Assembly: GCA_001972305.1 (NCBI GenBank)
Contig: BDDD01000437.1
Location: 1-64,000 of the forward strand
Length of the DNA stretch: 64,000 bases
Direction: 5' to 3'
Origin: Cephalotus follicularis
Lineage: Eukaryota > Streptophyta > Magnoliopsida > Oxalidales > Cephalotaceae
In this document: in pieces, positions 1-64,000 of the stretch
Layout of the letters: each line of letters starts with the position of its first letter
How positions within the stretch are numbered: position 1 is the stretch's first letter
The notes under the pieces: generated by a model
Seen by the model: the letters and a program-made list of their open reading frames with translations, nothing else
Told to the model about the DNA's origin: nothing
Databases searched by the model: none
Translations under genes and position numbers: made by a program

Positions 1-112
1 GGAGAAGTTTTTCTTTCCTTATCTCTTTACATTTAAAGTTTTTAAATTTCTGCATATTCTTCAATATTCAATTCACCCCCCCTCTTGTATATTACAAGAG
101 TGTTTTATTTCA
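1..112 (+). mobile_element. End of a SIRE-type Copia LTR (fragment)
   Basis: The first 112 bases are an inverted, clearly homologous copy of the LTR edge at 2483-2600: both hold the pyrimidine/purine block caccccccctcttgtatat (opposite strands) followed by a related agagtg end. The 'aagagggggggtgaattg' block is typical of plant SIRE/Maximus-like Copia LTR ends. The rest of the LTR lies outside the window. The right edge is placed at the CA dinucleotide near 112 by analogy and may be a few bases off. Confidence 0.7.
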
Positions 113-144
113 AATCAGATCAAGAACCGTAAAAGGATTGCAAA

Positions 145-350
145 CTTACTCAGAAACTTGGTTGAAGATGATTAGAAGACGAAGGTTTAGGGTTGAAGAA
201 CTGTAAATCTCAAGAACTCTCGAGTGATGGCAAAAAGCAAGAAGGCGTAAAAGAGTGGATAGGTGATTTAGGGTTTCTTTTATAGGCCCTGTTTTTAATC
301 CTGGCCCTCCATCTAGCAAAGATCCAATGGTTGAGAAACCAACCGACATC
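145..350 (-). promoter_or_regulatory. Probable promoter and 5' leader of a host gene
   Basis: Read on the minus strand this stretch holds a TATA box (ctataaaag, 277-285), a telo-box-like aaaccctaa just downstream, a second aaccctaaac and a pyrimidine-rich leader. It ends in a good splice donor (ctga|gtaagt, exon end at 150). Telo boxes near the start site are common in plant promoters of translation and growth genes. No start codon of a convincing protein is seen, so it would be a first non-coding exon whose intron now holds the LTR at 1-112. Composition and layout are the only evidence; it could also be an unrecognised repeat. Confidence 0.35.
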
Positions 351-675
351 CCAAGCGCGGGAAACGAAGTGGCAGAGGCAGGAAACGCTCTGCTCGTGCC
401 ATGTGTTAAGTGTGTTCAATACCTTACTTAAGTGCAATGATGTGGGTTCATAACACGAGGACCTACGGATGAGACATGAGAAGACAAGGGAGCAGGTTTG
501 ATCCTTTGCCAAGACGCATCCAACATCCCAACATTCTTCAAAAGATAATACAAGGCAGTCTTTGTCCTCGGCTGGTTCATGAGAAGAGGGTTAATAGCAA
601 GTTTTGCAAAGGTGAATTGCCTGGGCCACGGCTCTCAATTCTGCTCCTTCTCCTCTGACCACGGTCAGAGAACAA
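351..675. other. No recognisable gene; partly internal tail of a Gypsy element
   Basis: No frame here resembles a known protein. The right part, up to the purine tract at 676-690, is probably the non-coding 3' internal tail of the Gypsy element whose LTR follows. Its left border is not visible. Confidence 0.3.
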
Positions 676-691
676 GGACCAGGGGGGCATA
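676..691 (+). other. Polypurine tract before a Gypsy LTR
   Basis: The purine-rich run aggaccaggggggcata lies directly before the TGATGTGGGG start of the LTR at 692. This is the position of the plus-strand primer in LTR elements, so 692-1603 is a 3' LTR with a little internal sequence rather than a bare solo LTR. Confidence 0.55.
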
Positions 692-1603
692 TGATGTGGG
701 GAAAAATTAAATTAAATAAAAAGCAACACGTGTCCTCATGCAAGCACTGCCAGATGTCCAAGTGACAAGGATTGATGAATTAAAGGTAGAGGAAGCCTAT
801 TGGCCACCAGGACAATAATATAAGGAGGACCACTCCTCGGCATAAGTGCCGAGGACACACCCAGTGATTCCAGTACAAAAATCATCTTCCTCGGGTCCAG
901 GTCCGAGGACACCACTTGAAGTAACCCTGCCGAGGACACCCTCGGCCACATAACAGGCCATCTATGTCAAGTGCATATCTGTGGAAGAAGAAGACTTAGG
1001 AGCCAAGGGCTGACTATCTCATTAGCCTCATTGCAGCTCCTCTCCTCGGCAGATTACTAACAGAAGATCTCCTCCTCATTTATGGAATGAGGATTGGGAG
1101 TTAGCCTAAATTCTAGTGATCCTTATCTTCTAAATATAGAAGATAAGATAAGGATGTCTATCAACTAATACAGAAGATAAGATAGGGATAACCATCAACA
1201 AGGAAAGGAGATAATTAAGGAGACGATAAAGGAAAGAAGCGATAATTCAGGTGGAGATGAGGGAAATCCCGAGATTCTCGGAATTTCCTTAGGGGACAGT
1301 CATCAACTCCAAATTTCATGCCCAATCAGTTACAAAACTCAACTATAAATACAAGTTCAACAGACTGAACAAAGGTCTGCAACTTTTACATTCTAAAGAC
1401 CTTATTTTCTCTCTGCACTTTGTCTAACTTGAGCGTCGGAGTGTCCCCGGGAGAACGACCTCCTGGACTTCCACCATTTTTGTTACCTTGTGTAGGGATC
1501 CGAGATCAACATCTTCCTCAAGGCATCAGTGACAAGCGTTTCTCTTAACAAATAAAAGTCCTCCACGTAGGATACTGTTGAGAGAAGGATTTCTGTATCA
1601 ACA
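692..1603 (+). mobile_element. Gypsy LTR, Tat-like (3' LTR fragment element)
   Basis: About 0.9 kb beginning TGATGTGGGG and ending TATCAACA. It has a TATA box (ctataaata, 1343-1351) about 650 bases in. Downstream are the stretch gagcgtcggagtgtcccc and an end ttctgtatcaaca, both familiar from Tat/Retand-type plant Gypsy LTRs. No coding part of this copy is in the window and no target duplication could be confirmed. Lineage is inferred from the LTR style only. Confidence 0.6.
833..950. repeat. CCTCGG / CCGAGG short inverted repeats in LTR
   Basis: Inside the LTR the hexamers CCTCGG and CCGAGG(AC) recur several times in opposite orientation (for example cctcggcataagtgccgagg and cctcgggtccaggtccgagg), each pair able to form a small hairpin. 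They lie upstream of the TATA box, in the U3 part. Confidence 0.6.
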
Positions 1604-2482
1604 ATAACAAAGAAGGATAAATTGAACATAACCATAAAAATTAAACTAAGTACACTTATGAATTGAGCGCAACATATGTAAAAGTACAACAAAAATAAAT
1701 AATAACAAAATAAATGAAAACAAAAGTTACAAATTACACGAGGAAATCGTGTATTGAATTTCGCTTGACCATCTATGGCTCTATATTGTGTGCAGAAAAT
1801 GGCCTAATGAAATGCACTTTGTGAGGATGGGATTTACAATTGTATTGATTACCTTATTTTCAAATCATATTATTGTCTAAAGAAATCCTAAAAGAATCCT
1901 AGAACAATTTATACATTTTTTTGATGCATGGTTGAAAAATTATTTTAGAACCTTAATCGATTCACAAACAGTCGCGCAAATATCCTATCTTTAACCGTAT
2001 CTACGCAAACATACCAAAATTAGGGTTCTCCTCTTGATATAATGTAACACTCAACCACAGGTAGAGAGGAGTGACACTAATAGGGTAAAGGCTATAACTT
2101 TTTCCTATTTGATCTCATATAGATACTTGATAAGGGTCAGATTTTCCAGACCAATGAGAGACGGATACGAGGAAGTCAAAAGCCCCATACTTCGGCACTG
2201 GGGAAATCTCCTGAGAGCAGGGGATATAAGAACCTCAGATGCCTTTAAGATAAATGAAGGTCTTGGGGAAAAGAACCTCGATCACCGAGTAATGGAGAAG
2301 GCTGCGAAATTAGATTTTATGGTCTCGGGTACCGAGAACTAGCAGATGGAGTTCACAGCCGGATTTTGGGCTAAGGATAGGCAACCGTTTCCTATTTTTG
2401 TGGAAATCTATCAGAGGAGTGGATCAGTAATCGTTGAAGACGTAATTACAGATAAGACCCTCCAAGATACACCTAAGGTAAG
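1604..2482. other. Intergenic stretch without recognisable features
   Basis: AT-rich sequence between the Gypsy LTR and the SIRE-like element. A plus-strand open stretch of 77 codons at 2109-2342 has no familiar motif, and I see no RNA gene, clear repeat or terminal structure. The bases gtaag at 2478-2482 are the left flank of the SIRE-like element; a matching right flank was not found. Confidence 0.4.
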
Positions 2483-3607
2483 TGGAAAAGCACTCTTGCA
2501 ATATACAAGAGGGGGGGTGAATTGAATATTGACGCAAATATAGCAAAATAAAAACTTTTAAAGTAAAAAGTGTAAGGAAAGAAGAATTCTCCGATTTAGA
2601 GTGGTTCGACTAACTTTTGCCTACGTCCACTTTTCCCAAGGGAGCTCCTTGAGTTTCCACTATCTCGAATTGATTACGATAGCAATTCGTTACACCTTAC
2701 AACCTTGGTGATTGAACTCAATCACAAGACCTTGACCTCAAGACCTTAGAGGATTCTCCTCTTTTACAAGTGTTTGTGAATGTGTTTATAAGATAACCTT
2801 TCAATAGGTTTGATTTGGCTTATAATACAGAACACAATTTGAATCACAATGAAAAACTCAAAGGATAGAGCTTTGAAGCTTTTTGGGAACACTATAGAGC
2901 ACTTGAGATTTTTGGAACTAGAATGCTTGAATTGATCTCTCTCTTGTTGTTGTGTTGTTCTTGATAATTCTCTATATTCCTGAAGGTTTGAATATTCCTT
3001 TATATAGACAAAAAAGTCTTTGTAGCCGTTGCATAAATCTTGGGAATTTAAGATATCAAAATGTGTTGATGCAACTCTGTTTTGTGCCTGCTAAGATAAA
3101 GACGTCGATGTCTTTTGAAAGGCGTCGATGTCTTTGACTGTTACTAGCCGTTGCAAGTGGGTTTACTAGCTGTTGATTAATTCCCGGGTCAATCAATTTG
3201 AAAAGACGTCGATGTCTTTTATAGACGTCGATGTCTTTTCTGGGAATGTATCCAGGCATTTGAAGTTATGAGCATCACATCGACTTCTTCTTCAAGGATC
3301 GATGTCTTTTCTGGATTTTGCAGTTGAGTCTAGAAAGACGTCGATGTCTAAGGAAAGGGATCGATGTCTTTTGTTGGACGTCGATGTCTTCACATCCAAG
3401 GATCGATGTCTTCATTCAAAATCGACCTGTAACTTTGGTACCCAAAGACGTCGATGTCTTTTGCAATAGGGATCGATGTCTTTTGGTATGCAACTGTCTT
3501 TTGCCTTTTGCCTTTTGTGATTCTTTCTAACATCTTGCACATTAAGTAAACTTGTTAAATGCAAATATGTTATCATCAAAACTAGGATTGAGACTAAATC
3601 ATCAACA
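2483..3607 (-). repeat. 3' LTR of SIRE-like element
   Basis: About 1.1 kb, starting (minus strand) TGTTGATGATTTAG directly after the polypurine tract. It ends near the 'ttcaattcaccccccctcttg' type block shared with 1-112. A TATA-like ctatataaagg lies at 2996-3006 on the minus strand. It carries the GTCGAT/GTCGAC array at 3105-3495 upstream of that TATA. Confidence 0.75.
3105..3495. repeat. Array of gacgtcgatgtctttt motifs in the SIRE LTR
   Basis: About a dozen copies of a near-palindromic unit, aagacgtcgatgtctttt, with variants such as ggatcgatgtcttt and ggcgtcgatgtcttt, spaced roughly 20 to 60 bases apart. The core GTCGAT is one step from GTCGAC. The array lies in the U3 part of the LTR, upstream of the TATA box. 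Confidence 0.8.
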
Positions 3608-3622
3608 ATCTCCCCCTTTTTG
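3608..3622 (-). other. Polypurine tract of SIRE-like element
   Basis: On the minus strand the run aaaaagggggagat immediately precedes TGTTGATG, the LTR start. This is the usual plus-strand priming site, and the 'aagggggagat' form is common in plant Copia elements. Confidence 0.75.
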
Positions 3623-3760
3623 ATGATGACACAAATTTGCTCAAAAAAGACATAAACATAAGTGATATCAATAAGCATAAATAAGCAATGTTCATAAAAG
3701 GAAAGTTCCATTTGAATGTGCTATTGAGCTCTATCACAATGCAGCTTCATCTCCAATGCT

Positions 3761-3918
3761 TTTGAGCTATTGAGCTCTATCACCATGTTTTTGATTATCT
3801 CCCCCATAATTATAGAATCTAAGCAATATCAATTGAGCTTTTGAGCTATTGAGCTCTATCGCCATGTTTTTAATTATCTCCCCCATAATTATAGAATCTA
3901 AGCAATATCAATTGAGCT
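3761..3918. repeat. Two tandem 79-bp units
   Basis: The block from ttgagctattgagctctatc to gcaatatcaattgagct is present twice in direct tandem with only a few differences (3761-3839 and 3840-3918). It lies in the non-coding 3' internal part of the SIRE-like element, which also has many 'ctccccctt' tracts (3619-4060) that resemble extra polypurine tracts on the minus strand. Confidence 0.8.
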
Positions 3919-4421
3919 ATGCTTTTGAGATCTATCTCCCCCTTTTTTGGATAGCATAAAAAAGAGATGTAATTAGCTCCCCCTTAATAAATGAAAGGAT
4001 AAAGAAAAGCATTTCAATAACATCAATAGAACATAAACAAATAATGCTCCCCCTTACGAAATCAAGATTTGAATACCATAACAAGATATTAGCAATAACA
4101 TTCAAACAATATTTAAACAACCATAATATCAACACCATATATGCCAAACACATTTCATTAGTAAACACTATGTCTTATAACAACAATAAAAATTCAAAAT
4201 TACATAAACAACAATTTTGATTACAACCAAAAACAGCAACACATAGCAATCAAGAATCATGCAGGAGGAGGATTGGAATCTTGAGAAGATTCATCGCCCG
4301 AAGTGTCTTCGCATGCGTTGATAGTCTTGGATGCAGCAAGCTTTCGTTCCAAGCGTTTGAGACGTCTCTTGGTGACATGTAGATCGTAGTAGATAGTATC
4401 TTCGATAGTCTCAAAGTCGGA

Positions 4422-5267
4422 TCAAATGGTCATGTCATCCTTTTCCAAGTTATCGAGGCGCGAGTTCACTTGCTCGAATTTGCCTTCAATTGATGCTTCC
4501 ATCGAATCGAACCTAGTGTTCAAAACATCAAATCGAGCACTCATAAATTCCATCATCCTATCATAATCGCTAGTGGATGATGATCCTTGAACTTGAGCAG
4601 GTGGAGCTTCTTGGGCTTCCCATGGAGGGATTTCTTCATGTTCTTCTTTCTCAATCTTCTGCCCTTGATCACTTTTTGGACAGTAAGTCCAATTTCCATC
4701 TTGCTGCTTCCATCCCATGCGGTTTAGGGTGGTATGGAGCATGAGTAGAGGATAACAAAATTCAATTTTAGATATGATGCACCACATTAGAAATGCTTGC
4801 ATCCGAGAGAGCTTAGCATACCCACCACCGGTAGGAAGGAGTTGATGAACGATAAGGTAATGGAGGAGATGATGATCCACAGAGAGTTTGTTTGTAGAAA
4901 GTGCCATGTTTGGATGTATATTTGGATCATTGGGGTAGAGAATTGACAAGATGTGATTACGGTGAAAACTCTCGACTTCCGGCCATTTTTTGTCCACAAA
5001 GATGTAAATACCGGTATGAGGAATATGTAGAGTAGAAGCGAGGACCCTAACATCTAAGAATATACGTTGTCCTTTAACAGTTGAGGAGAGGGCAAATTCC
5101 TCATGAGGAATAGAAACAATTCTCAAATTCATATAGAATTCCTTGACGAGTTTGACATAGAAAATGTCTTGAATTTGAACAAGTGGAATGAGGTGCAACT
5201 CTTCTAGCCAGGAAACAAAGGAGAATTCATTGGAACACAAAGCTAAGTCTATATTCCTACCTCCCAT
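4422..5267 (-). CDS. Extra ORF of the SIRE-like element (envelope-like position), 281 aa
   Basis: Open frame between RNase H and the 3' LTR, where SIRE elements carry an additional, so-called envelope-like, ORF. The first 190 residues resemble the 'putative plant transposon protein' type of domain (conserved-looking FYMNL near residue 45, then a VKGQRIFLDVR segment, then an HIPHTG loop). Residues about 190-230 are acidic and proline/serine-rich. Residues 235-280 form a likely coiled coil with repeated RFD and LDNLEK heptads. No signal peptide or membrane anchor is evident, so envelope function is not supported. Domain naming is from memory; function unknown. Confidence 0.6.
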   Translation of the reverse strand: MGGRNIDLALCSNEFSFVSWLEELHLIPLVQIQDIFYVKLVKEFYMNLRIVSIPHEEFALSSTVKGQRIFLDVRVLASTLHIPHTGIYIFVDKKWPEVESFHRNHILSILYPNDPNIHPNMALSTNKLSVDHHLLHYLIVHQLLPTGGGYAKLSRMQAFLMWCIISKIEFCYPLLMLHTTLNRMGWKQQDGNWTYCPKSDQGQKIEKEEHEEIPPWEAQEAPPAQVQGSSSTSDYDRMMEFMSARFDVLNTRFDSMEASIEGKFEQVNSRLDNLEKDDMTI

Positions 5268-5644
5268 AACTCTTTTATCAATAAAAGCTACATTTCAGAG
5301 AGGGACTTCTTCTTCGGATTCAGAATCCGATTGAAGAGCGGGGTCGGGAGAAGGTTCCCTAATGTCAAGCTTTCTCTTAGAACCAGTTTTCATAGGTTGA
5401 GAAGAGGTAGTACCTTCTTAAAGCCTGTTGTTTTTGTCCTAGGCATTTTATCAAACAGTTGGTATGCACAACAGAGATTAACAGAGAGTGAGAAAAATAA
5501 TCGGATTGGAAGAGGGAAAGACGATTTTTGGGAACGAAAGATGATGGAGTAGATGTTTTTAGAACGATTAGAACGATTTTTGTTAAAAAATCAGAGAGAA
5601 CTTTTTTTTTTTGAAATGTCCAGTGTAAGGGTAAAGTGAGAGAT

Positions 5645-5905
5645 GAGTATGGAGTCGACGTTTTTATGAAAAAGTCGATAACAGGTAAAAGACGTCGACG
5701 TGATTCCAAAGACGTCGATGCGTTCTTTAAAAAGAACGAAAGGCATCGATTCAGAAAACGCTGCATTTTAAAAGGCATCGACGTGTTTTTAAAGAAGTCG
5801 ACGTGTTTCAGAGAGACTTAAAGAAATCGACATTTTATGAAAGAGGTCGACATTTTTTGCAAAAAATACATCAATGTTTTTGAACAGAAGTCGACGTGAT
5901 TTTAT
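5645..5905. repeat. Second GTCGAC array, internal to the SIRE-like element
   Basis: Between the extra ORF and RNase H lie about ten copies of gtcgacgt(g/t) and variants (gtcgataac, atcgacgtg, gtcgacatt), again 15-40 bases apart. This is outside the LTR, so the same motif class occurs twice in one element, in LTR and in the internal non-coding part. Confidence 0.75.
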
Positions 5906-6008
5906 AAAAAAACAGAAGAATAACAAACAAAAATAGAACAATAACCAAAAATCAATCATTACATAAAAAAAACATACAGTTAATCAAATCATTCAAACAA
6001 ATAAACAT

Positions 6009-6520
6009 TCATTCAAGCTCACATGAACCTAGTTCTCTTCTAAACTTTGAAAAAGAATTTTCATCTAGAGGCTTAGTGAAAATGTCCGCAACTTGTTTTT
6101 CCGTGGGTATGTATTGTAAAACAATGTGTCCGTTTTCAACATGTTCTCTTAAAAAGTGATATCTAATATCAATGTGTTTTGTCCTTGAATGATGAACAGG
6201 GTTCTTAGCTAGACAAATACTACTAGTGTTATAACATTTTATAGAGACATTGTGCACAACAACTACCTACAACAATATATTCAGCTTCAGTGGTAGATAA
6301 AGCAACATAAATTTGCTTTTTGCTAAACCAGGAAATAAGCATACTTCCTAGGTATTGGCATGAGCCACTAGTGCTCTTGCGGTCAACTTTATATCCACCA
6401 AAGTCGGCATCCGAGTATGAGTGTAAATCAAAACTAGAGTCTCGGAAATACCATAAGCCTAAAGTAGGTGTATATGCAAGATATTTGAAAATACGTTTTA
6501 CAGCAAACAACTGAGATTCT
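6009..6520 (-). pseudogene. RNase H part of SIRE-like pol
   Basis: Shows the Copia RNase H signature: SDADFGG, then DRKSTSGSCQYLG, ISWFSKKQ, STTEAEYI, and the C-terminal HIDIRYHFLREHV and VADIFTKPL blocks. It removes the RNA strand of the hybrid during reverse transcription. Part of a broken fossil. Confidence 0.85.
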
Positions 6521-6539
6521 TTTGGTTTTGATTGAAAGC

Positions 6540-7330
6540 GAGCACACAAGCAAACACTAAACAATATATCGGGTCTACTAGCAGTTAAATATAATAATGA
6601 CCCTATCATGCTTCTATAAAGCTTGTGATCAACATTTTTACCTTGTTCGTCTTTGTCAAGCTTTGTAGAGGTGCTCATAGGAGTCTTACTTGTTTTAGCT
6701 TTCTCCATTCCAAACTTTTTGAGAATTTCTTTTACGTACTTCGTTTGGTTGATGAAGATTCCTTCTTTGGTTTGTGTAACTTGAAGTCCAAGAAAGAAGT
6801 TGAGTTTTCCCATCAAGCTCATTTCAAATTCTGACTCATAGTATTAGAAAATTCCTTGCACAAAGATTCGTTAGTTGATCCAAAAATAATGTCATCAATA
6901 TATATTTGTACTATAAGTAAATCATTGCCTTTTGATTTAGTAAAAAGAGTTATATCAACATTTCCTCGTTTAAAATCATTTTCAATCAAAAATTTTGTCA
7001 ATCTCTCATACCAAGCTCGAGGAGCTTGTTTGAGACCATATAAAGTTTTGTTTAATTTAAAGACATGGTTTGGAAACAAAGGATCCTCAAAACCTTGAGG
7101 TTGTTCTACATATACTTCTTCTTTTATAAAACCATTCAAAAAGGCACTTTTTACATCCATTTGATATAATTTGAAATTTTTAAAATAAGCAAATGCAAGT
7201 AATAGACGAATAGATTCTAATCTAGCAACAGGTGCATATGTTTCATCGTAGTCTATACCTTCTTCTTGTGAATAGCCTTGAGCAACTAATCTAGCTTTGT
7301 TTCTAATTATAATTCCATGATTATCCATTT
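6540..7330 (-). pseudogene. Reverse transcriptase part of SIRE-like pol
   Basis: Copia reverse transcriptase with [50 protein letters not shown] and the catalytic YIDDIIFGS motif, followed by the connection LMGKLNFFLGLQV. Copies the element RNA into DNA in the virus-like particle. Fossil copy. Confidence 0.87.
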
Positions 7331-7569
7331 TATTTCTGAATACTCATTTAGTCCCTATGACAGAATGATCCTTAGGTCTAGGTACTAAAAACCAAACTTT
7401 GTTCCATTCAAACAGGTTTAATTCTTCTTGCATAGCTACTATCCAATTTTCATCCTTTTCAGCTTTTACAAAGTTCTTAGGCTCAAAGTGAGAAAGAAAA
7501 GCAACATAATTACAAGTATTTGCATTAGACCTAGTCCTAATACCTTGTTGAATATTGCCAATTATAGCT

Positions 7570-8600
7570 TAATGTGGGTGATCTTTAACTACTTTATATG
7601 TTTTATCTACAAGATCTTGTTGGTAATTATCCTTTGATTCTACATCTATGTTCTCAGAAGGTTCATGAAAGTCTATGCTATCATGCACATGTGTACCAGA
7701 ATCATGTATCTCATAAACAACAACATGCATAGACTCTTCTACTAGCAATGCTCGTTTATTAAAACATCTATAAGCTTTACTAGTAAGTGAGTATCCGAGA
7801 AAAATACCTTCATCAGCTTTCGAGTCGAACTTACCAAGTTGATCCTTTCCGTTGTTATGTATGAAACACTTGCATCCGAAGGCACGGAAGTGACTTATGT
7901 TAGGCTTTCTCTCCTTCCATAACTCGTATGGAGTCTTTTGGAGAATTGGCCTTATTGATGTTCTATTTAAAATATAACATGCAGTGTTTGTGGCTTCGGC
8001 CCAAAAGTATTTTGGAAGATTGTTTTCGCAAAGCATGGTTCTAGTCATTTCTTCTAAGGTTCTATTTCTCCTTTCAACAACACCATTTTGTTGAGGAGTC
8101 CTAGGGGTTGAAAATTCATGTTTAAAACCATTTTCAATGCAATAGTTATCAAAAGTATTATTTTCAAATTCTTTACCATGATCGCTCCTTATTTTTAAAA
8201 TAGAAAGTCCTTTTTCTTTTTGAACATGTTTACAAAAGTTTGCAAAGAATGTAAAAGTTTCACTTTTATGTGCTAAAAAGAAAACTCATGTGTACCTAGT
8301 GTAGTCATCATCAATAACATAAGCATAGGACTTACCACCTAAGCTTCTTATGTTTATAGGACCGAAAAGATCCATATGAAGTAGTTCGAGTGGCCTAGAA
8401 GTTGAGACAAGGTTGGTTGATTTAAAACTTGCTCTAATTTGTTTTCCTTGTTGGCAAGCATCACATATTTTATCTTTTTGAAAGCTCAATTTAGGAAGAC
8501 CTTTAACTAAGTCATGTTTCAAAATCTTAGCAATAGTTCTCATACTAACATGACCAAGCCTTCTATGCCACATCCAACTATCTTCATTCAAAGAGACAAG
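7570..8600 (-). pseudogene. Integrase part of SIRE-like pol
   Basis: Contains the HHCC zinc-binding region (WHRRLGH, CDACQQGKQ), the core start PLELLHMDLFGP and the later FWAEATNTACYILNR and FGCKCFIHNN blocks typical of Copia integrases. Joins element DNA to the genome. Fossil copy with breaks. Confidence 0.83.
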
Positions 8601-8689
8601 ACATTTAACATTTTGATTTTGAAGATCATTTAAGTTCATAACATATACATTGCCTTCTCTACGTCCAATAAACTTGGTAGCATTATTGT

Positions 8690-8981
8690 TGTTGTCAATG
8701 ACTCTACATGATGTATTTTCAAAAATGACTCTACAATTCTTGTCACACAATTGACTTATGCTCAAGAGATTGTGTTTGAGTCCTTTAACATGCAGTATAT
8801 TAGTAATAGTAATGTTTTTATTACCTATAGAACCGGTTCCAATGATTTGTCCTTTTGTGTTGTCTCCAAAGGTTACGTTTCCTCCGTCTTTTGGTTTCCA
8901 GGTTACAAATAGGCTTTTGTTACCCGTCATGTGTTTGGAGCATCCACTATCAAGGTACCACCGATTCCTTTTTGGTGACAT
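8690..8981 (-). pseudogene. Aspartic protease part of SIRE-like pol
   Basis: Starts with WYLDSGCSKHMTGN, carrying the catalytic DSG of Copia proteases, followed by VTFGDN, a gly-rich stretch and LKHNLLSISQLCD. It cleaves the gag-pol polyprotein. Sits directly before integrase, which is the Copia order. Confidence 0.83.
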
Positions 8982-8998
8982 CTACAAATCAAGAGAGT

Positions 8999-9930
8999 TT
9001 AAGTTGAAGACTTTGGTACCCAAGTTGCTTTGGGTCTAGGGGGGTTAGTGATAAATGTTCTTTTTGGAACCCATATAGTTCTTAACTTAAACATTTTATT
9101 TTTCAATAATAAATTTCTCTTGTGCATGTCATTTTTCTTGTGATAACAGTTGTGTGTAGTGTGACCATATTTATTGCAATAGTTACAAGTTATGCTAGAT
9201 GAGGTCCTTTTACTATCTTTCTTTTCAAGATATTTTTTAAAATGTTTAACATTACTCATCTCATCATAACCTAAGCCAGCATTATTGAAGACACACCTTT
9301 GAAGTCCTAAAAGGTTGTCAAGTTTTTCACTACTATTCGAAAATTTTGAAAATGTTTTCTTAAGAGCATCAACTTCTAATTTTAGGGTCTCATTTTCTTT
9401 TTCTAGAGATATAGTCTTATTATCTAAGGACTTATTTGATAGGCATTCTACTTCATGTTTTAAACTAACATTTTCTTTATTAAGTGCTTTTATAGTTCTT
9501 TTGAGAGATGTATTTTCTTGACTAAAATTTTCAAGTAATTTGAGAAGTTCACTTACCTCATTTTCATCTTCATCTTCATCTTCATCTTCATCACTATCAT
9601 CAATTGCCATCAATGCTAATTGTGCTACTTCTTGGTTCTCCTCTTTTTCGGAGCTTGATTCATCACTATCTGACCATGTAGCTAGCATTGCTTTCTTCTT
9701 TTTGATTATTTCTTTAGCTTTCTTTAACCTTGGACATTCACTCTTGTAGTGTCCGAGTTTGTTGCATTCGAAACATATTATTTCTTCCTTCTATGTTTCG
9801 GATTTTGAGGGTAATGACTTCTTGAAGTGTTTGCTTCCAAACTTCTTCTTTGCCAAGTATTTTTTGAATCTTCTTGTGATCAAGGCCATTTCATCATCAC
9901 TATCTTCTTCGCTTGAATCCGCTGTAGAAG
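8999..9930 (-). pseudogene. gag C-terminal region with two zinc knuckles
   Basis: Two CCHC knuckles are visible: CFECNKLGHYKSEC (about 9733-9774) and CNYCNKYGHTTHNC (about 9146-9187). Between them are a run of alternating acidic residues encoded by a tcatct-type simple repeat (about 9560-9595) and a long lysine/glutamate-rich coiled coil. This matches the long SIRE gag. The N-terminal gag is not present before 9935. Confidence 0.8.
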
Positions 9931-9934
9931 ATTT

Positions 9935-10845
9935 TGTTAGATATAGTGACCCGACAAACCATTAGATGGGTTGTCACATTATATTTTACCATGTATAGAA
10001 CAATCTTATTCTTATAAATATGATGCGTACTAAAATTGTTATGGCTATATCACTTGTATTTTATCACATAATTGAAGTAGTTTAATTATTACCTACTTAT
10101 ACTAGTGATGCCCTGACATAAGGTTGGATGCCTGGCATGGAGGCTGTGAGACTGGTTACCTTATTCCTTATGTCAAACTTGTTCCAAGTCATAGGTTCAC
10201 TTTATTTGTTCTTCAATATTTCTGCCTTCGCACACACTTTGTCTGTCTGATTAAAATCCACAAACATCTTGTCGGTGAAGCTGAAAGTTGGTGAATAAAT
10301 GGTGTTTAATTCAATCAACGGAGTCTACTCATACGATTTGTCACAACAAACACACTTCGTATAGACCTAGCATGTCTACTCATACGTCTTGCTGTCGTTA
10401 CCGTACTTCGTATAGACCTAGCATGTCTACTCATACGTCTTGTCATCACCGTCGCACTCCGTATAGACCTAGTACGATCATTCAATTAAATGGAATTGTT
10501 CAATACAATCTATGGTGAGTTTCTATACCCTAAAACCGCTTCTTAATTATATATTTTCTTCACTTTTATTTGTTTTGATTCGTCTTAAAATTGCATGCTT
10601 TATTTCTTGGTATTTCGAATTATTTTAGTCTGTTACTTTATTTCCTTTATTTCTTGCCGGTTTTCAATTGTTTTATTATTTTTGCATAATTAGGAGTAGT
10701 TTTTGATAGTTTATCTTAAATTTGGTATACTTCGCCTGGGTTGAATAAATTACAACTAGTTTAACGTTTCCCTGCGTTCGACCCGTTACTGCATGATCCG
10801 TGCACTTGCGGCTATAAATTTTAAAACATTCTTTTTACGTGAACA
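9935..10845 (+). mobile_element. Composite LTR: Copia-like start, Athila-like end
   Basis: A 911-bp unit that begins TGTTAGATATAGTG and ends GAACA. The stretch around 10135-10190 (attccttatgtc, then ccaagtcataggttcacttt) matches the Angela-like LTR at 35640-35700. From about 10193 on, the sequence matches the 3' two-fifths of the Athila-like LTRs at 13304-15012 and 55766-57400. A TATA-like cttataaatatg lies near 10013. Flanks gattt / aaaat do not match as a target duplication, so this may be two LTR fragments joined rather than one LTR. Confidence 0.5.
10330..10475. repeat. Tandem ~57-bp units, Athila-type LTR repeat
   Basis: Units running from cgtatagacctagcatg through tctactcatacg repeat two to three times. 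The same tandem block, reverse-complemented, sits in the Athila LTRs at 13805-13950 and 56215-56370. Confidence 0.75.
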
Positions 10846-11606
10846 AAAATATAGCATTATACCTAACACAAGCTCTTCGAATAATTTTCTTACATCTTGT
10901 TAATTTGATTATGAAGTTCATCTCATAGATGTTCAAGGAACATTGTTGCAGGGGAATAAATTATTACACATCCCACCTTATTGATAGGCATATAAGATGC
11001 TGGTATAGGGCAACAACAATGTGTCATGTCTGTTGACAATTCAAAAAATAATAGTTTCTACATTTACCATAACCTGATAATAGGCGGTTCAAACTTGTAT
11101 ATCCAAATAAGGTCAAGAAGTTAAAACAAATTTTCCATGAAACTCAAGAAACATCAAACCCCCATGTTTTTTCTCACCTTGTATCCTATCTTCCAACTTC
11201 CCAAAATCATCACTTAATACAAATACTTGCAATTACTACTACGCAGTTTACATATATGCCATTTCCACTACACGTTAGTACTATTGAAAGCCAAAATTTA
11301 TCCTTATAAATACACACACACACACACACACAAAACCTCCTTTGGACAGTGATGCAAAACTGAACACACACAACCAAAAAAAGCAAAAAGCTGCATATCA
11401 CGTTTAACATATTTGTTAAACATTATTTCTGATATAAAGTGATAATGTCAAAGGGTAGAAACAATTGGGAAATCATATGTACATCTATATTTTATAAGAG
11501 CAAAAAGAAACCCACATATATCAGACATTGGAACTCCATAGGATATTATTATTACATTGCACGAGTAAGAAAAAATGGTTTGATGCAAGCATGAAGAATA
11601 TTATAC
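10846..11606. other. Non-coding stretch, possibly interior of the CACTA element
   Basis: No recognisable gene. AT-rich, with an (AC)n microsatellite at 11312-11332. It may be the interior of the CACTA-derived element whose right end is at 12372, but no left CACTA terminus was found here. Confidence 0.3.
11312..11332. repeat. (AC)n microsatellite
   Basis: About ten uninterrupted AC dinucleotides following tccttataaat. Confidence 0.9.
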
Positions 11607-11681
11607 CTTGGGGACTCGCAAAGGATTTTTAGCAGCATACTCACATAATTTTCCTATCTTCCGATCATTGGGACCTTCCTC
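11607..11681 (-). pseudogene. Single captured exon of an EFR3/SRL2-like gene
   Basis: A 75-base, 25-codon exon read on the minus strand, preceded by a splice acceptor (atttgatag) and followed by a donor (gtataat). It contains GPNDRKIGKLCEYAAKNP followed by LRVPK. I recognise this from memory as the N-terminal ARM-repeat segment of plant EFR3-like / SEMI-ROLLED LEAF 2 proteins, where the family has PNERKIxKLCEYAAKNPxRIPK. EFR3 proteins anchor the phosphatidylinositol 4-kinase complex at the plasma membrane. No neighbouring exon of the gene is visible within about 1 kb on either side, so this is a fragment, not a gene. It lies next to a CACTA terminus, which suggests transposon capture. Confidence 0.65.
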
Positions 11682-12140
11682 CTATCAAATATAAAGATCA
11701 ATAGTCAACTCTATATATATGTTGAATGGGAAACTCGCACAAATCGAAACAAGAGACAAATGAATACTTTTGTTGGGCATTGGTTACACTGCAAATAAAC
11801 CCGTTTATGCAACAGATAAATTTTCATTTCAGATGAGTCAACCATTGACGATTTGGAGCCTGAAACCATAAAAAAAAAGAGTGAAAACGGAACCTGAAAT
11901 CAGATCTGTACAGCAACCGGTTGTCGATTTGGAGCTTGGAGCGATCAAGAGGATCTGGACAGCAACCGTTTGTCGATTTGGAGCTTGGAGAGATCGATTT
12001 GGAGTTGACGACAGAGAGAGTTAAATGACAGAGAGTGGTGAGATGAACAATGTAAAAGGAGAGAGTTGAATGACAATTGAATGGGGAAGGAACCGTGTAA
12101 AAGCAAAGCTAGACTCGATATATGCGAAATAATGACAATT

Positions 12141-12372
12141 ACCGACCGCCATAGCGGTCGGTAAAACAGAAACGCGGTTGCTAAAATTAAAAAAATAATA
12201 ATATTTGTAATAATGTAATTACCGACCGCTTAGGCGGTCGGTAAATCCAAGTTTTACGGTTGCCTATGGGAAAGTCACATGATTTCAATAGAGGACCTTT
12301 TCCGACTGCTATAGCGGTCGGCAAAGCGGTCGCCTAAAAAGGCGGTCACTAAAGGTCCTGTTTCTAGTAGTG
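12141..12372. repeat. CACTA subterminal palindromes and terminal repeat
   Basis: Three hairpin-capable motifs of the form accgaccgcNNtagcggtcggt lie at 12141-12163, 12221-12243 and 12302-12321, plus half copies (gcggtcgcc, ggcggtcact) up to the CACTA terminus. In CACTA elements such subterminal repeats bind the transposase. Confidence 0.8.
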
Positions 12373-13298
12373 AGATGTGATGGAAGTACAGATCCAGGGG
12401 AGCACCTAGCTAGTATCTGTGATTTGATGCTTACAAACAACTTCAGACACGGTTAAGTGTCGAATATTCCTGGTCTCGCTTATAGGAGCTGCAACAGTCT
12501 AGCTTGGAACACTCCCTCCAAATTCGATTTCTTCTTCCAAGGAATTAATCTGGGGGTTCCTAGCTTATTTTATCAGTAGTCAAAGGCAAAGGAAGATCAC
12601 CATCAACCCGGTGACCATAAAACATAGGGATGGTGAAACTCTGAGAGATTATGTTAAGAGATTCTGAACTAAAGAGACATAAGTGAGAAACCATGACCAG
12701 GGTGTCGCTGTGGCAGGCATTACCAACGGGTTCAGGCAAGGGAGGTTTCATTCATCAATGGTCGAGAAAGAAGCAAAAAGTTTGTCTGACTTCCTATCCA
12801 GAGCAGAGAAATACATTAACTTGGAGGAGGCATTGTTGGCCAGAAAGAAAGAAGACCAAGCCAGGACAGCAACAACAAAAGGGATAAGAGGAGCTATGAG
12901 GAACCCCCCATTAGGTGCTCGAGAGGCGGAGAAAGTTGGTGAGGGGATCAAGGAGTAAGTAAAAGACAAAGGAGGACGGTCTATCATAACGATAACCCCC
13001 TGCATATTTCACGAGAGGAAATTATGATGGAAATTTAAAATGATCAGTCGGTCAAGTGGCCAGAAAGGATGTAAACCAACAATGATAAGCGCAATCTGGA
13101 CCGATGGTGCGAATTCCACATCGATCATAGACATTATACCAACAAATGTTGATGGATGAAGGACAAAATTGAAAAAAATGATCAGAAAAGGGCGTTTGGG
13201 GTATCACGTGGATCAGCAAGACGCTCGAGCACACCAGAATATCGACGATAGGGAAAGAAGGATATTGGAGGACGAGGTTGAGCGTGAGCTGGAAGATG
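12373..13298 (+). pseudogene. gag part of the Tat-like element
   Basis: Recognisable Tat gag blocks: DPGEHLASICDLM near the start, then VTIKHRDGETLRDYVKRF, a FRQGRF-containing helix, KSLSDFLSRAEKYINLEEAL and a CEFH(I)DH(R)H zinc-like segment near 13100. The family assembles the virus-like particle. Fossil with many breaks. Confidence 0.65.
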
Positions 13299-13303
13299 CC
13301 AAC
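13299..13303. repeat. Left target-site duplication of the Athila-like element (ccaac)
   Basis: ccaac directly before TGTTCTC; the same five bases follow the other LTR at 57401-57405. Confidence 0.85.
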
Positions 13304-13494
13304 TGTTCTCAAATTTTGAAAAGAATTAAATTTATACCGCAAGGGCACGGTTGTGCAGTAACGGGTCGAACGTTGTGAAACAAATTAAATCAATTTTAAT
13401 TTATCCAACCTAGGAGAAGTATGCAAAATTGAGGGTGATTATTAATTTCTACTCTTAAACATGCAAAATAACTAATTGGTAAAGAAAACGTCTG

Positions 13495-13620
13495 AAGAGT
13501 CGACGCTAAAATGCAAGGCATCGACGGTATAATCAAAAGCACTGAAAGTGTCGACGTAACTACGAAATAACAATAAAAGCGTCGACGATATCGAGAGAAT
13601 CGTCGACAGTTAAGCAAACT
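13495..13620. repeat. GTCGAC array near the LTR end (Athila)
   Basis: Six motifs in 120 bases: agtcgacgct, gcatcgacgg, tgtcgacgta, gcgtcgacga, tcgtcgaca and similar. The matching segment of the other LTR (55915-56040) carries the same positions with several CpG-type changes. Confidence 0.8.
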
Positions 13621-13804
13621 GAATCGAAAATAACAGAAATCAAAACATGCAAATAACAGATTAATGAAGCAAGAAATACAGTGAATAAAATACATAAGTT
13701 AAAGTCTGTTTTAGGGTATAGAAACTCACCGTAGATTATATTGAAAAACTCACTTACTTGAATGATCAAACCTTGATAATCAATAGCTGTTAGGTCGATA
13801 CGAA

Positions 13805-13950
13805 GTGTGACTGTGATGACAAATCGTATGAGTAGTCATGCTATGTCTATACAGTGTGTGAGTTGATTGACAAACCTATGAGTAGTCACGCTATGTCTAT
13901 ACGGAGTGTATTCGGTGTGACAAATTGTATGAGTATACATCCATTGATTT
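13805..13950. repeat. Tandem ~57-bp units in Athila LTR
   Basis: Units containing cgtatgagtagtcatgctatg followed by tctatacggagtgtg repeat two to three times with modest divergence, matching 56215-56370 and, inverted, 10330-10475. Confidence 0.8.
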
Positions 13951-14377
13951 CATGCAAGAACCATTCATTCAGCAACTTTCTTCTTCATAGACAAAGTGTA
14001 TGTGGATTTTAATCAGACATACAAAGTATGGGAGATGTCAGAAAATTGAAGAACAAATAAAAAATTCAAAGATTTTTATTAATGGAATTTCATCGATACA
14101 TCTAATGGCTTTGTTCTAACCCTACAAATCTTGAAAGGTTAGCTAGAAAACATAGAATACAAACTATAAAAACTAGAAGAAAGAGGAGGTGGCTGTGTAC
14201 AAGAGTCGACAATCTTGCATATTGTTTTTGTGGCTTTCCTCTTCTATTTTTACTTACAAAACATGCATAAAAAGAACATGAAATAAAGTTTAACATAATT
14301 ATGCTATTTAATGAAAACATTACAATCCATCAGAAACTCTAAAACTTTCCGTTTTCCTACCTGATATGTGCTAAGCG

Positions 14378-14890
14378 TCGACAGGAGTGCGCTAGGCATC
14401 GACGCTTTAAAGTTGGGCGTTGACGCTTTAACATTGTAAAAGCAAACTTCTTCCGCGCTTTAGTGTTAAACGTCGACGCTAACATGCAAGGCGTCGACAC
14501 TTTGAATGTGAAATCAAACTTCCTGGCGTGAAACAACTTGAGGTGTTGGTAATGGGGCCGACTATGAAGTGTAGCAACGGACCAGACTTGGAGTGTTGAG
14601 TAGAGCAAACCATGAAGTGCAAACTAGCGGAGCATTGGTGCAGAGAAGCTCTTAAGCGTTGACGCTGTGACTTTACCCGTCAGCGCTTTACATATAAGCG
14701 TCGACGCTATCATTGAAACCATCGACGCTTTAATTGTAAGCGTCAACGCCTTTCTTGCTACACGTTGACGATTATACCTTCAGTTTAAATTGCACAACTT
14801 TTGGCATTGACGACTTGAAGATGGCGTTGACACCAATAGTTCAAATTTCAGTACGTTAACGCCAATAAGATTGGTGTTGACACCAATATT
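14378..14890. repeat. Main GTCGAC array of the Athila LTR (U3)
   Basis: More than fifteen motifs of the form aagcgtcgacgcttt or its decayed forms (gcgttgacgc, gcgtcaacgc, ggcattgacg, ggtgttgacacc), 20-50 bases apart. It starts about 130 bases inside the LTR and lies upstream of the TATA region. Confidence 0.85.
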
Positions 14891-15012
14891 CCATATATGC
14901 AGAATTTGGCCTGTTTAACCTGAAAATCAATCAAAACAATCGTAGTAATCTATTCCAAGCATAAAAACACAATAAATAAATCCTTAAAAATAATATATTT
15001 TTATGTTAAACA

Positions 15013-16248
15013 AATACCCCCATACTTAAACGTTGCTTGTCCTCATGCAATGGAAACTAACAAAACTAAACAGAAACTAAAACAAGAAAACAAAACAAAA
15101 AACATAACTCACTTTCGTAGGAATCACGATTGCATTTAGCATATGTAACAAGCCTTTAAACCCCTAGGTGTCCCTAGTGGACGAGTTTTGTCTCGTGAGT
15201 GTTTTCAGCGAATAAACTCACAAAATTCAGTTCATCAAAATTTTGCTAGTAGGTTAAATGTATCTCCATCTAAAAATTCATAAACACCCCCATACTTGAA
15301 TTTTATTATCTTTCTCCAAGTTCTAGAATCATAACACATCTCAATTAATAAATCTTTACTGAATTTTTCTGTTAATCCACATTGTTTACCAATCAAGATA
15401 TGCATTCTCAGTAACATAAAATCCTACTTTGGAGTCGGACAAAGAACTTTAGCACTCGCACATTTTTTTTCTTTTCTTTCTCTTTTATCGAACTCATTCC
15501 TCTACTAGTGTTGGTTTGAATGACATGGATGAAGCATATACCAGACACCCAAATTACTAAGTAGCTTTAGATTTTAAAATTTGTGCATGAGATCAATAAA
15601 AATTTTACCAACTTAAATTCGCAATGTCTTAGTTTCTTAATCTTTCTATAAGACCCATGTAGTGAGTTTTGGACCAGTTACTCTCAAGCCAGTTGGCTTT
15701 AAGGAACTAGGTGTAGAACACCCCTAAGGCTTACTTGCTCGAATTAAATAGGCTACAGACTAAGACTGAATTGAAAGAGGTAAAATAGATATACATATTT
15801 TCTTTTCTTTTCTCTTTTTTTTATATGCAAGAACATCAATTATTTATCCTCTTCCTTACTAAGATTTATGAAACCTTGAAGACACACAAGATCGGTATCT
15901 TTTTATTCATTTATTTTTGCACAAATCTTACCTTGAGATGTTTTCCTTTTCTTTTCCTTGAAAACAAAATTTTTATTATTTCTCCTGTAGGGTTTTTATT
16001 ATTTATAAGTACATCAACACTTACTCCTACTTTCAAAATTAAAATGAATTTTAGTATTAACCCCCCCTCCCCCCCTATACTTAAATTTTGCATTGTCCTC
16101 AATGCCATAAAAATCAACTATAAAAAGGACAATGAATGCTCAAGAAATATATGTGAAGCAATGTAATAAATTAACGAACAATAGGGGTAGGGTTTATCGA
16201 ATATGATCATGGAGGCTCAAAATAAAGAGGCTCATGATGGTCCATAGC
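15013..16248 (-). other. Non-coding 3' internal part of the Athila-like element
   Basis: No convincing ORF. Three purine tracts on the minus strand (taagtatgggggtatttg next to the LTR, 15013-15030; a similar aagtatgggggtg at about 15285-15297; and a long G-run at about 16058-16080 preceded by attgaggacaatgc) resemble the Athila polypurine-tract region. The first adjoins the LTR and is the likely primer. Confidence 0.6.
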
Positions 16249-17287
16249 CTATTCCACTGGTGTAACTAGAAACTCTAAAAACTTCTTTAACCACTGCCCG
16301 TTCACCTTAAATGAATATTTAGTACCTAGCTTGACAATCTCAAACACACCATGTGAGAAAACAGTTTTAACACTATAAGGACCATCCCAATGGGATATCA
16401 GTTTTCCAGGAAACATGTGTAAACGGGAGTTATACAAAAGCACGTTGTCTCCTACTTCGAAATTTTTCCTTAAAATACGCGCATCATGAAAGGCTTTGGT
16501 ATTTTCTTTTGAGATCTTAGCATTGTCATATGCATCATTTCGGATCTCTTCCAACTCAGAGAGTTGGAGACTACGATGAATACGCGCAGTGGAACGATCA
16601 AAATTAAATTGCTTAATGGCCCAAAGGCCCGATGTTTCAATTCCACTGGTAAATGACACGCTTTACCGTACACAAGTCGATAAGGAGATTGACCAAGGTC
16701 GGTCTTAAAAGCTGTCTGATAAGCCCACAGAGCATCCACAAGTCGAGTGGACCAATCCTTTCTGCTATGGTTGACTGTTTTTTCAAGGATTTGCTTAATT
16801 TGGCGATTGGATACCTCAACTTGCCTACTAGTTTGAGGATGATAAGTTGTGGCAAGTTTGTGGGGATCCCATATCTTTTCATAAGGGCCTCCAAAGAACA
16901 ATTGCAAAAGTGGGTACCCTTATCACTGATGATGGCTTGTGGGGTACCAAACCGAGAAAAGATATGTTCCTTGAGGAACTTGACAACTACAGAGTTTTCA
17001 TTGGTTCGACAAGAAATCACCTCAATCCACTTTGAGACATAGTCAACAGCCAGAAGGATATATAAATCCCAAACGAATTGGGAAAAGGACCCATGAAATC
17101 GATGCCCCAAACATCAAAAATCTCGATAGTCAAAATTAGAGTCAAAGGCATCATATATATTCCGCTTGGTTACACGGCGTAAAGATTGACAAGAATCACA
17201 AGTCCTACAGTACTGAAAAGCATATTTGAAAATGGTCGGCCAGTAAAAACCACACTGTAAAACTTTGGCCACCGTCTTCGTTTGGCC
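16249..17287 (-). pseudogene. Integrase part of the Athila-like pol
   Basis: Athila-type integrase blocks: [14 protein letters not shown] (zinc region), [48 protein letters not shown], and the C-terminal [14 protein letters not shown] and LLYNSRLHMFPGKL. It catalyses insertion. Its upstream flank at 17288 is the target duplication of the Tekay-like insertion. Fossil copy. Confidence 0.83.
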
Positions 17288-17292
17288 AAAAT
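17288..17292. repeat. Left target-site duplication (aaaat) of Tekay-like element C
   Basis: aaaat before TGCAAGAGCCCC, repeated at 30861-30865 after GCGCGTGACA. Confidence 0.85.
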
Positions 17293-17413
17293 TGCAAGAG
17301 CCCCAAATATTATAAAATATTATTATTGGGCTTGGTAATTATTTTCCTTCCTATTGGGCTGGGCCAGGATTTTATGAAGTATTTTTTTGGGCCTTAATGG
17401 GATATAATTTATG

Positions 17414-17418
17414 ACATT
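17414..17418. repeat. Left target-site duplication (acatt) of the solo LTR
   Basis: acatt precedes TGTCAAACCC and recurs at 21290-21294 after GTGCCACA. Confidence 0.85.
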
Positions 17419-18224
17419 TGTCAAACCCGTTCCCTACAACAACCGATATCCTACTGAGAACGGATATGACGTTCCACATGACAACTTCCTTTCGGAAGTC
17501 ACCACATGGTTTCTATAAAACTCACTTTAAACTTGGAAATCAAAAAGTTAAACGTTTCCAAAACTTTGAAAATTTTTCTAACTCTTAAATTTTTACGAAA
17601 ATCGGGCATGTAGTATCTGTTTATAGGACTATGCCTCATGTAAAGAAAAACAAGTTTATAAAAACACACTCCCGAAGGAGGAATCAACAGTTTATAAAGT
17701 GGGCTCAGCCCTCAGCAACCACAAATGGGCTCAGCCCTCAGCAAACCACAATTTTTTTAAAGCAGTAAACATGGATTGGGCTCAGCCTCAACCATTTTAT
17801 CCAAACATGCAAAGCAAATATGTAAAGCTCAGCCATTTAAAAGCAAAACCATAAAAGAAAAACCATTATATTGAAACATAAGTAAATGCTAAATTAAATG
17901 TTGATGTAGTTATGCTATGCATGCGTTGAAACCCTGGTAGCATGCCCTGCCCTCGTGGTCCATCATCTACCGAAAAATAAACTCAGCAATTGCTTACCAT
18001 CTTCTCTTTATCTGGAAGGGAAAGAAAAGATATGGGGTTAGTCCAAATGACTAAGTGAGTAGAAACAACAAATACATCTCCCGTAACTATATATCAAATA
18101 AAAAGAGAAACAACACAAGCTTAAAGTAGAATGCAATGTAAATCCATAAAAAGAAATGAAATCAAGAAATCATAAAGGAAATCAAGATTCAATAGGGTAA
18201 TCAAAATCCACACGAGATATCAAG

Positions 18225-18325
18225 ATCCATAACAAATCATGATTCACAAAGGACATCGAGACCACAAAGGGATATCGAGATCACAAAGGAATATCGAAAT
18301 CACAAAGGGATATCAAGATCTCGAT
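18225..18325. repeat. Tandem ~19-bp gatatcgagatcacaaagg units
   Basis: Four to five tandem units of gatatcgagatcacaaagg with small variants inside the solo LTR; looser copies (gattcacaaagga, aaatccgaagtat) extend either side. Confidence 0.75.
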
Positions 18326-18837
18326 GTGTAAACGAAATCCGAAGTATAAATGAAGTCCACGATGTAAATAAGAATCACAAGTATAAAACAAATCTGAGAA
18401 AGAGATTTCGATACATAAAAGAACCGCTTGAACTCAACAATACAATTAGCATATGAATCCATAAGACAATCTCAATGATCAAGAATATAAACATACATAG
18501 GTAGAATCAGTGATTAAAGAGAATGTAATACTATCATGGCTCCATAAAAGAACGCTCAAAGTCAACTATACACAGAACATAGAACCAATAAGATAAAATG
18601 AATCATGCAAGGCACAATAGCAAGACTCCAATGAAATAGCCAGAGACTCAAAAAGAAAGTCTGCTGAACAAATATCATACTCAAGACCATAATCAAATAA
18701 GTGAAGGTCATAACAATATGGAGTATCCGCATATCAAGCTAAATGTTACGATCATGACAATATCAATATCAAGAATGTAATATGTGCCCAAAGAATCATA
18801 AACAACAAAAATAAGGGGATGTTGGTACCAATCCTAT

Positions 18838-18910
18838 CACTGTCTCTTATCCCCGCCAAATCACATGGCGTCATATCATATCCCCGCCAAATCACATGGC
18901 GTCATAACAT
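18838..18910. repeat. Duplicated atccccgccaaatcacatgg
   Basis: The unit atccccgccaaatcacatgg plus cgtcata occurs twice in tandem inside the solo LTR, about 37 bases apart. Confidence 0.75.
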
Positions 18911-21289
18911 AACCGCTGCAGCAATAATACTAGGTAAGGCTATAGGATGTGATCATCATCCATCATACACCGGTGTAGAGTGCCTACCTCTGCCTCGAAC
19001 GAGGGGCCGGCATGATCAGTGCACGGACCCAACCATCGTCCGAAAAACCCGCACGCACACTCAACCTCATCCGAGGGACCGCGTGCAATATATATACATA
19101 CATCAGTAACCAAACACAGTCCAATAGGAGGGTAATGGAGCAGCTCTGCTGCACTCACACTCAGCATACCATCATAGACAATAGTATGCTGCAAATCCAG
19201 ATATGGAATCCGAGGGCGGTTCCCACCTAACACCCCATCATAGACCAATGGGCCTGCTAAGTAGAATTGAGCGTCGAACATGTACCTCTGCTTGGACTAG
19301 AAGAACCATAATGCCGGTACCCAGCATCAGAGTATAACACGGTATAACATAACAAGTCACAATGTCATAAGTGTGAGAAGGCGACCAAGTCACCAAGAGC
19401 ATCGAGCACATAACCGCTCGGAATCGCATCATAATCATGAATACGTTAACAGAAGAAAGCCGGGATACAAATCCCAACCAAGATCACATATCACAAGAAA
19501 TCGGGCACATTGGAAAACAACATGACTCTCAAATAAAGAATTGCTCAAAGGCATCAACAACAAAACTCAAATATAAGAATGCGGAAACAAATCAAACTCA
19601 ACAAATCCGGCCCTCAATAGCCATCTCATGATAGAACCACAAAAGAGCACATAGCTCACAAAAAAACTCAAACAAGACGATATGGAGTTAGAATGAATAT
19701 AACAGTGGCAATAGAAACAATATATACACCCGTAGGAGCCAATGCGGATACGATGTCACGAGGTGAAATGAATATATAATCACAAGGACTCATATCAAAG
19801 TAGAAGTTCAAACGAGAATACTCAAAGGATTCCTGAATAACAAACATGTCCTATCAATATGAACATTCAATCGGAATATCAATAGATGGCTCAACGCAAG
19901 CGATTAAGGAATCGATTTCAATAAAGGGTTCAAAGCAAGCGATTATAGACTCAATTCCACAACGGACAATTAACAAGTCCTATCAGAGTTCAATCGAGAA
20001 TGTAAATAAAGGATTCCAAGAAACCATTATGGAATCATATCACAAGCCACATCGTATGATAAAATCAAGCAACGAAGGCCATTAACAAGTATGGGAATCA
20101 ATTCCAAATCAAATTATCAACAAATCAAATGATAGTTACGAATCACAATAATGACACAAAACAATCATTAACGAATTTCAAAATCAAACAAAATAAAGGA
20201 AGGAGATGTTCTACTCACAATATCATAGCCGATACTTCCACGGACTAACCCCGTTAAGCTTTGAACAGGTCGTCGGTTCCCGTCATCATTTCGAAATTCT
20301 ACCATCCTTCATGCTACATAAACATAGCACGTATCGTTACGACGTATTCATAGGAAACATAATCTATCGTAATCGAAACTCCAGCCAACCTGCCGAAGTT
20401 CTGGTGACACCCAAAACTGAGCCTCCATAATTGCTGGTCAACACATTACTGACCGAAACTGACTGTGACTTGCCCGGAATTAGGCAGCCACCGCCGGCAG
20501 TGAGTTGACTCACTGAGTCAACTCGCCGGTCATCCAACAAATATAGCCACTTCACAAAAAAGTCACAAAACGACCTGGTCTACACGTCTCCGCCCAAGAC
20601 TCGCCAAGAATCGGCGGCTGCCGCCATGCCAGAGCTCTGGCCGAGACGCCATTGCTCCGGTCTCACCACCCCTGGCCTCCATAAGGTCCGGTATACGCGT
20701 TGGTGACCGAGACTCACCGGGAATCGCTGCCAAAAGTGGCGGCAGAGGCGGCAGCGAGTCGGCTAGACTCAGTCAACTCAACAGTTAAAAATTCGGCCGA
20801 TTCACGCCCCAACCGCCGTCAAAATGGGAAGGGCTGGTCTTCTAGATGATGATCGGCCCAACCCGCGATGAAAATGGCGGTGAACGGTGGGCAACAGTGA
20901 CGGCTGCGCTCGGAGAGAAGAAGAAAAGGAAAAATAATAAAGGAGGAGAAGGAGATTACCGGTCATGTAGAAGCAGCAGGGGAGCTCGCTGTCATTTTTC
21001 ACGGTCGCCGACGTCTCTCCCTTCTTCTGGAGCCATCTCTCCCGCTCCTGTCTCCTCTCTGTCTCAACCCTCTCTGTCTCTGTTCTCTTCATCCGGGCAT
21101 AGCGCCCGTTACTCTATTTTTCAATTTAAGCCTGGCGCGTCTAGCGACTTCTAGATGCGCCCGGTTGTTTGTTTTTTTTTAATTTATAAATATTAATATA
21201 ATGATAATAATGTTAATATTCTACTTGCATGTTTTGCACGCTCACGAGTTTTGCAAATCAGTCTCGGAAAAGTGACACGAGGTGCCACA

Positions 21290-21294
21290 ACATT
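21290..21294. repeat. Right target-site duplication (acatt) of the solo LTR
   Basis: acatt after GTGCCACA, equal to 17414-17418. Confidence 0.85.
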
Positions 21295-21788
21295 GGGCTT
21301 AAGAAATTGTTTTATTCTCTTTGGGCCGAATTTAGTGATGTTATATAGCAATTGGGCTTTAAAGAGAAAGAGTGAAGAGGGCCTAAATGAGAGGTTGGCC
21401 CAAGGCATGGAGTTGGCCTGTACCCGTAAGAATTGTCTCGACAATTCTGAAACTTTCCTCACATGTGTATAAAAGGCTGTTGGTAGCCATGGGACACACT
21501 TTTGGCTTTATCTTGCACATTTGCTCTAGAGAAATCGAGAGAATGAGAGAATTGGGAGAAGAGGACAAGTTGGGTTCTGTCCAAGTGAGCCCCATGTCCC
21601 CTGCACTCTATTCATATAAACCCATTCCTTGGGAGCAAGGATTGTGCAAGGAAGGAGAATCGGGCAAGCTAAGAGTGTAACAGACTCCAACTTCAAGGAA
21701 ATCCAAAAATTTAGAGGAAAGCAGACGATCTTCGTTTCCAACCATTTCTCCAGGTAGGTTGCTCCATGTCCGAGTGCCTACAAGCTTG

Positions 21789-21804
21789 TGTGTGTGTGTG
21801 TGTA
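21789..21804. repeat. (GT)n microsatellite in element C 5' LTR
   Basis: Alternating GT run after caagctt; the 3' LTR has a longer one at about 28912-28936. Confidence 0.85.
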
Positions 21805-22589
21805 ATTGCTATGTGATTGTATGTTACTTTATTGTTGTTTGTTGTGGGTTTGTATTATTGTTTATTTGATTAGCATAGTAGAATAAGTATAATTGATCCC
21901 TGGATGCCGTGGGAGACACACGTGGTGCGTCCTGGAGCGTGGAGCCACTTATCACGATACTATGCTTCCCTGTTTGTACAAAACAGTAGGCAACACACGT
22001 AGATGCCATACACCGAGCACCTCATCGGCCGACTCCTGAGCTGCTCTCACCACTGGCATACACCGTGCATGCGTCCAGTGCATGCAATACATGGCGTCGG
22101 ACAAACACACCCGACCTTCCACCAAACTCCCACGGTAAGGCGCCCGAGGAGATGGAATGCCAGAGGAGATGTGCTACCGGCGGTGTGATGCCGAGCTCCA
22201 CCTTCATGCCCGAGCATGACAGAGATGCAGTGGTGAAGCGCTAGAGGTGCTGTGGTGGTGCGTTAGAGATGCCAAAGTGATACACCAGGGACGCCACATG
22301 CCAGAGGTGAAATGCCATCCTCTGCTTTGTGCAAACTACAGTGTCTGCCGTGTTTTCCCTACATGCGCCTGAGAAGAAGAAGCAATTAAGTGCATGCATG
22401 CATGCGTCCTTTGCATGTGCATGCCTCAAATAGCACCTAATTCGCATTAGTCCCCTGGCATGCATTGTGAGATGGATATTTGTCTTGCATGCGCCATGCA
22501 TGTAAGTTCAAAGTAGCTCTGCGCAAGGAATGCGCCTAGTTTAATATATGCCCTGGCCAGGCTAAGGAATGAAATAGGAATGGTAAAGG

Positions 22590-22840
22590 AAATATTACTG
22601 TTGTCTCTGCCATGTGAGCCCAACCGGGGAGAATTCCACCGAGCAGGTGAACCCAATGGGTAAACTCCGCAAGGCAGGTGATCTTTGGGCGAATCCACCT
22701 AATAGTGAACCTAAAGGTGAATTTCGCCAGAGCTGGTGATCCAAAGGGTGAACCGTAAGAGCAGGTGAGCAAAGGGCGAATTCTGCTCGGCAGGTGAACC
22801 TGGAGGAGAAGTCCGCGGATAGGTGAACCTTACATACTGA
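22590..22840. repeat. Degenerate ~30-bp repeats with GGTGA(A) core, element C 5' LTR
   Basis: About eight loose units of the form gcaggtgaNccNaNgggtgaattccgcc repeat in tandem. The same array is in the 3' LTR at 30090-30310. Confidence 0.75.
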
Positions 22841-23390
22841 CCAGACCATAGGATGACCCGGACCAGACTCCTCTGTAATGTGATTGATATGTATGGCTTG
22901 AGTAGATTAGTCCGAGGACAATGGATGACTTTTATATTATGGATTGTGGTATGCTTTTATGGTACATATGCATTATACTTTTCTCCTCTACTTTGCATTG
23001 GTTGTTTCTTCTGGTATGTGCCCGTATATGTGGTAACCTACACAACCTCCAGGGTTGCTGACCCATTCCTTTGAATGGGCCAGGTACAGGGACAAGTATT
23101 GGTGGCACATCGCAGCAACATCAAGGATAAAGATATTGTAAGTTTCTCCTCTGCAGTGCGCTTTAATGGATGGATTCTGAAGAAATAAATATGTATTTAT
23201 TTTTTTTACTTGTTGGTTTGTAGCAGAGTATTTTATTTTGAACTGGGTTTGTATATCCACACATTAATTAAACAGTTTATGTTATGATATTAAGTTTTAA
23301 TTTTTTTTATGGTTTATGATTTATGGAATGTACGAATTTCCATGTGTCGGGCCATGGGACCCATCCCACGGTTCAGGGCGTGATAAGTTT

Positions 23391-23402
23391 TGGTATTAGA
23401 GC
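23391..23402 (+). other. Primer-binding site of element C
   Basis: tggtattagagc, a close relative of the initiator tRNA-Met complement tggtatcagagc, lies five bases after the 5' LTR end. Confidence 0.75.
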
Positions 23403-23494
23403 TGTACTATTCTGGATATGTCAGGATAGGACCCTTGGCAAGTGAAAATAGGACATATGTGTGGATATTGACCCGTTCTTTTATGTGAATCAGT

Positions 23495-24875
23495 ATGGAA
23501 GGACGACAAAGTAGAAGTATACGAGGAGAGAGGTCCGGGCCGTCGACTACGCGTACCCGTTCAAATAGAGGTCCCGAAGAACAAGGAGAAGCTAATGCAC
23601 CTCAGGAAGTCGAACCTGTTGCTCCTGTGAGAGAGGAACAAAGAGGATTTATGAGGAGAATGTGTGCCATGATAAGTCAAATGCATGAATTTATGCAAGG
23701 GCAACTGGATGAAGATGAACAACCACCTGCCGCTGTACCAGCTAGACGTTCAGCAGAGGCTTCTGAACAGACATCAGCTACTCGACCAGCCAGGCGGGCT
23801 GTAGCTGCTAGGAGATCAGTTGACCAACCTTCACGACGAGAGAACCCATTGATTGGATTCTTGAAGTTAAATCTTCTAGCCTTCACAAGAGATCCTGATG
23901 GTATATCGGCAAAGAGATGGTTAATGCAATTGGATAAAATCTTCCGTGTCATGGATTGCTCCGACTCCCAGAAGGTTGTGTTTGCATCGTACATGTTACA
24001 AGGCGAAGTGGAGCAATGGTGGAAGATGATCGAATCCCAGTGGGAGATATCCAAAACAACATATGATTGGGATACTTTTAAAGTAGATTTCAATGATAGA
24101 TTTATCCCGAGGTGGAGATTGATAAGAGAGAAACTGAATTTCTAGGCCTGACACAGGGAGATATGACTGTGGTCCAATATGAGGCCAAATTCATCGAGTT
24201 ATTGAGGATAGCTCCTTCCATGGTGAACACTGGAAAGCAAAGAAGTTCCTTGGAGGACTTCAACCTGACATTCAAGAGAAGTTAGTGCCCCTACATTCAC
24301 GATCCTTCTTTGAGCTGTCTAACAGGGCACATGAAGTTGAAGCCTTGGCTCAGCGATTCCAGAACTTGGAAATTCAGACAGGCCAATGGAGACCTGCCCC
24401 TTCTGGTGAACAATCAGGAAAAAGTTTTAGAAGTAGTAATAAATCTCACAAGTTCGGTTATCACAGCAGTCCAAGGCAGGGAGAATCTCCCCGTAGTGTC
24501 GGTAGCCCAGCAGGACCTTCGAGGTTGGGAAGGCAATCTCGTGGTTCTCAGCAAAGAAGACTGGGTCGTGATTCACGACGGAGGCGACAACGAAGGATGG
24601 ATTCGTAAGGAGGTTCCTCTAAACCTGCTGAGGATGAACATGAGTTTGTTGAACCCTTTGTACATTATGGACGTACCAACCATGCTTCAGATGACTGCTG
24701 GTAGAAGAATGGTAGGTGTTGGACTTATGGAGCTCCGGACCATATATCTGGTGACTGCCCTTAGAATCAATCCAATATAGGAAGCCAAACTAGGCAAGGA
24801 TCGAATCGATCACAAGGAAGTTTCCAGCAAGGCCGTCCTAACACCAGTTCACGAGGAGACTATGGCAAGAAGCCG
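23495..24875 (+). pseudogene. gag part of element C
   Basis: Tekay-type gag: a disordered Arg/Pro-rich start, then FTRDPDGISAKRWLMQLDKIF, MDCSDSQKVVFASYMLQGEV and EQWWKMIESQW, the hallmark capsid helices, followed by a basic Gln/Ser-rich stretch and a zinc-knuckle region near 24700. Forms the particle shell. Fossil with breaks. Confidence 0.8.
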
Positions 24876-25370
24876 ATGGGATCGGCGCCTATGGTGCAAG
24901 GAAGAGTATATGCGATGGATCAGCAAGCTACAGCCGGATCACCCTCAGTGATTGGAGGTGCGGTATATATATCTCAGCTTTTATCATGGACTCTGATTGA
25001 TCCAGGATCTTCTCATTCATATGTTGCTTTCCATTTTATAAGTCATATGAATATGGAGCTTGAGTCTTTACCTTTTGTGATAGAGGTTAGTACACCAGTA
25101 GGAGAGTCGATTACCTCCCAGTGGGTGTGTAGATCTTGTGCTATCGAGATTTGTGGACATGTTCTTCCGAAAAACCTTATAGTGTTACCGATGGGTGATC
25201 TAGATATGATTCTCAGTATGGATTGGCTATCAGTACATTATGCACATGTGGAATGTAACAGAAAGGTTGTAACCTTCCATCTTCCAGGACAACCTCCGTT
25301 CCAGGTTATCGGGACGTTAGAGCATCAGTCAGTTCCTATGATATCTTCTATTCAGGCTAACAGACTCTTG
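24876..25370 (+). pseudogene. Protease part of element C
   Basis: Retropepsin-like block [13 protein letters not shown] (catalytic D with G following) and the downstream [18 protein letters not shown] and VVTFHLPG strands, the usual Gypsy protease layout directly before reverse transcriptase. Confidence 0.8.
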
Positions 25371-25489
25371 AGACAGGGTTGTATTGCTCACCTGACACAC
25401 GTTACGGATGACAGTAGATGGATACCAAAGTTGGAGGATGTTCCCGTGGTTTATGAATACCCGGATGTGTTTCAGGATGAGTTAACGTC

Positions 25490-26150
25490 CTTACCTCCTA
25501 AGAGAGATATGGAGTTTTCTATAGATCTTCTACCAGGAATAGCTCCCATATCGATAGCTCCTTATCCAATGGCCCCTCCCGAGTTAAAGGAATTGAAGGT
25601 ACAATTACAGGAGTTGCTGGATAAAGGTTTCATCAAACCCATTGTATCACCGTGGGGAGCACCGGTCTTGTTTGTTAAGAAGAAGGATGGATCCCTGAGA
25701 ATGTGCATCGATTACCGGCGACAGAACAAAGTGACAGTCAAGAACAAGTATTCGCTGCCGCACATCGATGACCTGTTTGATCAACTAAAGGGATCTTCAG
25801 TGTTTTCTAACCTGGATCTGAGATCAGGATATCACTAGCTCAGAGTCAGAGTAGAGGATATTCCAAAGAATGTTTTCAGATCACGATATGGACACTACGA
25901 ATTTGTGGTAATGCCTTTCGGGGTGACTAACGACCCTGCTGCATTTATGAGCTTAATGAACAAGATATTCAGTCCATATCTTGATCAATTTATAGTGGTG
26001 TTTATTGATGACATCTTGATTTATTCTAAGTCCATGGAAGAGCATGGAGAACATTTGCACTTGGCATTGCGAACTCTTAGAGACCACCAGCTGTATGCCA
26101 AGTTTAGCAAGTGTGAATTCTGGTTGTCAGAGGTAACATTCCTTGGTCAT
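25490..26150 (+). pseudogene. Reverse transcriptase part of element C
   Basis: Blocks [12 protein letters not shown]-like start, [56 protein letters not shown] and the catalytic [10 protein letters not shown] are all visible. Chromovirus type. Confidence 0.87.
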
Positions 26151-26389
26151 GTTATATCCAGCACAGGATTGTCAGTAGATCCTACAAAGATTGAAGCAGT
26201 GAAGAGCTGGAAACGACTAAGGAATGTGACGGAAGTCCAAAGCTTTCTCGGCTTGGCAGGATACTACTGTCGTTTTGTTGAAGGATTTTCAAAGATAGCT
26301 ACACCTCTGACTAGATTGACGCAGAAGAATGTTGCCTTTGTTTGGGATGATGCTTACGAACAGAGTTTCCAGGAATTAAAGCATCGTCT

Positions 26390-26790
26390 GACTACTGTAC
26401 CAGTCCTAACCTTACCAGAGGGCAATGAAGGCTTTGTAGTATACAGTGACGTATCAGGCAGTGGCCTTGGATGTGTCCTTATGCAAAATGGAAGAGTGAT
26501 CGCATACGCCTCAAGAAAGTTAAAGCCCCATTAAGAGAACTATCCAACTCATGATCTTGAGTTAGCGGCGATAGTGTTTGCTCTGTGTAAATGGAGGCAT
26601 TACCTATATGGTACCAAGTTCGAGGTGTACACCGATCACAAGAGCCTAAAGTACTTGTTTTTGTAGAAGGAGAAGAATATGAGACAATGAAGATGGATGG
26701 AGTTTCTCAATGATTATAACTGTGAAATACAGTACCATCCAAGCAAAGCTAATGTGGTTGCAGACGCCCTCAGTCATCGATTAGCTTGCC
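26390..26790 (+). pseudogene. RNase H part of element C
   Basis: [37 protein letters not shown]-like and the tail [14 protein letters not shown]. Standard Gypsy order RT-RH-IN. Confidence 0.8.
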
Positions 26791-26949
26791 TAACCATTGC
26801 TCATATTCAGACCCGTCCATGGATAATGGACCATATCCGTGAAGCTCAAAGTAATTATGGAGATCTGCTTAAGATAGCTTTGAGCGAGCATGGAGGTTTG
26901 AAACTGGATTTCTCTGTACAAGATGACGGATTGATCCTACATCAGGGCA

Positions 26950-27800
26950 GAATATGTGTTCTTAATGACAAAGAGCTAAAGGATGAACTATTGTCACAAG
27001 CGCATCGTTCCAGTTTCTCCGTAAATCCGGGAAGTACTAAGATGTATCGAGATCTAAAGATGAGTTATTGGTGGAACAACATGAAGAAGGAGATAGCTGA
27101 GTATGTCGCTTCCTGTTTGACATGTCAACAGGTTAAAGCAGAACATCAAAGGCCAGCTGGATTATTACAAGCATTGCCTGTGGCACAGTGAAAATGGGAA
27201 CACATAACGATGGATTTTGTGATGGGACTGCCTGGAACAAGGAATGGCCGTGACGCGATATGGGTGATCGTCGATCACTTTACTAAGTCAGCTCATTTTC
27301 TTGCGATCAAGATGAACTTTTCTCTCATACGGCTAGCAAATATATATATTGCTAAAATTTTAAGACTCCATGGAGTACCGCTCAGTGTGGTGTCTGACAA
27401 AGACCCCTGTTTTACATCGTGGTTTTTGAGCAAACTGCAAGAAGCTTTTGGTACTCAGCTTAATTTCAGCACAACTTTTCATCCCCAGACTGATGGACAG
27501 TCTGAGAGAACCATTCATACTCTGGAAGACATGCTAAGGTAATGTGTTTTGGATTGGGGAGGTAGTTGGGAAGACCATCTACCATTGGTGGAGTTCTCGT
27601 ACAACAATAGTTTTCATGCAAGTATTGGTATGGCACCGTTCGAAGCTCTCTATGGGCGGAAAATGCAGAACCCCAATCTGTTGGTTTGAAGTAGGAGAAC
27701 ATAGTTTGGTAGGACCTAAGCTTGTGCAAGACACAACTGAGAAGGCGAAGGTTATCAGGGAAAGACTCCTTACAACACAAAGCATGTAGAAAAGTTATGT
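26950..27800 (+). pseudogene. Integrase part of element C
   Basis: HPGSTKMY-like zinc region ([29 protein letters not shown]), core MDFVMGLPGT, WVIVDHFTKSAHF, HGVPLSVVSDKD and [12 protein letters not shown]. Fossil copy. Confidence 0.84.
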
Positions 27801-27819
27801 AGACCACCGCAAGTGAGAG

Positions 27820-28254
27820 TTGGAGTTCGCAGTGGGCGATCATGTATTCCTGAAAGTCTCTCCGACTAAAGGAATTATGAGGTTCGGCAAGAAAGGGAAG
27901 TTAACCCCTCAGTTTATAGGACCTTTTGAGATCCTTGAGAGAGTGGGTACTGTTGCTTATCGACTTGCCTTACCACCCAGCCTGGCAGGTGTACACGACG
28001 TGTTTCATGTTTCGATGCTAAGAAAATACCACCCTGACCCTTCTCATGTGTTACAATGGGAACCATTGGAGTTGAGAATGGATTTGAGTTTCGAAGAGAT
28101 ACCTATTCGGATTCTTGACCAACGGATTAAACAGCTAAGGAGCAAAACCATTCCGTTAGTGAAAGTTTTATGGCAATACCACAGAGTGGAGGAAGCTACC
28201 TGGGAAAGAGAAGATGATATGCAGGCTAAGTACCCTCATTTGTTCTCATCCTAA
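27820..28254 (+). pseudogene. Integrase C-terminus with chromodomain, element C
   Basis: GDHVFLKVSPTKGIMRFGKK (GPY/F region), GPFEILERVGTVAYRLALPP and HVSMLRKY, then a chromodomain-like tail with PLVKVLWQYHRVEEATWERE. This tail marks chromoviruses of the Tekay/Del type and in the family steers insertion to heterochromatin. Confidence 0.83.
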
Positions 28255-28277
28255 GAAATCTCGGGAAGAGATTTCTA

Positions 28278-28291
28278 TAAGGAGGGGAGGA
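28278..28291 (+). other. Polypurine tract of element C
   Basis: aaggaggggagga directly before TGTAAGAGCC. Confidence 0.75.
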
Positions 28292-29859
28292 TGTAAGAGC
28301 CCCAAATATTATAAAATATTCTTGTTGGGCTTTGTAATTATTTTCCTTCCTATTGGGCAGGGCCAGGAGTTTATGAAGTATTTATTTGGGCCTTAATGGG
28401 ATATAATTTATGACCTTCGGCTTAAGAAATTGTTTTATTCTCTTTGGGCCGAATTTAGTGATGGTATATAGCAATTGGGCTTTAAAGAGAAAGAGTGAAG
28501 AGGGCCCAAATGAGAGGTTGGCCTAAGGCATGGAGTTGGCCTTCACCCGTAAGAATTATCTCAACAATTATGGAACTTTCCTCACATGTGTATAAAAGGC
28601 TGCTGGTAGCCATGGGACACACTTTTGGCTTTATCTTACACATTTGCTCTAGAGAAATCGAGAGAATGAGAGAATTGGGAGAAGAGGACAAGTTGGGTGC
28701 TGTCCAAGTGAGCCCCATGTCCCATGCACTCTATACATATAAACCCATTCCCTGGGAGCAAGGATTGTGTAAGGAAGGAGAATTGGGCAAGCTAAGAGTG
28801 TAACAGACCCCAACTTCAAGGAAATCCTGAATTTAAGAGGAAAGCGGGCGATCTTCGTTTCCAACCATTTATCCAGGGAGGTTGCTCCATGTCCGAGTGC
28901 CTACCAGCTTGTGTGTGTGTGTGTGTGTGTGTGTGCAATTGCTGTGTATTTGTATGTTACTTTATTGTTGTTTGTTGTGGGTTTGTATTATTGTTTAATA
29001 TATTAGCATAGTAGAATAAGTATAATTGATCCCTGGATGCCGTGGGAGACACACGTGGTGCGTCCTGGAGCGTGGAGCCACTTATCACGATACTGTGCTT
29101 CCCTGTTTGTACAAAACAGTAGGCAACGCACGTAGATGCCATATGAAAAGATGCCATGACAGAGCCTGGGTTCCCATGGCCATGCATCCAAGTGTGGTGA
29201 CACATCGAGCACCTCACCGCCCGACTCCCGAGCTGCTCTCACCACCGACATACACCGTGCATGTGTCTAGTGCATGCAATACATGGCGTCGGGCAAACAC
29301 ACCCGACCTACCACCAAACTCCCATGGCAAGGCGCCCGAGGAGATGGAGTGCCAGAGGAGATGTGCTATCGGGGGTGAGATGCCGAGCTCTACCTTCATG
29401 CCTGAGCAGCCATCCCCGAGCTCCACTACCATGCCCGAGCAGCCATGCCGAGCTCCATAGCCATGCCGGGGTGCCACTGCTATATGCCCTTGGTACCGTG
29501 CTGAGGTGCCTAGCTCTCCCCTACAATGGTGCCTGAGGTGGAAAGGTGCTAAGCAGACATGACAGAGGCACCGAGCATCCATGGCTAAACTATCTGAGCT
29601 CACCAACGCATGCGTGTCCCCTGACATAGCTCTTCCTTGGCGTCCCGTGCATGCCACCATAGCTCTCCACTACCCCTTGCATGTGTCTCGAGCATGACAG
29701 AGGTGCAGTGGTGTAGTGCCAGAGGTGCTGTGGTTGTGCGTTAGAGATGCCGAACTGATACACCAGGGACGCCACACGCCAGAGGTGAAACGCCATCCTC
29801 TGCTTTGTGCGAACTACAGTGTCTGGCATGTTTTCCCTACATGTGCCCGAGAAAAAGAA

Positions 29860-29985
29860 GAAATTAAGTGCATGCATGCATGCGTCCTTTGCATGTGCAT
29901 GCCCCAAATAACACCTAATTCGCATTAGTCCCCTGGCAGGCGTTGTGAGATGGATATTTGTCTTGCATGCGCCATGCATGTAAGT
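29860..29985. repeat. CATGCA (RY-type) cluster in element C LTR
   Basis: gtgcatgcatgcatgcgtcc and following tgcatgtgcatgcc and cttgcatgcgccatgcatg pack many catgca steps into about 120 bases. A matching cluster is at 22390-22505. RY elements bind B3-domain regulators in plants; use here is inference. Confidence 0.7.
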
Positions 29986-30089
29986 TCAACGTAGCTTTGC
30001 GCAAGGAATGTGCCTAGTTTAATATATGCCCTGGTCAGGCTAAGGAATGAAATAGGAATGGTAAAGGAAATATTACTGTTGTCCCTGGT

Positions 30090-30310
30090 AGGTGAGCCCA
30101 ATTGGGGAGAATTTTGCCGAGCAGGTGAACCCAATGGGTGAACTCCACGAGGTAGGTGATCCTCGGGCGAATCCGCCTAATAGTGAACCTAAAGGTGAAT
30201 TCCGCCACAACTGGTGATCTAAAGGGTGAACCGTCAGAGCAGGTGAGCAAAGGGCGAATTCCGCTCGGTAGGAGAACCCGGAGGAGAATTTAGTGAGCAG
30301 GTGAACCTTA
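30090..30310. repeat. Degenerate GGTGA(A) repeats, element C 3' LTR
   Basis: Counterpart of 22590-22840, with the same order of units and scattered substitutions. Confidence 0.75.
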
Positions 30311-30860
30311 CATACTGACCAGACCATAGGATGACCCAGACTAGACTCCTCTGTATTGTGATTGATATGTATGGGTTGAGTAGATTAGTCCGAGGAAAAT
30401 GGATGACTTTTATATTATGGATTATGGTATGCTTTTATGGTACATATGCATTATACTTTTCTCCTCTACTTTGCATTGGTTGTTTCTTCTGGTATGTACT
30501 CGTATATGTGGTAACCTACACAACCTCCAGGGTTGCTGACCAATTCCTTTGAATGGGCCAGGTACAGGGACAGGTATTGGTGGCACATTGCAGCAGCATC
30601 AAGGATAAAGATATTATAAGTTCCTCCTCGGCAGTGCGCTTTAATGGATGGATTCTCAAGAAATATTTATGTATTTTTTTTACCTGCTGGTTTGTAGCAG
30701 AGTATTTTATTTTGAACCGGGTCTCTATATCCACACATTAATTAAATGGTTTAGGTTATGATATTAAGTTTTAATTTTTTTTTATGGTTTAAGATTGATG
30801 GAATGTACGAATTACCACGTGCCGGGCCGTGGGGCCCATCCCATGGTTCGGCGCGTGACA

Positions 30861-30865
30861 AAAAT
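30861..30865. repeat. Right target-site duplication (aaaat) of element C
   Basis: Equal to 17288-17292. Confidence 0.85.
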
Positions 30866-30989
30866 GGCCACCACAAGCCTGATCATGACAAAAAGACAGA
30901 ATTGAACGATGCTCATGACCAGGAACGCACCTTCACATTATTTGGTAAGGACATGCTTTGAAAAGATAAGGGTCATCCCAGTAAAAGTG

Positions 30990-31480
30990 TTTCACTTGAG
31001 AGAGAAAATGGCGCTTATCTTGAGTGAACTACTTGGATGGTACGATCCACGTAACTAGATAATTTACTATGTCCACATACCATGGTTCACTCTTAACACG
31101 CATAAGTTGCTCATCTGGAAAATTTTCATTAATCAGACCCTTGACCTGTGGTGCATCGGAGAGTCAAGACAAATGGTCAGCAACCAAATTCTCCGTCCCT
31201 TTCTTATCTCTAATTTCCACGTCAAATTCTTAGAGTAGCAAAACACAACAGATGAGATGCGCTTCTGTATCCTTTTTGCTTACTAGATACTGAATCGCAG
31301 CATGATCAATGTATACAATGACGTGTGATCCTAAGAGATATGACCAAAACTTTTCAAGTGCAAACACCACGACTAGAAATTCCTTCTCAGTAGTAGTGTA
31401 ATTTAATTACGCATTGGAAAGGGTCTTACTTGCATAGTAAATGACGTGAGGCAATTTATTCAGCCTTTACCTGAGAACAG
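30990..31480 (-). pseudogene. RNase H part of the Athila-like pol
   Basis: Minus-strand blocks [56 protein letters not shown] and the following DAPQVKGLINENFPDEQL match the Athila RNase H and its linker to integrase. Fossil. Confidence 0.75.
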
Positions 31481-31529
31481 CTCCTATTGCACTATCTGAT
31501 GCATCACACATAATCTTAAAACGTTCAGT

Positions 31530-32745
31530 CTAGATAGGTGTGTGAATGATAGGAGACGAGGTGAGGTCCTTTTTTAAGAGATTAAAAGCTTCAAGGCACT
31601 CGTCAGAGAAAGCAAACTCTTGATCCTTTGCTAGGAGCGATGTCAAAGGTCGCGCCACCTTGCTAAAATCCTTGATGAACCTTCGATAAAAACCAGCATG
31701 TCCGAGGAATGCTCGGATGTCCTTCACATTTTGCGGTGGGGGAAAATGTTTGATGATCTCTACCTTGGCCTTATCCACTAAAATTCCCTCTTTAGACACG
31801 ACTTGTCCAAGCACGATCCCCTCATTCACCATGAAATTTCACTTCTCCCAATTAAGCACCAAATTCTTCTCCCTATTTATTTCGAGCACTTATTTCAGAT
31901 GATGAAGGCATTTGGAGAAGGTAGAACCATGCACGGAGAAGTCATCCATAGAGACTTCAAGAAAGTCCTCCACCATATCAGAGAAGATACTCATCATGCA
32001 CCTCTGGAAGGTCGCAAGAGCATTGCAGAGGCCAAATGGCATGCGTCGATAAGCAAAAGTGCCAAAGGGGCATGTGAAGATAGTCCTATCCTGATCTTTG
32101 GGGGTAATGGGAATTTGATTATATCCCGAGTATCCATCAAGAAAGCAGTAATAATCGTGGCCAGCTAGCCTATCCAACATTTGATCAATAAAATGAAGGG
32201 GAAAATTATCCTTACAGGTGGCTGTATTCAACTTGCGGTAGTCAATGCAAACCCTCTATCCAATTTGGACCTTAGTCGAAATTAAGTCATTTGATAAGGA
32301 CTAAACTAGCGTCACTCCAAATTTCTTTGGGACTACGTGGACTGGACTCACCCACTCACTATCCGAGATGGGATAAATGATCCCATTGTCCAACCACTTC
32401 AGAATTTCTTTTTGTATGGCTTATTTCATTATGGGATTTACCCTTCTCTGAGGTTCTGTAGAAGGTTTGGATCATTCTATGAGATTTATACGATGCTCGC
32501 AAATAGGAGGGTTGATTCCCTTGATGTCAGCCATGGTCCAACCAATTGCCTCTTTATTTTGTTTGAGTGGGTGAATAACCTCCTCTTTCTGGCGTGGAGT
32601 AAGATCTGACAACAAAATAACAGGAAGAGTTTGGTTTTCACTTAGGAATGAATATTTCAAAGTAGAGGAAAATTCCTTTAATACAAGTTTCGGAGGCTCT
32701 TCTATTGATGGTTTGGGTAGAGATGGGGACAAGGGGCCCACTGGT
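31530..32745 (-). pseudogene. Reverse transcriptase part of the Athila-like pol
   Basis: Blocks PPKLVLKEFSSTLKYSFL, AIGWTMADIKGI, TATCKDNFPLHFIDQMLDRL, CFLDGYSGYNQIPITPKDQ, TFAYRRMPFGLCNALATFQ and the MDDFSVHGSTF catalytic region, then ASKEGILVDKAKVE-type thumb. Characteristic of Athila. Fossil with several breaks. Confidence 0.83.
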
Positions 32746-33039
32746 TATAAGGGTTGCATACTAAACACATCAAAGAAATTTCCTCCTTCTACATCCTCTA
32801 ATTCCCACATTCACTCACTGAAATTTTTCTCAAAATTAATGTCAAAGTGCATATCAATGTTGTCGGGAATTGAATGTATTACGTTCACTTCATATACATC
32901 AGATGGATGCTTTCCCAGACAGAAGACATTAAAGTCCACTGACGTGTTTCTAAAACTCAACTTCATCAAACCATTTTGACAATTGATCAAAGCATTACTC
33001 ATCTCTAGGAATGGTCTACCAAGGATAACTGGGATTTAA

Positions 33040-33438
33040 TTATTGATATTCGCAACAGGCTGGGTATCTAAAATGACAAAGTTGACAGGAAAGAAAAACT
33101 CACCAACATTGATTAAAACATCCTCAATTTTCCCTCTCGGCACTTTCACCGACCTATCAGCTATTTGTAACGTCATACTGGTTGGGTGCAACTCTCCTAA
33201 CCCAAGCTTCTCATAAACCTTTGATGGCAACAAATTCACACTTGCTCCTAAGTCAAGCAGAGCATGTTCAATTTTAGTATTGCCAATAACACAAGAGATC
33301 GTCGGGAAGCCATGGTTATGCTTTTGCACCATGGGTTGCGAAAGCATCGCACTGATATTCGCTGCCAAGAAAGCCTTTTTTGGAGTTTGAGTAACCCGAT
33401 TTTGAGTGCAGAAGTCTTTGGGGACTTCTGCGTATGGC
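33040..33438 (-). pseudogene. Protease part of the Athila-like pol
   Basis: Athila protease with CVIGNTKIEHALLDLGASVN, LLPSKVYEKLGLGEL, LQIADRSVKVPRGKIEDVL and FPVNFVILDTQ. The catalytic D-L-G-A form is the usual Athila variant. It ends at the target duplication of the Angela-like insertion. Confidence 0.85.
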
Positions 33439-33443
33439 AGCAT
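33439..33443. repeat. Left target-site duplication (agcat) of the Angela-like element
   Basis: agcat before TGTTGGGAACG, repeated at 53595-53599. Confidence 0.87.
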
Positions 33444-35938
33444 TGTTGGGAACGCTCGGCCTGAGTGCAGTGGAAGACTTTACAATTCGGACTTAGGGGT
33501 TAAGGGCCAATTAACTTTAAAATTCTATCAATTGGTTAATCCCCAAGCAATGGGATGCCCTAACCAATGTCCAAAAGGTCCCAATAAATTCCGAGGAATA
33601 TCTAATCAACATCCAATTAAACCGAAACCATAAACCCAAGCATTGGGCATAACGGGTTGATGAAGTTAGGGTTGCCATAAACCCTAGAGTTGGACATTAA
33701 CAATGGCTCACAAGGTATAACACACAAAAACCCTAGCCACAACCCAATCAACCCTCACCCACATCATCCTTAACCATAAGAGATGATACACAAAGCTACG
33801 TAAGGGAACCATAGAGGTTTTGGTAAGGGTTTCACACACCCACATCAAGACCCACTGCCATGACACCACAAGAGGGGGAAGAAACAGATTCTTACCTGAG
33901 GTGAAGACTCCTTCCTTCAAGAAATCTCCCACTACACTTTGTCCTAAAAAACCCAAGCTCCACCAAGTGAATCCTCAAGCCACGTATGATGAGGATGAAG
34001 GCCAAGTGTTTAAACCTAGTCTAAATCAATCTAGGCAAAGATAAGAAGTAGTGTGCAAGTTATTTCCACCTATTATGACGTTTGAGTGGTGAAAGGAGGC
34101 TTGGAAATGGATGTTTTAACGCACCAGGCGACACAGGCATCGATGCGTAGGCGATAGGCGTCGACGCGTACAAGAGCAGGTAGAAGAGATCGCACGCAAT
34201 GGAAGAGAGAGAAAGAAAGAGTCAAAGTTGTGTGTTCAGGAAGTTTCTCTCAAACTATTTATAGTGCTGATTTTCTCTCCTCTTGGCGTCAACGTGCACG
34301 CAAGCCGTTGACGTGTATGCGTCTCACATTATGAAATGGCGTCAACGCCAGAGATAATATGAGACAGGTGAGTAGTGTCATTTGTCCTCGCGTCAATGCC
34401 AAAAGCCCATGGCGTCAACGCGTAAAGCCCCTGGTTTTTCCAGTGTTAACGCAATGCTCTCCATAGTGTTAACGCCCAGCGGACTTTCTAGTTTAGACGT
34501 CGAAGTGATGTCCTCTTGGCATCAACATGTAAAGCTACTAGTTTTTTCAGTGTTAACGCAATCACTTCGTGTCAACACCCAGCAATCCAACTAGACATAG
34601 GCATCAACGCATACTCATAGCGTCAATGCCAAAGACAAAGAACAATCACTTCTCATTTCCAGAAAAGCCTTCGCATTGAATATTTCATCATGGCATTGCA
34701 TGGACCTAAATCCATGCAAATGAAATGCTCACTAGCCAAGCAACATCTTCCCTGATGTTGTCCTTTCACTAAATGATATGTGTCCCGCCACATATCAACC
34801 AGTTCAAAGTCAGGTAGAACCCGAAAGCATGTCATTATCCGGTATGATGATAAATTCCCAGTACACCCCGTCATCTGGTACGAGCATTCTAACAGTACAC
34901 CAACTATCAAAGCACCCTCGGTGTGAGCACCAGTCACCCCCAGATCCGTGTATCACCACGTCTATCAATAATGATCTGAATAGCCATTCACTTTATCCAG
35001 TCATTGGCATATGTGTCATGTTTCCCTCGTCATATATGACTCCGATCACAGCCTAGGGTTTGGATGAATGTCACCCCTAGTAGTGCTGTGATAGCTATGA
35101 ATCTATGATCCAACTGAGACTATCGATGGACCTCCCATGGGAATCTCTTGTTCCCAGTCCACCTATGCTTGATCAGGACTTTTAAGTCTGCAACGTACAT
35201 AGACAAATAGAGTCGGTCACCCTCTGCCCGGGTGTGACGATCCCATCTTGCGCACTCGCCCATACATCTCAATGCTACTCCCACAAGACCCAAAGACAAC
35301 CCTTTTTCCAGCACCTGGCTAGTGCTGGGGAGGGCAGAAATAACAGTCAAGCAGTCACCATACAATGCATGCTAGTCGCTCAGGTCAATGGAGAGAATGC
35401 AGGCTATAGACCTACTAGTCACCATAGACTATACACTACCGAGAACATAGGAATCCTATTGACATTGGGTATAGACTATCCAAATAGGTTTCCTATTGGT
35501 GGGTCAGTCAGTGTCCTGCTCTCTAGCATACACCTTACATTCAGCTTTAGGGATTACCCCAATTGGTTACGAGATAACCAAACTCCACTGATAACCCGGG
35601 AGCAAGCTTTACGTGACAAGTCTTCATGGTTCATCAATGGCCCTTAAGAAAGTGAACCTATGACTTGGAACATTTGTCACAGGGAATAAGGATCTTATTC
35701 TCATAGCCCTCTCGGGAAGAGATCCAACCCTTTGAACGTGACAGGATGCTATTATGGCATACAGTTAATTACGTATAATTAGTCTGTTCCTTTTGGTTGG
35801 TTGGGATGAGCCACATAGCTTTGCCAATATATAAAGATGCACATAGAATATAAAAAGAATTTAGAATTGTATTAAATTAAGAGTGTTTACATACAAATGA
35901 GCCATATGATGGCATACAGAGACACTCCTAATCCAACA
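33444..35938 (-). repeat. 3' LTR of the Angela-like element
   Basis: 2,495 bases, minus strand TGTTGGATTAGG...GTTCCCAACA, perfect TG..CA ends. Holds the GTCGAC-type array at 34110-34635. Confidence 0.88.
34110..34635. repeat. GTCGAC/GTCAACGC array in Angela LTR
   Basis: About fifteen motifs: gcatcgatgcg, ggcgtcgacgcg, gcgtcaacgtg, ggcgtcaacgcc, gtgttaacgc, gacgtcgaag, gcatcaacgc. Most are CpG-decay or one-step variants of gcgtcgacgc. The counterpart in the other LTR is 42050-42353 plus 52083-52290. Confidence 0.8.
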
Positions 35939-35952
35939 ATCTCCCACTTGAC
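35939..35952 (-). other. Polypurine tract of the Angela-like element
   Basis: Minus strand tcaagtgggagat directly before TGTTGGATTAGG. Confidence 0.75.
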
Positions 35953-35989
35953 CGTATAGCCATGACGACTTATAGCCTAAGCCCATAGC

Positions 35990-36470
35990 ACTCCGATGTC
36001 TCTCTAGAACAGTGCTGATCAAGGCCTTGGTGAGTGGGTCTGCTAAGTTTGCCTCCGTGGAAACTCTCTCTAGGATAATGTCTCCTCTGTAGATGATTTT
36101 GCTAATCAGGTGATACCATCGTTGTATGTGCTTAGAGCGATGATGAGACCGGGGTTCTTTGGCTTGTGCAACAGCCCCATTGTTGTCATAGTATACCATA
36201 ACTGGACGTGCAATGGTTGGAACCACATCAAGTTCGGCAATGAACTTTCACATCCAAACAGCTTCCTTAGCGGCATTTGAGGCTACAACATATTCCGCTT
36301 CAGTCGTGGAGTCAACAGTAGTCTCCTGCTTAGAACTCCTCCAGCTCACAGCACCTCCGTTCAGGATAAAGACATATCCCGACACGGATTTGTGATAATC
36401 CAGATCACTATTGAAACTAGAGTCTGTAAAGCCCTCTAATTTCAACTCACTGTCTCCTCCATAGACCAAG
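35990..36470 (-). pseudogene. RNase H part of Angela-like pol
   Basis: EGFTDSSFNSDLDYHKSVSG, YVFILNGGAVSWRSSKQET, STTEAEYVVASNAAKEAVWM, YYDNNGAVAQAKEPRSHHRS and NLADPLTKAL. Copia RNase H with the acidic residues of the active site in view. Fossil. Confidence 0.86.
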
Positions 36471-36669
36471 AAGGTATCCTAAGTCCTTCTCAGGTATTTA
36501 AGTGCCCCATTAATGGCCTCCCAGTGTTTCTTACCTGGGTCGGACTGAAATCAACTAGCCAATCCCAAGGCGTAGGCAACATCAGGCCTAGTAGAAAGCA
36601 TGCAGTACATGATGGAGCCAACAGCCGAAGCATATTGCTGCCAACTCATACGAATCCTCTCCTCATTTG

Positions 36670-37490
36670 TCTATGGAGACATCCTCTTGGAGAGGTGAAT
36701 TCCCTGGCCAATCGGAAGAAGGCCCCGCTTGGAATTCTCAAGGCCATACTGTTTTAGCACCATGCTGATGTATTGGCTTTGGGAGAGTCCCAGTAACCTA
36801 TTAGATCTATCTCTATAGATATTTATACCCAATACATAGGATGCCTCTCCCAAATCCTTCATGGAGAAGTTCTTGGATAACCATACTTTAACGGACTGCA
36901 ACATACCCACATCATTCCCTATGATTAGTATGTCGTCCATGTAGAGTACCGAGAACGTGATATTTCCTATTTTCGGTAAACACAAGGCTCATCCACGTTT
37001 TTGATGAAACCGAAAGTCTTAACGGTCTCGTCAAAATGGATGTTGCAGCTGCGAGATGCTTGCTTAAGGCCGTAGATCGACTTTTGGAGCTTACACACTC
37101 TCTGTGGATGCTCCATGGATGTAAACCCATCAGGTTGGGACATGTAAATGTCCTCTTCAAGAAAGCCATTCAAGAACGTTGTCTTGAAATCCATTTGCCA
37201 TATCTCATAATCGTAATGAGCGGCAATAGTAAGAAATATCCGGATGGACTTAAGCATAGCGACTGGTGAGAAAGTTTCAGTATAGTCGACTCTGTGTCTT
37301 TGCCTATACCATTTCACTACCAATCTTGCTTTGTAAGTCTCTATCTTACCATCAGTGCCAATCTTCGTCTTGAAGATCCATTTGAAACCAATAGGGTTTA
37401 TACCCTCAGGTGCATCGACCAAGTTCCATACTTGGTTGGCATCCATGGAGTCCATCTCGAATAACATGGCCTCTAGCCATGCCCCGGATT
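36670..37490 (-). pseudogene. Reverse transcriptase part of Angela-like pol
   Basis: SMDANQVWNLVDAPEGINPI, GFKWIFKTKIG, YKARLVVKWYRQR, FSPVAMLKSIRI, MDFKTTFLNGFLEEDIYM, LQKSIYGLKQASRS and the catalytic YMDDILIIGND, in Copia order after integrase. Confidence 0.87.
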
Positions 37491-37789
37491 CAGTGCTCTT
37501 CACTAACTCCTTGTAGCTGATAGGCTCGTCATCATCGATGTCGTTGAGTTCCTCAGTGTCCTCAATGAGAAAGCCATATCTCTCAGGCGGGACCGAAACT
37601 CTACCTGATCTCCTCGTTAAAGGAGCGCCTAACTGAGATTCACTCTCAGGTTGGGAGCCTTCCCCAACTGTGTCTGTAGAGGGTTCAACCTCTATTTCCT
37701 CCTCATCCTGTGGGCTTTCACCAGGTGACAGCTCTCTCAGCTCCACCTTGCTCCCACTGCTCTCTGCAAGCAGGTTTTCCTTCTCTACA

Positions 37790-38650
37790 AATTTGGCAAT
37801 AAGCGATACAAAAACCTTTTGATCGCTGGGATGGTAAAAGAAGTATCCCTTGCTCTCCTTAGGATACCCCACAAACCGACAACGATCTGCTCGCACCTTT
37901 AACTTAGAAGGTTCCGCCCTTCTAACATAAGCTGGACAGCCCCAAACCCTTAAATGGTTTAGGCTGGGTTTCCTCCTAATGTACATCTCGTACGGAGTGG
38001 AGGGGACGGATTTTGAAGGAATCTGATTTAGGATGTACACCGCCGCATGTAGTGCATAAACCCAGAATGATGCAGGAAGATCCGCGAAAGACATCATGGA
38101 CCGGACCATGTTCATCAAAGTCTGATTCGTCCACTCAGAAACACCATTATGTTGTGGTGTTCCAGGAGGTGTCCATTGAGAGAGAATTCCGTTATCCCTA
38201 AGATAACCCAGGAATTCAGCAGATAGGTATTCACTACCTCGATCCAACCGGAGGACCTTGATGGGTTTACCCATTTGTTTTTCTACTTCTAGTCTGAATT
38301 CTTTGAACCTCTCAAATTCCTCAGACTTGTGTTTCATCAGAAACACATAACCATTCCGTGACAAGTCATCGGTAAAGGTGATGAAGTAGGGAAAACCTCC
38401 AATAGCATTGACCGACATAGGTCTGGAGTCGTCGGTGTGGACAAGAGCTAGTATGTCCATAACCATTTCTCCTACCCCGAAGAATGGTGATTTGGCCATC
38501 TTCCCAATAAGACATGGCTCACACTTTGGAAAGGACTCCACGTCCTGGATGCCTAAAAGACCATCCTTAACCAAGTGTGTTAGTCTACCCAGACTAGGAT
38601 GACCTAATCTACAATGCCATATGTATGAAGGGTTTACATCACTTATCTCT
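37790..38650 (-). pseudogene. Integrase part of Angela-like pol
   Basis: IWHCRLGHPSLGRLTHLVKD, CEPCLIGKMAKSPF, HTDDSRPMSVNAIGGFPYF, TFTDDLSRNGYVFLMKHKSE, LRLDRGSEYLSAEF, TPPGTPQHNGVSEW and the GCPAYVRRAEPSKL / GYPKESKGYFFYHPSDQKV C-terminal box. Closest in memory to Angela/BARE-1/RIRE1. Confidence 0.87.
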
Positions 38651-38679
38651 CGTTGTCTTTTAGTGCTTGTCCCAGTTTG

Positions 38680-39070
38680 AATTGTTAAAGCCATTTGTGC
38701 ATTAGTATTTAAAACATAGATCCCATTTTCAATGTGTCCATCACATAAAAGAACATTGTTTTGCATAAGTCTACAGCCATATGTAGAAAAAGTGAGCTCC
38801 ATGCCCATCTTATACAAATAAGAAACCGATACAACATTTATAACCAAGTTCTTTACAAAATAACAAGGATCAAGTTTAATTACATTGCCATTTCCCAAAA
38901 ACAATTCAAAAATGCCTATTGTCGTGGTATGAATCCTCGATCCATCAACTAGACGCAAGTCCAATGCTTAAGCCTCTCTCAACTGTCTAGCTCCTCTTAG
39001 CCCCTGCAAAGAGTTACAAATGATAGTACCACAACCCGAATCCAAAACCCAAGTTGAACTAACATTGATA
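38680..39070 (-). pseudogene. Protease part of Angela-like pol
   Basis: Begins STWVLDSGCGTIICNSLQGL with the DSG active site, then LVDGSRIHTTTIGIFELFLG, FVKNLVINVVSVSYLYKMG and NGIYVLNTN. Confidence 0.83.
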
Positions 39071-39099
39071 GCTAGAAAAAGCTCAATCATGAAAGTACC

Positions 39100-40020
39100 T
39101 AACCCTGAGGCACTTCTAGATTTGGAATTTTGGAACTCACTGCACTGTGATCTCCAATGCCCATGCTTCCCACAATAGAAGTAGCAGTCATTATCCTGCA
39201 GCTGACGGATCGTATCTAGAACTGATCCCCCAACCACTGGCCCCGTCGACGCAACTGGTCGTCTCCCTTTATTCTTCTTCTTCCCTTTAGGTTTCATGGG
39301 CGCCTTGCCCTTGAACTTGGATCCTCTTGATCTGCTCCCTCTCCGAGCTGTCCCGGAAGAAGTATATGGGAGAAGCATCACATCATACTTGGACCTGCCA
39401 TGGCCCATGTCTACTTTGGTCGTACGAAACATTTCCACAAGTTCAGGCATATTAGTATCCACCTTGTTCATGTGGAAATTTGTGATGAACTAGTAGTATG
39501 ATCTAGGGAGGGATGATAAAACCAGGTCAATATAGAAGTCATTGTCCATGGTAAGATCTAACTGAGCCAGCTGCTCAACAAGATATATCATCTTCAATCG
39601 ATGTACATGGACTGAAGATCCCTCAGCCATCTTCGTGCAGAAGAGCTAACGGGACAAGTTAAACCTCTCGATCCTCGACCGGGATCCATACAACTCCTGA
39701 AGGTGGAGAAGTATGGCTCCTAGGGTATCAAGCTTCTCGTGCTATCTTTGCAATTCCTAGAGCATACCTGAAATCGCTAGGCAACGAGCTTGCTCATCCT
39801 CATGTATCCATTTGGGCCTCTTGGCCTTTTTCTCTTCCGACGGGTTGGCTCCTAGTCTAGGAGGGCTCTCAGTCATGACATGAGCAAGTTTCATGATCGT
39901 GAATGCCAAGCGCAAGTTATGCTGCCAGTCCAATAAATTAGGACCCGTGAGCTTATTAGTTTCAAGTATGCATGATAGTGCTGAGCCAACAGACATTATA
40001 GCAGAATATGGTGAACACAA
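39100..40020 (-). pseudogene. gag part of the Angela-like element
   Basis: N-terminal capsid part with LTGPNLLDWQHNLRLAF and DEQARCLAISGM, a middle with conserved FHMNKVDTNMPELVEMF, a basic lysine-rich segment, and one CCHC knuckle CYFYCGKHGHWRSQC (about 39142-39186). Typical of Angela/Copia gag. Fossil with breaks. Confidence 0.8.
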
Positions 40021-41360
40021 CCTATATAAGAGGAAACAAAAGAGAGTCTATTAGAATATATTTAAATTACATTATTACCATAATACTTGGGTTTTAGAAA
40101 TTATGGTTTCTCCCACTATTCTAATCATATCCCTCACCCCATGTGGAATTCGGGAAGCCTCTTGCTTCCTATTGGGGATCGGAATCTATCTACAAAACCA
40201 TAGTCTCGACTTTGGTCGTGCAAACCATGATACCTGAATAGGTAGGTACGAGTACCAATTTACATTAGGACCTCTCGCCCATATGTAAGATCCGATACAA
40301 GATTCAGCCTCCCACCCCATATGGTCCCAACTTTGGTTGTGCAAACCATATTATCCCGGTATAAGTCAAACCCGCAATCCTCAAAGAAATAGATCCGTTT
40401 TGACACCCACACGCTTTGGCCTGTCATAGTATCAAAACATGATCATTTCCTTCCAGTGTACCTCACACTCCAGTGTACCTCACACTGAAATTGAATAGAA
40501 ATGGTCATACGAGGGACCTCATCTTTGGCTGGTGCCATCCCCAGTATATCTACACCATTCAACGAGGATTGTGGAAGGCGAACGACAGGGCAGCCATATA
40601 CCCCACTGCTTATGGAATTATTATTTGCAAGTTGGAGGGATTTAGGTCTCATATATTTTACAAAATTACCAAAAGCCGTTTTAGATTAATTTTAATCTTC
40701 CAATCTGCTTAGACGGCTTAACATGCTTGGACATGTTTTGATTGTTAAAAGAAAAACAACCATCTCATGTGTCCTAAAAGTGGCCTGACTTGGGACATAA
40801 GCTATAAGTGATCACGCGAGCCAACGTGACCACTAAGTCTTCTTAGGTGAACTAATTTAATTAACTCTATTACAATTGCTACCACGCATACATGGCCTTC
40901 AATAGGTCTTGCAATCTTCTTGATTCTCTCTTCAAACTTCATTGATCTCCTTTCTTCAATTTACAGCCGTATGTACAATTAAAAGAAAAAAAAGAAATAC
41001 AATAGAGGGAGAAGAGAAATCTACTCTAAGAAAAAGAACAAGAAAATAAATGGGCGCACGCAGACAGCTTTAAACACCGATTGAATTCCATAAATCGTAA
41101 CAAACCAATTAAATCAAACACACAGAGAAAACACAAAGCTAGCCCGAGTCCCAAGCCTACCAACATGCATAAGAAATTCAAAAATATAATCGATATATAA
41201 TTGAATAAACACGTAACAATTTGGCATTCAATGGTACGTCGATTTCATCAGCCTAAGCAACAAGCAACTCCCACTAAAAGTAGGAATACTCAAATTAGTC
41301 AAACACATATGTCACCAACCATCCACCAAACATAAAATTGAGTCTGATTGTAGTCGATTA
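40021..41360 (-). other. Long untranslated leader of the Angela-like element
   Basis: About 1.3 kb between primer site and gag with no convincing ORF. BARE/Angela-type elements are known for long leaders. It includes repeated 'actttggtYgtgcaaaccat' blocks at about 40210-40230 and 40329-40351 and a duplicated 'agtgtacctcacact' at 40453-40483. Confidence 0.6.
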
Positions 41361-41372
41361 GCTCTGATACCA
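41361..41372 (-). other. Primer-binding site of the Angela-like element
   Basis: Minus strand tggtatcagagc, exact complement-type site for initiator tRNA-Met, two bases from the 5' LTR. Confidence 0.9.
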
Positions 41373-42049
41373 CTTGTTGGGAACACTCATCCCGAGTGCA
41401 GCGGAAGACTTTATAATTCGGTCTTAGGGGTTAAGGGCCGATTAACTTTAAAATTCTCTCAATTGGTTAATCCCAAAGCAATGGGATGCCCTAACCTGAG
41501 TCTAAAAGGTACCAATAAATGCCAAGGAACATCTAATCAACATCCAATTAAACCAAAACCATAAACCTAAGCATTGGGCAGAACGGGTTGATGAAGCTAG
41601 GGTTTCCATAAACCCTACAGTTGGACACTAACAATGGCTCACAAGGTATAACACACAAAAACCCTAGGTACAGCCCAATCAACCCTCACCCACATCATCC
41701 CTAACCGTTAGAGATGACACACAAAGATACATAAGGGAACCATGGAGGTTTTGGTAAGGGTTTCACACACCCACATCAAGACCCACTGCCATGATGCCAC
41801 AAGAGGGGGAAGAAACGAATTCTTACCAGAGGTGAAGACTCCTTCCTTTAAGAAAGCTCCCTCTACACTTTGTCCTAAAAACCCCAACCTCCTCCAAGCG
41901 AATCCTCAAGCCACGTATGAGGAGGATGAAGGCCAAGGGTTTAAACCTAGTCTAAATCACTCTAGGTAAAGATAAGAAGCTGTGTGTAAGTTATGTCCAC
42001 CTATTATAACATTTGAGTGGTGAAAGGAGGCTTGAAAATTGTTACTTTA

Positions 42050-42353
42050 ACGCACCAGGCGACACAGGCGTCGACGCATAGGGGATAGGCGTCGACGAGT
42101 ACGAGAGCAGGTACAACAGATCGCATGGGATGGAAGAGAGAGAAAGAAATAGTCAAAGTTGTGTGTTCAACAAGTTTCTCTCAAACTGTTTATAGTGCTG
42201 ACTTTCTCTCCTCTTGGTGTCAACGTGTAGGAAAGGCGTCGACGTGTACGCGTCTCACATTACGAAATGGCTTCAACGCCAGAGATAATATGAAACTGGT
42301 GCGTAGTGTAATTTATCCTCGCGTCAATGCCAAAACCCCATGGTGTCAACGTG
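42050..42353. repeat. GTCGAC array, first block of the Angela 5' LTR
   Basis: ggcgtcgacgcat, ggcgtcgacgag, ggtgtcaacgtg, ggcgtcgacgtgt, gcttcaacgcc, gcgtcaatgcc and ggtgtcaacgtg. It retains more intact GTCGAC cores than the 3' LTR copy; the array continues at 52083-52290. Confidence 0.8.
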
Positions 42354-42358
42354 TAAAG
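42354..42358. repeat. Left target-site duplication (taaag) of Tekay-like element B
   Basis: taaag before TGTAACGACCCC, repeated at 52078-52082. Confidence 0.87.
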
Positions 42359-43289
42359 TGTAACGACCCCGACCCGAGCTCACTAATAGCTCAAAGCGAA
42401 CTCCGAGGATCAGTTGTGTTACGTTGGGTGTGAAACATTACATCCTTTGGTACGCTTCTCTAAAAGTACATTACAACATAAACTCATATCTTGCAACATA
42501 CATAATCTTAAATTCAAACTTTAAACATAATCATCTAATACTAAGATGTCATAACCATATCGTTGGTCTACATTTACAAAGGATCATTCTTCTACATAAA
42601 CATATATTACAGCGGAAAAACTTTATTCTTATTACATATCAAAACATTAATGCAAACATCATTGCATAGCCTTTCTTTCACAAAAACTCCTTCTTAAGAG
42701 CTTCCTCTAAGATCATAATCTCCATTCATTCATTTCCTGAAAACATTTTATTTGAAAACAACATTGAAAGGAATGAGCTCAAAATAGCTCAGTAAGGTGT
42801 TTTTATAGTAAACACATTTCATCATAACATTTTTCTAGTCAATACATATAACTAGAACATTTCGTAAAGTATATCACTTTTCTAATTACAAAATCGTAAC
42901 TAGAACATTTCATAAACGTAGAAGTCATAAAAACCTCAATGAACCCTTTACACCATTTCACCGGGGCATTGTGCACTCTCCGACTACTATCCTTACATCA
43001 CATGCATGTCCGTGAGCATCTCGCTCCATTAACATTGAGCATCTCGCTCCATTCCCCTTGGATCGCAATCCAAGGGAGGTTCATTCATCATTTACTTTGA
43101 GTGATCAGCTCAAAGCATTCATAAAAATCATTTCATAACATTTCTTTCACAATTCATAAACCTTTCTCTTCATTTGAGTTATTGATTCAAATAAAAACAG
43201 TTTTGCATAGCTTTGCTAAAACTGATAATTCATATAGAAATAAGCATTTTTAGATAAAACTTAAAACATAAACATTAAAGTAGACCTAT

Positions 43290-43720
43290 TTAAGAATTCA
43301 GAAAGCTCAGGATCATAACAATTGGTTCAGAATTGAATCCGTTATGAATTTTTGAAAGTGGCTGGTTCCATAAGAAAATAGGGCATGAGCAGTAAAATGA
43401 AACATCAATTCTCATAAAAAATTCGATAGAATTTAGAGAATCATAATACATAAAAATTAAAGAGAACATATTAAGGTTTTCAAAACATCCAACCATTTAA
43501 TTTTTCATTAAGAATCGAGCAAAATATGATTTAAAGAAGTTGCTGCATAATCTAGGAATAAAACAGTACCCGAACAACAATTTAAAACATTGATTTTCAT
43601 AAAGAAATCGATAGAATCTCGAAACATGCAAATCATAAAAGTTGAAGAGGACATCCTAACGTTTCTAGAACATCCAACTATTAAAATATTCATCAAGAAT
43701 TGAACAATATATCAATAGAA
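43290..43720. repeat. Two diverged ~185-bp tandem units in element B LTR
   Basis: Both units run through 'aacat(c/t)(a/g)att..cataaa', '(g/a)agaggaca' and 'acatccaacNatt' and end 'cat(t/c)aagaat(c/t)gaa/g'. The right-hand LTR has the same pair at about 50760-51160. Confidence 0.6.
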
Positions 43721-44124
43721 CAATCTGCTGTATAATTTTGAATCAAAACAGAGGAAGCTTTAACATGAATGGGTATAGAATTTCCTTACTTTGCTTTAAA
43801 ATTTCTTTCTCTTTTGTTCTCCCACGAATTCTCCACTTCACTCTCAGCAGGAGCACTTTCTTTCTCAGCCAAAATGACTGAGTTCAACCATCTTTTCCAT
43901 TAAATAGAAGGATTACTTGGGAGACAAGTCTTCTCCTCTTCTCACACAACTCAACTCTCTCTCTTGGCAGCCCATGTGGTCAAATTCAACCAATCCAAGT
44001 GATGAAAGTTGTTTAGTCATCTGATAACATCTCATATCATCCTCCCCTGGCCTGCCACGTGTCCAAAATTAAAGATTTTCACTCACAAAATGCCAAAAAG
44101 TCAGATTTTGCATTTTGTTTGTAG

Positions 44125-44350
44125 CTCAATGCGTCGACGTTTTCTCCATAAGCGCCGCCAGTCACGGGCTTGACCTGAGTTCTCCACTTCTATCCCGACT
44201 AAAGCACTGACGCTTTCTTACCAAGCATCACCTCTTTAAGTCTTCGTCCAAGTCAACTGACACACTTGACTTCAACGCGTCGACGTTTAAAATTAGAGCG
44301 TCGTCCGTTGCCCAAAGCGTCGACTCTTTCAATAAAACCGTCGGCGCTTT
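44125..44350. repeat. GTCGAC array in element B LTR
   Basis: gcgtcgacgttt twice, gcgtcgactctt, gcgtcgtccg, gcgccgccagt, ccgtcggcgcttt and agcactgacgctttc within about 225 bases. Counterpart at 51575-51800. Confidence 0.75.
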
Positions 44351-44437
44351 AGACATCTTTGTCAACTCTTAACCTTTTAGATTGGCGCTTTCAACATGAA
44401 ATTCATCCAAAACAAATAACCAATTTCAATTTTCTTC

Positions 44438-44550
44438 CAGGGGCGTTGCCCCCGAGTCCCTGCCCGCTGACCGGGCAGCTGGACCCCCCGTCCGCTCACC
44501 GGGGAGAGGAACCCCCGAACCCCCCGAGCGTAGGGTCATACTACGGGTCC
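44438..44550. repeat. GC-rich hairpin block in element B LTR
   Basis: Short inverted G/C runs (ggggcgttgccccc, cccgctgaccgggc, ccgctcaccgggg) in otherwise AT-rich DNA, just inside the LTR start. Repeated at 51888-51985. Confidence 0.7.
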
Positions 44551-44666
44551 CTTGAACTATTTGCCAATTTACACAATAGCAACAATTTTCCATAATTAAT
44601 ATCTTACATGGAAATTTGGGTCATTACAATCTACCCTCCTTACAAAAATTTTGTCCTCAAAATTTG

Positions 44667-45110
44667 TTATACATTAGACTTAAAAAGATGAGGGTACTCT
44701 TGTCTTATGGTGTCTTCCAATTCCCGGGTGGCTTCTTCAACTTCGTGATTTTTCCATAAAACTTTTACTAACGGAACGGTCTTGGTCCGCAGGACTTGTT
44801 CTTTGTAATCCAGTATCTCCGCTGGTTGCTCATTGTATGACAAGTCTTCATGCACTTGAATAGGCTCAACTCTTAGAACATGAGATAGGTTTGCCATATA
44901 TTTCCGTAGTAGCGATACATGGAATAAGTTGTGTACATGAGATAGACTTGGTGGCAAGGCAAGCCTATACGTAACTTCTCCTATATTTTCCAAAATCTCA
45001 TATGGTCCAATGTATCGGGGACTAAGCTTTCCCTTCTTGCCAAACCGCATCACTCCTTTCCATGGTGATACCTTGAGAAAAATGCGATCTCCCACTTCCA
45101 ACTGTAACAC
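44667..45110 (-). pseudogene. Integrase C-terminus with chromodomain, element B
   Basis: [57 protein letters not shown] and a chromodomain-like tail [20 protein letters not shown]. Chromovirus Tekay/Del hallmark. Confidence 0.84.
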
Positions 45111-46010
45111 TCATCGTCTCTTGTCCGCATAGCTCTTCTGTCTACTTTGCGCCGTTAAGAGGCATTTCCGTATTAGCTTAAGTTTTTCGGTAGTTACTTG
45201 TACCATTTTTGGTCCCAATAACTTCCGTTCTCCCACCTCTTCCCAACAGATAGGCGTTCGACATCTTCGTCCATACAGTGCTTCAAAAGGTGCCATCTGT
45301 ATGCTTGCTTGGAAACTGTTGTTGTAAGCAAACTCAATTAGAGTAACATGATGTTCCCAATTCCCTTGGAAATCTATAACACAAGCACGTAACATGTCTT
45401 CCAAAGTCTATATAGTCCGTTCTGATTGCCCGTCTGTTTGCTGATGGTACGCCGTACTGAAATTCAACCTTGTACCCAAAGCATTCTGTAAACTCTTCCA
45501 AAAGCGTGACGTGAAACGGGGATCTCGATCCGAAACGATCGATATTGGTACACCATGTAATCTGATGATCTCTTGTTCATAAACCCTTGCCAATTGGCTC
45601 AATGAATGGCTATCTTTGATTGGTAGAAAATGAGCCGAGTTGGTTAAACGATCCACAATCACCCATATTTCATTATTCCCTTTAGCGGTCCTTGGCAGTC
45701 CTGTCACGAAATCCATACTAATATGCTCCCACTTCCATTCTGGTATAGGAAGCGACTGTAAGGTTCCTTTCGGCAACTGATGCTCAGCTTTCACTTGTTG
45801 ACAAACAAGACATCTTGACACAAAGTCCGCCATTTCTCTTTTCATATTATTCCACCAATAGAGATCTTGTAAATCTCTATACATCTTTGTACTTCCAGGG
45901 TGTACAGAGAAATTTGAACTATGTGCTTCCATCATTAGTTCCTCTTTCAATTCTGCCTGAGCTGGAACACATAATCTTGTATCGAATCTCAATACGTTGT
46001 CGGCTCCCAA
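45111..46010 (-). pseudogene. Integrase part of element B
   Basis: [20 protein letters not shown] and [16 protein letters not shown] (zinc region), [52 protein letters not shown], then EFAYNNSFQASI and PFEALYGRRCRTPICW. Confidence 0.86.
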
Positions 46011-46235
46011 GTTGAAGCGCGATACTTTTCCATTCTTTACTCCCTCTGCTATTTCCTCAAATTCGAAGTCCTCAAACTAACTTTGCTTTATTCTTTCCAC
46101 TAGAGAAGGTTGTGCTATGACTTGAAATAGGGAAGCCCCTTCTTCTTGTCTTATCACTTCCAAGTTCATCCGTTGGAAATCTCTTATCAATTCTTCCTAT
46201 GTAGGGATCATCATCACCAAGTTCCCCGTACTTTT

Positions 46236-46660
46236 TCAACTTAGGGCATCTGCCACAACATTCGCTTTACCCGGATGGTATTGAATGGTGCAATCGTAAT
46301 CTTTGATAAGCTCTAACCATCTCATTTGCCTCATGTTTAACTCCTTTTGGGTGAAAATATACTTGAGGCATTTGTGGTCGGTGAAGATTGCGCACTTCGC
46401 CCCATATAGATAGTGTCTCCAAATCTCTAGTGCGAAGATAACTGCGGCCAATTCTAAATCATGCGTAGGATAATTCTGTTCATGTGTTTTAAGCTGTCTG
46501 GAAGCATAGGCAATCACTTTTCCTTGTTGCATCAGCACGCAACCAAGTCCTTTGTGAGTTGCATCACTATACACCACAAAACTTTCTGATTCCGTCGATA
46601 ATGCTAATATCGGGGCATTCATCAGTCTTTCTTTCAACTCCAAGAAACTCTTCTCGCATT
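46236..46660 (-). pseudogene. RNase H part of element B
   Basis: [80 protein letters not shown] and [14 protein letters not shown]. Confidence 0.86.
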
Positions 46661-46699
46661 GATCGGACCACTCGAACTTTACATTCTTCTACATCAACT

Positions 46700-47600
46700 T
46701 TGTGAGCGGGTTCGCAATACGAGAGAAATTCTCAACAAACCTTCGATAATAGCCTGCTAGTCCCAGAAAACTCCGTATCTCCACTACTGAGGCAGGTCTC
46801 TGCCATTCTCTTATCGCTTCTGTCTTAGCGGGATCCACAGAGATGCCCTCCCGTGTGATCACATGTCCCAAGAAGGATATCTCTTCTATCCAGAACTGGA
46901 ATTTGCTGAACTTAGCGTAGAGGTGCTCCTTCCGTAGTATCTATAATACACGGGTTAAATGCTCCTCGTGCTCCTCCCTACTCTTTGAGTACACTAGGAT
47001 GTCATCAATGAAGACTATTACGAACTGATCCAAAAATTCATTGAAGATCTTGTTCATCAAACTCATAAATACTGCTGGAGCGTTTGCCAATCCAAATGAC
47101 ATCACCAAAAACTCGTAAGGTCCATATCTTGTCCGAAAAGCAGTTTTCGGTATATCCTCTTTCTCGACTTTCACATGATGGTAGCCCGATCGAAGATCAA
47201 TCTTCGAGAAGTATCGAGCATTCTTAAGTTGATCAAACAAGTCATCAATCCTTGGTAGTGGGTACTTGTTCTTGATGGTTACTTGATTCAACTCTCGGTA
47301 GTCTATGCAGAGTCTCATTGTCCCGTCCTTCTTTTTCACAAACAGTACCGGTGCACCCCATGGTGATACACTTGGTCGGATAAATCCTTTATCCAAAAGC
47401 TCTTGTAATTGATCCTTCAACTCTTTCAGCTCAACTGGTGCCATGCGGTAAGGGCTCTTTGAAATAGGAGCTGTTCCTGGTACCACATCAATAGTAAACT
47501 CCACTTCTCGATCCGGTGGCATACCCGGTAAATCTTCAGGAAAAACATCGGTGAACTCCTTAACAACATGTAACTCTTCTATCTTGATCTTCTCTTTATC
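46700..47600 (-). pseudogene. Reverse transcriptase part of element B
   Basis: [93 protein letters not shown], catalytic [12 protein letters not shown] and the [19 protein letters not shown] thumb. Confidence 0.88.
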
Positions 47601-47689
47601 GGTATCCATCACAAAGGCAAGATAGCCTTCGCATCCTCTTTCCAACAATCGCTTAACTTGCATCGACGATATGATCTTTAAGGGCTAAC

Positions 47690-48110
47690 TGACTCCCATG
47701 CTTCGGAAAACAAATTCAAGTTGTTCCGATAAAGAAAACCTAACTTCCTTCTTAAAACAGTCAACACTAGCATGATTCGCCGAAAGCCAATCCATGCCTA
47801 GTATGACGTCAAACTTTAGGATTGCTAGAGGTACTAAGTCTACTAGCATCATCCTATCACATAATATTAGGTCACAAGACTTGTGCACTTTATCAGCCAC
47901 CAAAGTATTAACACTTGGGATTTCAACAGCTAAACCTATTTCCAAATATTGTGATGGGGTACTTAAATGTCGTGCAAAAGATAAAGACACAAAAGAATGC
48001 GTCGCTCCCATATCGAACAATACATATGCAGATCTAGAGCATACGGGAAAAGTACCTGTCACCATGTCATTGGGATTTTCCACCTCATTAGCCGCCATGG
48101 AATAGGTTCT
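47690..48110 (-). pseudogene. Protease part of element B
   Basis: CSRSAYVLFDMGATHSFVSL (catalytic D followed by M-G-A), CDLILCDRMMLVDLVPLAIL, DVILGMDWLSANHASVDC and EVRFSL. Normal Gypsy layout between zinc knuckles and RT. Confidence 0.85.
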
Positions 48111-48159
48111 TGCTGGTGCTCTTTGTTGTTGGGCTCCGTTCCCCCCTTGCCCTCCCATC

Positions 48160-49061
48160 TTTGGTTGGGTGCATTGCTTGGACATACGACCTTCCTGTCC
48201 ACAGTTGTAGCATCTGATCGTCCTTTGATTCTGGGCTTGGTTTGGTCCTTGTTGACACTCTTTAGCTAAGTGTCCTTGCTTTCCACATTTGTAACACACT
48301 CCCGTCCCGTATAAACATTTTCCACGGTGTCTTTTCCCACATTCTTGACAAATTTTTGAGTCTTGTCCTCCATCGGACCTTGCTTTCTTATGCTTACTGT
48401 TAGAGGATTCACCTGTTTTCCTCTTCCCTTGCCCTTGTTCAGCCCGTCTTTGCTGATTTCTTTGGTTATCAATTTCTATCCTCAATGCACACCTCAAAAC
48501 TGCGTCATAAGTCTGCAGATCTTGTGCTATTACTAGCCTCCTGATGTAAGATTTTAGACCTTGGCAAAACCTGTTTGCCCTTCTTTCTTCTGATGATACC
48601 AGATGAGTCGCATAACGAGACATCCTTGCGAAATTTGCCTCGTATTGAGCCACTGTTCCAGACTCACCTTGTTCCAGTTGTAGAAAATCTTCCTCCATTT
48701 TATCCTTCAAGGCTTGCAGAAAATATTTGTTCATAAATATTTCTTTGAACCATTCCCATGTCATCGCTTCTCTTTCTCGACGCGTCTTGGTTCTCTAAAT
48801 CATACACCACCATTGATCCGCTTCTCCATCTAACTTGTATATTGAAAACTCTACTTTCTGTAGGTCTGTGCAATCCATCGCTCTAAAAATCTTCTCGTTC
48901 CCTTGGATCCATGCTTCCGCTTCCAAAGGATCGGTTGTTCCCGAAAAGATTTTTGAATTGTGACTCGCAAACTGCTCTAGCGTCGGTCTTGAAGGTGGAT
49001 GCTCTTGAGGATTATTATCGTTGTTGTCGGCAATAACTTGAGCCAATCTGTTTAAAATCAC
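48160..49061 (-). pseudogene. gag part of element B with two zinc knuckles
   Basis: EAWIQGNEKIFRAMDCTDLQ, YKLDGEADQWWCMI, FLQLEQGESGTVAQYEANFA, RFCQGLKSYIRRLVIAQDL, then a basic linker and CYKCGKQGHLAKEC (about 48258-48300) and CYNCGQEGRMSKQC (about 48174-48215). Confidence 0.86.
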
Positions 49062-49339
49062 GCTCAGCGAATTATCATCCTCGTTGTTTTGTGCGTTCGC
49101 GTTTCTTCCTTGTCCTCTTCATCTTCTCGCGTCGGCCATCTAGTTAGCATCTGTAGGTTAGTTCTTAATCTTAAGCAATTCTACTCGTATGCTAGGTAAA
49201 GCAGTTAAATTCTAATGCTCAAGATCATACAAGGAACTAACAGCTTTATTTATCTTATAAACCTTTATACATTTCCTACACTTCCTTTCACATTTATGTC
49301 ACATATAAACATTTTTACAAAATCTTTTTTATCGTTACC

Positions 49340-49726
49340 CTAGTCTTCATCACTAGGGATATCATAGTCAGGTAGCTCTTGCTGAATCCGCCTTATCATC
49401 ATTCGAAGGTTCTCTCTCACACCAATCATTACAATGTCATTAAGTCCCCAAATGTAGCTCATAAGTACCTTAAGGCCAGATTTAATCTGATTGAGGATTT
49501 CGTCTTTCCTTTCTAACTCTTCATGGTACTCTGCCTCCATCTGGTAAATGTGTGTATAGAATTGCTCTCCATTATTTGCTACCATTTGTCTTAACTCCTC
49601 CTTTTCTTCACGTAATTGTTGGTTTTCAGCTATCAGGGTTGGTACTCGCCAGTGTACCGTTTCGGATGACCCACAATGGGAGAATCCTCTACTAGAATTG
49701 GAGTTGGATTCGCTCGTTGATGACAT
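49340..49726 (-). CDS. Extra small coiled-coil ORF upstream of gag, element B, 128 aa
   Basis: Open frame on the element sense strand between primer site (49784) and gag (49061), starting MSSTSESNSNSSRGF. Residues 1-30 are serine-rich. Residues about 32-85 are strongly heptad-patterned (LIAENQQLREEKEELRQM, then YHEELERKDEILNQIKSGL), so a coiled coil is likely. The C-terminus is basic then acidic (PDYDIPSDED). No catalytic motif. The other two Tekay-like copies here (element C and the right-hand Gypsy) have gag only about 100 bases from their primer site and no room for it. I do not know its function; a dimerising accessory or particle-associated protein is a guess. Confidence 0.6.
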   Translation of the reverse strand: MSSTSESNSNSSRGFSHCGSSETVHWRVPTLIAENQQLREEKEELRQMVANNGEQFYTHIYQMEAEYHEELERKDEILNQIKSGLKVLMSYIWGLNDIVMIGVRENLRMMIRRIQQELPDYDIPSDED

Positions 49727-49783
49727 CTGAAAAATAGGTTAGCAAATACACAAATAATATCCCTAACACGTATCACAATTATC

Positions 49784-49795
49784 TCTCTGATACCA
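49784..49795 (-). other. Primer-binding site of element B
   Basis: Minus strand tggtatcagaga, matching 11 of 12 bases of the initiator tRNA-Met site, four bases from the LTR. Confidence 0.8.
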
Positions 49796-49799
49796 TTCT

Positions 49800-52077
49800 T
49801 GTAACGACCTCGACCCGAGCTCGCTAATAGCTCAAACCGAACTTCGAGGATCTGTTGCGTTACGTTGGGTGTGAAACGTTACATCCTTTGGTACACTTCT
49901 CTAAAAGTACATTACAACATGAACTCATATCTTGAAACATACATAATCTTAAATTCAAACTTTACACATAATTATCTAATACTAAGATGTCATAACCATA
50001 TCGTTGGTCTACATATACACAGGATCATTCTTCTACATAAACATATATTACAGCGGAAAAACTTTATTCTTATTACATATCAAAACATTAATGCAAACAT
50101 CTTTGCATAGCCTTTCTTTCACAAAAACTCCTTCTTAAGAGCTTCCTCTAAACTCGTAATCTCCATTCATTCATTTCCTGAAAACATTTTATTTGAAAAT
50201 AACATTGAAAGGAATGAGCTCAAAATAGCTCAGTAAGGTGTTTTTATAGTAAACACATTTCATCATAACATTTTTCTAGTCAATACATATAACTAGAACA
50301 TTTCGTAAAGCATATCACTTTTCTAATTACAAACTCGTAACTAGAACATTTCATAAATGTAGAAGTCATAAAAACCTTAATGAACCCTTTACATCTCTTC
50401 ACCGGGGCATTGTGCGCTCCCCAACTACTATCCTTACATCACATGCATGTCCATGAGTATCTCGCTCCATTAAAATTGAGCATCTCGCTCCATTCCCCTT
50501 GGATCGTAATCCAAGGGCGGTTCATTCATCATTTACTTTGAGTGATCATCTCAAAACATTCATAAAAATTATTTCATAACATTTCTTTCACAATTCATAA
50601 ACTTTTCTCTTCATTTGAGTTATTGATTCAAATGAGTTCATAAACATAGTTTTGCATAGCTTTGCTAAAACTGATAATTCATATAGAAATAACCATTTTC
50701 AGATAAAACTTAAAACATAAACATTAAATTAGTCCTCTTTAAGAATTCATAAAGCTCAAGATCATAACAATTGGTTGAGAATTGAATCCGTTATGAATTT
50801 TTGAAAGTGGCTGGTTCCATAAGAAAACAGGGCATGAGCAGTAAAATGAAACATCAATTCACATCAAGAATTAAACAGAATTTAGAGAATCATAAAACAT
50901 AACAATTAAAGAGGACATCTTAAGGTTTTTAAAACATCAAACCATTTAATTTTTCATTAATAATCGAGCAAGATATGATTTAAAGAATTTGCTGCATAAT
51001 CCAGGAATAAAACAGTACCCGAACAGCAATATAAAACATTGATTTTCATCAAGAAATCGATAGAATATTGAAACATGCAAAGCATAAAAGTTGAAGAGGA
51101 CATCCTAACATTTCCAGAACATCCAACCATTAAAAAATTCATAAATAATTGAACAAGATATCAATAGAACAATCTGTTACATAATTTTGAATCAAAACAG
51201 AGGAAGCTTTAACATAAATGCGTATAAAATTTCCTTACTTTGCTTTAAAATTTCTTTCTCTTTTGTTCTCCCATGAATTCTCCACTTCACTCTCAGCAGG
51301 AGCACTTTCTTTCTCAGCCAAAATGACTAAGTTCAACCCTCTTTGCCATTAAATAGAAGGATTACTTGGGAGGCAAGTCCTCTCCCCTTCTCACACAACT
51401 CAACTCTTTCTCTTGGCAGCCCATGTGCTCAAATTCAACCAATCCAAGTGATGACACTTGTTAGATCATCGGATAACATCTCATATCATCCTCCCCTGGC
51501 CTGCCATGTATCCAAAATTAAAGATTTTCACTCACAAAATGCCAAAAAGTCAGATTTTACATTTTGTCTACAGCTCAATGCGTCGACGTGTTCTCCCTAA
51601 GCGTCGTCGATCACGGGCTTGACCTGAGTTCTCCACTTCTATCCCAATTAAAGCGCTGATACTTTCTTACAAATCGTCGCCACTTTAAGTCTTCGTCTAG
51701 GTCAACTGACACACTTGCCTTCAATGCGTCGACGTTTAAAATTAGAGCGTCTTCCGTTGCCCAAAGCGTCGACTCTTTCGATAAAACCGTCGGCGCTTTA
51801 GACATCTTTGTCAACTCTTAACCTTTTAGAATGGCACTTTCAACATGTCATTCATCCAAAACAAATAACCAATTTCAATTTTCTTCCAGGGGAGCTGCCT
51901 CCGAGACCCTACCCGCTGACTGGGCAGTGGGACCCCCCGTCCGCTCACCGGGGAGCGAAACCCCCGAACCCCCCGAGCGTAGGGTTATACTACGGGTCCC
52001 TTGAACTATTTGCCAATTTACACAATAGCAAAAATTTTCCATAATTAATATCTTACATGGAAATTTGGGTCATTACA
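49800..52077 (-). repeat. 5' LTR of element B
   Basis: Begins TGTAACGACCTC on the plus strand and ends GGTCATTACA, with all internal blocks of the other LTR (tandem pair near 50455, GTCGAC array 51575-51800, GC block 51888-51985). Confidence 0.88.
51575..51800. repeat. GTCGAC array, element B 5' LTR
   Basis: gcgtcgacgtgt, gcgtcgtcgat, gcgctgatac, gcgtcgacgttt, gcgtcgactctt and ccgtcggcgctt; same order as 44125-44350. Confidence 0.75.
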
Positions 52078-52082
52078 TAAAG
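52078..52082. repeat. Right target-site duplication (taaag) of element B
   Basis: Equal to 42354-42358. Confidence 0.87.
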
Positions 52083-52290
52083 CCCATGGTTTTTCTAGCA
52101 TTAATGCAATGCTCTCCATAGCTTTAACGCCCAGCGGACTTTCTAGTTTAGACGTTGACGTGATGCCCTCTTGGCGTCGACGTGTAAAGCTACTAGTTTT
52201 TTCAGTGTTAGCGCAATGCCTTTGTGTCAACGCCCAATAGCCCAACAAGACATAGGCGTCAACGCATACCCATAGCGTCAACGCCAAAGA
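52083..52290. repeat. GTCGAC array, second block of the Angela 5' LTR
   Basis: gacgttgacgtg, ggcgtcgacgtg, gtgtcaacgccc, ggcgtcaacgc, gcgtcaacgcc; continues the array of 42050-42353. Confidence 0.75.
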
Positions 52291-53594
52291 CAAAGAACAT
52301 TCTCTTCTCATTTCCAGAAAATCCTTCGCATGGAATATTTCATCGTGGCATTGAACATACCTAAATCCATGCAAATGAAATACTCACTAGACAGACAACA
52401 TCTTCCCTGATGTTGTCCTTTCACTAAATGATATGTGTCCCACCACATATCAACCTGTTCAAAGTCAGGCAGGACCCGAAAGCATGTCGTTCTCCGGTAT
52501 GATGATAAATTCCCAGTGCACCCCGTCATCTGGTATGAGCATTCTAACAGTACACCGACTATCAGAGCACCCCCGGTGTGAGCGCCAGCCACCCCCGGAT
52601 CCGTGTATTACCATGTCTATAAATCATGGTCCGAATAGCCATTCGCTTTATCCAGTCATCGGCATATGTGTCATGTTTCCCTTGTCATATATGACCTCAA
52701 TCACAGCGTAGGGTTTGGATGAATGTCACCCTTAGTAGTTCTGTGATAGTTATGAATCTATGATCGCACTGAGACTATCGGCGGACCTCCCACGGGAACC
52801 TCTAGTTCCCAGTCCACCTATGCCTGATTAGGACTTTTAAGTCTGCAATGTACATAGACAAAGAGAGCCGGTCACCCTCTGCCCGGGTGTGACGATCCCA
52901 TCTTGCGCACTCGCCCATACATCTCAATGCAGCTCCCACAAGACCCAAAGACAACCCTTTTGCCAGCACCTGGCTACTGCTGGGGAATGCGAAAATCAAA
53001 TTCAAGCAGTCACCACACAATGTGTGCCAGCCGCTTAGGTCAAAGGAGACAACACAGGCTATAGACCTACTAGTCACCATAGACTATACACTACCGAGAC
53101 CATAGGAATCCTATTGACATTGGGTATAGACTATCCAAATAGGTTTTCTATTGGTGGGTCAGTCCAGTGTCCTGCTCTCTAGCATACACCTCACATTCAG
53201 CTTTAGGGATTACCCCAATTGGCTACTAGATAACCAACCTCCACTGCTAACCCGGTAGTAAGCTTTACGTGACAAGTCTTCACGGTTCATCAATGGCCCT
53301 TAAGAAAGTGAACCTATGACTTGGAACATTTGTCACAGGTAATAAGGATCTTATTCTCATAGCCCTCTCGGCAAGAGATCCAACCCTTTGAACATGACAT
53401 GACGCTATTATGGCATAAAGTTAATTACGTATAATTATTCTGTTCCTTTTGGTTGGTTAGGATGAGCCGCATATCCTTGCCAATATATAAAGATGCACAT
53501 AGAATATAAAAGGAATTCAGAATTATATTAAATTAAGAGTGTTTACACGGAAACGAGTCATATCGTGGCATACAGGGACACCCCTAATCCAACA

Positions 53595-53599
53595 AGCAT
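53595..53599. repeat. Right target-site duplication (agcat) of the Angela-like element
   Basis: Equal to 33439-33443. Confidence 0.87.
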
Positions 53600-55375
53600 T
53601 TGTGCAGTTGTGTCCAACAATGGGATGTTAATTTGGACTTGTTTAAAAGTTTCTATGATCTTTTCCATTGCTGGGACTTTCCTATTTTTCTGTAATCTCT
53701 TTGGAAAAGGAACCGCGGGAATGTATGTGCGTTTGGGTATTTCCGCTAGTTGTTCCTTATTCTCTTCCTCTTGCTCTTCCCTATCTTCTTCTTGTCCTCT
53801 TAAATCTGTTGGTTGCATAGAGGAGTCAACCAACTGTTCACTTATATTTCCTTGCGTAATAGAGTCAACCAACTACTCTCTTAAATTTTCTGTTGGATCT
53901 GCTGGTTGGTACTCATTTCCACTCCTCAGAGCATAGATGAAATTGTTTGGATTTGATGGCCTTAAGGAGGAAGAGAAGCCTTGCGGATTGGATGTCGGTT
54001 GGGTGTGAACGTGATTGTTCATGGCAGCCCTCGGATTCGGGTCTGGCTGGGAAGGCATCTTGCCTTTCTCTCTTTCATGTAGAGAAGAAGAAAGATGAGA
54101 AAATTGCTAATCCATGTTATGCTGACTAGTCATAACAGTGTTCATGAGAAGCTCCATGCTCTTTTCCTATGAAGAAATCCTAGACATATCTTCCCTTTGG
54201 TTCAACAATCCAGGTGATTGTTGATTTTGGAATTGATGTTGTGGGAAGGATGGTCGGACATTATTTGAAGTTTGAGGGAATCTTTGATAAGTCTGCTAAG
54301 GTGCAGACTAGCCAGGGAAGGTTGAAGGTTGCCCAGAGAAATGTGGAGGTTAGGCAGAGAAGCTTGAATGCTGCCCAGAGAAGTTTGGGGTTCCTCGTTG
54401 ATTTTTCCCTTGACTCCATGAGAAGTTTGGATGATTTCTCCAACCTAGATTGTAAGTGTTACTATACGGGTTCTATTGATTCATTGCGGACACATTCTCT
54501 AGAGGATAATGATTTCCAACGTAGTTTGAGCATTCTTCAAAAACATGACTTCGTGACTGGCACCAGGAAGACATGGGAGTGCTCTAATTAATGTGATTTG
54601 CCTGCTTGGGTCCCCTAACTATCGACTCTAATCTCTTAAGAAGACTGTCTAACTGTGCCTCCTTGGCCACTGTCCCCGCTATATAGTATCCTTTACTTGG
54701 TAAAGCTCTCTTCAAAACTTTAGTGGACTCCCACTCCCTAGTTCGCTCACCCAAATCTAGCAGGAAATTCCAAGCCTCGTTTTCATCACAAAACAAGGTG
54801 AACCCATCAAGAGACATTGACTTGACCAATTGCTTGGCCTGGTAGTCGATGCCTTCGTAGATAATTTGGCATAAATGGCAAGTGTTCAGACCATGATGAG
54901 GACACTCTAAGAGGAGGTCTTTGAATCATTCCATACACCTAGAGAATGGTTCATTGGGTCTCTGACAAAACTGGAGAATGTCGTTCCTAAGCTTATTGGT
55001 TTTGTGGAGAGGGAAGAATTTTTTCAAGAATGAAACATTGAAATCGTCCCATTTAGAGATAGAACCATTGGGCAGACTATAGAGCCAATTCTTTGCTTCA
55101 TCTTTGAGAGAAAAGTTTATGAATCGCAATTTGATAGCTTCATCAGATAATTGCTGGAGTTTAATGAGGGCACATACCTCCTCGAACTCGCGAAGGAAGA
55201 GATATGCATCCTCATTGGGTAACCCATGGAAGTAATGGAGCATGCAAATGAATTGGGATTTCAACTCAAAATTATTACCCTGAGGTGCAGGCAACTGGAT
55301 ACAGGATGGTTGCGCTGTCCTTGAAGGATAAAATCTATGGCGCTGAGTTTGTATGGGTCGTTCGTCAGCCATGGT
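53600..55375 (-). pseudogene. gag part of the Athila-like element
   Basis: MADERPIQTQRHRFY start, then FELKSQFICMLHYFHGLPNE, FLREFEEVCALIKLQQLSDE, FINFSLKDEAKNWLYSLPNG, FLKKFFPLHKTNKLRNDI (capsid helices), a later long linker, and near the 3' end YIPAVPFPKRLQKNR with a following helix IIETFKQVQINIPLLD. All are familiar Athila gag and gag-pol border blocks. Fossil with several breaks. Confidence 0.84.
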
Positions 55376-55740
55376 TGCTTATTGATTATTAATTCTTTCA
55401 AGATGATTGTTTAAACCACGCACCCAACCAGTCATAGACTAAACTAGACCACTAAGTCAGAGCGCTAACTAAGTAGACCAGAGAACCTAAGGTTAGCCAA
55501 CAAAAATCACTAACGGGACTCACTAACAGAAATTACAAACGAACACCGAATACAAACTTAAAACAGAGAACCTAAGGCAGAGAACTAACAAAGTCAGACT
55601 ACTAATGCAGACCACCCACGCATTAAAGCATTTTTTTTTTTGTTAAATCTTATGCAAAGGAATCTTAATTAAACTAAGTTAGAACTTGTTAGAAATACTA
55701 CGAATCAGTTGAATAAATTAAAACTAATTTAAAACATTTT

Positions 55741-55764
55741 TTCCCAGGCAATGACGCCAAAAAA
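55741..55764 (-). other. Primer-binding / leader block of the Athila-like element
   Basis: On the minus strand tttttggcgtcattgcctgg directly follows the 5' LTR. The family form is tttggcgccgttgccgggg, a hallmark of Athila leaders. Confidence 0.8.
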
Positions 55765-55914
55765 TTGTTCACAAATTTTGAAATGAATTAAATTTTTACC
55801 ACAAATGCATGGTTAAATAAATTTTAATTTATCCAACCTAGGCGAAGTATGCAAATTTGAGGGTGATTATTAATTTCTACACTTAAACATGCAAAATAAC
55901 TAACTAGTAAAGAA

Positions 55915-56040
55915 AACGTCTTAAGCGTCGACGCTTAAATGGAAGCCGTTGACGGTATAATCAAAAGCACTGAAAGCGTCGACATAACTATGACATAACA
56001 CTAAAAGCGTTGATGCTATCGAGAGAAGCACTGATGGTTA
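55915..56040. repeat. GTCGAC array near the LTR end, with an 18-bp perfect palindrome
   Basis: ttaagcgtcgacgcttaa at 55921-55938 is a perfect 18-base palindrome. It is followed by gccgttgacgg, gcgtcgacata, gcgttgatgc and gcactgatgg. Confidence 0.85.
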
Positions 56041-56214
56041 AGCAAACTGAATAAAATATAACAGAAATCAAAGCATGCAAATAAGAGATTAACGAAGCAA
56101 GAAATATAGTGAATAAAATACGTCCGTTAAAATCAGTTTTAGGGTATAGAAACTCACCATAGATTATATTGAAAAATTCACTTACTTGAATGATTAAACC
56201 TTGGTAATCAATAG

Positions 56215-56370
56215 CTGATAGGTCTATACGGAGTGTGACTGTGATGACAAATCGTATGAGTAGTCATGCTATGTCTATACGGAGTGTGAGTTGATTCACA
56301 AACCGTATGAGTAGTCATGCTATGTCTATACGGAGTGTGTTCAACATGTCAAATCGTATGAGTAGACATC
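56215..56370. repeat. Tandem ~57-bp units in Athila 5' LTR
   Basis: Counterpart of 13805-13950: three units of cgtatgagtagtcatgctatg followed by tctatacggagtgtg. Confidence 0.8.
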
Positions 56371-56779
56371 CATTGATTTCGTGCAAGCACCATTCATTCA
56401 GAAACTTTCTTCTTCACAGACAAAGTGTATGTGGATTTTAATCAGACATACAAAGTGTGACAAATCAAAAATTCAAGGATTTTTATTAATGGAGTTTCAT
56501 CAATACATCTAATGGCTTTCTCTTAACCCTAAAAACCTTGAAATGTTAGCTAGAAAACATTGAATAAAAACTATAAAAACTAGAAGAAAGAGGAGGCGGT
56601 TGTGTACAAGAGTCGAATATCTTGTATATTGTTTTTGTGTCCTTCCTCTTCTATTTATACTTACAAAACATTCATAAAAAGAAAAGGAAATAAAGTTTAA
56701 CCTAATTATGCTATCTAATGAAAATATTACAATCTGTTAGAAACTCTAAAACTTTCCATTTTTGCTGCCTGATACGTGC

Positions 56780-57270
56780 TAAGTGTCGATAGGAATGCGC
56801 TAGGCGTCGACGCTTTAAAATTGGGCATTGACGCTTTAACATTGTAAAAGCAAACTTGTTCCGCGCTTTAGTGTTAAGCGTCGGCGCTAACATGCAAGGT
56901 GTCAACGCTTTGAATGTAAAATAAAACTTCTTGGCGTGAAACAGACTTGAGGTGTTGGTAATGGGGCAGACTATGAAGTGCAGTAGCGGACTAAACTTGG
57001 AGTGTTGGGTAGAGCAAACCATGAAGTGAAAACTAGCGGGCATTGATACAGAGAAGCTCTTAAGCATCGATGCTATGAATTTAACCGTCAGCGCTTTACA
57101 TATAAGTGTCGACGTTATCATTGAAACCATCAGTGCTTTAATTATAACCGTCGATGCCTTTGTTGCTAAACGTTCAGGATTATACCTTCTACCTAAATTG
57201 CACAACTTTTGGCATTGACGCCAAAAGTTCAACTTTCAGTACGGTAATGCCAATAAGATTGGTGTCAACG
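56780..57270. repeat. Main GTCGAC array of the Athila 5' LTR (U3)
   Basis: Same order of motifs as 14378-14890: agtgtcgatagg, ggcgtcgacgct, ggcattgacgct, gcgtcggcgct, ggtgtcaacgct, agcatcgatgct, gtgtcgacgtt and others, ending in 'ggtgtcaacgccaata'. Confidence 0.82.
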
Positions 57271-57400
57271 CCAATAATCCATATATGCAGAATTTGGCCT
57301 GTTTAACCTGAAAATCAAACAAAACAATCGTAATAATCTATTCGAAGCATAAAAACACAATAAATAAATCCTCAAAAACAACATATGTTTATGCTAAACA

Positions 57401-57405
57401 CCAAC
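57401..57405. repeat. Right target-site duplication (ccaac) of the Athila-like element
   Basis: Equal to 13299-13303. Confidence 0.85.
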
Positions 57406-57479
57406 TGAGATGTAATTGCTACCATCTATGTGATCTCTGGAGAACTGTTGATCGGAGCCGAGAGCATCTCGACAAGAAA

Positions 57480-58010
57480 GAAATATGCAAGGGAAGTTCA
57501 AGCGGTGGAGAAGCTTCAAAGAAATATAAGTTTGGGAAGACCTTGTTTTTCTCGAATGATGATTTGGCAGGGATCACGACCCCTTATGATGACCCTTTAG
57601 TGATACATGCAAACTTTGCTAACCATAATGTTCTAAGGATCCTTATGGATAATGGAAGCTCGGTAGATGTGTTATCATTAAAAGCTTTTAAGAAGATGAA
57701 TCTGTCGAGGGATGGATTGAAACCAATCCGCTCCCCGTTGGTCAGATTCACCGGGGACGTGTTGGACCACGAAGGATTAATAACATTGCCAGTGACGTTG
57801 GGAGAGGCCAAAAAGCATGTGACAATGATGGTGGATTTTCTAGTAGTGAAAATGCCATAAACTTACAATGCCATCAATGCCAGACCAACACAGGCAGCCC
57901 CCAAGGAGGTAGTGTCAATACCACACTTGAAAATGAAGCTTCGCACTTCGGTAGGAGTGGGAGAGGTTAGAGGAGATCAGATAGTGCAAGGGAGTGCTAT
58001 GCCAAATCAT
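57480..58010 (+). pseudogene. Protease part of the Tat-like element
   Basis: ISTRKKYAREVQAVEKLQ-like entry, NVLRILMDNGSSVDVLSLKA (Tat-type D-N-G-S-S site), PLVRFTGDVLDHEGLITLPV, and downstream VGVGEVRGDQ. The family cleaves the polyprotein. Fossil. Confidence 0.75.
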
Positions 58011-58219
58011 TAAAGCTAAAAAAGGTTATGCCCATAGAATTGCTAGAGGTTGAAACTGAGAATAAAGGAAGGGGAAGAACCGTAGAATATCTGGAGGAGG
58101 TCACGATTAGGGAAGAAAAAATGATGAAGATAGTGCTCACCTTCAGGAAGCGCCCCAGAAACAACTGATTGAATTCCTGGGTCAAAATCAAGACGTGTTT
58201 GCCTAGTCAGCCAGTGAAG

Positions 58220-58900
58220 TTCCCAGATTAGATCCCAGGACAATGAACCACAAACTCGGGATGTCTCTGAAATGCAGGCCAGTTAAGCAGAAAAAGTGGG
58301 CATTCATGAAAGAAAGGTAATAGGCTATTCAACAAGAGGTCTAGAAGCTGTTGAGTGTGAGCCTCATCAAGGAAATTGATTACACCGACTGGTTGACCAA
58401 TGTGGTACTGGTTAAGAAGTTGAATGGTAAATAGAGGATTTGCATCGACTTTACCGACCTAAACATTGCTTATTCGAAGGACAATTATCCGTTGCCTTGG
58501 AACGACCAGTTGGTAGATGCAACATTGGGAAATTAATTGTTGAGTTTTATGGACACATTCTCGAGGTATAATAAAAGCCCAATTGACGAACAAGACGAAG
58601 AGAAAACTTCATTCATCACCGATCAAGGGACGTATTGTTACAAAAGGATGCCCTTTGGGTTGAAAAATGAAAGGGTGACCTTTTAGAGATTGGTGAACAA
58701 GATTTTCATGGCCCATATGGGAAGAAACATTCAGATCTATATAGACGACATGTTTGTAAAAAGTTCGATAGCGGGGAACCACCTTGCCAATCTTGAAGAA
58801 TATTTTGGTGTGCTTAGAAAGCATCAATGGAAGCTTAACCTTGCAAAGAGTGCCTTCGGGGTTAGGGAAAATTCTCTGGTTACATGGTGACGCAAAGGGG
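58220..58900 (+). pseudogene. Reverse transcriptase part of the Tat-like element
   Basis: SLIKEIDYTDWLTNVVLVKK, RICIDFTDLNIAYSKDNYPL, the Tat-type YCYKRMPFGLKNE and catalytic IYIDDMFVKSSIAGNHLANL. Broken with many breaks. Confidence 0.78.
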
Positions 58901-59329
58901 AATTAAGATGAATTCTGAGAAGATTAAAGCCGTAAACGAAATGAAGGCACCGTCAAATATAAAAGAAATTCAAAGGCTTAATGGTCTCTTGTAGGCCCTA
59001 AGTTGATTCATTTTGAAGTCAGCGGATCATTGTCTATCGTTATTCAAGAAACTTAAGGCGGTTAAAGCCTTTGAATGGATGTTGGATTGTCAGAAAGCGT
59101 TTGAAGAATTGAAAGCATATCAGACGTCACCATCGTTAATCACAAAACAAAACCCAGGGGAAGTTTTGCTGCTATACTTGTTGACCTCGGACACCACTAT
59201 TAGCTCAACGCTAGTCCGATAAGAAGAGAGAGTACAAAAGCCGAAGTGTTATGTAAGTAAAGTGTTGGGCAAGCATAAGGCCCGATATCCCCTTATTTAG
59301 AAATTGGCCTTTGCATTTGTAGTTTCAGC

Positions 59330-59700
59330 AAGAAAATTAAGACCCTAATTTCAGGCCCATAGTGTTAATATGATGACAGACCAGCCCCTTCTAAAATTCC
59401 TTCAAAGGCCGGACACCTCAGGAAGGATGGTCAAATGGGAAATTGAACTGGGGGAGTTCAACATTCATTACAAGCCTCGGCCAGCGATGAAGTCTCAAGT
59501 GATAGCGGACTTTCTGGTGGAATGCACTAGTTCAGTTAAAATGGAATAAGAAGAAGAGAAGCGGGCCCCAAAGACCACTACGAGATGGACCCTATATGTA
59601 GATGGGTCCTCGTGTCAGCAAGGGGTTGGGGCGGGATTAATGTTGGTAAGTCCAGATGGATGGACCTTGGAGTATGCCCTTCAAATCTCCGTTACCAAAC
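59330..59700 (+). pseudogene. RNase H part of the Tat-like element
   Basis: Connection domain with TDQPLLKFLQRPDTSGRMVK, WEIELGEFNIHYKPRPAMKS and VIADFLVECTSS, then LYVDGSSCQQGVGAGLMLVS, the extra (archaeal-type) RNase H start found in Tat elements. Interrupted by the LTR starting near 59704. Confidence 0.75.
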
Positions 59701-59703
59701 AGG

Positions 59704-59845
59704 TGACTGTTTGGGGAAAACAGGCGACTGTTTGGGGAAAACAGTCGACTGGAAAATTCATAAAGGGGACAGTCGACTATTAGAGAAAATAGTCGATTGG
59801 TCAACTCATGAAGGAACAGTCAACTATCTAAGAAAGCAGTCAAAT
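59704..59845. repeat. AGTCGACT array at the start of element E LTR
   Basis: Two 22-bp tandem units (tgactgtttggggaaaacag, then cgactgtttggggaaaacag) lead into acagtcgactgg, acagtcgactatt, atagtcgattgg, acagtcaactat and gcagtcaaatgg. Confidence 0.8.
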
Positions 59846-60574
59846 GGTAGAGTTCAGACAGGAAAGTAATACGTGTTGCTTGAAATAGAGCAATGGCGTG
59901 AGTCATTGGGACAGGTGTTGCATTGCGGGAATTGACGAGGAAACGTGGTAAAAACGTGTCACTAGCTGCTTACAATGGATGAATTAGTGTCTTCAGCCTT
60001 TGTAACCTGCAAGAAGAAACAAAACAGTGAGTGAAAGATATATAGAAGAAAAGGATGAGAATTTGAGTTAGAGGGTTAAAAAGATTAATGAATACGGGAT
60101 TCCTTTATAACAGATGTTAGAGGGAGTTGAAATGAGGGTTACAACGTTGAAAGGAGGAAAATTCGTCTACTGTTATAGGATTGCATGCTGAAAGTGGAAT
60201 GTTCAAAGTGGAGTTGGAAGCTTAAAAATTAACTAGTAAGCTTCTGATTCGAAATTAGTGTTGATATTATAGTTAATCAGTTATGTATAGCCACTGATTT
60301 CATTCTATATATCTACTGTTAACTTGCAACCGTAGCTTGAATTCTGGAATTGTGAAGTTTGATTGGAGTTGAAGGAGTGTTCAGCTATAAAGAGACGAAT
60401 CAATCCAAATTGATTCTGGGATAGTGAATTGAGGTAGGGATTATGACATGTTTTTGAACATATAGCATGTATTTCGTGTTATGATGATTTATTTATGATT
60501 GCATGTTGAATTGGAACGAATTGAAGTGTGGGAAAGCATGCTCTATTTTATGTTTATTATGTGAACTGATATTC

Positions 60575-60690
60575 TGGGAAAAATAGTCGACTATTCAAGG
60601 TAAACAGCCGACTAATCAAGAGGAATAGTCTACTGTGCAAGAAAACAACCAACTTATCAAGGAAACAGTCGACTGTTAAGGGAAATTTTT
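60575..60690. repeat. Second AGTCGACT array in element E LTR
   Basis: atagtcgactatt, acagccgactaat, atagtctactgt, acaaccaactta and aacagtcgactgtt (perfect 14-base palindrome near 60665-60680), spaced about 22 bases apart. Confidence 0.82.
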
Positions 60691-61044
60691 GACACTGAAG
60701 TGTACTGTTTAGGCTAATTCGCATGTAATTACACTAGCTTCTATAAGGGATGATTCCAACAATCAACCCATGTTGTGTGTAATCAAAATACAGGAATTGA
60801 ACGACTTATGCATCCATTGTGTGATTTGCATAAATTGACATTGATTGTATTATCTATTCACTGTTTGAATCCTTGAATTGCTACTGATCATTCTGCTATG
60901 CAATTACATATTGCTACTGTTATAGATAGTTATATCTATCAAAGCATTTTATAATTACTACTGTTTCGAGGATTTTAATTATTAAATGCTATATGCATTA
61001 TATAAGGTTTACTATTGTTTTCAAAGAAAACCTATTGTTGCTGA

Positions 61045-61110
61045 ACTGTTTTCTCCAAGTGAGAATTACTGAACTGTTTACTGTTTTCTCCAAGTGAGAA
61101 TTACTGAAGT
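61045..61110. repeat. Tandem ~36-bp units
   Basis: ctgttttctccaagtgagaa plus ttactgaa occurs twice in tandem, with looser copies to about 61170. Confidence 0.75.
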
Positions 61111-61949
61111 GTATTGTTTCCTCAAATGAGATTTTATCAAACTGTTTTACCGTTTTCTTCAAAAGGAAACTACTTCTATATTACATTACATATGTAATAC
61201 TACTGTACTGTATACTGTATTGACTGTGTTTGATATTTTCTGATGGTCTTGTGATCGGAGTGTATCACGGACTACAGAGGAGAGCCTAGGGACCAGGAGT
61301 TGACTAGAGCTTATACACCAAACTTGTCTGCAACGCAAACCGTGAATGTTAGTTGCTAGCCAAGTACCGGTAATACTATTTACCTTTTCTATCATCATCG
61401 GAGTGCATGGTGGTAGTTAGGTGGTGCATCGTTGGGGCTAGGAGGTAACGACAGATGACACCCACTACTGGTCTTCGGACAACTTAATTGTTTGTACCCT
61501 TGTGCGGTATGATTGATATCTGATTGATTATAGCCACTTGGCATGGTTGCTTATATATATTGGCATATATATATATATACTGTCATGCATGATTACATTC
61601 ATATATTCACTTTCATGCATATTTCCTACTTAGCCGAACAATTTCAGATTAACGAAGTGAAGTGAAGACACGCTGCTGAAGTCTTGCTGCGAAGGTTTTA
61701 TTTTAATGTGTTATTTGTAAAAGGGAATAAGTCATACCCTGTATGTTATATTTACATTCTCAATATGTATTATATAACTTTGCTTGTACTGTATAAAGTG
61801 TAAGCATGTAGTATGGGCTACATGTGTATGCTATCTCGAATAATCCAGTATTATATTAATGCTTCCGCAAAGTTTTAAATTTTCAATTATTGGTAAATAC
61901 TGGATTAAATGTTAACCATGTGTTAAATGAAAATGGGGTGTGACAAGCA

Positions 61950-61961
61950 TGGTATCAGAGC
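61950..61961 (+). other. Primer-binding site of element E
   Basis: tggtatcagagc, exact initiator tRNA-Met site, four bases after the LTR end at 61945. Confidence 0.9.
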
Positions 61962-62056
61962 TTATATTAAATTATAAGCTATCTCCGGGACACTATCCTC
62001 GGCAAATAAGTGAATTGTTTCCTTATGATTCATTTCATTCTCCTTATAGGAAACAT

Positions 62057-62990
62057 AATGGATAGCCGAAGAGGTAGATGGGGAAGGCCTAGAGCTGAAG
62101 AAAGAAGTGCCCCACCAGTGAATGAAGGGAGAAGTGCATTGGATCGCATGGCAGGTCTATTCGAACAACATATGCAAGCCAATGCGGCGAATATGGAAGA
62201 GTTGTGACACATATATGAAGCTAAGTAAGCCTATCAGCATGCTCCTAAAGTTTATCATGCTGGGGGATTTGGGAGAGATTTGGAGAGATACATGAGGCAG
62301 AATCCTCCGATGGTCAAGGGTCAACTTGATGCTATCGTAGTCGAGCAATGGATGAAGGACATGGAGAAAATATTTGCTGCTATCGAGTGTACTGATGAGC
62401 AAAAGCTGAATTTTGCGGTGTACCGCTTATGGGGAGAAGCTACCCAATGGTGGGAGATGATAGAAGCAAAATGGAAATCTCTGGATCTTGACAGGACTTG
62501 GGACAGATTCCAGTCCGAGTTCTCTGAGACTTATGTACCACAGATGGAGTGTGACCAGAGGGAGACTAAACTACTGGAGTTATGTCAAGGAGATATGACG
62601 GTAGCTCAATACCAGACCAGATTCATTGAGCTGGCAAGGTACACGCCCTATTTGGTGGAGGGAGAGTCAAGGAAGATAAGGAGGTTTTTAAAGGGTTTAA
62701 GGTCTGATATGAGATGTAATATGGTGGTACTACAGCTAACTTCTTTTGTGGATGTTACTGAAAAAGCAAGAATTCTTGAGGCTGGTGCAAATGAACGAAG
62801 GATGGAGAGATCTCGTGGTTCTCAATCGAGATCTGCTTATTTACAAGGGTAGGGAAGTAATAATTCCGCTGGATCGTCAAAGTCTAGCAACAAGGGACAA
62901 GGAGGTTCTCGACGCAATACTTCTCGTTCAAGAACTTCTAACCGAAGCAGCCAACAGAGTTCTGGAGGGTGTAGTTTCTGTGGTCTTTCG
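62057..62990 (+). pseudogene. gag part of element E
   Basis: MDSRRGRWGRPRAEERSAPP start, then VVEQWMKDMEKIFAAIECTD, LNFAVYRLWGEATQWWEMIE, RFQSEFSETYVPQMECDQRE, LCQGDMTVAQYQTRFIELAR and FLKGLRSDMRCNMVVL, the Tekay-type capsid. Fossil. Confidence 0.84.
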
Positions 62991-63080
62991 AACCACAATG
63001 AGAGTGTTTGCTGGAAGAAGATGGGGAAATGTCTGAAATGTGGCTCCCATGAGCATCAGTTGAAACATTGTCCAATAGTG
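62960..63080 (+). pseudogene. Zinc-knuckle region of element E gag
   Basis: Two adjoining cysteine clusters, CSFCGLSNHNESVC and CLKCGSHEHQLKHCP, the nucleocapsid-like RNA-binding part. Confidence 0.75.
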
Positions 63081-63199
63081 AGAGAGAAAATGTGCAATCA
63101 GCAAGGAAGTGCTGGAGCTAGTGGAAGTGGTGCGGCTAGTCAACCACGAAGAGATATTGGGAAAGGAATTGTGAAAGGTGGAGTATATACTTTATCTAT

Positions 63200-63560
63200 A
63201 GAAGACTTGCCAGAGTCTATTTCTATTGTGGGAGGTACCATTTTCATATCTGATATATTGGCTTGAGTATTGTTTGATCTTGGAGCTACACACATATTCA
63301 TTGCATCATATTTTCTGTGTAACTTGCATTGTGTGACTTCTTGTTTGCCATATGTGCTGGAGGTGAATACTCCAACTGCTGACTGCTTACTGATTGATAC
63401 AGCAGTGAATAACTATGAGATCATGATATTTGGGGTTCAGCTATTCGCAGATCTGATTGTACTGCTAATCCAAGATTTCGATATTATCTTGGGGATGGAC
63501 TGGCTCTACGTTTATCGAGCTTGTGTTGACTGTTACAATAAGGTGGTAACTTTTCATCTG
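63200..63560 (+). pseudogene. Protease part of element E
   Basis: [27 protein letters not shown] (catalytic D-L-G-A), [18 protein letters not shown] and KVVTFHLS. Confidence 0.8.
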
Positions 63561-63739
63561 TCAAATGGAACTAAATTTCAATTCGTGGGAGAGAAGAATA
63601 CTTCTACTCCAATTATTTCTTTTACTCGAGCAAAGAAATATCTCGAAAAAGGGTGTGAAGGTTACTTGGCTTGTGTGATGGACAAAACAAAAGGTATGCC
63701 TAGTCTGGAACAAATTCCAGTTGTTTGTGAATTTCCTAA

Positions 63740-64000
63740 TGTGTTTTCAGCAGATCTTGTTTCATTGACTCCGGAGAGAGATATGGAGTTTAGTATTGAT
63801 CTTGTACCTGGTACAGCTCCTATTTCAAAAGCTACATATAGAATGGCTCCTGCTAAACTGAAGGAGTTAAAGGCTCAACTGCAAGACTATCTTGAGAAGG
63901 GATTTATGAGACCGAGTGTATCACCGTGGGGAGCACCGATATTGTTCGTAAATAAGAAGGATGGGTCGATGAGGTTATGCATTGACTACCGATTGTTGAA
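63740..64000 (+). pseudogene. Reverse transcriptase start of element E (cut by window edge)
   Basis: [60 protein letters not shown] and IDYRLL at the window end. Confidence 0.85.

What the first reader, a model, noticed from the sequence alone, without database searches (positions are those of the whole stretch)
3105..60690. GTCGAC-core palindrome arrays shared by five unrelated LTR-element families
Clusters of short palindromes centred on GTCGAC (or one-step variants) occur in the SIRE-like Copia (3105-3495, 5645-5905), the Athila-like Gypsy (13495-13620, 14378-14890, 55915-56040, 56780-57270), the Angela-like Copia (34110-34635, 42050-42353, 52083-52290), Tekay-like element B (44125-44350, 51575-51800) and Gypsy E (59704-59845, 60575-60690). 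The LTRs are otherwise not alignable with one another, and Copia and Gypsy are deeply separate. Most arrays lie in U3 upstream of the likely TATA box. A shared host factor (activator, repressor or silencing machinery) or motif exchange between elements could explain this. I know of no described system of this kind.
Basis: partly seen in the sequence, partly recalled or inferred. Interest (0 to 1): 0.8.

Follow-up and report, generated by a model that had tools for sequence, protein, structure and literature searches.

The report
Shared palindrome arrays in retrotransposon promoters
Several distantly related plant jumping genes in one stretch of DNA carry clusters of the same short mirror-image sequence, several of them just ahead of their start switches and spaced by whole turns of the DNA helix, which suggests that one DNA-binding protein reads them; arrays of this general kind are already known from one group of these elements.

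Summary
The arrays are real. GTCGAC occurs 36 times against 5.5 expected; 32 of 36 lie in the named arrays, 6% of the window. Masked at the sites, the LTR families do not align. The sharing exceeds six bases: a model trained on four families finds sites in the held-out one for SIRE, Athila, Angela and Tekay B (3, 21, 8, 8) with 0 at that cut-off in about 47 kb of other DNA, but 0 for Gypsy E. The pooled site is roughly aaaNCGTCGACGNttt. Spacing is helically phased: 85 of 98 site pairs fall at whole turns of 10.3 bp (SIRE 41/44, Athila 27/27, E 4/11). In SIRE, Athila and Angela the arrays lie upstream of a TATA-like box; SIRE has a second array before its env-position ORF. That is the layout of the Sirevirus repeated motifs of Bousios 2010, so the kind is known; what is unusual is one site in Copia and Gypsy lineages. 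Best reading: promoter-proximal sites for a dimeric, probably host, DNA-binding protein; a CBF/DREB factor is one candidate. In integrated copies the cores decay like other LTR DNA. The genome-wide test got no answer.

The parts
3090..3500 (-). SIRE-like Copia, U3 array in the 3'LTR: 13 sites, consensus AAAGACATCGACGTCTTT; no exact GTCGAC
   Evidence: sites, arms 34 of 52 complementary; LTR positions 129-497, TATA-like box at 600, another at 383 inside the array
5640..5910 (-). SIRE-like Copia, second array between pol and the ORF in env position: 10 sites, 5 exact GTCGAC
   Evidence: arms not significantly complementary (14 of 40, p=0.20)
4425..5294 (-). ORF in env position of the SIRE-like element, downstream of the second array; Pfam PF20167 (putative plant transposon protein)
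   Evidence: E=3.9e-12; whether it is an env gene was not tested
13310..15011 (-). Athila-like Gypsy 3'LTR (end approximate)
14370..14900 (-). Athila-like U3 array (3'LTR), 14 sites
13480..13630 (-). Athila-like array near the LTR 3' end (U5), 5 sites; absent from a related LTR fragment at 10201-10840
56770..57280 (-). Athila-like U3 array (5'LTR), 8 sites; TATAAATAG about 130 bp downstream
55900..56050 (-). Athila-like U5 array (5'LTR), 3 sites by the pattern used
34100..34640 (-). Angela-like Copia array (3'LTR), 10 sites, most decayed to GTTGAC/GTTAAC/GTCAAC; CTATAAATAG at LTR position 1677, two strict-pattern sites below it
42040..42358 (-). Angela-like array, part of the 5'LTR on one side of the Tekay B insertion, 5 sites
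52078..52300 (-). Angela-like array, other part of the 5'LTR, 5 sites
44110..44400 (-). Tekay-like element B array (3'LTR), 6 sites, 3 exact
51560..51850 (-). Tekay-like element B array (5'LTR), 7 sites, 3 exact
59690..59860 (+). Gypsy E array 1, 5 sites, arms AAACA/TGTTT; not phased and not found by the other families' model
60570..60700 (+). Gypsy E array 2, 3 sites by the pattern used
21274..23386 (+). Element C 5'LTR, negative control: no GTCGAC; TATA-like box at position 195
28397..30861 (+). Element C 3'LTR (start approximate), negative control: no GTCGAC

Best explanation
The arrays are cis-regulatory clusters of binding sites for a sequence-specific DNA-binding protein that acts as a dimer, most likely one encoded by the host plant. 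The site is a palindrome of about 16 bp (roughly aaaNCGTCGACGNttt). Copies are set at whole helical turns so that dimers line up on one face of the DNA ahead of the element's promoter, and in the SIRE-like element also ahead of the downstream ORF. In function this is the Sirevirus repeated-motif architecture. Four families of three or four lineages, Copia and Gypsy, carry the same site, by convergence on one factor or by exchange of short array segments; Gypsy E shares only the core and may be separate. Shown here: enrichment, clustering, palindromic arms, shared extended motif, phasing, position. Inferred: a protein, its dimeric state, its host origin, and that it activates rather than represses. 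A CBF/DREB-type AP2 factor is a candidate for the core only.
For: Enrichment and clustering. Palindromic arms that differ between families but pair within sites. Flank identity between families 0.330 vs 0.263 (sd 0.005) at random LTR positions, 0 of 300. Leave-one-family-out model, cut-off 12: SIRE 3, Athila 21, Angela 8, Tekay B 8 sites in the held-out LTRs/linker, 0 in about 47 kb of background. Spacing: best period 10.3 bp over 122 pairs, 0 of 5000 jittered sets, 0 of 500 for the maximum over periods 8-14; still 0 of 3000 when any one family is dropped and when only pairs over 25 bp apart are used; 85 of 98 pairs at whole turns, odd multiples (3, 5, 7 turns) included. Position upstream of TATA-like boxes in SIRE, Athila 5'LTR, Angela. 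GTCGAC is listed in PLACE as the preferred sequence of barley HvCBF2, RYCGAC as CBF1/CBF2 site (PMC4222965, passage).
Against: Phasing is weak in Angela (30 of 2000), not significant in Tekay B (210 of 2000) and absent in E (615 of 2000; 4 of 11 pairs at whole turns). The jitter null does not model growth by tandem duplication, which could copy one phase. E is not found by the other families' model (0 at cut-offs 10 and 12). At cut-off 8 background hits are as many or more for some families (Tekay B 11 vs 18). Integrated copies show no protection: core CpG changes 34/121 vs 94/319 elsewhere, and core non-CpG changes are higher, 16/143 vs 346/5325. TATA boxes of Tekay B and E are unclear, the Athila 3'LTR copy has none by the pattern, and SIRE has a second TATA-like string inside its array. 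A CBF monomer does not need the arms. No expression, binding or genome-wide data.
Confidence: 0.5

Rival explanations
1. RNA or hairpin function: the palindromes matter as foldback structure in the transcript, feeding small-RNA production and silencing, as proposed for maize Sireviruses.
For: Array transcripts fold better than dinucleotide shuffles: z from -1.1 to -9.2 over 10 arrays, against -2.3 to +1.2 in 6 control stretches. Maize: small RNAs map in excess to palindrome clusters (PMC10760457 and PMC5311732, passages).
Against: Any array of palindromes folds well, whatever it is for. Helical spacing and a common core are not needed for folding. U3 upstream of the start site is transcribed only from the other LTR or by read-through. 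Athila U5 (-1.7) and Athila 5'LTR U3 (-1.1) fold little better than shuffles.
Confidence: 0.2
2. Passive repeat growth: arrays arose by slippage or template switching in reverse transcription from a few seed palindromes and have no function; similar cores are coincidence or recombination between elements.
For: Family-specific arms, within-family flank identity 0.482 vs 0.330 between families, point to local amplification; Tandem Repeats Finder reports units of 20-22 bp in all five families' arrays or parts of them. A related Athila LTR fragment lacks the U5 array although it aligns on both sides.
Against: The same extended site in four families that otherwise do not align; odd as well as even numbers of helical turns between sites in both SIRE and Athila; repeated placement upstream of TATA-like boxes.
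Confidence: 0.2
3. Exchange of a short array segment between elements (recombination or template switching) rather than convergence.
For: The best Athila-Tekay B match is a 37-bp stretch with two units and the spacer, score 119 against a shuffle maximum of 96.
Against: Most of that stretch is the shared arms and core; other family pairs show no such stretch, and masked alignments are at shuffle level.
Confidence: 0.15
4. A TE-encoded anti-silencing factor of the VANC type binds the arrays in trans.
For: VANC targets are tandem arrays of short motifs in non-coding regions (PMC10398659 passages, PMC5735166 abstract); the SIRE-like element has an extra ORF.
Against: CpGs in the cores decay like other LTR CpGs, so there is no trace of lasting hypomethylation in these copies. 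No VANC-like gene was looked for; VANC specificity differs between families, here it would be shared.
Confidence: 0.05

Closest known systems
Sirevirus repeated motifs (RMs), Bousios et al. 2010, PMC2829016
   Same: Palindromic, at least 8 copies per element, clustered in the LTR upstream of a TATA box and again in the linker upstream of the env gene; one listed RM (Vitis, CGGTCGACCG) contains GTCGAC and one (Tnd-1, ACAATCGATTGT) has a TCGA centre (sections and table seen)
   Different: Published core is CGG-CCG and the motif is called Sirevirus-specific among Ty1/copia elements; here the core is GTCGAC and it also occurs in another Copia family and in Gypsy families. Helical phasing was not seen in the passages read.
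Maize Sirevirus LTR palindromes as small-RNA hotspots (Bousios et al. 2016; paper not held, seen through PMC10760457 and PMC5311732)
   Same: Palindrome clusters in the regulatory part of LTRs with predicted secondary structure; the maize palindrome is also the top motif of structured Helitron regions, a precedent for sharing across superfamilies
   Different: Other motif (CACCGGACNNNGTCCGGTG), other host; no small-RNA data here
CRT/DRE element GTCGAC, preferred by barley HvCBF2 (PLACE entry quoted in PMC4222965)
   Same: Identical 6-bp core; GCCGAC/GTCGGC, also RYCGAC, is 7.9 times denser in arrays (5 in, 9 out)
   Different: No known need for long palindromic arms; binding in this host not tested; GGCGAC/GTCGCC, not RYCGAC, is just as raised (4 in, 5 out)
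VANC target arrays in Arabidopsis VANDAL transposons
   Same: Short motif arrays in non-coding regions of transposons that diverge between families
   Different: DNA transposons with their own VANC gene and family-specific motifs; not palindromes in the passages read

Membership tests
Sirevirus RM boxes (SIRE-like element) | Palindromic motif with dyad symmetry | tested here: met
   U3 array arms 34 of 52 complementary, p=1.3e-9; linker array 14 of 40, p=0.20
Sirevirus RM boxes (SIRE-like element) | At least 8 copies per element | tested here: met
   13 in the LTR and 10 in the linker by the broad pattern
Sirevirus RM boxes (SIRE-like element) | Clustered in the upper LTR, starting 200-400 bp after the PPT/LTR junction, upstream of a TATA box | tested here: met
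   Sites at LTR 129-497, TATA-like box at 600; starts somewhat earlier than the published range
Sirevirus RM boxes (SIRE-like element) | Further copies upstream of the env gene | tested here: inconclusive
   Array 5640-5910 precedes an ORF in env position (PF20167); that it is env was not shown
Sirevirus RM boxes (SIRE-like element) | CGG-CCG core | tested here: not met
   Core is RTCGAY; the published Tnd-1 motif lacks CGG-CCG too
Sirevirus RM boxes (Angela-like, Athila-like, Tekay B) | Host element is a Sirevirus | tested here: not met
Athila-like and Tekay B have Gypsy gag/pol domains.
CRT/DRE (CBF/DREB) sites | Core RYCGAC | tested here: met
   GTCGAC and ATCGAC forms dominate the arrays
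CRT/DRE (CBF/DREB) sites | Bound by a CBF/DREB protein and cold or drought responsive | not testable with these tools
   Needs binding or expression data
VANC target arrays | Element encodes a VANC-type binding protein | not tested
   No VANC model was searched

The most novel reading that the evidence does not exclude
One host DNA-binding dimer reads a common 16-bp palindrome in the promoters of both Copia and Gypsy retrotransposons, which have each built helically phased arrays of it: a shared regulatory code of unrelated retrotransposons in one plant genome, which would switch many families on or off together.
Probability: 0.3. Interest if true: 0.8.

Novelty: new variant of a known kind. 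Interest (0 to 1): 0.55.

Why it matters
The factor that reads Sirevirus palindromes is, as far as the passages read here say, unknown. A site shared by several families gives a defined 16-bp bait and a spacing rule (10.3 bp) to find it, and would explain how unrelated retrotransposons could be co-activated or co-silenced. If the factor is of the CBF/DREB type, it would tie bursts of several families to cold or drought.

Tried and rejected
So density in other LTRs of this genome is untested.

Cross-species test in viral contigs: 42 stretches with one AAGCGTCGACGCTT each, taken as chance hits in other DNA and not read further; no relative of the Angela-like pol piece there. Protein search with that piece: 706 matches, 120 listed, best identity 61%, names mostly of dicots such as Hibiscus and Malus; it did not name the host.

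One segmental copy behind all arrays: rejected. Unmethylated CpG island or protection of the sites in integrated copies: no sign. Element C's GCATGC cluster as a parallel case: partly a GCAT microsatellite, and its sites lie below the TATA-like box, so not pursued. The lenient alignment was replaced by a stricter one because its alignments ran through most of the LTRs.

Papers: ten searches. None of the listings showed GTCGAC arrays shared by Copia and Gypsy LTRs; the library is open-access only, and the 2016 maize paper is not held.
Full report
What is there. The window is a nest of plant LTR retrotransposons. Domains by Pfam: a SIRE-like Copia element (Pol_BBD, gag_pre-integrs, rve, SH3, RVT_2) with an extra ORF; an Angela-like Copia element; an Athila-like Gypsy (Retrotrans_gag beside its 5'LTR); Gypsy elements B (gag, RVP_2, RVT_1, SH3_Tf2-1), C (RVP_2, H2C2, a weak chromodomain) and E (gag, RVP_2). 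LTR pairs come, junctions: the Angela-like element has the target duplication ATGCT and lies in the Athila-like one; B has CTTTA and lies inside the Angela LTR array. B, C and E are relatives (62-65% over long stretches).

Is it more than chance. GTCGAC: 36 found, 5.5 expected from trinucleotides; CGTCGA/TCGACG is the top 6-mer (69 vs 8.5). Of the one-step variants, those denser in arrays than outside are ATCGAC/GTCGAT (20 in, 19 out), GTTGAC/GTCAAC (26, 27), GGCGAC (4, 5), GCCGAC (5, 9) and GACGAC (3, 8); four others are near 1-fold or absent. Tested per region against 1000 shuffles, SIRE linker, Athila, Tekay B and E have exact copies at 0/1000; the SIRE LTR reaches 0/1000 only with one-step forms; Angela is weak (207/1000 exact, 23/1000 with decay forms). 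Among the 64 six-base palindromes, GTCGAC is the most over-represented; for close neighbours it has 17 vs 1.6 expected, AAATTT 19 vs 3.5, GCATGC 12 vs 1.0.

Sharing beyond the core. Sites were picked by a core pattern in element orientation. Family consensuses: SIRE AAAGACATCGACGTCTTT; Athila about AAGCGTCGACGCTT; Tekay B about AAGAGTCGACGCATT; Angela GCGTTGACGCC; E AAACAGTCGACT. Flanks are more alike within families (0.482) than between (0.330; 0 of 2000 label shuffles), and between families more alike than at random LTR places (0.263, sd 0.005; 0 of 300) over 76 sites. Family-averaged, A prevails at -8 to -6, C at -4, G at +4 and T at +7 and +8. Leave-one-family-out scan, held-out LTR/linker vs non-LTR background of about 47 kb (element C's LTRs included): cut-off 12, SIRE 3 vs 0, Athila 21 vs 0, Angela 8 vs 0, Tekay B 8 vs 0, E 0 vs 0; cut-off 10, 6 vs 4, 30 vs 1, 11 vs 1, 8 vs 3, 0 vs 2; cut-off 8, 11 vs 10, 34 vs 15, 16 vs 12, 11 vs 18, 1 vs 13. 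Both LTRs of an element are counted, so these are not independent sites. E is the odd one out.

Phasing. With one LTR per family, distances between sites up to 100 bp have their best period at 10.3 bp (122 pairs); 0 of 5000 sets jittered by up to 5 bp do as well at 10.5, and 0 of 500 when any period from 8 to 14 may be chosen. Dropping any one family, or keeping only pairs over 25 bp, leaves 0 of 3000. In bins of about 5 bp, 85 of 98 pairs up to 78 bp are at whole turns and 13 between: SIRE 41 and 3, Athila 27 and 0, Angela 8 and 1, Tekay B 5 and 2, E 4 and 7. By family the jitter test gives SIRE 0/2000, Athila 0/2000, Angela 30/2000, Tekay B 210/2000, E 615/2000. Odd multiples (about 31, 51 and 72 bp) are filled, so this is not only a 21-bp tandem unit. 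The caveat is that tandem growth could copy one phase; that two unrelated families have the same phase is what argues for selection.

Position. In element orientation: SIRE sites 129-497, TATA-like box at 600 (another such string at 383); Athila 5'LTR U3 sites 133-612, TATAAATAG at 743, plus sites at 1419-1470; the Athila 3'LTR copy has no such box there; Angela strict-pattern sites 813 and 1364-1647, CTATAAATAG at 1677, two sites below it; Tekay B sites 263-491 (one more at 1017), no clear box nearby; E unclear. Element C has its box at 195 and no array.

Turnover and decay. A related Athila LTR fragment (10201-10840, 500 of 625 aligned bases identical) runs through the U5 region but largely lacks the array segment there, so arrays come and go as modules. 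Between LTR pairs, CpGs in cores changed in 34 of 121 columns, elsewhere in 94 of 319; non-CpG core columns 16 of 143, elsewhere 346 of 5325. So inserted copies are not protected; many GTTGAC, GTCAAC and ATCGAC forms are what CpG decay would give. Any selection must act in the replicating lineage.

Rival: structure. Array RNA folds better than shuffles (z: -6.9, -3.9, -3.6, -1.1, -1.7, -4.8, -2.1, -4.7, -9.2, -3.7; six controls -0.04, -2.3, -1.2, -0.4, +0.2, +1.2). That follows from palindromes in any case; it leaves the small-RNA reading open.

Known relatives. Bousios 2010 (PMC2829016; sections 9 and 11 and passages read) describes palindromic repeated motifs in 13 Sireviruses, in the LTR upstream of the TATA box and upstream of env, with a CGG-CCG core except Tnd-1, and absent from other Ty1/copia elements; no test of Gypsy elements appeared in what I read. 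The SIRE-like element matches in layout but not in the CGG-CCG core. In maize the Sirevirus palindrome is also the top motif of structured Helitron regions (PMC10760457 passages), so sharing across superfamilies has a precedent. PLACE, as quoted in PMC4222965 (passage), gives GTCGAC as HvCBF2's preferred sequence.

Verdict. A real feature of a known kind, extended: a common, longer palindrome in Copia and Gypsy LTRs with helical phasing. Most likely a promoter-proximal array for a host DNA-binding dimer (0.5). The genome-wide and binding tests are missing.

Noticed in passing
22067-22487 and 29272-29965 (element C LTRs): Cluster of GCATGC/CATGCA (8 GCATGC in each LTR), partly a GCAT microsatellite; also resembles the RY element of seed promoters (recalled).
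   Followed up: partly
13804-13935, 56222-56369, 10323-10472: Athila-like LTRs carry a second tandem repeat of about 50 bp, three copies or fewer, in the transcribed part of the LTR.
   Followed up: no
42354-42358 and 52078-52082: Element B inserted inside the palindrome array of the Angela-like LTR, next to a site (5-bp duplication); fits reports, seen only as listing and abstract start (PMC6911290), that LTR retrotransposons often target palindromes.
   Followed up: partly
4425-5294 (-): The SIRE-like element's ORF in env position matches PF20167 and, below cut-off, the HSBP1 coiled coil.
   Followed up: no
44440-44530: Very G+C-rich stretch with runs of C in the otherwise A+T-rich LTR of element B, just above the array in element orientation.
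   Followed up: no
10201-10840 (+): Fragment of a second Athila-like LTR subfamily, inverted relative to the main one, without the U5 array.
   Followed up: yes
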